Virus record (IMG/VR): IMGVR_UViG_3300025652_000289
Coordinates: 1 to 32,299 of that record
Direction: 5' to 3' (one strand)
DNA: 32,299 bases
DNA from: a virus
The position numbers and the translations under genes were made by a program. Below the pieces are notes generated by a model that did not search any database, was not told the origin of the DNA, and saw nothing but the letters and a program-made list of their open reading frames with translations. Of this stretch, positions 1 to 32,299 are shown piece by piece (position 1 is the first letter of the stretch; the number at the start of each line of letters is the position of its first letter).

Positions 1-607
1 GGCGAAGCAACAGGAACTATATCTAGTGTAGATGGCACAAGTAATGTTAGTGGTGCTTTGACTTTAGATAATAATTCAGTTACAGGTAAAGTTTTAACAG
101 GATTAACTTCACCATCTGCAAGTTCAGTATTAGCAACTGATACAATAGTTCAAGGATTTGGAAAATTACAATCACAAGTAAATGGTTTAGCAGGTGGTTT
201 AAGATTTATAGGAAGTTGGGATGCCGATACAAATTCACCTGTTTTAAGTGATGGAGGTGGAGAATCAGCTTCAGGTACTACAACAGGTGTTGCTACAAAT
301 AAATTAATAGATAGTAACGCTTCTTTTACTTCAGCAGTTTTAAATGATAAAGTGGTAAATCAAGTAGATGGTCAAACAGCTACTGTAAGTGCAGTAGATA
401 ATGGACAACAACTTACATTAAGTGCTGATATAATGTTAAGTGGTGAAGCATACACAATAGACAACCCACCTTATATAACACAAGGACATTATTATGTTGT
501 TAGTAATGGTGGTGCTACAAATTTAAATGGTATTAGTTCTTGGTCTATTGGTGATTGGGTTATTGCAGGTGCAAACAACGAATGGACTAAATTAGACCAT
601 TCACAAG
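1..607 (+). repeat. Left copy of imperfect 607-bp terminal repeat
   Basis: Aligns without gaps to 31693-32299 with 28 mismatches by my count (about 95% identity). 23 codons differ, 18 of them synonymously, so both copies are under protein-level selection. It probably marks the closure of a circular genome assembled from close strains. Two tandem paralogous fibre genes are the alternative. Confidence 0.9.
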
Positions 608-3483
608 TAGACGGAACAGGAACAACAGGAAATTTAACTAAATGGTCATCAACAAGTGTAATAGCAGATTCAATAGTTTCAGAATCAGGAACAGCAATAA
701 CAGTAGCAGGAGCATTAACAACAAATACTAATTTAAGTTCAACAGGAAACTTTGCAGTAAACACCGATAAATTTACAGCTAATGCAACTTCAGGTAATGT
801 TGCTTTTACAGGAGATTTAGCAATCAATACAGATAAGTTTACAGTAAATGCTACAAATGGAGATACAGTAGTTGCAGGAGATTTAACTACAACAGCAGGT
901 TATTTACAATTAGGAGCAGTTGCTTTGCCAGGTGCAGGAGTAGCAGCTATAACTAATAGGTCATCAGACAATTCTTTATATATACAAACATCTTCAGGTA
1001 ACACAGCTTATTTATTAGATGGCTCACAAAATACAATGTATTCTGCAGCAAATACTGCCCATAATTTTTATATAAGTAATGTACCAAAACTTACAATAGA
1101 CAGTTTAGGAAACTCAACTTTTGCAGGAACAATATCATCAAAAGATATATCTATAAAACAATCAGATGATTCAGGTTTTGATGGTGGTTTAATTATAGAA
1201 AGAAGTGCTAATACACAAAAACTTGTTATTGGTATGGATGGGGGTGCTATTAATTTTAATAGTCCAGATGGTTTAAGTTATAAATTTAGAAATAATGGAA
1301 CAGAAAAAGCAAGTATAGATGGTTCTGGTAACGCAACTTTTGCAGGGAATGTAAATATTGGACCAGATGCTTTAGACATACAACTAAAAGCAGCTTCAAA
1401 TAATAGTGGCAAAAACTTAATTTATTTACGAGGAAATGCTACTGGAGATAAAGCTGAAATTTCTTTAAACCATTATGGGTATGCTAATATGTTTATTGGT
1501 ATGGGAACAACTGCAAATACAGTTATGTCTTTAACTGCAACCTCAGGAGGAACAGATGGAATAATTATAGATACATCTGGAAACGTAGGAATAGGAGGTT
1601 CACCTGACAACTTGTTAACTTTACAAGGTACTGCAGGTTCAACACATCAAAGGTTTAAAGAAGCAAGTTCAACAATAGGTTTTATAGGTGGTGCAAATGG
1701 AATTATATCCTCACACGATGGGAAATTAGCATTAAGGGCTGAGTCAGGTTTGGTATTAAGTAGTCAAGGAAATGCAGCAGATGTTGTAATAAGTTCTGGA
1801 AATGTAGGAATTGGAGGAGGCACAATAGAGGGTAAATTAAGTATAGATTATACTGCTGCTGAACTACCAACATCAGGAACAACATCTAATTCTGCTATAC
1901 AAGTAACAAGCAGTTTAAATAATCAATTAAATTTAGGTTTAAATACAGTAAGTGGTAGTTATGGAGCATATATTCAAGCGAGTGATAATAATTTAGCTGT
2001 ACCATATCCTTTAAACTTACAACCAAATGGTGGAAATGTAGGAATATCAACGACTTCGCCTGATTATAAATTAGAAATTGAAAGCACAAGTGATGCAGAT
2101 TTAGTTTCTATAAAAAGCACAGCTATTGCTAATAATACTCAAATGAGATTGGGTATTAGTGGTAATGATTCTGTTATTAGTGGTACAGGTGGTTCAACTG
2201 GAAGTTTAGTTTTTAAAACTTATGGTTCGGAAAGAGCGCGTATAACATCTGGGGGTATTGTACAAATTAACACTAATGCAGCTAAAACAAGCACAAGCAC
2301 AGCAGAATTTGCTTCTTTTGGTCAATCTAATGAAGCAACCAATTACAGCACCTTGCAAATGTATACAAAAGGTGGTGCAAGTCAAGCTGATAGAAGTGTA
2401 TTTTTCCAAACAATAGAATCAGGAGTAGCAAATGCAGGTAACATTGTACTACAACCAAGTGGTGGAAATATAGGAATAAGTACAGGAAACAATATACCTG
2501 ATGCTCTTTTAACACTTGAAGCATCTTCACATAATCAAGCATTTGCAGGTAAAAGAGATGCAACTAATTATTTGTGGTTTTTAAGAAATGAAAACAACTC
2601 TGGTAGATTTCAAATGTATAATAGTAGTAGTGCTCAAACAATAGAATTTACAGGTGCAGATGGAGCAGCAACTTTTGCAGGAAATGTTTCTGGTTCTAAT
2701 TTAACTGCTTCAGTAAGATTATTTTCAGGTGATGGAGGTAACAAAACCAATCCAATGATAGCAAATGGTAGCGACCAAGATACAGGAATATTTTTTCCTT
2801 CAGCTAATGTTATGGCTTTTACTGCAGGTGATACTGAAGCACTAAGATTTACAGGTGCAAACTCAACTTTTGCAGGAAATGTAGGGATAAATTATACAGG
2901 ACCATTTAATCAAATATCTGGAACAGAAACAACTTTAGCTATTTCAAATGGAAATATAGCTTCTTTGTATTTAAATAATACTCACAGCAATGGACATAAT
3001 CATATAATAACAAGTGGAACTGATGGTGCTTTAGGATTTTATGATAAAACAGCAGGAGCAACAAGAATGAGTATTACAAGTGGGGGGGCTGTACAACCTG
3101 GAGGTGATAATAATCAAAATTTAGGTTCTGCTTTTTTGAGATGGTCAGTTGTTTATTCAGCCAATGGTGTCAACACATCAGATGAAACTTTAAAAGAAAA
3201 TATAAAAGAATGTGATTTAGGAATTGATTTTATAGATTCATTAAAACCAAAGTCATATAATTTAAAAGGTTTAAAAGAAGATAATGATGCTTATGGTAAA
3301 AAACGATATGGTTTAATTGCTCAAGATATATTACAAACTGGATTAAAGGATTCTGTATTTGGTAAAAAAGATGGAGAATATGGATTAAGTTATAATGATT
3401 TAATTGCACCAATGATAAAAGCAATACAAGAACTAAAAGCAGAAGTAGAATTATTAAAGCAAGAATGTAAATGTAAAAATTAG
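1..3483 (+). CDS. Tail fibre, C-terminal part, with S74 autoproteolytic chaperone (5' end outside window)
   Basis: The frame is open from base 1, so no start is assigned; a TTG at 58 is not a convincing start. The 1,160 visible residues are low-complexity beta-rich fibre sequence with recurring short motifs such as ATFAGNV and GNVGIG, typical of trimeric beta-helical fibres. The last ~100 residues match the Peptidase_S74 intramolecular chaperone: the motif SDETLKENI starts at visible residue 1060, giving the Ser-Lys dyad five residues apart (S1060, K1065) known from endosialidase-type fibres. It should trimerise the fibre and then cleave itself off. A C-terminal coiled coil ends in CKCKN. The N-terminal 202 residues nearly duplicate the product at the right end of the window (30556 onward). 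If the genome is circular, both are one fibre of about 1,539 residues. Role: receptor binding at the tail tip (inferred). Confidence 0.9.
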   Translation, partial: GEATGTISSVDGTSNVSGALTLDNNSVTGKVLTGLTSPSASSVLATDTIVQGFGKLQSQVNGLAGGLRFIGSWDADTNSPVLSDGGGESASGTTTGVATNKLIDSNASFTSAVLNDKVVNQVDGQTATVSAVDNGQQLTLSADIMLSGEAYTIDNPPYITQGHYYVVSNGGATNLNGISSWSIGDWVIAGANNEWTKLDHSQVDGTGTTGNLTKWSSTSVIADSIVSESGTAITVAGALTTNTNLSSTGNFAVNTDKFTANATSGNVAFTGDLAINTDKFTVNATNGDTVVAGDLTTTAGYLQLGAVALPGAGVAAITNRSSDNSLYIQTSSGNTAYLLDGSQNTMYSAANTAHNFYISNVPKLTIDSLGNSTFAGTISSKDISIKQSDDSGFDGGLIIERSANTQKLVIGMDGGAINFNSPDGLSYKFRNNGTEKASIDGSGNATFAGNVNIGPDALDIQLKAASNNSGKNLIYLRGNATGDKAEISLNHYGYANMFIGMGTTANTVMSLTATSGGTDGIIIDTSGNVGIGGSPDNLLTLQGTAGSTHQRFKEASSTIGFIGGANGIISSHDGKLALRAESGLVLSSQGNAADVVISSGNVGIGGGTIEGKLSIDYTAAELPTSGTTSNSAIQVTSSLNNQLNLGLNTVSGSYGAYIQASDNNLAVPYPLNLQPNGGNVGISTTSPDYKLEIESTSDADLVSIKSTAIANNTQMRLGISGNDSVISGTGGSTGSLVFKTYGSERARITSGGIVQINTNAAKTSTSTAEFASFGQSNEATNYSTLQMYTKGGASQADRSVFFQTIESGVANAGNIVLQPSGGNIGISTGNNIPDALLTLEASSHNQAFAGKRDATNYLWFLRNENNSGRFQMYNSSSAQTIEFTGADGAATFAGNVSGSNLTASVRLFSGDGGNKTNPMIANGSDQDTGIFFPSANVMAFTAGDTEALRFTGANSTFAGNVGINYTGPFNQISGTETTLAISNGNIASLYLNNTHSNGHNHIITSGTDGALGFYDKTAGATRMSITSGGAVQPGGDNNQNLGSAFLRWSVVYSANGVNTSDETLKENIKECDLGIDFIDSLKPKSYNLKGLKEDNDAYGKKRYGLIAQDILQTGLKDSVFGKKDGEYGLSYNDLIAPMIKAIQELKAEVELLKQECKCKN

Positions 3484-3515
3484 TATATTTATATCTTAAT
3501 CATAAAATTAATAAA

Positions 3516-3749
3516 ATGTCAAAAATTACAAAAGAAGAATTAAAAGAATTACAAGAACAACAAGGTAAGCTAAATGCTATTAAACACGATATTGGTTTAT
3601 TAAGCACACAAATACATAGCTTAAACCATATGTACGCTGAAGAAATTTCTAAACAAGAAGAAAGTAAAAAAGGTTTAGAAGAATCTTACGGCAAAATAAA
3701 CATAGACCTAAAGGATGGGTCATATGAAGAAATCAAAGAAGAAAAATAA
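3516..3749 (+). CDS. Small coiled-coil protein, function unknown
   Basis: 77 residues, charged and heptad-like (KEELKELQEQQGKLNAIK at the start), ending in an acidic segment GSYEEIKEEK. No signal peptide or membrane segment. It lies 32 bases after the fibre stop and overlaps the next small gene by one base (TAATG), so it is probably cotranscribed with fibre and lysis genes. I recall similar short proteins in marine flavophage genomes next to endolysins, but know no assigned function. A structural accessory or lysis-associated role is only a guess. Confidence 0.8.
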   Translation: MSKITKEELKELQEQQGKLNAIKHDIGLLSTQIHSLNHMYAEEISKQEESKKGLEESYGKINIDLKDGSYEEIKEEK

Positions 3750-3913
3750 TGAGTTTTCAGGATATGAAATTGTATGCAATGAATTTTTCAGCGTTTACGT
3801 TGAGTTTTACTAATATTGATATGGTGTTAAAGATAATACTACTTACAGTTACTATCCTATACACAACTCACAAATGGTATTTAATGTATGAAAAAAATAA
3901 GCGAAAACATTAG
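3749..3913 (+). CDS. Small single-TM membrane protein in lysis cluster
   Basis: 54 residues, starting by a TAATG overlap with the gene before and overlapping the endolysin start by 26 bases. Residues about 23-41 (IDMVLKIILLTVTILYTTH) form one hydrophobic segment followed by a positively charged tail ending EKNKRKH, suggesting N-out/C-in insertion or a pinholin-like peptide. The 135-base gap between 3749 and 3888 would otherwise be unexplained, and both junctions are tight, which supports it as real. Function could be holin-accessory or spanin-like, but there is no diagnostic motif. Confidence 0.7.
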   Translation: MSFQDMKLYAMNFSAFTLSFTNIDMVLKIILLTVTILYTTHKWYLMYEKNKRKH

Positions 3914-4349
3914 TTATAAAGAAGCTACACATTCTGCAACTGCTAAAAAGTTAGGTTTGCAAAACAAACCAAGCAAAGAGCATATTAAAAATATGGAAAC
4001 TTTAGCTGAAAAAGTTTTCCAACCTTTACGAGAATGGGTAGGTGGTCCAATAAAAGTTAATAGTTTTTATAGGTCTAATGAATTAAATACAGCTATAAAA
4101 GGAAGTTTTAAAAGTAATCATTTAACAGGTCAAGCCATAGATATTACTTCAATTGGTAGTAAAACAAATTTAGAAATGTTTCATTATATAAAAGATAATT
4201 TAGATTTTGACCAACTAATTTGGGAGTTTGGTGAAGAGCCAATTTGGTTACATATATCATACAAAAATAAAAAAAACAATAGAAAACAGGTATTAGTAAC
4301 TAAAAAACAAGGTAAATATTTTACTTACCAAGATTGTAAAGATTGCTAA
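3888..4349 (+). CDS. Endolysin, M15-type peptidase
   Basis: 153 residues matching the zinc peptidase family M15 (D-Ala-D-Ala carboxypeptidase-like, Peptidase_M15_3 type). The signature SNHLTGQAIDI gives zinc ligands H78 and D85, and WLHIS gives the third ligand H122. SFYRS at 59-63 is the usual preceding strand. The protein should cut peptidoglycan cross-links or stem peptides at the end of infection. There is no signal peptide, so it needs a holin, and a 3-TM holin lies downstream at 5081. The next small ORF begins in a TAATG overlap. The length is normal for single-domain phage M15 endolysins. Confidence 0.9.
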   Translation: MKKISENISYKEATHSATAKKLGLQNKPSKEHIKNMETLAEKVFQPLREWVGGPIKVNSFYRSNELNTAIKGSFKSNHLTGQAIDITSIGSKTNLEMFHYIKDNLDFDQLIWEFGEEPIWLHISYKNKKNNRKQVLVTKKQGKYFTYQDCKDC

Positions 4350-4507
4350 TGAAATATGAGTTTGCTATAATAGATAGGTTTTTTATAGGACCTCTAATTG
4401 GTTTTAGCTATTATGGTAAAGATAATGATAGAGATTTTGAGGAGTTAAATTTATATTTAATTTTTATAGTATTACATTTTAAATTTTATAATAATGCCAA
4501 TACCTAA
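4349..4507 (+). CDS. Small hydrophobic protein, unknown
   Basis: 52 residues, starting in a TAATG overlap with the endolysin stop and overlapping the next small ORF by 14 bases. The N-terminal half contains an aromatic segment (DRFFIGPLIGFSYYG), then acidic residues, then a hydrophobic stretch ELNLYLIFIVLHFKFY near the C-terminus that could be a short membrane helix. No recognised family. Support comes from the tight junctions and the absence of another gene here. Confidence 0.5.
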   Translation: MKYEFAIIDRFFIGPLIGFSYYGKDNDRDFEELNLYLIFIVLHFKFYNNANT

Positions 4508-4625
4508 GAAAAAACAAGGAGAAAAACAAAAAGATTATATGATGCGATGTGTACCTCAATTAATGAAGTATCATCCTGAAAAACAAGCTGTAGCTATTTG
4601 CTATAAATCATACAAAAATGAATAA
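4494..4625 (+). CDS. Small basic conserved phage protein (RC..L..HPEKQAVAIC)
   Basis: 43 residues, lysine-rich, with the pattern MMRCVPQLMKYHPEKQAVAI followed by a second cysteine and KSY. From memory, this RC...L...P.QAVAIC arrangement recurs in short phage and phage-protease-associated peptides; its role is unknown and the two cysteines are its most conserved-looking residues. It overlaps the following membrane protein gene by 8 bases, so translation is probably coupled. Confidence 0.72.
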   Translation: MPIPKKKQGEKQKDYMMRCVPQLMKYHPEKQAVAICYKSYKNE

Positions 4626-4905
4626 AAAAGTAAATTTAGATATTGATAATGATGGTAAACCAGATTTAAGTTTAGATTTAAAAACTATTATTATGGTTGT
4701 TGGTGGTATTGTAAGTTTAACTATGACTTATTCTACACTTACAAAACAAATAGAATTAAATAAACAAGAAATAGAGGTGGCTAAAAAATTACCACCACAA
4801 CAATCACACGATTTATTAGAACAAAAAATACAATTTTTAGAAAATAAAATTGATGTTGAAGCTAAACGATTAGATAAAATAGAAGATAAAATATACAAAA
4901 GATGA
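4618..4905 (+). CDS. Membrane-anchored coiled-coil protein with a DxDxDG loop (XhlA-like holin accessory?)
   Basis: 95 residues in three parts: an N-terminal DIDNDGKPD segment (D8, D10, D12, G13, D16) matching the EF-hand/dockerin calcium loop pattern DxDxDGxxD; one transmembrane helix at about 23-41 (KTIIMVVGGIVSLTMTYST); and a C-terminal coiled coil (about 45-95). TM plus coiled coil in a lysis cluster resembles haemolysin XhlA-type accessory proteins, which work with holins, but the order of parts is reversed relative to XhlA. It overlaps its neighbours on both sides (ATGA at the 3' end). Confidence 0.8.
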   Translation: MNKKVNLDIDNDGKPDLSLDLKTIIMVVGGIVSLTMTYSTLTKQIELNKQEIEVAKKLPPQQSHDLLEQKIQFLENKIDVEAKRLDKIEDKIYKR

Positions 4906-4982
4906 ACAAGGTAATTGAGTTGTTCTTTATGATAATAATTATATTAGTGATTGGCTCATTTACAGTTTTACCTTTAAATTAA
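4902..4982 (+). CDS. Tiny TM peptide (26 aa)
   Basis: Starts in an ATGA overlap with the preceding stop and encodes 26 residues, nearly all one hydrophobic helix (ELFFMIIIILVIGSFTVL). The gene context (between two other membrane-protein genes) and the perfect overlap make it plausible. The short length means chance cannot be excluded. It could act as a pinholin-like or regulatory membrane peptide (inference). Confidence 0.42.
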   Translation: MNKVIELFFMIIIILVIGSFTVLPLN

Positions 4983-4986
4983 AATT

Positions 4987-5145
4987 ATGGAAATTATAAA
5001 ACATTTATTAGGAATTTGTGGCGAAAGTCATATTAACATTTATACAATTATTTTATCAATAATTATTTTAAAATTTATTTATGAAAAAAATACTAGCAAA
5101 GATATTTGGTGGAGCAGCAGGTGGAGTAGCAGAAAAAATAAGTAA
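4987..5145 (+). CDS. Small TM protein (52 aa) overlapping the holin gene
   Basis: The N-terminal part (MEIIKHLLGICGESHINIYT) is followed by a hydrophobic helix (about 18-31). The C-terminal 20 residues are Trp/Ser/Arg-rich and overlap the first 65 bases of the 3-TM holin gene in another frame, so that end may be only tolerated coding. I recall comparable short 'HLLG.CGE' membrane proteins beside holins in flavophages. A holin antagonist or second holin is a reasonable but unproven guess. Confidence 0.58.
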   Translation: MEIIKHLLGICGESHINIYTIILSIIILKFIYEKNTSKDIWWSSRWSSRKNK

Positions 5146-5476
5146 TATAATAGCTAAACATACTTTTTCAAAAGAAGATAGAGCTAAATTTGAAAAAGAG
5201 ATAACAGAAGTATTTATTAAAGCCGAAGCCGATATGCAACAAAATGTTACTGAAAGGTGGAAAACTGATATGTCTAGTGATAGTTGGTTAAGTAAAAATG
5301 TAAGACCAATGGTATTAATTTTTTTGGTTATATCAACAGTTTTAATGGTATTTATTGATGCAGGTGTAATATCATTTAATGTAAAAGACACTTGGATAGA
5401 CCTCTTACAACTTGTTTTAATAACAGTTATAGGCGCTTACTTTGGTGGTAGGTCTTTTGAAAAAATAAAAAAATAA
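5081..5476 (+). CDS. Holin, GTA-type 3-TM family
   Basis: 131 residues resembling the 'holin of 3TMs, for gene-transfer release' family: an amphipathic N-terminus with a glycine-rich segment (IFGGAAGGVAEKI), an acidic middle ending in the hallmark DMSSDSWLSKNVRPMVLIFL (about 64-83), then two strong membrane segments (about 77-96 and 109-126) and a short basic tail. It should form inner-membrane lesions that release the M15 endolysin. It is the last gene before a 207-base non-coding stretch. Confidence 0.85.
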   Translation: MKKILAKIFGGAAGGVAEKISNIIAKHTFSKEDRAKFEKEITEVFIKAEADMQQNVTERWKTDMSSDSWLSKNVRPMVLIFLVISTVLMVFIDAGVISFNVKDTWIDLLQLVLITVIGAYFGGRSFEKIKK

Positions 5477-5497
5477 TTGGACTTAAACTAATTTTTA

Positions 5498-5505
5498 TAT
5501 ATTTG
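5498..5505 (+). promoter_or_regulatory. Bacteroidetes-type -7 box TATATTTG
   Basis: TATATTTG fits the Bacteroidetes -7 consensus TAnnTTTG. The -33 region is weak (ATTG at 5476-5479, spacer 18). Transcription would begin near 5512, leaving a leader of about 170 bases before the NinG gene. That leader includes a G6 run and the mirror repeat. Confidence 0.6.
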
Positions 5506-5602
5506 TCACATACAACGACAGACGTATAAACTTGCACAACCTAAAAAAGATGGACGGTGCTTGGACCAGGTAATTTGAAAATTTGTTTTTTATAGGGGGG
5601 TT

Positions 5603-5662
5603 TTTTCTTTCTTTTCTTTTATTTTCTTCTGGTTACTTGTTTTATTTTCTTTTCTTTCTTTT
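5603..5662. repeat. Polypyrimidine mirror repeat (possible H-DNA)
   Basis: Positions 5603-5625 read backwards on the same strand are identical to 5640-5662: the C positions 5607, 5611, 5616 mirror 5658, 5654, 5649, and A5621 mirrors A5644. The symmetry continues inward to 5629/5636 with one mismatch (5626/5639), leaving a 6-base centre. Homopyrimidine mirror repeats are the known requirement for intramolecular triplex (H-DNA); each arm has one purine interruption. Confidence 0.85.
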
Positions 5663-5683
5663 AAATTATATTATATTTATTAA

Positions 5684-6076
5684 GTGAAAAAAATATCTAG
5701 AAAAAATTTAGTAAAAAGGTTAGACAAAGTTTTTAGTTTATATATTAGACTAAGAGAAGCTGACAATGAAATGGTAGAATGTTTTACTTGTGGTAAAATA
5801 AGTCATTATAAAAAAAATATGCAATGTGGACATTTTCAAAGTAGAGGTGCTTATTCTACTAGGTGGGATGTAGTTAATTGTCAAGTACAATGTTATGGCT
5901 GTAATGTTATGCAACAAGGGAAACAATATCAATTTGGGTTAAATTTAGAAAAAAAATATGGTAAGGGAATTGCAGAAGAATTACTTATAAAATCCAAACA
6001 AACAGTTAAATATAGTAATGATGATTTGAAAGAAATGATTTTATTTTATAATAATTTGGTAAATCAATTTATATAA
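5684..6076 (+). CDS. ninG: NinG/Rap-like recombination protein (HNH-like zinc fold)
   Basis: 130 residues starting at GTG (5684); no upstream ATG is available. Matches the lambda NinG (Rap) family, a structure-specific endonuclease acting on recombination and Holliday junctions: CFTCGK (C33, C36), QCGHFQSRG (C48, H50), then C66 and QCYGCN (C70, C73) form the metal-binding HNH-like core. It has its own leader and is followed by a terminator at 6118. It probably resolves intermediates made by the ERF annealing protein encoded just downstream. Confidence 0.88.
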   Translation: MKKISRKNLVKRLDKVFSLYIRLREADNEMVECFTCGKISHYKKNMQCGHFQSRGAYSTRWDVVNCQVQCYGCNVMQQGKQYQFGLNLEKKYGKGIAEELLIKSKQTVKYSNDDLKEMILFYNNLVNQFI

Positions 6077-6117
6077 TATATCTTTGAGTTGTTCTGTTTC
6101 GTTTTGTCTTTGTTAAA

Positions 6118-6149
6118 GAGGGGTTAATTAATTTTAACCCTTTTTTTTT
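6118..6149 (+). terminator. Rho-independent terminator after ninG
   Basis: GGGTTAA (6121-6127) pairs with TTAACCC (6134-6140) across a 6-base loop, followed by a run of nine T. It separates the upstream (lysis/ninG) unit from the erf operon promoter at 6169. Confidence 0.85.
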
Positions 6150-6168
6150 ATATTAAATCTTTTTTTTG

Positions 6169-6176
6169 TATATTTG
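6169..6176 (+). promoter_or_regulatory. Bacteroidetes-type -7 box for the erf operon
   Basis: TATATTTG lies directly after the ninG terminator and 22 bases before the ATG at 6199. The -33 position falls in the T-run of the terminator, so that element is degenerate. The position in the only gap before a gene run supports it. Confidence 0.7.
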
Positions 6177-6198
6177 TTTTAAATACAAAATATATACA

Positions 6199-6324
6199 AT
6201 GGACAAAACAATATCATACGAACAACATTTTATTTTGGTGGAATATTATCAAAAAAAAATACAAGAATTAGAAGCAAAATTAGAAGTCCAACAAATAAAC
6301 TCAAATAAATATAACGAAATATGA
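6199..6324 (+). CDS. Small coiled-coil leader protein of the erf operon
   Basis: 41 residues, first gene after the 6169 promoter, overlapping erf by ATGA. The C-terminal two thirds is a predicted coiled coil (YYQKKIQELEAKLEVQQ). No family recognised. The spacing to the promoter (22 bases) and coupling to erf make it likely translated. It could be a partner or simply a translational coupler for erf. Confidence 0.6.
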   Translation: MDKTISYEQHFILVEYYQKKIQELEAKLEVQQINSNKYNEI

Positions 6325-6833
6325 AACAAAACATTTATACTAAATTATTTGACCTACAAAATGAATTAGGAACAATAAGTAAAGATGCTACTAATCCTTT
6401 TTACAAATCAAAATATTTTGACATTAATTCATTAATAGGACAATTAAAACCATTATTACAAAAACATAATTTAATTTTATTACAACCTATAACTGACAAC
6501 CAAGTAAGGAGTATTATTTACGATTTAGATGGTGGCTCAGTAGAATCATCAATGCCTTTACCTACTGATTTAGATGCACAAAAATTAGGAAGTGCTATTA
6601 CATATTTTCGTAGATACACATTACAATCTTTATTGGCACTACAAGCTGTTGATGATGATGGTAATTTAGCATCAAAAACAACTAAACCTAAATTAATTGA
6701 CAATACACCACAATTTAAAAATGCTTTAGAGGGTATGTCAAAAAAAGGTTATACTATAAATGATATAAAAAAACATTATACATTAACTAAAGAAATTGAA
6801 AGTAAATTATTAAATTTTAAAATAGATGAGTAA
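6321..6833 (+). CDS. erf: ERF-family single-strand annealing recombinase
   Basis: 170 residues of the ERF superfamily (P22 Erf-type annealing proteins, which form rings on ssDNA and drive RecA-independent recombination or circularisation). The diagnostic region is GSAITYFRRYTLQSLLAL at 90-107 followed by DDDGN, with an N-terminal NPFYKSKY (25-32) also typical. The C-terminal ~45 residues are lysine-rich and probably bind DNA or partners. Starts in an ATGA overlap and is followed by an RHH-like gene and an SSB-like gene. Together these form a recombination operon. Confidence 0.92.
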   Translation: MKQNIYTKLFDLQNELGTISKDATNPFYKSKYFDINSLIGQLKPLLQKHNLILLQPITDNQVRSIIYDLDGGSVESSMPLPTDLDAQKLGSAITYFRRYTLQSLLALQAVDDDGNLASKTTKPKLIDNTPQFKNALEGMSKKGYTINDIKKHYTLTKEIESKLLNFKIDE

Positions 6834-6954
6834 ATTAGATGCCGCTTTGTTACTTAAACTTAACCAAAAAGATAAAGATTGGTTAACAGAAAAAGCAAAA
6901 GAAAAAAGAATGTCTTTATCAGGATATATTAGAACAGAATTATTAAACAATTAA
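6826..6954 (+). CDS. Ribbon-helix-helix-like small protein
   Basis: 42 residues overlapping the erf stop by 8 bases. The second half (DWLTEKAKEKRMSLSGYIRT, then ELLNN) has the helix-turn-helix pattern of Arc/MetJ/CopG ribbon-helix-helix proteins, including the S-x-S-x-Y/F-IR motif at the second helix start. Such proteins bind DNA as dimers, often autoregulating their operon. The N-terminal beta strand is short, so this assignment is tentative. Confidence 0.65.
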   Translation: MSKLDAALLLKLNQKDKDWLTEKAKEKRMSLSGYIRTELLNN

Positions 6955-6965
6955 ATATATAAATT

Positions 6966-7259
6966 ATGGGAGCAATTATTAATGCAAGTATCGATGTAAG
7001 TAAATTACCTAAAGAAAAATTTGTCAAAGGAAAAGATGGACGAGTTTGGTATAGGTTTACAATATCGTTAAACGATGAAACAAGATATGGAAACAATGTT
7101 TCTTTATCTGATTCACAAACAAAAGAGGAAAGAGAAGCGAAAGCTAAAAAAACCTATTTTGGTAATGGTCAAGTGGTTTGGACAAATGGACAAATTTCTG
7201 TGGCTGAAAAAGAAGAAGTGGTCGAATCAACCACTAAAAACGATGATTTACCTTTTTAA
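6966..7259 (+). CDS. ssb: SSB-like single-stranded DNA-binding protein
   Basis: 97 residues. The C-terminus TKNDDLPF is the acidic SSB tip (DDLPF, residues 93-97) that recruits partner proteins. The body is beta-rich with conserved-looking VWYRFTISLNDETRYGNNVS (28-47) and YFGNGQVVW, compatible with a short OB fold, though it lacks an obvious canonical SSB core. It follows erf and the RHH-like gene and is closed by a terminator at 7363. It would protect ssDNA for ERF and replication proteins. Confidence 0.75.
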   Translation: MGAIINASIDVSKLPKEKFVKGKDGRVWYRFTISLNDETRYGNNVSLSDSQTKEEREAKAKKTYFGNGQVVWTNGQISVAEKEEVVESTTKNDDLPF

Positions 7260-7297
7260 TATTATACTACTATTGGAAAGATAGTTTAATATTAATC

Positions 7298-7356
7298 AAT
7301 GTGATGTACCCACGAGAGGAAAAGATATAGACGTATATCATAATATAATTCACATT
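7298..7356 (+). ncRNA. Candidate structured RNA between ssb and ATPase genes
   Basis: The 148-base gap has no ORF but nested pairing: AATGTGA (7298-7304) with TCACATT (7350-7356), enclosing a perfect hairpin GATATA-GACG-TATATC (7324-7339). A terminator follows at 7363. This could be the 3' UTR of the ssb transcript or a small RNA. No -7 box was seen just upstream. Confidence 0.4.
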
Positions 7357-7362
7357 TAAATT

Positions 7363-7395
7363 AAGGGGGTAATTTTTTTACCTCCTTTTTTTTTA
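7363..7395 (+). terminator. Rho-independent terminator after ssb
   Basis: GGGGGTAA (7365-7372) pairs with TTACCTCC (7378-7385, one G-T pair) over a short T loop, then nine T. A TATATTTA box (7396-7403) follows immediately, only 4 bases before the next ATG. Confidence 0.88.
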
Positions 7396-7407
7396 TATAT
7401 TTAACAT

Positions 7408-8253
7408 ATGACAAACAGAATGAACGATGAACAAACTGTTCAATATTTGGTTATGCAAGCCATTGAAGAAGATTGTATAATTGATGCCAAAGAAAAAATA
7501 GATTATCCACCTGTAGCAATTTCACTAGGCGAAAAATTAATTAAATCTGCCAATGGTGATTTACTTTTACCAATACCAATAGGCACATATGGTAACTTTT
7601 CTGTAATAAGTGCACCACCTAAAACCAAAAAAACATTTTTAGTATCATTGTTAGCATCTGTTTACCTATGTAATAAAAACAATTTTGGAGGTAATATTAA
7701 AGGACATAGACAAAATTCAAATTTAATTCATATTGATACAGAACAGGGCAAATGGCACGCTCAAAAGGTATTTAAAAGGGTATTGGATATGTGTAATTCG
7801 GATTATTCAGAATTTTATCATACATTTGGATTAAGAACAATAAATTATAAGACAAGAATTGAATTTATTGAATATTGTTTAGAACATAAAGTACAAAATA
7901 CAGGATTATTAATTATTGATGGTATAGCAGATTTAGTATCTGATGTAAATAATTTAGAAGAATGTAATGCTTGTGTACAAAAACTTATGGAATGGTCAGC
8001 CAATTATAAATGCCATATTATGTGTGTGATACATTCCAATTTCGGTTCAGATAAAATGACCGGTCACTTAGGTTCTTTTATTGAAAAAAAAACAGAAACA
8101 CAAATACAATTAGAAGCCAATACAGTAAATAAAGAATGGGTAACTGTTAAATGTAAAAAAAGCAGGGGTTATTCATTTGATACATTTAGTTTTAAGGTAA
8201 ATGAAATAGGACTTCCTGAAATAATAGGAGATTTATATGACCCTTTAGATTAA
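7408..8253 (+). CDS. RepA/RecA-like P-loop ATPase (replication helicase-type)
   Basis: 281 residues. The Walker A region is APPKTKKT (69-76), with lysine where the canonical motif has glycine before the GK-T pair; HIDTEQG (108-114) supplies a RecA/RepA-like acidic residue E112; Walker B is GLLIIDG (166-172). This layout matches the RecA-fold ATPases of RepA/DnaB type common in Bacteroidetes phages and mobile elements, where 'K-x-KKT' P-loops recur. It is probably the phage replicative helicase or loader, as no polymerase or primase is encoded. It starts a second replication operon after a terminator. Confidence 0.82.
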   Translation: MTNRMNDEQTVQYLVMQAIEEDCIIDAKEKIDYPPVAISLGEKLIKSANGDLLLPIPIGTYGNFSVISAPPKTKKTFLVSLLASVYLCNKNNFGGNIKGHRQNSNLIHIDTEQGKWHAQKVFKRVLDMCNSDYSEFYHTFGLRTINYKTRIEFIEYCLEHKVQNTGLLIIDGIADLVSDVNNLEECNACVQKLMEWSANYKCHIMCVIHSNFGSDKMTGHLGSFIEKKTETQIQLEANTVNKEWVTVKCKKSRGYSFDTFSFKVNEIGLPEIIGDLYDPLD

Positions 8254-8260
8254 ATTATTT

Positions 8261-8737
8261 ATGAAAAGTTTATTGGCAAAAGTATATAAAAAACATTCTA
8301 TTTGGATAGAAATTGTACAATCTTTTGGTTGCAATAAAGATACCGCAGAGGATATAGTTATGGAAATGTATATTAAATTAAAAAAAAATTTAGATAGAGG
8401 ATTGGTAATTGATTATACAGATGATGATTATAATTATTTTTATATATTTAAAATATTAAAAAGTTTATTTATTGATTTAAAAAGAAAAGAAAAAATTACA
8501 ATTATACCACTAGACAATCAAATAGTAAAAAGTTCAAATATAGATGTTTATTATCAAGAAAATTATAAAAAAATATTAGATGAATTAGATAAAATGTATT
8601 GGTACGATAAAAAAGTTTTTGAATTAATTGACAATGGAACTTCTGTTGCTCAATTATCTAGGAAAACAAAAATTCCCTACCACTCACTTTATAATACATA
8701 TAGAAAAGTTTTACAAAGGTTAAAAAAAATATTATGA
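8261..8737 (+). CDS. Sigma-70-like (ECF-type) regulator
   Basis: 158 residues. The N-terminal part has a region-2-like pattern: DTAEDIVMEMYIKL (about 27-40) followed by an aromatic-rich YNYFYIFKILKSLFIDLKRK, resembling the core-binding and -10 recognition helices. The C-terminal VFELIDNGTSVAQLSRKTKI (about 119-138) plus PYHSLYNTYRKVLQRLKK is a region-4-like helix-turn-helix. It could redirect host RNA polymerase to phage promoters such as the ACGTTATAT motif. Divergence is high, and a sigma-like transcription factor that does not direct initiation is possible. Confidence 0.68.
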   Translation: MKSLLAKVYKKHSIWIEIVQSFGCNKDTAEDIVMEMYIKLKKNLDRGLVIDYTDDDYNYFYIFKILKSLFIDLKRKEKITIIPLDNQIVKSSNIDVYYQENYKKILDELDKMYWYDKKVFELIDNGTSVAQLSRKTKIPYHSLYNTYRKVLQRLKKIL

Positions 8738-8868
8738 AATTAGGTGATTTAGTTTATTATATAACAAAATATACAGGCATAAGATATATTTGGAAAAAAA
8801 TAAATCCTAATTGCAATTGTGACAAACGTAGAGAAGATTGGAATAAAATAAAAATTAAAAGATGGTAA
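8734..8868 (+). CDS. Small conserved phage protein with CxC (44 aa)
   Basis: Starts in an ATGA overlap with the sigma-like gene and overlaps the next by 7 bases. The sequence pattern MKLGDLVYYITKYTGIRYIW, then NPNCNCDKRR (C27, C29) and a basic end with W44, matches a short protein I recall from many phages of diverse hosts, always next to replication or regulatory genes. Its function is unknown. It is soluble, basic and Trp-rich, so it may contact nucleic acid or polymerase. Confidence 0.78.
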   Translation: MKLGDLVYYITKYTGIRYIWKKINPNCNCDKRREDWNKIKIKRW

Positions 8869-9074
8869 TTAAATTTTCAAAAGATGATTATAAATTATGG
8901 ACAAAATTCAGAAAATCAAAACACTCCACCATTAGTCGTGCAGAATTTAGTTTGGTATGTAAGCTGCACTCGACCTATTACAAGCATAAATTTTACGAAC
9001 CTTGTACTTGTTCCCCAAAAACAATAAAAAAATGGATAGCAGAATTAAACATTGTATGGGAAAATGGAAATTAG
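8862..9074 (+). CDS. Conserved small protein, possible HTH
   Basis: 70 residues with a CTCSPKTIKKWIAEL segment (49-63) that looks like a helix-turn-helix or recognition helix, preceded by CKLHSTYYKHKFYEPC. Three cysteines and two histidines between residues 33 and 51 could bind a metal. Overlaps both neighbours. No family with known function recognised. Probably DNA-binding (inference). Confidence 0.72.
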   Translation: MVIKFSKDDYKLWTKFRKSKHSTISRAEFSLVCKLHSTYYKHKFYEPCTCSPKTIKKWIAELNIVWENGN

Positions 9075-9477
9075 TACAATACAAAAATTAGAAAAAGCAT
9101 TAGTAAATTTTTTAAATTTAGATGGTTGGGATTTAAAATGGACAGGAAAAGGATACCAACATTATGATGCAAAAGGTTTAACAAGAAAAGGATTACCCTG
9201 TGTTATAGAAATGAAATTTAGAAATAAATACTACGAGGAGAAAATGCTTGAAAAATACAAATATGATGAATTAATGAAATTGGACAAAAATATAGTTAAA
9301 TTATATTTTGTAAACGACCCAAAAGGAAATTATTTATATTGGTTAAATGAAATTAAATTACCTAAACCAAAAAATATGTATTGTCCTGATACTACAATAT
9401 GGACAAAAAAAAGGATACATAAACCTGTTTATCTTTTAAAAGAAAATCAAGCAAGCAAAATAAATTTGAATCTTTAA
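9064..9477 (+). CDS. PD-(D/E)XK-like nuclease, VRR/Holliday-type
   Basis: 137 residues from the ATG at 9064; a TTG 12 bases upstream is in frame but less likely. The core D35-x13-E49-M-K51 (HYDAKG ... CVIEMKFR) is the PD-(D/E)XK nuclease arrangement on a beta hairpin, and E10 in the first helix fits the family. The later YFVND and YWLNEIKLP segments look like the remaining strands. It could be a recombination or junction endonuclease working with NinG and ERF. Ends the ATPase-sigma operon, just before a new promoter. Confidence 0.7.
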   Translation: MEISTIQKLEKALVNFLNLDGWDLKWTGKGYQHYDAKGLTRKGLPCVIEMKFRNKYYEEKMLEKYKYDELMKLDKNIVKLYFVNDPKGNYLYWLNEIKLPKPKNMYCPDTTIWTKKRIHKPVYLLKENQASKINLNL

Positions 9478-9496
9478 TATATATATTGTATATTTG
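9465..9496 (+). promoter_or_regulatory. Strong Bacteroidetes-type promoter (TTTG-N20-TATATTTG)
   Basis: TTTG at 9465-9468 and TATATTTG at 9489-9496 with a 20-base spacer match the published Bacteroidetes -33/-7 consensus. The ATG at 9517 lies 20 bases downstream. This is the best-formed host-type promoter in the window. Confidence 0.82.
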
Positions 9497-9516
9497 TAAT
9501 ATAAAACAAATACAAT

Positions 9517-9804
9517 ATGACACATCAAATATTCAAAAACTTAGGTTATCACAAAGATTTTTACCTAAATGGTAAATATGTTGGACACCACAAACTAGAA
9601 ACTTACAATGGTAAATGTGGTTACGCATCAAAGAAAAATTTAATTGCAGACACAGATATAATTATTGACAAATCACTTAATAAAAAATTTATTATTAAAC
9701 AAGGTCAACATTATACCACTCAAATTATACCTCTTTGTGGTCGATTAATAGGCACACAAAAGGAAAAATTAAATTTATTAGCAAACTCAAGATTAAACTT
9801 TTAA
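9517..9804 (+). CDS. Hypothetical protein, first gene after strong promoter
   Basis: 95 residues, basic, beta-rich, with no membrane segment: NGKYVGHHKLETYNGKCGY (18-36), then DTDIIIDKSL. Placed directly behind the best host-type promoter, so it is probably expressed early and strongly, as host-takeover or antidefence proteins often are. No family recognised. Confidence 0.75.
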   Translation: MTHQIFKNLGYHKDFYLNGKYVGHHKLETYNGKCGYASKKNLIADTDIIIDKSLNKKFIIKQGQHYTTQIIPLCGRLIGTQKEKLNLLANSRLNF

Positions 9805-9806
9805 TT

Positions 9807-9989
9807 ATGTATAGATTAGACAAATACAAACAAAATTTAACCATAAATGGTAATAAGGTATGGAGCTATACCACTCACGTTGCCACTATAAATGGTGATA
9901 AATTAGAACAATTAGGTTATTGGTCACAAACAACACAAAAACACATTAATTATGTGGCTAAAGAATTAGGATTAATATTAATAAAATAA
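9807..9989 (+). CDS. Small conserved protein (YTTHVATI...TTQKHINYVA)
   Basis: 60 residues from the ATG at 9807; an in-frame reading from 9735 overlaps the gene upstream and is unlikely. Pattern: WSYTTHVATINGDKLEQLGY, then TTQKHINYVAKELG. I recall this small protein from flavobacterial phage genomes without any function. It is a soluble alpha/beta peptide, probably in the same operon as 9517. Confidence 0.75.
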   Translation: MYRLDKYKQNLTINGNKVWSYTTHVATINGDKLEQLGYWSQTTQKHINYVAKELGLILIK

Positions 9990-9994
9990 AAGAT

Positions 9995-10201
9995 ATGTAT
10001 AAAGATAATAACGCATTTGAAAATCAAATATTTGACCATTATAGAAAACAAGCAAAAATAATTAATAACGCTATTGAATTATTAGTAAAACATAATTATA
10101 CTGTGATTGATTTACAAGGGAAAATAATAAACAAAGACACTATCGATTTAGAGGAAAAACCTGTCGTTTCGCCAATAAGGTATAATACTCGAAATAGGTA
10201 A
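9995..10201 (+). CDS. Hypothetical protein, mostly helical
   Basis: 68 residues: helical N-terminal half (ENQIFDHYRKQAKIINNAIE), a strand pair (YTVIDLQGKIINKD), then a proline and arginine-rich tail. Its stop overlaps the exonuclease start by one base (TAATG), so the two are translationally coupled. No recognised family. Confidence 0.72.
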   Translation: MYKDNNAFENQIFDHYRKQAKIINNAIELLVKHNYTVIDLQGKIINKDTIDLEEKPVVSPIRYNTRNR

Positions 10202-10914
10202 TGATTTTATTGTTTGATGCCGATAGTTTAGTTTTTGCTAGTTGTTGTAGGCAAAAAAACTTACCTGATGAATTGCCTTTTTACACCAAATTAGAGGATT
10301 GTATTACTAAATTTGATGAGCAATTTATGAAAATTGTAAACGACTTAGAGGAAAAATACGATATTGAAAAAATAATAACCTTTAATGGTTGCAAAGGTAA
10401 TTTTAGAAAATTAATTACTCGTAATTATAAAGCAAATCGTAAAAAACAGGAATTACCACCATTACTTCACGATATGCACCAATATGTAAAAGACACATAC
10501 GATAGTAAATTTGCATTTGGTATTGAAACAGATGATGTGGTTGCAAGATATTGGCATACTTTATCACAGGAGTTTGGTAGAGATAATGTAATGATTATTT
10601 CAATAGACAAAGATTACAAGCAATTTCCTTGTTTAATGTATAATTACCACCCTAAACATAAAATTGTTTTAGATATAACAGAACAAGAATCTTTATATAA
10701 TTTTTATGAGCAAATGATAATGGGTGATACCGCAGACAATGTAAATTATTTTAGAGGCAAAGGCAAAGCATTCGCAAAAAACTATTTTGTAAATTGTAAA
10801 ACAAAATACCAATATACTAAAATGTTATATAAATTGTTTAAACAACAATATAAAAGCAAAGCAAGAGAAAAATACATAGAATGTTATAGTTTATTGAAAT
10901 TAAGAACAAATTAA
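10201..10914 (+). CDS. 5'-3' exonuclease (FEN/PIN-like)
   Basis: 237 residues with the metal ligands of the 5'-3' exonuclease family in order: FDADSL (D6, D8), YKANRKK for the arch region, ETDDVVA (D111, D112), SIDKDYKQ (D136, D138), and MGDTADN (D176, D179). It should trim RNA primers or 5' flaps, or degrade DNA ends during replication and recombination. It lacks a polymerase domain, like T5/T7-type stand-alone exonucleases. Flanked by coupled small genes on both sides. Confidence 0.9.
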   Translation: MILLFDADSLVFASCCRQKNLPDELPFYTKLEDCITKFDEQFMKIVNDLEEKYDIEKIITFNGCKGNFRKLITRNYKANRKKQELPPLLHDMHQYVKDTYDSKFAFGIETDDVVARYWHTLSQEFGRDNVMIISIDKDYKQFPCLMYNYHPKHKIVLDITEQESLYNFYEQMIMGDTADNVNYFRGKGKAFAKNYFVNCKTKYQYTKMLYKLFKQQYKSKAREKYIECYSLLKLRTN

Positions 10915-11108
10915 TGGATGTTGATGATTATTTATATTATTTAAGTTATAGAAATAATTTAACTCAATTTATTATACATAATTGCACATACGAAAAAAAC
11001 AAAAAACGACACAATAGGATAAATTTTAATGAAAGGGAATTATTAGCATTATTAAAAGAATTAAACAGAATCAATTTATATATTAACCTTAAAACAAAAA
11101 CAGAATGA
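10914..11108 (+). CDS. Hypothetical basic helical protein
   Basis: 64 residues, starting one base inside the exonuclease stop. Tyr/Asn-rich N-terminus (DVDDYLYYLSYRNNLTQF), then a basic helical half. The stop overlaps the ParB-like start by 4 bases. No recognised family. The tight junctions support it as real. Confidence 0.7.
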   Translation: MDVDDYLYYLSYRNNLTQFIIHNCTYEKNKKRHNRINFNERELLALLKELNRINLYINLKTKTE

Positions 11109-11860
11109 AAACAGAACTACAAAGAGGACAATTTAATCCTTACTATGAAATTAACAAATTAAAAATGGCAAAAGTAAATCGAGATATGATACCAATACAT
11201 TCAGAAAATTTTAAATCAAAATTAAATGAATATGGTTGGTTAATGCCTGTGGTAATATCAAACAATGGCGATGTAATAGAGGGGCATCACAGGATTGTAA
11301 GCGCTAAATTATTAAAACAAAAAACTATACCTGCTTATATTATTGATTGGGTAGATACACAAATACAAAAACAACATCTTGATTGTATTATTAGTTTAAA
11401 TAATGGTAACAAAGCTTGGACAATGTTAGATTATTTAAAGGCCTTTAGTGATTATAATGAGGATTATAAAACTGTTTATGAAATATATTTAGCAAATTCA
11501 AATAATATTACAATTGGAAATGTAATTAATCTTTATTTTAAACCTCGTAGTCCACAAAACAACGAAAAATTCAAAAGAGGAAAAGAAAAAATTCAAGATA
11601 TAGATTTTTCTAATTATTTATTAAATGAAATATCCACATTAGTACAATTTTATTCTAAAAGTAAAATAGTTACTTATTGTGTTAGAGAATTTATATCTTT
11701 ATGTTTTTCAAAAGCTAAAAAAAATAAAAAAGCTATACAATATTTGATAAAAGAGTATGAAAAAATGATTAAAGCAAATCATCCAGCAATAACATCAATT
11801 AAAGAATTTAAACCAACTATGGAATTATATTTAAATACATATAATTTAAACCATAAATAA
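11105..11860 (+). CDS. ParB-like nuclease-domain protein, first copy
   Basis: 251 residues. The N-terminal ~90 residues are a ParB/Srx-like fold: MPVVISNNGDVIEGHHRIVS (47-66) is the classic GxxxEGHHR nucleotide-binding loop (E59, H61, H62, R63). The C-terminal ~150 residues are helical and contain KPRSPQNNEKFKRG. In phages such proteins may be nucleases, CTPase-type DNA binders or partners of DNA-modifying enzymes; this one lacks a partition context (no ParA). It ends 12 bases before a second ParB-like gene preceded by an ACGTTATAT motif. Confidence 0.82.
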   Translation: MKTELQRGQFNPYYEINKLKMAKVNRDMIPIHSENFKSKLNEYGWLMPVVISNNGDVIEGHHRIVSAKLLKQKTIPAYIIDWVDTQIQKQHLDCIISLNNGNKAWTMLDYLKAFSDYNEDYKTVYEIYLANSNNITIGNVINLYFKPRSPQNNEKFKRGKEKIQDIDFSNYLLNEISTLVQFYSKSKIVTYCVREFISLCFSKAKKNKKAIQYLIKEYEKMIKANHPAITSIKEFKPTMELYLNTYNLNHK

Positions 11861-11868
11861 CGTTATAT
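11860..11868 (+). promoter_or_regulatory. ACGTTATAT motif, copy 1 (packaging operon)
   Basis: ACGTTATAT ends 4 bases before the ATG at 11873. It lies in a 12-base gap that also holds the last bases of ATAACGTTAT, a perfect palindrome here. First gene of the ParB2-glycosyltransferase-terminase run. The upstream element is degenerate (TATAATTT). Confidence 0.6.
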
Positions 11869-11872
11869 AATT

Positions 11873-12403
11873 ATGATAGAAAAAGTAAATATTAATAATA
11901 TATTTCCAAATCCTGTAAATCCAAGAATAATTAAGGATTTTAAATTTAAAAAATTAGTCAAAAGTATTAAGGAGTTTCCTGAAATGTTAAAACTAAGACC
12001 CATAGTGGTAAATAGCGAAATGGGTATCCTTGGTGGTAATATGAGATACAAAGCCTGTAAGGAGGTTGGATTAAAAGAGGTATATATTATTAAAGCCAAT
12101 AATTTAACAGACAACCAAATTGAGCAATTTATTATAAAAGATAATGTAGGTTTTGGTCAATGGGATTGGGATATGTTAGCAAATCAATGGGACACTCAAT
12201 TGTTAAGCGATTGGGGATTAGATGTATTAGAATTGGAAGAAAACTTTGATGAGGGAGAAATATCAGAAGAAGATAATGTAAATGAAAAGAACGAAGTTGT
12301 AATAAATTTATCTATGCCATATTACCAATATGAAAAAATGGAAATTGATTTTCAAAATTTTATTAAAAAATATCCTAATATTGTATGCAAAATCCAAAAT
12401 TAA
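11873..12403 (+). CDS. ParB-like nuclease-domain protein, second copy
   Basis: 176 residues. NPVNPRIIKDFKFKKL (13-28) and ILGGNMRYKA (52-61) are the ParB N-terminal box I and II equivalents, with glycine-asparagine replacing the EGHHR histidines. The following NVGFGQWDWDMLANQWD is the usual helical extension seen in phage ParB/methylase-associated proteins, and an acidic stretch (DEGEISEEDNVNEKNE) precedes a C-terminal domain. No methyltransferase is fused here, although family relatives often have one. It overlaps the glycosyltransferase gene by 19 bases. Confidence 0.85.
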   Translation: MIEKVNINNIFPNPVNPRIIKDFKFKKLVKSIKEFPEMLKLRPIVVNSEMGILGGNMRYKACKEVGLKEVYIIKANNLTDNQIEQFIIKDNVGFGQWDWDMLANQWDTQLLSDWGLDVLELEENFDEGEISEEDNVNEKNEVVINLSMPYYQYEKMEIDFQNFIKKYPNIVCKIQN

Positions 12404-13743
12404 ATGTATTAATATATCCAATGTTGTCGGTAAATAATTTAAATGCCGATTCAAATTATATTATTATAAAACAATTATGTAATGAATTATTAAAAACAAA
12501 AAGGTATAATTTTTTCCTTTTAATTGATTCAAACAGAAAATATATAAAAGATGATTTAAATTCATTGGTTAAAATTTTAAAAATACCAATGCCAAAAAGT
12601 AAAAAGCATCAGGTAATACATTTTAATTCAAATATATTTAGAGAGATATTTAAAAAATATGCCTTTGATTTAATTTGGAATAATGTTGTTGAGCAAGGAC
12701 ACCATTTTAGGTATTTTCAAGACACCCTATTAGACAACCAAAGGTTTAAAGTGTTTAATTATCATCATTATGTAATACATAGGAGTTTAGAAAAACTAAC
12801 AAACTATTTACCTTGTACTCATATTTTATATGACCAAATAGTAGGTAGTTTAGGAACAGATTTAAATTTCTTTCATACTCAATATTGTTTTGATATGCTA
12901 TTAGAAGAAGCAAACGATATTTTAAATAAAGATAAGGTACAATTATTGAAACAAAAAAGTGTTATAAGTTTAGGTGGTTATACCAACAAAATAAAAAGCA
13001 AAAATAAATATGATAAATTTACCTTTATATATAATCATAGATTAGATGGTTATAAAAATTGGCAAATTACTTTCAATCAATTTGACCAATTATGGGATGA
13101 GGGATTAGATTTTCAAGTTATATTAACAGCAGGGGATAAAGACAACATAAATACTATAAATAAAAAACCTTATTGTATTGTAAAATCTTTTACCAAGCAT
13201 AGTGATTATTTAAAAGAGTTATCTAAATGCCATTGTAATACAATTAATAGTAGACACGAAACCTATTGTATAAGTATAGCAGAAAGTATTATGAATGAAC
13301 AAATAACAGTATTACCTAATAGGTGTACGTTTCCTGAATTAGTAGGCGAGGGATATCCCTACCTATTCCAAAATATAGAGGAGCAATTAGAAATGCTTAG
13401 GAATTTGATTAAAAACAATATAAGGCAATATAATTATAGCACAAAAAATAAACTAACACTAAAAAATCATAGCAAAACAATTGGTTTTTTTTTTAAAAAA
13501 TTAGGTAAACCTGAAAAAAACGATATTTTTAATAAAATAAAAAAACAAAAAACAAAAATTGAAATTAAAAAATACTTATCTAAATATAATGAGGTTAATT
13601 TAACTGTATTTAAAAATTTTATATTTTCATTAGGTTATGCTTCACAAAGTTTTCCAAATCGAAAAATAAAGATAATATTAAATGAATTAGGTTATGATTA
13701 TAACATAAATTTAGATAAATATCAAAAAGTACATTATGAGTAA
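12385..13743 (+). CDS. GT-B (GT4-like) glycosyltransferase with extra C-terminal domain
   Basis: 452 residues. Two Rossmann-like halves: N-terminal LNVLIYPMLS with HHYVIHRSLEKL in the middle, then FIYNHRLDGYKNW (about 214-226) opening the nucleotide-sugar-binding half, and HETYCISIAES (291-301), whose E292-x7-E300 is the EX7E motif of retaining GT4-type enzymes. Residues about 360-452 are an additional lysine-rich helical part not needed for the GT fold. Possible substrates are host surface glycans, virion proteins or phage DNA bases. Location between a ParB-like gene and terminase favours a DNA or packaging-linked role only weakly. Confidence 0.82.
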   Translation: MQNPKLNVLIYPMLSVNNLNADSNYIIIKQLCNELLKTKRYNFFLLIDSNRKYIKDDLNSLVKILKIPMPKSKKHQVIHFNSNIFREIFKKYAFDLIWNNVVEQGHHFRYFQDTLLDNQRFKVFNYHHYVIHRSLEKLTNYLPCTHILYDQIVGSLGTDLNFFHTQYCFDMLLEEANDILNKDKVQLLKQKSVISLGGYTNKIKSKNKYDKFTFIYNHRLDGYKNWQITFNQFDQLWDEGLDFQVILTAGDKDNINTINKKPYCIVKSFTKHSDYLKELSKCHCNTINSRHETYCISIAESIMNEQITVLPNRCTFPELVGEGYPYLFQNIEEQLEMLRNLIKNNIRQYNYSTKNKLTLKNHSKTIGFFFKKLGKPEKNDIFNKIKKQKTKIEIKKYLSKYNEVNLTVFKNFIFSLGYASQSFPNRKIKIILNELGYDYNINLDKYQKVHYE

Positions 13744-14101
13744 ATCCGACAAAATCCGACAAACTAAGCTAAATTTAATTAAGGCATTAGAAAAATCAAT
13801 GGGGGTAATAACTACTGCTTGTAAAAATGTAGGAATACACCGGTCAACCTTTTATGAATATTATAATAAAGATGAGGAGTTCAGAGATGAGATAAATGAT
13901 GTCAGTAATATTGCTCTTGATTATGTTGAAAGTAAAATGTTTAAACAAATTGAAAAAGGTAATACTCAATTAATTAAATTTTATTTAGCTACAAAAGGTA
14001 AGAAAAGAGGTTATATTGAAAGGCAAGAAATAACAGGCGCAGAGGGTATGCCAACTAACTTTCAAATTGAAATAATTGATAAAACCGAAGATACAGACTA
14101 A
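13736..14101 (+). CDS. terS: Terminase small subunit
   Basis: 121 residues: N-terminal helix-turn-helix (VITTACKNVGIHRSTFYEYY, 24-43) for packaging-site binding, then DEEFRDEINDVSNIALDYVE and KFYLATKGKKRGYIER, a pattern seen in phage TerS proteins. The acidic C-terminus overlaps the TerL reading frame by 26 bases, as is common for the pair. It starts 8 bases before the glycosyltransferase stop. Confidence 0.85.
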   Translation: MSKSDKIRQTKLNLIKALEKSMGVITTACKNVGIHRSTFYEYYNKDEEFRDEINDVSNIALDYVESKMFKQIEKGNTQLIKFYLATKGKKRGYIERQEITGAEGMPTNFQIEIIDKTEDTD

Positions 14102-15239
14102 TATTGTTTACAAACATTTAGTAAATAGTAAGAAAAAAATAGTTGTTGAGCAAGGTGGTACTCGTTCAGGAAAAACTTACAATATACTTTTATTTATAAT
14201 ATTTTATTATTGTACCAATCAAAAAGGTAAAATAATTACAATTTGTAGGAAAACCTTTCCAAGTTTACGAGCAACTGTTATGAGGGATTTTTTACAAATA
14301 TTAAAAAACCACCAAATATATAGAGATGAATTTCACAATAAATCCAATAGTGAATATCATTTATTTGGTAATTTAATTGAATTTACCTCTCTTGACCAAT
14401 CACAAAAAATTAGAGGTCGTAAAAGAGATTTATTATTTATCAATGAGGGTAACGAATTATATTGGGAAGATTGGCAACAATTAATATTTAGGACACAAGA
14501 ACGTATTATACTTGATTTTAACCCATCTGATGAATATCATTGGATTTATGATAATGTAATTACGAGACAAGATTGTGATTTTTACAAAACAACTTATTTA
14601 GATAATCCTTTTTTAGAAGATGTTATAAAACAAGAAATAGAAAGGTTAAAAGAAACAGACGACCAATATTGGCAAATATATGGTTTAGGTGAACGAGCAA
14701 CAAGCATAAATACCATTTTTAAATATACAGAGGTTAATAAAATACCTACTGATGCTAAATTAATTGCATATGGTATGGACTTTGGTTACACCAACGACCC
14801 AACCACATTTGTATCAGTTTTTACTTTTGACTATAATTTGTATATTAAAGAACATTTATACAGAACACAGATGACCACTAACGATATACATAAATTTTTA
14901 AAGGAACAAAATTTAAGTAAACATCCAATTTATGCTGATAGTGCCGAGCCAAGATTGATAGATGAGTTAAGGCGAATGGGACATAGTATATTTCCTAGTT
15001 TAAAAGGTAAAGATTCCATTAATGCAGGAATTGACCTGTTAAAAAGGTATAAAATACATATTACAAATGATTCTACAAACGCTATACAAGAATTTAGAAA
15101 TTATAAATGGAAAGAAGATAGGTCAGGTAAATTAATTAACGTACCAGAAGATAAAAATAATCATATAATTGACCCCTGTCGTTATGCTACTTATTCTTTA
15201 TTATCAAGACCAAACTTTGGAAAATATGCAATACAATAA
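14076..15239 (+). CDS. terL: Terminase large subunit (ATPase-nuclease)
   Basis: 387 residues. No in-frame ATG precedes the ATPase core, so a TTG at 14076 is the best start. Walker A is GGTRSGKT (27-34), LLFINE ends in the catalytic E124, and the nuclease half has GMDFGYTNDP (D235), YADSAEPRL (D288) and IIDPCRYA (D366), the three acidic residues of the RNase H-like packaging nuclease. PBSX/terminase-3 type. It pumps DNA into proheads and cuts concatemers. It is separated from the portal gene by 12.6 kb, which is unusual. Confidence 0.95.
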   Translation: MIKPKIQTNIVYKHLVNSKKKIVVEQGGTRSGKTYNILLFIIFYYCTNQKGKIITICRKTFPSLRATVMRDFLQILKNHQIYRDEFHNKSNSEYHLFGNLIEFTSLDQSQKIRGRKRDLLFINEGNELYWEDWQQLIFRTQERIILDFNPSDEYHWIYDNVITRQDCDFYKTTYLDNPFLEDVIKQEIERLKETDDQYWQIYGLGERATSINTIFKYTEVNKIPTDAKLIAYGMDFGYTNDPTTFVSVFTFDYNLYIKEHLYRTQMTTNDIHKFLKEQNLSKHPIYADSAEPRLIDELRRMGHSIFPSLKGKDSINAGIDLLKRYKIHITNDSTNAIQEFRNYKWKEDRSGKLINVPEDKNNHIIDPCRYATYSLLSRPNFGKYAIQ

Positions 15240-15378
15240 AAAATGTAAAATTTGTGATAACGATTATGTGTATATTGGAACAGCACAAAATGGTTATATG
15301 TGGTATTGTAGAAAATGTAAATATATAGACTTAAAAAAGACAAATAATGGACAAAAAACAACTCAAAAAGGAATTTAA
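15226..15378 (+). CDS. Zinc-ribbon small protein
   Basis: 50 residues from the ATG at 15226, overlapping the terL stop by 14 bases. CKIC (C7, C10) and CRKC (C28, C31) form a two-knuckle zinc ribbon; the rest is basic (KYIDLKKTNNGQK). Such mini zinc ribbons usually bind nucleic acid or a polymerase. First of a run of small unknown genes. Confidence 0.68.
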   Translation: MQYNKKCKICDNDYVYIGTAQNGYMWYCRKCKYIDLKKTNNGQKTTQKGI

Positions 15379-15571
15379 TAATCAACCTACTTTAAAAGAT
15401 AAAAGATTATTTGCATTAAAATATGTAGAGAATGAAAATCATAAAGAAATGCTTAAGTATGAAAAACTCTCACATTTTTCTATTCATTGTTTATTTTATA
15501 TGTTTTTAGGAGAAAAATACACTCAAAAAAGAACATACGTTGCTAAACAAAAAAAACAAAGAAGTTTTTAA
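15347..15571 (+). CDS. Hypothetical basic protein
   Basis: 74 residues, starting 32 bases before the zinc-ribbon stop in another frame. Highly basic N- and C-termini with a central aromatic segment (KLSHFSIHCLFYMFLGEK, 44-61). No family recognised. Its end abuts the promoter region at 15574. Confidence 0.6.
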   Translation: MDKKQLKKEFNNQPTLKDKRLFALKYVENENHKEMLKYEKLSHFSIHCLFYMFLGEKYTQKRTYVAKQKKQRSF

Positions 15572-15573
15572 TA

Positions 15574-15605
15574 GTTGCCTATTTAATATATTTTATATAT
15601 ATTTG
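15574..15605 (+). promoter_or_regulatory. Promoter of small-gene island, copy 1
   Basis: GTTG (15574-15577), a 20-base spacer and TATATTTG (15598-15605), 24 bases before the ATG at 15630. The -33 region shares the 13-mer ATAGTTGCCTATT (15571-15583) with the promoter at 16526. Confidence 0.78.
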
Positions 15606-15629
15606 TTATATAATATTAAAACAGACATT

Positions 15630-15782
15630 ATGAAATTAACATTTGAAGAAACCTCAGCATTAATTGATGTTGAAGCAACATTAAAAATGCTATTAACAGC
15701 AGACAATTTAAAAACATATCAAAAAGAATGGTGTGTAAAATCTTATAAAAACATAGTTAACTTTAGGCATCAACACGAATAA
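15630..15782 (+). CDS. Small acidic/helical protein, unknown
   Basis: 50 residues from the ATG at 15630; an in-frame TTG 90 bases upstream would place the promoter inside the gene and is rejected. Helical: FEETSALIDVEATLKMLLTA, then W32CVKSYKN. First gene behind the island promoter, hence probably early and well expressed. No family recognised. Confidence 0.68.
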   Translation: MKLTFEETSALIDVEATLKMLLTADNLKTYQKEWCVKSYKNIVNFRHQHE

Positions 15783-15783
15783 T

Positions 15784-16062
15784 ATGGGAACATCAAAAGA
15801 CAATTTAATAGACGAAATAGATAAGTTAAAAAAAGAATTAGCAACAGCTAAAAAACATACTTATATATATGAGACAAACTCTTTACATTGTAATGATGGA
15901 GAATTATATATTTATTATGGTAATGAAGATAATTGTTTAGTTTTTAACGTAGAACAATTGTATAAAGATTTACCTTTTATAATAACACAGGTTGTCAAAG
16001 AACAAAATAAAATGCAAAAAATGTATTTAGATTTAATAAAAGAATCAATTAAAGAAATATAA
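15784..16062 (+). CDS. Hypothetical protein with N-terminal coiled coil
   Basis: 92 residues: coiled-coil start (NLIDEIDKLKKELATAKK), central beta segment (YETNSLHCNDGELYIYYGNE), helical end. No membrane segment. Two bases after the previous stop and one base before the next start, so it is in the same operon. No recognised family. Confidence 0.68.
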   Translation: MGTSKDNLIDEIDKLKKELATAKKHTYIYETNSLHCNDGELYIYYGNEDNCLVFNVEQLYKDLPFIITQVVKEQNKMQKMYLDLIKESIKEI

Positions 16063-16063
16063 T

Positions 16064-16267
16064 ATGAAAACAAATAAAATAGTAAGACCAATGCACAAAT
16101 TTGGTAATTTATTAAAAGATTTATTTCATCCTAAAGATACTAGGCATTTTTGGGTAAGAGTAAAAGATTATGCAAAAACAAAAGAGGAAAAAGAAGAATT
16201 TATATTTGCAATAATAGAACTTTTAAACCAAAGAATTAAAATAGATGGACAAGATACAAAATACTAA
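16064..16267 (+). CDS. Hypothetical basic protein
   Basis: 67 residues with WVRVKDYAKTKEEKEEFIFA (29-48) followed by a helix. It overlaps the following gene by 23 bases. No recognised family; basic and probably cytoplasmic. Confidence 0.65.
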   Translation: MKTNKIVRPMHKFGNLLKDLFHPKDTRHFWVRVKDYAKTKEEKEEFIFAIIELLNQRIKIDGQDTKY

Positions 16268-16526
16268 AGACCTTTCTTTTTACAATAACGCTATATTATT
16301 TACTAAATTATTAAATAAAAAAGTAAACAAAAATATAGATGATGAGGAGTTAAAATTAATGCAAACATTATTGATTGACATATTCTTTTATGTAAACAAC
16401 CTACAAACACATTTAGCAAATTGTAAAGTTGAAAATAGCAAATATAGAGAACAACGTAACGATGCTTTATTAATAGCAGATGAATTAAGAGAGGAGATTG
16501 AATGGTCAGAAAACCATCAGTTATAG
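16245..16526 (+). CDS. Hypothetical helical protein
   Basis: 93 residues, almost entirely helical, with DDEELKLMQTLLIDIFFYVN in the middle and a charged coiled-coil C-terminus (DELREEIEWSENHQL). It ends at the second island promoter. No recognised family. Confidence 0.68.
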   Translation: MDKIQNTKDLSFYNNAILFTKLLNKKVNKNIDDEELKLMQTLLIDIFFYVNNLQTHLANCKVENSKYREQRNDALLIADELREEIEWSENHQL

Positions 16527-16557
16527 TTGCCTATTAAGTATATATTTTGTATATTTG
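16526..16557 (+). promoter_or_regulatory. Promoter of small-gene island, copy 2
   Basis: GTTG (16526-16529), a 20-base spacer and TATATTTG (16550-16557), 28 bases before the ATG at 16586. Carries the same ATAGTTGCCTATT 13-mer (16523-16535) as the promoter at 15574. Confidence 0.78.
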
Positions 16558-16585
16558 ATTTATATTAATAATTAAAACAAACAAA

Positions 16586-16771
16586 ATGAAAAACTTTAAC
16601 GTAAAATTAACTAGACAAGAATTAATTATCTTACAAGATTTAGTATGTCAAGAAAAAAGCAAATTAGCAAATAATGCCTTTATTTCAGATGAATATACAG
16701 TTGTATCTAATTTAAACACAAGATTTAAATCTAAATTAAATAAACATTACGGATTTAAAATAAATAATTAA
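16586..16771 (+). CDS. Hypothetical small protein
   Basis: 61 residues, basic and helical: NVKLTRQELIILQDLVCQEK at 4-23, then a Ser/Asn-rich middle and RFKSKLNKHYGFKINN. First gene after the second island promoter. The helical N-terminus resembles small antirepressor-like or DNA mimic peptides only superficially. No family recognised. Confidence 0.65.
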   Translation: MKNFNVKLTRQELIILQDLVCQEKSKLANNAFISDEYTVVSNLNTRFKSKLNKHYGFKINN

Positions 16772-16781
16772 AACTTAATAA

Positions 16782-16886
16782 ATGATTAGAAAATTCTTAC
16801 AACAAGACCCAAACAATTGGAAATGGCTAATTTGCTTTTATGCTTTAGCTTTTATAATAACTATAATATTAACTATAAAAATATGA
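16782..16886 (+). CDS. Tiny TM protein (34 aa)
   Basis: 34 residues: basic/polar head (MIRKFLQQDPNNWKW), then a hydrophobic helix (LICFYALAFIITIILTI) to the end. Stop and next start overlap by ATGA. A membrane-acting early peptide, for example in superinfection exclusion, is conceivable but unproven. Confidence 0.6.
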   Translation: MIRKFLQQDPNNWKWLICFYALAFIITIILTIKI

Positions 16887-17149
16887 ATAATATATCTAAC
16901 ACAATCGAGGTTGAATACGAACATTTTTTATTAGAAGTAGATTATGATTGGAGAAAAGGTAATGCAGGAGATTATTATAATCCTCCAGAACCAAACGAAA
17001 CAGACATAAAAAAGGTTATAGTAATTGGTTATATAAATGATAATGGTAATATAGATTACTTAGATACAGAGGTTGAATTTCAAATGTATGACTTATCAAA
17101 ATCCCAAATATTAGAAGAAATACAAAATGATGTAGGAAATTTTATGTAA
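16883..17149 (+). CDS. Hypothetical acidic protein
   Basis: 88 residues from the ATG at 16883, coupled by ATGA to the TM peptide; a longer reading from 16817 would bury that peptide and is rejected. Acidic and beta-rich: EYEHFLLEVDYDW (11-23) then YNPPEPNETDIKKVIVIGYI. Acidic beta proteins in phage early operons are sometimes DNA mimics; that is only a suggestion. Followed by a terminator at 17175. Confidence 0.7.
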   Translation: MNNISNTIEVEYEHFLLEVDYDWRKGNAGDYYNPPEPNETDIKKVIVIGYINDNGNIDYLDTEVEFQMYDLSKSQILEEIQNDVGNFM

Positions 17150-17174
17150 AAAATTCAGTTTGTTTGTTTAAATT

Positions 17175-17204
17175 AGGTGTTTAGAAATAGACACCTTTTT
17201 TTTT
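17175..17204 (+). terminator. Rho-independent terminator closing small-gene island
   Basis: A 9-bp stem (17175-17183 with 17188-17196, one G-T pair) with a GAAA tetraloop and nine T. It isolates the early-like island from the tail module that starts at 17239. Confidence 0.92.
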
Positions 17205-17225
17205 GATTAAATTTGAGAATTAAAT

Positions 17226-17234
17226 ACGTTATAT
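17226..17234 (+). promoter_or_regulatory. ACGTTATAT motif, copy 2 (tail module)
   Basis: ACGTTATAT ends 4 bases before the ATG at 17239, directly after a strong terminator, so a promoter is required here. No TATATTTG is present in the gap. Confidence 0.7.
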
Positions 17235-17238
17235 AGAT

Positions 17239-17889
17239 ATGGAATTAAAGTTAAATATACCAACTGAACTAAACGAAATAACATTAAAGCAATATAAAAA
17301 GTTTATTAGTATTGGTGAAAACAACCAAGACCCAAATTTTATACAGGCAAAAATGATAGAAATATTTTGTGGTGTTAGCCATAAATTTGCTACACTAATG
17401 AAATATAGTGATGTAGAAGAAATTACAGGTATGATTAATAAATTACTAATTCAACAACCTAAATTAGTAACCACCTTTAAAATGGATGGTATTGAATATG
17501 GCTTTATTCCTGATTTAGATGATATGACTTTAGGAGAGTATATTGATTTAGATACTTATACAGGAGACAACAATAATATAGAGGTTGCTATGAATGTTTT
17601 ATATAGACCAATTGTTACAAAACTTAAAAACAAATACGTAATTGAAAAATATAATCCTGATAATAGAGATAAAATGTTAAATATGCCAATGGATGCTGTT
17701 GTTAGTTCATTGTTTTTTTTTCTGAATTTAGGACTGGAGTTGTCGGAAATTACCCTGAGTTATTTGAACAAACCACAGAAAATCAATTCGGTGGAGTACA
17801 AAATTTTGCGAGAAAATATGGCTGGTATCAGTCACTTTTTGCCTTATCTGGAGGAGACGTTATCAGAATTAAAAATATCACTGAATTAA
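17239..17889 (+). CDS. Tail assembly chaperone (gpG-like), frame-0 product
   Basis: 216 residues. N-terminus LNIPTELNEITLKQYKKF is typical of Bacteroidetes tail chaperone genes; the middle has a conserved-looking GFIPDLDDMTLGEYIDLD (89-106). At residues 159-161 (FFF) a run of nine T lies just before an alternative frame. Reading on in frame 0 yields 55 more residues; the -1 frame yields a longer product ending at 17975. Bases after the slippery run are richer in G/C and use codons such as CTG, GAG and TCG that are rare elsewhere, as expected for double coding. Role: binds tape measure during tail assembly. Confidence 0.82.
   Translation: MELKLNIPTELNEITLKQYKKFISIGENNQDPNFIQAKMIEIFCGVSHKFATLMKYSDVEEITGMINKLLIQQPKLVTTFKMDGIEYGFIPDLDDMTLGEYIDLDTYTGDNNNIEVAMNVLYRPIVTKLKNKYVIEKYNPDNRDKMLNMPMDAVVSSLFFFLNLGLELSEITLSYLNKPQKINSVEYKILRENMAGISHFLPYLEETLSELKISLN
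17713..17721 (+). other. Slippery T9 run for -1 frameshift
   Basis: Nine consecutive T starting on a codon boundary, giving T TTT TTT in frame 0 and allowing a -1 slip. Downstream, the -1 frame is open to the stop at 17973-17975, which overlaps the next ATG (17972) as ATGA. Confidence 0.75.
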
Positions 17890-17975
17890 AATTCCACGAA
17901 TGTTTTTTAATGTTAGCATTTATGAAAGATAAAAACGAATTAGAACAAAGAGAACTTAAAAAAAAATTTAAATGA
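17721..17975 (+). CDS. Tail chaperone -1 frameshift extension (gpT-like)
   Basis: 84 residues in the -1 frame, with no own start codon: SEFRTGVVGNYPELFEQ, then NFARKYGWYQSLFALSGGDV, then HECFLMLAFMKDKNELE and a lysine-rich end. The 'YGWYQSLFAL...GD' core matches a family normally found right after this tail gene in Bacteroidetes phages. Fused to residues 1-161 it gives a product of about 245 residues, the counterpart of lambda gpGT, which links tape measure to tail tube. The ATGA overlap with the next gene supports use of this frame. Confidence 0.78.
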   Translation, partial: SEFRTGVVGNYPELFEQTTENQFGGVQNFARKYGWYQSLFALSGGDVIRIKNITELKFHECFLMLAFMKDKNELEQRELKKKFK

Positions 17976-18442
17976 GCCAACAAGGTAGTAGGGCATTTTA
18001 TAATGTTACAGAAACAATTAAAACACAATTATTAGCAGATATTAATGTTAATACAGTCACCACAGGAGATATAACAGAGGTTGATTTACAAAAACAAACC
18101 ATATTTCCATTATCACATATTATGGTTAATAACGTATCACAAGAGGATGGTGTATTAAGGTTTAATGTTAGTATTATGTCAATGGATATAGTTGACCAAA
18201 GTAAAGAAATTACAGTTGATATTTTTGAGGGTAACAATAATTTACAAGATATACTAAATACACAATTGTCTGTTTTAAATAAATTAACACAAATATTAAG
18301 AGGTGGTACTTTGCATTTTGATAAATACCAATTAGATGGTAATCCAAATATTGAGCCATTTTATGATAGGTTTGAAAATGAATTGGCAGGTTGGACAGCT
18401 TCAATGGATATTTTAATTTATAATGATATAAGTATTTGCTAA
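17972..18442 (+). CDS. Tail completion/terminator-like protein
   Basis: 156 residues: NVTETIKTQLLADINVNTVT (11-30), then QKQTIFPLSHIMVNNV, then repeated strands (RFNVSIMSMDIVDQ) and a final strand pair. The short alpha/beta fold with N-terminal helix and paired strands resembles tail terminator proteins (lambda gpU/minor tail Z class), and the position after the tail chaperone fits. The stop overlaps the next start by TAATG. The family name is inferred, as I recognise the sequence only as a recurrent flavophage structural gene. Confidence 0.65.
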   Translation: MSQQGSRAFYNVTETIKTQLLADINVNTVTTGDITEVDLQKQTIFPLSHIMVNNVSQEDGVLRFNVSIMSMDIVDQSKEITVDIFEGNNNLQDILNTQLSVLNKLTQILRGGTLHFDKYQLDGNPNIEPFYDRFENELAGWTASMDILIYNDISIC

Positions 18443-19035
18443 TGAAATTAGAAGAATTAAATAAAATGTTTAATGATTTTGGTAAATATATGGTTACTGA
18501 ATCACAAAAAAACCTACAAACAGATAAAAAAGGAGGAGGTCCTTTATATAATTCTATTACTTATGATGTGGATGATAGTAATGGTAAATTTGTATTTACT
18601 TTTTCAATGCAAGATTATGGAGAATTTCAAGACAAAGGTGTAAAAGGTGCTGACCCTGATAAATTATCACCAAATGCACAAATAAAAGGACAACAAGCAC
18701 CAAATTCACCATATAGGTTTGGTAGTGGTAGTGCAAAGGGTACTTGGAAAACATTTGTTCAAAGTGTAGCTGCTTGGGCGCAAATTAAAAATATAAGATT
18801 AAGACAATATAAAACAGTAAATGGTGTAAGGAAATCTACAGGTAAATTTGCTAAAGGTAATTATGAATCTATTGGTTATGTAATTGCTAAAAATATTTAT
18901 AATAGAGGATTAAAACCATCATTTTTTTATACCAAACCTTTTAATAAAGCATTTGAACAATTACCAGACGAGCTTTTTGAATCATTTGCTATTGATGTAG
19001 AACACGGATTTAATGAACAAATAAATAAAAAATAA
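18442..19035 (+). CDS. Structural protein, possible HK97 gp10-like connector
   Basis: 197 residues from the ATG at 18442, two codons after a TTG in the same frame; the TAATG overlap decides the start. GEFQDKGVKGADPDKLSPN (57-75) and AKNIYNRGLKPSFFY near residues 152-166 are reminiscent of gp10/tail-completion proteins, which often contain 'Y...F.D.G..G....R.FF'. Its role would be closing the head-tail joint or tail end. The stop overlaps the next start by one base. Confidence 0.6.
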   Translation: MKLEELNKMFNDFGKYMVTESQKNLQTDKKGGGPLYNSITYDVDDSNGKFVFTFSMQDYGEFQDKGVKGADPDKLSPNAQIKGQQAPNSPYRFGSGSAKGTWKTFVQSVAAWAQIKNIRLRQYKTVNGVRKSTGKFAKGNYESIGYVIAKNIYNRGLKPSFFYTKPFNKAFEQLPDELFESFAIDVEHGFNEQINKK

Positions 19036-20063
19036 TGGCAAATAGATTACTTAGAAGTCCACAATATATTACACAAACAGCAAACTCAACAGTTTTGTCG
19101 GTTGTATTAAAAATAACTATTGATGGTACGTTAAGATATACTTTAATAAAATCAGCAAGTATAAATGTACCTGTTTTATTTGAATGGGCTGAATTAGCAA
19201 GAGATTATTTAGATATTACTTATACAGGAACACCATCAACACAAGTTGCTTTTCCAATAGGATTAGATTTAAGATTCTACGATGGAGTTAATGGTACAGG
19301 TACACAAGTTGGATTTACATATTCAGAAAATCATAATGGCTTTGATGGTTATGGAACTTTTTATGAAGAAGCAAATCCTAATATGAGTACAACTGAATTT
19401 CCTGCAATTTCAAACTATACACAATCAGGTAGTTCATCTTTGGGTGTTAAAACATATACTATGTATGCTCCTAAAAATGTAGAGCTTTATGTTCCAAGTA
19501 TTTTAAATGGTACAGTAGTTTATAATGCATCAGGATATAATACAACATCTGTTGTTATAAATGGAACAACTGTAACAATAAATAGAATAGATTGTACTAA
19601 ATATACCTCTAGCTATGGTTATACTGAACTTAATGGGTCATCAGTAGGTTTTAAAGTTAGCTTTATTAATAAGTATGGTGCAATACAAAGTGAGTTTTTT
19701 ACATTAAAAGCTATAAGAGATATAAAAGCAAAAAAGAAAACATATAATTCAAATATTATAAGTTCTACAGGTACTTATTCTGTAAACGCACATACTAAAC
19801 AAAATTATAATATAAATGCAATACAATCAATTACATTAAATTCTTTTTATGTTCCTGAATATTATAGCGAGGTTTATTCTGAAATGTTATTATCTGAAAA
19901 AGTTTGGGTTCGTTATAGAGAAAAATCAACAGGTAATTTTATTACAATTCCAATAAATATAAAGGGTAATAATATGACTTATAAAAACAATATAAATGAT
20001 AAATTAATACAATTTGAATTTAATTTTGATATGTCCTTTGATTATATAAACAATATTAGATAA
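19035..20063 (+). CDS. Beta-rich tail/baseplate structural protein
   Basis: 342 residues, rich in Thr, Ser, Tyr and Asn, with no charged coiled coil or membrane segment: many short strands as in baseplate or fibre-attachment proteins (VLFEWAELARDYLDITY, 47-63). I cannot assign a family. Position between completion proteins and the large 20063 protein, with one-base overlaps at each end, places it in the tail module. Confidence 0.6.
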   Translation: MANRLLRSPQYITQTANSTVLSVVLKITIDGTLRYTLIKSASINVPVLFEWAELARDYLDITYTGTPSTQVAFPIGLDLRFYDGVNGTGTQVGFTYSENHNGFDGYGTFYEEANPNMSTTEFPAISNYTQSGSSSLGVKTYTMYAPKNVELYVPSILNGTVVYNASGYNTTSVVINGTTVTINRIDCTKYTSSYGYTELNGSSVGFKVSFINKYGAIQSEFFTLKAIRDIKAKKKTYNSNIISSTGTYSVNAHTKQNYNINAIQSITLNSFYVPEYYSEVYSEMLLSEKVWVRYREKSTGNFITIPINIKGNNMTYKNNINDKLIQFEFNFDMSFDYINNIR

Positions 20064-22186
20064 TGCAAAAATTACAATTATATATTGGTGGTGAAAGAAT
20101 AGATTTGTTTAAAGATGAACAGGTTTCATTTAATCAATCAATCCAAAATATAAAAGACCCTGCAAAGATATTTACAGAGTTTACTCAAACATTTAATGTA
20201 CCAGCTTCAAAAGGCAATAATAAAATTTTTAAGCATTATTATAATTATAATATTACTGGTGGTTTTGATGCAAGGAATAAAGTAGATAGTTTAATAGAAT
20301 TAAATAATGTTTCTTATAAACAAGGTTATATTAAATTAGAGGGCGTTGATTTAAAAGTAAATAAACCTTATTCTTATCGTATTACATTTTTTGGTGAAAC
20401 AGTAAGTTTAAAAGATTTAATAGGCGATGATAAATTAGGTAAATTATCAAAATTATCTGATTATGATTTAACCTACAATTCAACTAATATAAAAGCTAAA
20501 CTACAAAGTGGTACTGATATTATCACACCTTTAATTACATCAGGCGCAAGTGATGCTGATGATGATGTTACTAATCATTCGAGATTATTTTATAACTCTT
20601 TGACACACGGTACAAATAATGGGAATTTATATTGGCATACCGGAGGTGGTACAAATGCAAATGGTGTTTTATGGTCAGATTTAAAATATGCTTTAAAAAT
20701 TAGAAGAATAATAGAAGCCATAGAAAATCAATATGTTGGCATAGAATTTACAGATGATTTTTTTACCTCTACCAATACTGTATATGAAAATCTTTATATG
20801 TGGTTACATAGAAAAAAAGGTAATGTACAACAAGCATCACAAGTATTAGAATTTCCTACTTTGGTTAATGGTTTTGGATTACCAATACAATTTACCACTA
20901 TGTTAAATGGTACCTCATTAGAAGTTTATTCATCTTGTAATCCCTACAATTCAAGTGTTCCTTGTCCTAACACCTCTTTACCATCAATTCAACAAGAACT
21001 ACAACTTACAACCACATCTAGTGTAGGTTATACTGTAGTAATAAATCGTAATGGTTCGGTATGGGCAACAATACCAAATTTGACAGGCACACAAAGTTTA
21101 GATGAGGGAGATATGGGGGTTATGGATGAAGCAAGTTATACAATAACTATTATTACAACACAAAATATAACATTTTCTAATATAGAATGGAATTTATCAG
21201 GTTTTTTTAGTGGTTCTGGTTGGAGTGAAACATATCAAACAGGTAGTTTTACTGCTACTGCTGATTTTGAGTTTATTATACAGCAACAAATACCAGATAT
21301 GAAAATTATAGATTTTTTAACAGGTATATTTCGTATGTTTAATTTAACAGCATTTTATGTTAGCGACCCACAGGATTCAGATTTTGGTAAAATTAAAGTA
21401 CAAAAGTTAGATGATTTTTATGCAGCAGGTACAAGTTATGATATAAGCGAATATGTAGATACTAATACAAGTAAAATTAATATAGCATTACCATATAAAG
21501 AAATAAATTTCACTTATAAAGGCACAGGTACTTTGTTAGCTAAACAATACAAACAATTACAAGGTAAATCTTGGGGTGCTGAACAATTTGCAGGTAATTC
21601 CACAGTAGGTAATAATTTTGATGCTCCAAATCCTAAATATGATGTTGTTTTACCTTTTGAACATATGCAAATGGAAAGGTTGGTTGATGGAAACCCATCT
21701 ACACCAAATCAAACAACAATACAATATGGTTTTTTTGTTGATGATAATTTAGAAGCATATTATGGTGACCCTTTACTTTTTTATCCAATATTACAAACAT
21801 CAACCACATATCCAATCTCATTTTTAGATGACCTTCAAGGTACACATAGTAAATTAACCTCTTATTATATACCTAGTAATAGTGTAAGTATTAATTCATC
21901 TGTAAGTGCTAAAAATATTAATTTTTATTTAGAAACAAATGAGTATACTTTAGATTCATCTTTTAATGAAACATTATTTTATGAAAACTATTTAACATAC
22001 ATACAAGACATATTTAATAGTAAAAGAAGAATAATAAAATTAACTGCTTATTTACCTTTAAAAATTATTTATAAATTAAATATGAATGATAAGCTAATTA
22101 TAAATAACCAAAATTTTACTATAAACACTATTAACACTAATTTGATTACAGGTAAAAGTTCAATAGAATTATTAAACGATTTATGA
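20063..22186 (+). CDS. Large tail/baseplate protein
   Basis: 707 residues. N-terminal LQLYIGGERIDLFKDEQVSF and FTEFTQTFNVPASKGNNKIF (39-58), followed by HYYNYNITGGFDARN, is a signature I associate with the largest structural protein of flavophage tails. Central IPDMKIIDFLTGIFRMFN (about 412-429) recalls the recurrent 'distal tail/baseplate hub' helix. C-terminal ~100 residues are beta-rich (LPLKIIYKLNMNDKLIINNQ). It is probably a distal tail or baseplate hub protein. Encoded just upstream of a 46-residue gene and the tape measure. Confidence 0.65.
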   Translation: MQKLQLYIGGERIDLFKDEQVSFNQSIQNIKDPAKIFTEFTQTFNVPASKGNNKIFKHYYNYNITGGFDARNKVDSLIELNNVSYKQGYIKLEGVDLKVNKPYSYRITFFGETVSLKDLIGDDKLGKLSKLSDYDLTYNSTNIKAKLQSGTDIITPLITSGASDADDDVTNHSRLFYNSLTHGTNNGNLYWHTGGGTNANGVLWSDLKYALKIRRIIEAIENQYVGIEFTDDFFTSTNTVYENLYMWLHRKKGNVQQASQVLEFPTLVNGFGLPIQFTTMLNGTSLEVYSSCNPYNSSVPCPNTSLPSIQQELQLTTTSSVGYTVVINRNGSVWATIPNLTGTQSLDEGDMGVMDEASYTITIITTQNITFSNIEWNLSGFFSGSGWSETYQTGSFTATADFEFIIQQQIPDMKIIDFLTGIFRMFNLTAFYVSDPQDSDFGKIKVQKLDDFYAAGTSYDISEYVDTNTSKINIALPYKEINFTYKGTGTLLAKQYKQLQGKSWGAEQFAGNSTVGNNFDAPNPKYDVVLPFEHMQMERLVDGNPSTPNQTTIQYGFFVDDNLEAYYGDPLLFYPILQTSTTYPISFLDDLQGTHSKLTSYYIPSNSVSINSSVSAKNINFYLETNEYTLDSSFNETLFYENYLTYIQDIFNSKRRIIKLTAYLPLKIIYKLNMNDKLIINNQNFTINTINTNLITGKSSIELLNDL

Positions 22187-22323
22187 TAAAAAATATAATA
22201 ACATTATTAAAATTTGTTGATTACGAAACAGAGAATATTCGTATAGCAAAAGGTAAAAATAAATTAGCTACAACTTGGAAAGAAGCATTTAAACAAATAA
22301 AAGAGAATTACAATGGCAATTAA
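22183..22323 (+). CDS. Small protein before tape measure
   Basis: 46 residues, ATGA overlap with the large tail gene and 11-base overlap with the tape measure start. KFVDYETENIRIAKGKNK (10-27) then a TTWKEAFKQIKENYN tail, basic. It sits where a tail chaperone might be expected but is too short for that. No recognised family. Confidence 0.65.
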   Translation: MIKNIITLLKFVDYETENIRIAKGKNKLATTWKEAFKQIKENYNGN

Positions 22324-24232
22324 AAAAGTAATAATAATAAGTGCTGAAACACAAAAGGCACAAAAGGCATTAGAGGATGTTAATTTAACAATTGAACAAC
22401 AAGAGGACTTAATTAAAGATACTCGTAGAGAAATCGAAAAATTAGAGGATTTAAGAAATAAGACAAGTAAAAAAGACCAAAATAGGATAAAAGAATATAA
22501 CGAAAAAATAGATAAATCCAACCAATTATTAAAAAGGACTAAAACAAGGTTACAGGAAAACAAACAGGAGAGAACAAAAAATAATAAAGCATTAAAAGAG
22601 AATGTAAAACAACAAAGAGACCTTACAGGTGTTTTAGGAATTGTTGACAAACAAACAGGAGGCCTTATAAGTAGTTTTCAAGGTTTTACTGGAAGCATAG
22701 GTGGTGCCACAAAAGGTCTTGGTTTACTTACCAAAGCATTTATCGCTACAGGTATTGGTGCTTTTGTTTTAGTTGTTACTTCATTAACTGCAGCATTTAC
22801 ACAAAGTGAGGAGGGTCAAGAAAAACTACAAAGAGGTTTAAAAATGATGGGTGCAGTGGTCAAAAATGTTATGGATGCTTTCGCTGATTTAGGTGAGGGT
22901 ATTATAGATGCTATTACTAAACCACAACAAGCTTGGAAAAGTTTTAAAGATGGTTTTAAGAAATTTATATCTGACCCAATAGGCACAGTAAAAGAGGTTT
23001 ATACTGAAGCAAAAGAAGCCGCAACTGATTTTATAGAAGAAACTAAAAAAGAAGTGCAAACAATAGATGAGGTGACTAAAGCAAGGCAAAAAGCACACCA
23101 TATAGAAAGAGATTTACAAGTTGAAAGGGCACAAGCAAATAGAGAAATAAACGATATAAGATTACAGGCAGAGGATAGAGAAAATAAAACTGCTTCTGAA
23201 CGTATTGCTTTACTTAGAAAAGCACAAGAAATAGAAGAAGATATTACTCAAAAAGAAATACAAGCTAAAAAACTTTTAATTGAAGCGCAAGAAACAGAAA
23301 TGGCTCAAGGTAAAAATACCATTCAAGATAAAGACAAACTTGCTAAATTACAAGCTGAATTAATAAATTTAGATACTAAAAAATTAAGAAGCCAAAGGTT
23401 ATTACAAACACAAATTACAACTGCAATAAATCAAGAAAAAGCAGAAAAACAAAAGAAAAAAGAAGAAGAAGCTAAAGATTTAGAAGAAGCACAGCAAAAA
23501 GAGAAAGATAGGTTAACTCGTATTAAAGAAATTCAAGATGAGTTTCAAGCTATGGTTGATGAAGAAAAAGCCGTAACAGAAGAAGAAAAAGCTGAATTAC
23601 AAAAAGAAAAAGAATTAGCAGAGTTAGAAAAATTAAATGCAACTGAAGAACAAAAGGCAAAAATTGTTGCTTATTGGAATGGTCAAATTGAAAAAGGAAA
23701 AGATAAAGATGCAATTAATGATAAAAAAAGAGACAAAGCTGTTGCTAATGCTAAAATGGATATTGCTAAACAATCAATGGCTCTAATTGGTGAAATAGCA
23801 GGTAAAGGAAGTGCTATTGGTAAAGCTATGGCTATAGGTCAAGCAACTATTTCAGGTATTGAGGGTGTACAAAACGCTTTTAGTACTGCACAAGAAAGTC
23901 CTATTACTGCTGTATTTCCAGCTTATCCATATATCCAGGCAGGTTTAGCAGGTGCATTTAGTGCTTTACAAATTCAAAAAATAGCCTCTACAAAAGCAGA
24001 TGGAAAAGGCGCTACACCAAATCCAATTCCAAGTGGGGGAGGTGGTGGCGCTGCTGCACCAACAGCATCTATTCCACCAGCGTTTAATGTTGTAGGTCAA
24101 GGAGAAACAAGTCAATTAGCAGATGCAATAGGTGGACAAGAACAGCAACCTGTTCAAGCATATGTGGTTTCTAATGATGTTACAACAGCACAAGGGTTAG
24201 AAAGAAATATTGTTGAGGGTGCTACTATATAA
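22313..24232 (+). CDS. Tail tape measure protein
   Basis: 639 residues: N-terminal long coiled coil (about 10-105), a glycine-rich hydrophobic segment (about 108-165, including GLLTKAFIATGIGAFVLVV) for membrane insertion, then a long charged helical rod (about 225-450) and a Gly/Ala/Pro-rich C-terminus. This is the tape-measure architecture. By the usual rule of about 0.15 nm per residue the tail would be roughly 95 nm. It ends before the ACGTTATAT motif at 24254. The 4.3 kb separation from the chaperone pair at 17239 is unusual. Confidence 0.88.
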   Translation: MAIKKVIIISAETQKAQKALEDVNLTIEQQEDLIKDTRREIEKLEDLRNKTSKKDQNRIKEYNEKIDKSNQLLKRTKTRLQENKQERTKNNKALKENVKQQRDLTGVLGIVDKQTGGLISSFQGFTGSIGGATKGLGLLTKAFIATGIGAFVLVVTSLTAAFTQSEEGQEKLQRGLKMMGAVVKNVMDAFADLGEGIIDAITKPQQAWKSFKDGFKKFISDPIGTVKEVYTEAKEAATDFIEETKKEVQTIDEVTKARQKAHHIERDLQVERAQANREINDIRLQAEDRENKTASERIALLRKAQEIEEDITQKEIQAKKLLIEAQETEMAQGKNTIQDKDKLAKLQAELINLDTKKLRSQRLLQTQITTAINQEKAEKQKKKEEEAKDLEEAQQKEKDRLTRIKEIQDEFQAMVDEEKAVTEEEKAELQKEKELAELEKLNATEEQKAKIVAYWNGQIEKGKDKDAINDKKRDKAVANAKMDIAKQSMALIGEIAGKGSAIGKAMAIGQATISGIEGVQNAFSTAQESPITAVFPAYPYIQAGLAGAFSALQIQKIASTKADGKGATPNPIPSGGGGGAAAPTASIPPAFNVVGQGETSQLADAIGGQEQQPVQAYVVSNDVTTAQGLERNIVEGATI

Positions 24233-24253
24233 ATACAAAATTTTTAATTAAAT

Positions 24254-24262
24254 ACGTTATAT
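24254..24262 (+). promoter_or_regulatory. ACGTTATAT motif, copy 3 (protease gene)
   Basis: ACGTTATAT ends 4 bases before the ATG at 24267. An upstream TACAAAAT (24234-24241) lies 12 bases before it, at the same spacing as copies 4 and 5. Confidence 0.65.
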
Positions 24263-24266
24263 TATT

Positions 24267-24866
24267 ATGAAGATTATAGAATTAGTCTTAGACGAAAATC
24301 ACGAAGATACAGGTATAGAGGCAATATCAATAGTAGAAAACCCCGCTATTGAAGAAGATTTTATTGCATTAAAGTCAGATGAAATAAAACTTGCTGAAAT
24401 ATCTAAAGAGAAAAAATTATTAATGGGTGCTTTACTTGTACCAAATAAACCTATTTATAGGCAAACAGGAGAAGATGAATATTATATTTATTTTTCTAAA
24501 AATACAATTGAAAAGGCATCTCAATTATATTTAAAAAATGGTAACCAAAATAATTCAACTTTAGAACACCAACATCAATTAAGTGGATTAACACTTGTTG
24601 AATCTTGGATAGTTGAAGATGATGTAAAAGACAAAAGTAGGTTATACAATATGAATGTACCTATTGGTACTTGGATGGGTACTGTAAAGGTAAATAACGA
24701 TGAGGTATGGAATGAGTATATTAAAACTAATAAAGTTAAAGGTTTTAGTATAGAGGGATATTTTGCTGATAAAATGGAACGTCCTAAAGAATCAATTGAA
24801 GAAAAAATGGAGGTTAAAGCTAATAAATTACTTGAATCAATAAAAAATATTATTAGTGAGAATTAA
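24267..24866 (+). CDS. Prohead maturation protease, XkdF/S78-2 type
   Basis: 199 residues similar to the XkdF-like serine protease family: DTGIEAISIVENPAIEEDF (16-34) opening, then STLEHQHQLSG (H101, H103) for the catalytic histidine, and VKGFSIEGYF with S161 as the likely nucleophile. It cleaves scaffold and capsid precursors during head maturation. The C-terminal 30 residues are helical and may bind the scaffold, whose gene lies two genes downstream. Confidence 0.85.
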   Translation: MKIIELVLDENHEDTGIEAISIVENPAIEEDFIALKSDEIKLAEISKEKKLLMGALLVPNKPIYRQTGEDEYYIYFSKNTIEKASQLYLKNGNQNNSTLEHQHQLSGLTLVESWIVEDDVKDKSRLYNMNVPIGTWMGTVKVNNDEVWNEYIKTNKVKGFSIEGYFADKMERPKESIEEKMEVKANKLLESIKNIISEN

Positions 24867-25029
24867 AAAAAAAATAAATCCAAATAGTCCTTATTTTATA
24901 CCTGCAAGAGGTGGTCGTATAGGAGGTAGGAGAGCTTGTTTGTGTGTTGATACAAACGATTATTCTATTGAATGTTGCGATGGTAGTTTATGGGCGCAAG
25001 GTATTGGTTCAATATCAAGAACAAATTGA
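24856..25029 (+). CDS. Cysteine-rich small protein (CLC...CCDGSLWAQG)
   Basis: 57 residues from a GTG start that overlaps the protease end by 11 bases; no ATG is available. ARGGRIGGRRACLC (CLC at 28-30) and ECCDGSLWAQGIGSI (CC at 40-41) match a short protein recurrent in flavobacterial phages near capsid genes. Four cysteines in pairs suggest metal binding or disulphides in the virion. Function unknown. Confidence 0.75.
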   Translation: MRIKKKINPNSPYFIPARGGRIGGRRACLCVDTNDYSIECCDGSLWAQGIGSISRTN

Positions 25030-25052
25030 AAATGCAAAATTTTAAATAAACC

Positions 25053-25061
25053 ACGTTATAT
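25053..25061 (+). promoter_or_regulatory. ACGTTATAT motif, copy 4 (scaffold-capsid operon)
   Basis: ACGTTATAT ends 8 bases before the ATG at 25070. TGCAAAAT at 25033-25040 lies 12 bases upstream. Drives scaffold and major capsid genes if it is a promoter. Confidence 0.68.
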
Positions 25062-25069
25062 AAATAATT

Positions 25070-25708
25070 ATGAAATCTACTGAAATGTTAGACAAAATCA
25101 AGACACTTTTAAACATCGAGGTGAAACTTGAAGAAATGAAATTAGAAAATGGTACAGTTGTCGAAGCTGAATCATTTGAAAAAGGTAAAGACATTTTCAT
25201 TATCACAGATGATGAGAAAGTAGCCCTACCGGTAGGCGAATACATCCTAGAAGATTCTCGACTTATAGTTGTAGAAGAAGAGGGGAAAATCGCAGATGTT
25301 AGAAACGTATCTGATGAGGTACCACAAAAAGAAAAAAATATGGATAAAGAAATTACTGAAGACTTAGATTACAAAGACGAAGAAATGAGAGATGATGGCA
25401 AAGAAGCTGCTGTTAATGATTGGGAGGGTATGGAAAAAAGAATTAAAAATCTTGAAGATGCCATAGCTGACCTAAAATCTAAAATGGGAGAAAAAGATGT
25501 TAAAGTTTCTGAGGAGGACAAAGAAGAACTTAAACAAGAAGTCAAAGAGGAAGTAAATCAACAGTTAAAAGAAGAATTATCTCAACCTGCATCTGCACCT
25601 ATTAAACATACACCAGAGGTAGGTAACAAACAAAAACAAAATTTTAGAATTAGTCCTAACAGGCGACCTTCTACTATGGACTATATCTTAAATCAATTAA
25701 ATAAATAA
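25070..25708 (+). CDS. Head scaffolding protein
   Basis: 212 residues between protease and capsid genes. Residues 1-75 are a compact beta domain (VKLEEMKLENGTVVEAESF, then DDEKVALPVGEYILEDSR), followed by a highly acidic, then coiled-coil segment (about 119-175) and a basic C-terminal tail (NFRISPNRRPSTMDYILNQL) that would contact capsid subunits. This is the usual layout of a phage scaffold, removed by the upstream protease. No enzyme motif. Confidence 0.75.
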   Translation: MKSTEMLDKIKTLLNIEVKLEEMKLENGTVVEAESFEKGKDIFIITDDEKVALPVGEYILEDSRLIVVEEEGKIADVRNVSDEVPQKEKNMDKEITEDLDYKDEEMRDDGKEAAVNDWEGMEKRIKNLEDAIADLKSKMGEKDVKVSEEDKEELKQEVKEEVNQQLKEELSQPASAPIKHTPEVGNKQKQNFRISPNRRPSTMDYILNQLNK

Positions 25709-25726
25709 AATTAAAATTCCAAAATT

Positions 25727-26695
25727 ATGCCACAACCAACTATCACAACTACTTACGCAGGAGAATTTGCAGGTAAGTACATTGCTGCCGCTCTACTGAG
25801 TGGTAACACTTTAAGTCAGGGTGCAATTGAGATTAAACCAAATATCAAATTTAAAGAAGTTATGAAAAAAGTAGTTACTTCTGGTTTAATTACAGATGAC
25901 TCTTGTGACTTCACATCTGCTGGGTCTGTAACACTTACAGAAAGAATAATCCAGCCAGACCAATTTCAAGTAAACCTTGAATTATGTAAAACACCTTTTG
26001 AATCAGACTGGGGTGCAGTATCTATGGGATATTCTGCATTTGATAACCTACCTCCTGATTTCTCAAGTTTTTTAATCGCTCACGTTGCAGAACAAGTATC
26101 TGCTTCTACAGAAAGCAATATCTGGCAAGGTAACCTTGGTGGTGCTGTTGCAGGAGAATTTAATGGATTTACCACTTTAGCTACTGCTGATGCTGATGTA
26201 ATTGATGTTGCCGCTGTAGGTGGAGGAGTAAATTCAGGAAATGTAATTGCTGAATTAGGAAAAATTGTAGATGCTATACCAAGCACATTATACAATAAAG
26301 ATGATATGTTTATCTATGTATCACAAAATATCGCTAAAGCATATGTAAGAGCTTTAGGTGGTTATGCTGCTTTATCTAATGTTGCAGGAACTGAAAATGT
26401 AGGTTCTGTTGGTGCAAATGGTATCGATGGCAGAGGAACACTATGGTATGGTGGAGGTGAAAACCTTTCTATCGATGGTGTAAAAATCTTTGTTGCTAAT
26501 GGATTACCAAATAACTATGCAATGGCTGCTCAAAGAAGTAATTTATACTTCGGAACAGGATTAATGTCTGACTATAACCTAGTTAAATTAATCGATATGG
26601 CTGACATAGATGGTAGTAAAAATGTTAGAGTAATAATGAGATTTACTGCAGGAGTACAATATGGAATAGGTTCTGAAATAGTTCTTTATTCTTAA
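25727..26695 (+). CDS. Major capsid protein, HK97-fold
   Basis: 322 residues. It sits between scaffold and tail-tube genes; ITTTYAGEFAGKYIAAALLS (6-25) is the N-terminal arm, EQVSASTESNIWQGN (121-135) lies in the spine-helix region, and MFIYVSQNIAKAYVRALGG (197-215) in the second spine. These are features of Bacteroidetes-phage HK97-type capsid proteins. Codon use is richer in C-ending codons than the neighbours, as expected for very highly expressed genes. A strong terminator at 26715 follows. Confidence 0.88.
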   Translation: MPQPTITTTYAGEFAGKYIAAALLSGNTLSQGAIEIKPNIKFKEVMKKVVTSGLITDDSCDFTSAGSVTLTERIIQPDQFQVNLELCKTPFESDWGAVSMGYSAFDNLPPDFSSFLIAHVAEQVSASTESNIWQGNLGGAVAGEFNGFTTLATADADVIDVAAVGGGVNSGNVIAELGKIVDAIPSTLYNKDDMFIYVSQNIAKAYVRALGGYAALSNVAGTENVGSVGANGIDGRGTLWYGGGENLSIDGVKIFVANGLPNNYAMAAQRSNLYFGTGLMSDYNLVKLIDMADIDGSKNVRVIMRFTAGVQYGIGSEIVLYS

Positions 26696-26714
26696 TAAAT
26701 AAATTAACCAAAAT

Positions 26715-26750
26715 AAGGGTAGGTGGGTAAATGCCTACTTACCCTTTTTT
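26715..26750 (+). terminator. Rho-independent terminator after major capsid gene
   Basis: AAGGGTAGGTGGG (26715-26727) pairs with the 26733-26746 arm through G-C, A-T and G-T pairs, with a short AT loop, then six T. It is the longest stem of the terminators seen. Confidence 0.92.
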
Positions 26751-26767
26751 AATAAAAAAAAATAATT

Positions 26768-27295
26768 ATGGCTTGTACATTATCTACCGGAAGAAAAGTC
26801 CCGTGTAAAAGTGCCTTTGGAGGCATAAAAAGTGTATATTTTGCAGATTTTGGTAGTTTAACTGCTGTAACTGTGGATTCTACTACTAAACAAGTAACTA
26901 CTTTAACAGGTAGTCCAACTTGGTATGAATATGATGTAAAAGGTAATTCTTCTTTAGAAAGTACTGTAACAAGTTCTAGAGAAAATGGAACTACTTTTTT
27001 TACACAAACTTTAAATTTAACTTTAACTTACTTAGATGCTAAAACTCAAGCTGAAATTCAAGTGCTTGCAGTAGGTAGACCTTATATTGTGGTTGAAGAT
27101 TATTATGGAAACCAATTTTTATGTGGATTCGAGAATGGATGTGAATTGACTTCAGGAACTACGGTTACTGGGGCTGCCGCAGGAGACCTCTCAGGATTTA
27201 CTATGGTGTTTGAAGCGATGGAAGAAACAGCACCATATTTCCTAGATTCAGGATTAGTAACTGGCGATGCTACACAAATCGACCCAACAGCATAA
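26768..27295 (+). CDS. Probable major tail tube protein
   Basis: 175 residues: MACTLSTGRKVPCKSAFGGI, then strand-rich sequence with TFFTQTLNLTLTYLDAKTQA (76-95), and GFENGCELTSGTTV. A beta-sandwich tube protein of this length, next to the capsid gene and alone between two strong terminators, fits the major tail protein, the second most abundant virion component. It has three cysteines (3, 13, 120). Family not proven; an abundant head decoration protein is the alternative. Confidence 0.75.
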   Translation: MACTLSTGRKVPCKSAFGGIKSVYFADFGSLTAVTVDSTTKQVTTLTGSPTWYEYDVKGNSSLESTVTSSRENGTTFFTQTLNLTLTYLDAKTQAEIQVLAVGRPYIVVEDYYGNQFLCGFENGCELTSGTTVTGAAAGDLSGFTMVFEAMEETAPYFLDSGLVTGDATQIDPTA

Positions 27296-27318
27296 TCCTA
27301 ATTTATATATTTGAAATT

Positions 27319-27346
27319 AAGCACTCTTATGGGGTGCTTTTTTTTT
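27319..27346 (+). terminator. Rho-independent terminator after tail tube gene
   Basis: AAGCACTC (27319-27326) pairs with GGGTGCTT (27332-27339) over a 5-base loop, followed by nine T including the stem end. Confidence 0.92.
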
Positions 27347-27379
27347 GATTTTTAATTTCTGCAAAATAAGTTAATTAAT

Positions 27380-27388
27380 ACGTTATAT
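27380..27388 (+). promoter_or_regulatory. ACGTTATAT motif, copy 5 (portal operon)
   Basis: ACGTTATAT ends 5 bases before the ATG at 27394, after a terminator. TGCAAAAT at 27360-27367 lies 12 bases upstream. Would drive portal, connector, fibre and, on a circular map, the lysis genes. Confidence 0.7.
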
Positions 27389-27393
27389 AGGTA

Positions 27394-27822
27394 ATGATAG
27401 TTTTTACTACAACAACATCAGCACAAACATTTAAAATAATTCCAAGAACATATGGAGCTGACTTTACTATGTCTATTACAGACGATAGTACTAATATTCC
27501 TGTTTTTTATGAGATTAACAATGCAATCACTGATGTTAATTATTTAAAATTTTCACAGGCATTTAGTCCTGTATTGGTTGAAGGTCATTTTTACGATATT
27601 AGATTATACACAGATTATAATTTTTGGAACACTAATTATTTATTATGGGAAAATGATAATAGTTTATGGAATGTTGATAGACCTACAGATGCCACTATAT
27701 ATAGGGATAGGATTTTCTGTACAGACCAACAAATTGACCAAATAGAAGATGAATATTACGATATAAATTTGGATAAGTATAAGACTTTTAATTCCTTTGA
27801 TAATACATATAAGGTATTTTAA
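27394..27822 (+). CDS. Structural protein before portal gene
   Basis: 142 residues, beta-rich and acidic at the C-terminus, with the ending DQIEDEYYDINLDKYKTFNS, a recurrent feature of a small flavophage virion gene. Aromatic/Asn-rich middle (YNFWNTNYLLWENDNSLW, 75-92). I place it in the head-tail or tail-tube interface by position; no family with proven function recognised. Confidence 0.65.
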   Translation: MIVFTTTTSAQTFKIIPRTYGADFTMSITDDSTNIPVFYEINNAITDVNYLKFSQAFSPVLVEGHFYDIRLYTDYNFWNTNYLLWENDNSLWNVDRPTDATIYRDRIFCTDQQIDQIEDEYYDINLDKYKTFNSFDNTYKVF

Positions 27823-27824
27823 TT

Positions 27825-29957
27825 ATGAAAAAAAATAGAAAAAGAGATAATTTAGGTAGGTTTACTAAAAATAGGTCAGAGTTTAGCTTTGTAAATTTAG
27901 CAACTTATACTAGTCCTGAAATTGTAGAGGTCAAAAATAAAGAGTGGGTAAAATATGGTATTGATAACAACTATTTCCAATTTTTAATTGACAGATACAA
28001 TGGTAGTCCTACAAATAATGCCTGTATTAATGGAATAAGTCAACAAATTTATGGCAAAGGTTTAAATGCAACTGATGCTAGTGACAAACCAATGGAATAC
28101 GCACAAATGATAACATTATTAAAACCTGAAATGGTGCAAAAAATATGTTATGATTTAAAATTAATGGGGCAAGCAGCCATACAAGTAATTTATTCAAAAG
28201 ATAGAAATAGAATTGCACAATGTGAGCATTTTCCTATTGAAACATTAAGGGCTGAAAAAGCTGATGATAAAGGCGATATAAATGGTTATTATTATTTTAA
28301 TGATTGGACAAAAATCAAACCATCTGATAAACCATTAAGGATACCTGCATATGGTACAAGTAATGAAAATATAGAAATATATTATATAAAACCTTATAAG
28401 GCAGGATTTTATTATTATTCTCCTGTAGATTATCAAGGTGGATTACAATATTGCGAATTAGAAGAAGAAATCTCTAATTACCATTTAAACAATATAATGA
28501 ATGGTCTTGCACCATCTATGCTTATTAACTTTAATAATGGTACACCAAATCAAGAACAAAGAGAATTAATTGAACAACGTATAGCACAAAAATTTTCAGG
28601 TTCAAGTAATGCAGGTAAATTTATATTAGCTTTTAACGACAACAAAGATAGCCAAGCAGAAATTACACCTGTACAATTATCAGATGCACATAATCAATAT
28701 CAATTTTTAAGCGACGAATCAACTAAAAAAATATTAGTAGCACATAGGGTGGTAAGTCCAATGTTATTAGGTATAAAAGATAATTCAGGTTTAGGAAATA
28801 ATGCTGATGAAATTAAAACAGCATCCTTACTTATGGATAATACAGTTATTAGACCATTTCAAGAATTATTAATAGGATGTTTTGACAAATTACTTGCCTA
28901 TAATGATATTGCTTTAAACCTTTATTTTATTACACTACAACCATTAGAGTTTACTGAGGTTGACCCTACTATCCAAAATGAAGAAACAATTGAGGAGGAA
29001 ACAGGGGTTAAGTTATCAGAAGAAGAATTAAAAATGATTGATGGCAAAAGGGCATACCAAACAAAAGAAGAAGCTGAAAAGGTTGCCAAAGAAAAAGGTT
29101 GTAATGGTTCTCACGAACACGAAGTCAATGGTGAGATTTGGTATATGCCTTGTATTAACCACGAAACTTTAAAAAGTCCTTGTTGGGATGGTTATATAAA
29201 ACGTGGTACCAAAATTAAAGATGGTAAAGAGGTTAATAATTGTGTAAAGGCAAAACAAGAACTTTCAGAGGATGAGGTTGAAGTTGTTTTAGGTTCTTTA
29301 GCAAGTAGTGCCACAAAGATGGATGAAAAATATGTTTTTGTAGATGAAGTGGGTGAGGATGAAAAAGTAAATAATGAAGATTGGGCAAATTATTTAATTA
29401 AAGAAAAAAAATCAACCTTAAGTAAAATAAGAGATGTTTTAGGTTTAAAGAGTGCTAGTGAAGATAATGTTGGAAGTGTCAATGATGGTTCAGCTTTTAG
29501 CTCCTTAGACAGCAAAAATGGTTTATATAAAATTAGATATAAATACGCTGAGGGAATGAAAAAAAGTGGTAATTCAAGACCATTTTGTACAGAAATGATG
29601 AGATTATCTAATAGTGGTTTAGTATGGAGATTAGAAGATATTGACAATGCTAGTTTTGGCAAATTAGTTGTCGAAAATGGAAAAGGAGTTAGAAAAGATG
29701 AAAACGTAAATACAGATTTTAGACATAAACCAGATTTACCTTATAATATTTTTGAATTAAAAGGAGGAATATATTGTCAACATAAATGGGTAAAGGTATT
29801 GTATAGGTTAGTAAGTAATACAGAGGTTTCTGAAAATTTAGATAATTATAAAAAAGTTAGAAGTATACCTAAATATGCACAAAAAAATCCAAGAGGAAGT
29901 AAAAAGGCAGGTATAGCAACAGATGAACAAAAAGGAAGAGGAGCTTATCCAAAATAA
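27825..29957 (+). CDS. Portal protein fused to metal-binding and head-morphogenesis domains
   Basis: 710 residues, longer than stand-alone portals (about 400-550). Residues 1-390 are portal-like: DRYNGSPTNNACINGISQQI (54-73), LMGQAAIQVIYSKDRNR, PSMLINFNNGTP, and SLLMDNTVIRPFQE near the end. Then a short module with C426-N-G-S-H430-E-H432 ... M-P-C443-x2-H446, and a further SPCWDGYIKRGTKIKDGKEV, C473 segment. The last ~150 residues (SRPFCTEMMRL, C588; VWRLEDIDNAS; GGIYCQHKWVKVLYRL) resemble the MuF/SPP1 gp7 head-morphogenesis family. The portal forms the DNA entry ring; the fused minor head part may enter the capsid. Confidence 0.85.
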   Translation: MKKNRKRDNLGRFTKNRSEFSFVNLATYTSPEIVEVKNKEWVKYGIDNNYFQFLIDRYNGSPTNNACINGISQQIYGKGLNATDASDKPMEYAQMITLLKPEMVQKICYDLKLMGQAAIQVIYSKDRNRIAQCEHFPIETLRAEKADDKGDINGYYYFNDWTKIKPSDKPLRIPAYGTSNENIEIYYIKPYKAGFYYYSPVDYQGGLQYCELEEEISNYHLNNIMNGLAPSMLINFNNGTPNQEQRELIEQRIAQKFSGSSNAGKFILAFNDNKDSQAEITPVQLSDAHNQYQFLSDESTKKILVAHRVVSPMLLGIKDNSGLGNNADEIKTASLLMDNTVIRPFQELLIGCFDKLLAYNDIALNLYFITLQPLEFTEVDPTIQNEETIEEETGVKLSEEELKMIDGKRAYQTKEEAEKVAKEKGCNGSHEHEVNGEIWYMPCINHETLKSPCWDGYIKRGTKIKDGKEVNNCVKAKQELSEDEVEVVLGSLASSATKMDEKYVFVDEVGEDEKVNNEDWANYLIKEKKSTLSKIRDVLGLKSASEDNVGSVNDGSAFSSLDSKNGLYKIRYKYAEGMKKSGNSRPFCTEMMRLSNSGLVWRLEDIDNASFGKLVVENGKGVRKDENVNTDFRHKPDLPYNIFELKGGIYCQHKWVKVLYRLVSNTEVSENLDNYKKVRSIPKYAQKNPRGSKKAGIATDEQKGRGAYPK

Positions 29958-29966
29958 ATAATAATT

Positions 29967-30479
29967 ATGGCACAACCACTATTTATAAATAGAACAGATT
30001 TAATTCGTAATTCCATAATAGATGGAAATGTAGATACGAACAAATTTATATATTTCATAAAAATTGCTCAAACAATACATATCCAAAATTATTTAGGTAC
30101 TGAATTATATGAGGAATTTGAGAATATGATAACAGCAGGAACATTAACTGAACAAGCCAATCCAAATCATTATAATTTAATGATTGATTATATACAACCT
30201 ATGTTAATATGGTTTGCTCAAGTGGATTATATACCATTTGCTGCTTACCAAATTAAAAATGGTGGAGTTTTTAAACATAGGTCAGAAAATAGCGAATCAG
30301 CTTCTAAAGATGAATTAGATTATTTAGTAGCAAAGGCAAGGGAATACGCAGAATATTATACAAGAAGATTTATTGATTATATGAATTTTAATCAATCAAC
30401 TTTTCCAAAATATTATCAAAATACTAATAACGATATTGACCCTAGTCAAGATGCACTATTTAATGGATGGATATTATGA
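29967..30479 (+). CDS. Head-tail connector protein
   Basis: 170 residues, helical: LFINRTDLIRNSIIDGNVDT opening, FIYFIKIAQTIHIQNYLG (27-44), NPNHYNLMIDYIQPMLIWF, and C-terminal AREYAEYYTRRFIDYMN. This matches the recurrent gp6-type adaptor class of Bacteroidetes phages (DUF6712-like). It would form the ring under the portal where the tail docks. It follows the portal by 9 bases and ends in an ATGA overlap. Confidence 0.75.
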   Translation: MAQPLFINRTDLIRNSIIDGNVDTNKFIYFIKIAQTIHIQNYLGTELYEEFENMITAGTLTEQANPNHYNLMIDYIQPMLIWFAQVDYIPFAAYQIKNGGVFKHRSENSESASKDELDYLVAKAREYAEYYTRRFIDYMNFNQSTFPKYYQNTNNDIDPSQDALFNGWIL

Positions 30480-30553
30480 GATATAAACCAAAAGAAAAAA
30501 ATATACAAAAACTAAAAATGTTTTTAAAGAAACAAGAAAAAAATAAAAAATAA
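30476..30553 (+). CDS. Tiny basic peptide (25 aa)
   Basis: 25 residues, nearly half lysine (MRYKPKEKNIQKLKMFLKKQ), overlapping the connector stop by ATGA and ending 2 bases before the fibre start. The perfect junctions suggest it is translated, perhaps only as a coupling device. No function can be inferred. Confidence 0.5.
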   Translation: MRYKPKEKNIQKLKMFLKKQEKNKK

Positions 30554-30555
30554 CT

Positions 30556-32299
30556 ATGGCTACTTTATATAATACAAGAATTTCGGATACTTATCCTGGT
30601 TTGATTAAAACAATAGATAACCTTGCTATTAATGCTACATTAAGAGAACTTACTGATGGTACAGGAAACGCTTCAGGATTGTTTCTAAACAATGCAGGAG
30701 ATTTTAAAGTAACTGCTATTTTAGAGTTTGGTTCTTTAAAAGATACAGGAGAAAATATAATTATAAGCAAATTTGTAGATGCTGCAGATGGTATTGGTAA
30801 TAACGACAACGATATTACTATTCCTACAACTGCTGCAATAATTGACTATGTAGCTGCACAAATTACTGCTGAAGATTTAGATTTTACAGGAGACACAGGT
30901 TCAGGACAAATAGATTTAGATTCGCAAATATTTGCTATTGGTGGTACAACTAATGAAATAACTACGGTTGCTTCTGGTCAATCTTTAACATTTTCTTTAG
31001 ATTCAACAGGTGTTAATTTACCTAACAATTCAACTGCAATTACTCAAACAGCAGGAGATAACTCAACTAAAATTGCTACAACATCTTATGTAGATACTTT
31101 AGATGCTGCAAGTGACCTGGATTTTTCAGGTGATAGTGGAACAGGTGATGTTAATCTAAATGCACAAACATTAGCAATTACAGGAACAACAAACCAAATA
31201 GAATCAACTGCTTCTGGTCAAGGATTAAGTTTAAATTTCCCAACATCAGGAGTTACATTACCAAATGGTTCAGTAGCTACTACACAAAGTGCAGGAGATA
31301 ATAGTACAAAAGTAGCCACAACTTCTTATGTTGATACACTTGATGCAGCTTCAGATTTAGATATAACTGATGGAACAAATACAGGAGATGTCAATTTAAA
31401 CACTCAATCTTTAAGTATTTTAGGAACTACTAACGAAATAGATAGTGTTGTAAGTGGTCAAAGCGTTACCTTAGGGCTACCTAATCAAATTAATGTAAAT
31501 GTACAGGGAAACCTTACAGGAAACGTTACAGGCGATGTTACAGGCGATTTAACAGGTAATTCAGCAGGTACACATACAGGTGCAGTTGTAGGAAATGTAA
31601 CAGGAAATGTTACTGGAAATGTAACAGGGGATTTAACAGGCAACGCAGATTCAGCTACTAAATGGCAAACTGCAAGAGATTTATCAGTTTCAGGTGAAGC
31701 AACAGGAACTATATCTAGTGTAGATGGTACAAGTAATGTTAGTGGTGCTTTGACATTAGACAATAATTCAGTTACAGGTAAATTTTTAACAGGATTAACT
31801 TCACCAACTGCTTCAAGTGTTTTAGCAACTGATACAATAGTTCAAGGATTTGGAAAATTACAATCACAAGTAAATGGTTTAGCAGGTGGTTTAAGGTTTA
31901 TAGGAAGTTGGGATGCAGATACAAATTCACCTGTATTAAATGATGGTGGTGGAGAATCAGCTTCAGGTACTACAACAGGTGTTGCTACAAATAAATTAAT
32001 AGATAGTAATGCTTCTTTTACTTCTGCAGTTTTAAATGATAAAGTAGTAAATCAAGTAGATGGTCAAACAGCTACTGTAAGTGCAGTAGATAATGGTCAA
32101 CAACTTACATTAAGTGCTGATATAATGTTAAGTGGTGAAGCATACACAATAGACAACTCACCTTATATAACACAAGGACATTATTATGTTGTTAGTAATG
32201 GTGGTGCTACAGATTTAAATGGTATTAGTTCTTGGTCTATTGGTGATTGGGTTATTGCAGGTGCAAACAATGAGTGGACTAAATTAGACCATTCACAAG
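30556..32299 (+). CDS. Tail fibre, N-terminal part (3' end outside window)
   Basis: 581 residues, open to the right edge. N-terminal ~100 residues (MATLYNTRISDTYPGLIKTI) are the tail-attachment part. Then come tandem 80-residue repeats, each ending in TTSYVDTLDAAS; a GNVTG/GDLTG pentapeptide-like stretch (31507-31644, residues about 318-363); and a domain starting LRFIGSWDADTNSP and ending GDWVIAGANNEW, common in flavophage fibres. The last 202 residues nearly duplicate the left end of the window in the same frame, so joining the two ends continues into the S74-terminated part and gives about 1,539 residues. First gene after portal and connector. Confidence 0.88.
   Translation, partial: MATLYNTRISDTYPGLIKTIDNLAINATLRELTDGTGNASGLFLNNAGDFKVTAILEFGSLKDTGENIIISKFVDAADGIGNNDNDITIPTTAAIIDYVAAQITAEDLDFTGDTGSGQIDLDSQIFAIGGTTNEITTVASGQSLTFSLDSTGVNLPNNSTAITQTAGDNSTKIATTSYVDTLDAASDLDFSGDSGTGDVNLNAQTLAITGTTNQIESTASGQGLSLNFPTSGVTLPNGSVATTQSAGDNSTKVATTSYVDTLDAASDLDITDGTNTGDVNLNTQSLSILGTTNEIDSVVSGQSVTLGLPNQINVNVQGNLTGNVTGDVTGDLTGNSAGTHTGAVVGNVTGNVTGNVTGDLTGNADSATKWQTARDLSVSGEATGTISSVDGTSNVSGALTLDNNSVTGKFLTGLTSPTASSVLATDTIVQGFGKLQSQVNGLAGGLRFIGSWDADTNSPVLNDGGGESASGTTTGVATNKLIDSNASFTSAVLNDKVVNQVDGQTATVSAVDNGQQLTLSADIMLSGEAYTIDNSPYITQGHYYVVSNGGATDLNGISSWSIGDWVIAGANNEWTKLDHSQ
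30874..31480 (+). repeat. Tandem 240-bp (80-residue) repeats in fibre gene
   Basis: Units start at 30874, 31114 and 31354 with an exact period of 240 bases; the third breaks off after about 42 residues. Each starts DLDF or DLDI and carries TNxI...SGQ; the two full units end AGDNSTK-ATTSYVDTLDAAS. Copies have diverged at the DNA level, so they are old. Confidence 0.9.
31693..32299 (+). repeat. Right copy of imperfect 607-bp terminal repeat
   Basis: Collinear with 1-607 at a constant offset of 31692, no indels. The densest divergence is at 31805-31825, where two adjacent serine codons AGT-TCA are exchanged for TCA-AGT. Confidence 0.9.

Follow-up and report, generated by a model that had tools for sequence, protein, structure and literature searches.

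Late genes are served by phage-encoded sigma factors in T4 (gp55) and SPO1 (gp28). Phage sigmas directing late promoters are also known in phiEco32 and 7-11, where transcription starts 6–9 bp from the promoter element (PMC8948821, PMC4331800). In Salmonella phage 7-11, SaPh711_gp47 acts on the host core RNA polymerase at a few bipartite promoters (GTAAtg-(16)-aCTA), each heading late units, with starts in that same 6–9 bp range (PMC8948821). In phiEco32, gp36 controls middle/late genes via a short tAATGTAtA element, with starts 6–8 bp downstream (PMC8948821, PMC4331800). On the bacterial side, flavobacterial ECF promoters with a CGT box in the -10 element exist, as in the host SM6 promoters of F. 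psychrophilum, and bacterial ECF sigmas share a two-domain organization (PMC9723704).

The system proposed here, from a 32,299-nucleotide stretch of viral DNA (the window; IMG/VR record IMGVR_UViG_3300025652_000289), resembles each of these. Its predicted sigma is similar to phage ECF sigmas at the level of fold, and the likeness to the 7-11 sigma lies in the description of the system. It differs from 7-11 in promoter sequence and host phylum, and from phiEco32, whose promoter has a single element without a -35 box and whose own gp79 inhibits host sigma-70. Compared to bacterial ECF sigmas and SM6 promoters, the putative sigma is a phage gene, the -35 box is of an (R)CAAA/AAAAC type, and the predicted geometry is leaderless; unlike for bacterial ECF sigmas, no anti-sigma was identified for the phage sigma.

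The window contains five exact copies of ACGTTATAT, at positions 11860, 17226, 24254, 25053, and 27380, all on the + strand when both strands were scanned. Dinucleotide shuffling predicts a mean of 0.25 copies, and none of 100 shuffles reached five. The motif ends 4, 4, 4, 8, and 5 nt before an ATG (copies 1–5, respectively), the chance of a first ATG lying 4–8 nt from a random site being ~0.11. These sites and distances, the expectation of less than one chance copy, and a TRCAAAAT lying precisely 12 nt ahead of copies 3–5 had all been put forward in a first-pass annotation of this DNA and were reproduced by our exact scan. Since the excess of one-mismatch copies is weak (22 against 14.4 expected, with 4 of 100 shuffles reaching 22), we counted only exact copies in the window.

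Each copy heads a putative late unit, and all the features that follow are on the + strand. The first candidate -10 element (11860..11868) has no (R)CAAA box, and its predicted start, 11873, is the A of the ATG opening a unit that runs from a ParB-like gene to the terminase small and large subunits (11873..15239; PHROGs). The second (17226..17234), with AAA at 17209–17211 and an intrinsic terminator upstream (17175..17196), has its predicted start at 17239, again the A of an ATG, and heads a presumed tail morphogenesis unit delineated by its ORFs (17239..24232). The third (24254..24262) is preceded by a -35-like TACAAA box (24234..24239), and its predicted start, 24267, is the A of the ATG of the prohead protease gene (24267..24866; PHROG head maturation protease). 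The fourth (25053..25061), with a -35-like TGCAAA box at 25033..25038 and a predicted start at 25066, precedes the scaffold and capsid genes (25070..26695; PHROG). The fifth (27380..27388), with a terminator at 27319..27339, a -35-like TGCAAA box at 27360..27365, and a predicted start at 27393, precedes a gene of unknown function followed by the portal gene (27394..29957; PHROG). The C of the -35 box is thus missing in two window copies (11860 and 17226). The terminators of copies 2 and 5 are those that the first-pass annotation had placed before two of the sites. Its gene names for the ParB-like, protease, scaffold/capsid, and portal operons agree with the PHROG matches, but "tail chaperone" does not, the 17239 ORF belonging to a PHROG of unknown function.

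A host-type -7 box, TATATTTG, lies at 9489..9496 (+), 20 nt from an ATG, and similar boxes are found at 6169, 15598, and 16550, so that four early/middle genes have a host-type box 20–28 nt from their ATG. Because the late motif is instead start-proximal, the previously proposed two-class design, in which early genes use host TAnnTTTG promoters, holds. A sigma-70 consensus scan of the window gave no excess over shuffles and was uninformative. From its relatives and base composition, we infer that the host is a Bacteroidota-type bacterium. A Campylobacterales host was considered on account of a single short contig in a Campylobacterales bin, judged likely to be a mis-binned phage, and was rejected.

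We then turned to ~230 related contigs collected by three IMG/VR searches with the capsid, terminase, and portal proteins as queries. In 230 relatives, we counted 226 copies of ACGTTATAT oriented with the coding strand and a single reverse copy, nearly all of them with an ATG 2–8 nt downstream. Unique contexts of the motif head orthologs of the five window genes in 161 of 166 cases and none of those genes in the other 5, so many relatives retain the motif at these five genes, rather than lacking it where the genes are kept. In aligned upstream regions of orthologs, T or C often replaces the first A, and A or C can stand in for the last T, with TCGTTATAT and CCGTTATAT occupying the same place in many relatives, and the core therefore reduces to nCGTTATA(T), in which CGTTAT(A) is invariant. 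We compared 389 unique start-proximal CGTTATA sites, of which 285 have an [AG]CAAA whose first base lies exactly 20 nt upstream of the C, and no other offset accounts for more than 6 sites. This box is found in 82/85 scaffold, 114/119 portal, and 81/84 protease sites, and only AAA is left of it in all 44 sites of the 17239 class and in most of those of the ParB class (33/44). We refine the element to TRCAAA-N15-CGTTAT(A), the ATG lying 12–16 nt past the C of CGTT. A 15-nt gap between the boxes is close to ECF promoter spacing. The -10 core therefore differs from the TATAT proposed by the first-pass annotation, whose start-proximal late class, distinct from TAnnTTTG and expected to yield leaderless or almost leaderless messages, is otherwise supported by the comparison: the CGTTAT(A) consensus contains no such host sigma-A box. 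A terminator T-run lies just upstream in 44/44 relatives of the 17239 class and 116/122 of the portal class. Since intrinsic terminators precede these two genes in nearly every relative, a promoter must lie there, and the RNA is expected to start within the short interval containing both boxes. Finally, the motif goes with position at the head of a unit, not with gene identity, and in three relatives (L122, L139, and L158) it precedes an ORF that by eye only looks like a terminase small subunit.

The candidate reader of this element, overlooked by the first-pass annotation, is encoded at 8261..8737 (+) and would be a divergent ECF-type sigma factor of 158 aa with sigma2 and sigma4 domains, as suggested by profiles and predicted fold. 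By itself, the protein matches a phage sigma family weakly (E 0.068) and has no Pfam match. When it was aligned with fifty relatives (51 members), the PHROG sigma family was matched in 30/51 homologs, Pfam Sigma70 region 2 in 22/51 (best 4.4e-6), and region 4_2 in 2 only (best 0.012). Compared to the PDB, the profile gave five weak matches, four of them sigma factors, with E from 0.1 to 1.8, which alone are below significance. The AlphaFold model shows helical domains at residues 4–76 and 98–157 (pLDDT 86), the packing of which is uncertain (pTM 0.48). A fold search of the PDB returned sigma factors in all the top 30 rows, nearly all ECF and aligned over their full length, including M. tuberculosis SigL, SigE, and SigH, E. 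coli sigma-E, and SigW, with a modest best E of ~1e-3, and phage ECF sigmas were matched in a viral library. With sigma2 and sigma4 only, the 158-aa protein has the size and domains of ECF (group IV) sigmas (~150–200 aa), and Sigma70 region 2/4 profiles are detectable through its homologs. On the basis of the predicted fold and the profile matches, we take it as an ECF-type sigma. Its gene is grouped with recombination and replication genes in the early region of the genome. Since the TAnnTTTG box is absent upstream of 7408 in 55 relatives, early expression of the sigma operon is assumed.

We consider it very probable that host RNA polymerase is guided by the phage sigma to late promoters from which leaderless mRNAs, with 0- to 4-nt leaders, are made. 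In this scenario, ACGTTATAT would be the -10 part of the bipartite promoter, which would be read by host RNA polymerase carrying the phage sigma, with region 4 binding (R)CAAA and region 2 opening CGTTAT. Once made, the sigma would turn on the five units for packaging, tail, protease, scaffold-capsid, and portal. We infer sigma binding, start sites, timing, and leaderless translation from what was observed or computed here. As for the start codons, most protein alignments start at the ATG, and from codon 2 onward variability is highest at the third codon position in all five classes, which indicates that the ATGs are probably genuine starts. In the 389 sites, the ATG lies at offset 12 from the C in 173, 13 in 101, 14 in 26, 15 in 40, and 16 in 38. 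The base at offset 12, which is 7 nt past the end of CGTTAT, compared to 6–9 bp from the element for the phiEco32 and 7-11 sigmas, is A in 97% of sites with an ATG at least 15 nt away, most of which come from one gene class. Judging from these sequence comparisons, transcription should start at offset 12 after the C of CGTT. The predicted start would then coincide with the A of the ATG in window copies 1–3 (0-nt leader) and fall 4 nt earlier in copy 4, and 1 nt earlier in copy 5, and as the ATG offset varies from 12 to 16, some leaders would be 1–4 nt. Two observations in flavobacteria count against late mRNAs being leaderless or nearly so: leaderless mRNAs represent 5.5% in F. psychrophilum (PMC9723704), and 87% of leaders exceed 10 nt in F. 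johnsoniae (PMC6847099).

It is conceivable, although in our view unlikely, that the late promoters depend on the sigma but that transcription starts inside or beyond the ATG, a downstream in-frame codon being used, or that leaders come from read-through, so that leaderless translation would not be the main mode. This would fit the second in-frame ATG found within 10 codons in 87/91 scaffold relatives, and the lack of upstream terminators for the protease and scaffold genes, both of which a read-through mRNA could cover. However, a second ATG is almost always missing in the other four classes, coding conservation at the N terminus sets in at the ATG, and only ~45 nt are available for promoter plus leader in the terminator-led classes.

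A link between the sigma and the promoter, central to the proposed mechanism, is suggested by their joint occurrence and paired variation. The sigma profile matches 37 of 40 phage records, the three misses being contigs of 20–24 kb. Each of three sigma clades goes with its own -10 variant (CGTTATAT, CGTTATCA, or CGTTAATA), the ATG typically lying 12 nt downstream in all three, and the sigma tree, which has long branches, splits the same groups. Records scoring at least 210 bits have CGTTATA start sites, except for one 20-kb contig (G039) in which none was seen. Those scoring 104–111 bits (G010, G011, G014, and G015) have three or four CGTTATCA per genome at gene starts, with the ATG at offset 12 and an AAAAC-type -35 box. 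The six records scoring 68–86 bits have no CGTTAT set, and k-mer enrichment resolved no motif in clades B and C, which carry sigma relatives. The nearest cultured phage, Nonlabens phage P12024S (NC_018271), encodes gp33, annotated as Sigma-70 region 2 and scoring 36 bits against the sigma profile. This protein was reached only through annotation and profile, a single-protein tblastn of the window sigma against cultured phages giving no match. P12024S has five coding-strand copies of CGTTAATA at the starts of late genes, with the ATG at offset 12 in 5/5, and CGTTAATT and CGTTACTA at two further gene starts. It therefore has a homologous sigma by profile and the same start-proximal arrangement as the window but differs in the -10 variant and in the -35 spacing (ACAAA-N14). 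The pairing of sigma clade and promoter variant is correlative, follows the phage phylogeny, and may to some extent reflect shared ancestry. The elements could alternatively be promoters read by a host ECF sigma that the phage exploits, with another role for the phage sigma. We regard this as very unlikely because 1) the phage sigma is nearly always present alongside the motif, 2) the -10 sequence shifts with the sigma clade, and 3) loci fetched by the sigma alone carry the motif, with CGTTATA before 27 starts compared to a mean of 0.6 and a maximum of 9 for 150 permuted words. These phages thus combine a predicted sigma with repeated late-unit elements, candidate promoters, unlike those of the host.

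Since two ParB-like proteins are encoded beside copy 1, the motif might instead be a site for one of these, or for a phage activator/repressor, acting on sigma-A promoters elsewhere. We give this little credence because little beyond the motif fits into the gap that separates the ATG from the terminator in the 17239 and portal classes, and because the site, besides being asymmetric, has two boxes spaced as in a promoter and lies at a near-fixed distance from the ATG. Scarcely any credence goes to a translation-initiation signal acting in the RNA of longer leaders, a Shine-Dalgarno substitute, as the position 4–8 nt before the ATG and the lack of Shine-Dalgarno use in Bacteroidota (PMC6847099) might suggest, since the motif heads only transcription units, with none at genes farther down these operons, since recognition as DNA fits both the terminators and the (R)CAAA box conserved 20 nt upstream, and since in one relative (L302) a GIY-YIG-like ORF (by eye only) inserted between promoter and protease takes the motif as new first gene, its ATG at offset 12, leaving the protease without it. 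A ParB binding site (parS-like) was rejected, the site being asymmetric and start-bound.

The kind of system is therefore known, but the variant, with Bacteroidota phages, this sigma family, and promoters fused to start codons at all late units, appears to be new within the searchable literature. Our searches found no report of late promoters in Bacteroidota phages, nor of start codons fused to 7-11 promoters, and no promoter study by title among papers mentioning P12024S. More broadly, we lean toward a view, drawn from sequence comparison, in which a widespread group of Bacteroidota phages would have all late promoters fused to the start codon and leaderless virion operons, the -10 specificity of the phage sigma having repeatedly diversified with its promoters, in hosts whose mRNAs are normally leadered and without Shine-Dalgarno.

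These findings offer a candidate mechanism of late gene control, with protein and DNA element named, for an abundant and almost uncultured phage group, and P12024S in Nonlabens, where a sigma and a signal of this kind are both present, is a cultured model that makes it testable. How the -10 element is read by ECF region 2 could be studied across the sigma and promoter clades, which make up a natural set for this purpose. Should late mRNAs prove leaderless, the phage would rely on a mode of initiation that serves only a small share of host genes, with implications for start codon choice by Bacteroidota ribosomes in the absence of Shine-Dalgarno pairing.

Among the relatives, a TATATTTA-like stretch is frequently found near the ATG of the operon holding the genes for an AAA ATPase and for the divergent ECF-type sigma factor proposed to read the late promoters. 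TAnnTTTG, the -7 box of host-type promoters, is absent from the 90 nt upstream of this operon in all 55 relatives. In the window, a terminator lies directly 5' of the operon (region 7363-7408).

Clades B and C (L423-L428, L433-L436, L441 and L442) carry sigma relatives and display differing A/T-rich start-proximal patterns, such as TTAATTTTTAAAATAAA 5' of the ATG in clade B. At L302:198, the protease promoter is directly followed by an inserted ORF, read by eye as GIY-YIG homing-endonuclease-like, with its ATG at offset 12 from the C of CGTT. Some relatives have a second, very divergent sigma-like ORF directly 3' of the terminase large subunit gene (L094:4147-4719, L100:5299-5871 and L101:2080-2652). 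A sigma relative (43%) is also carried by L443, a 3.5-kb contig from a Campylobacterales bin, which is probably a mis-binned phage fragment.

A terminator lies between the capsid gene and the 26768 ORF (window 26715-26768), and this downstream ORF is without the promoter motif. The terminator is likely partial, reducing expression downstream of capsid; similar hairpins with T-runs are present in clade A-C relatives.

Finally, a long repetitive tail-fibre-like reading frame (window 1-3483 and 30500-32299) runs off the contig on either side, and the repeats at the two ends resemble each other. This suggests that the contig represents almost the whole genome, cut within this gene.
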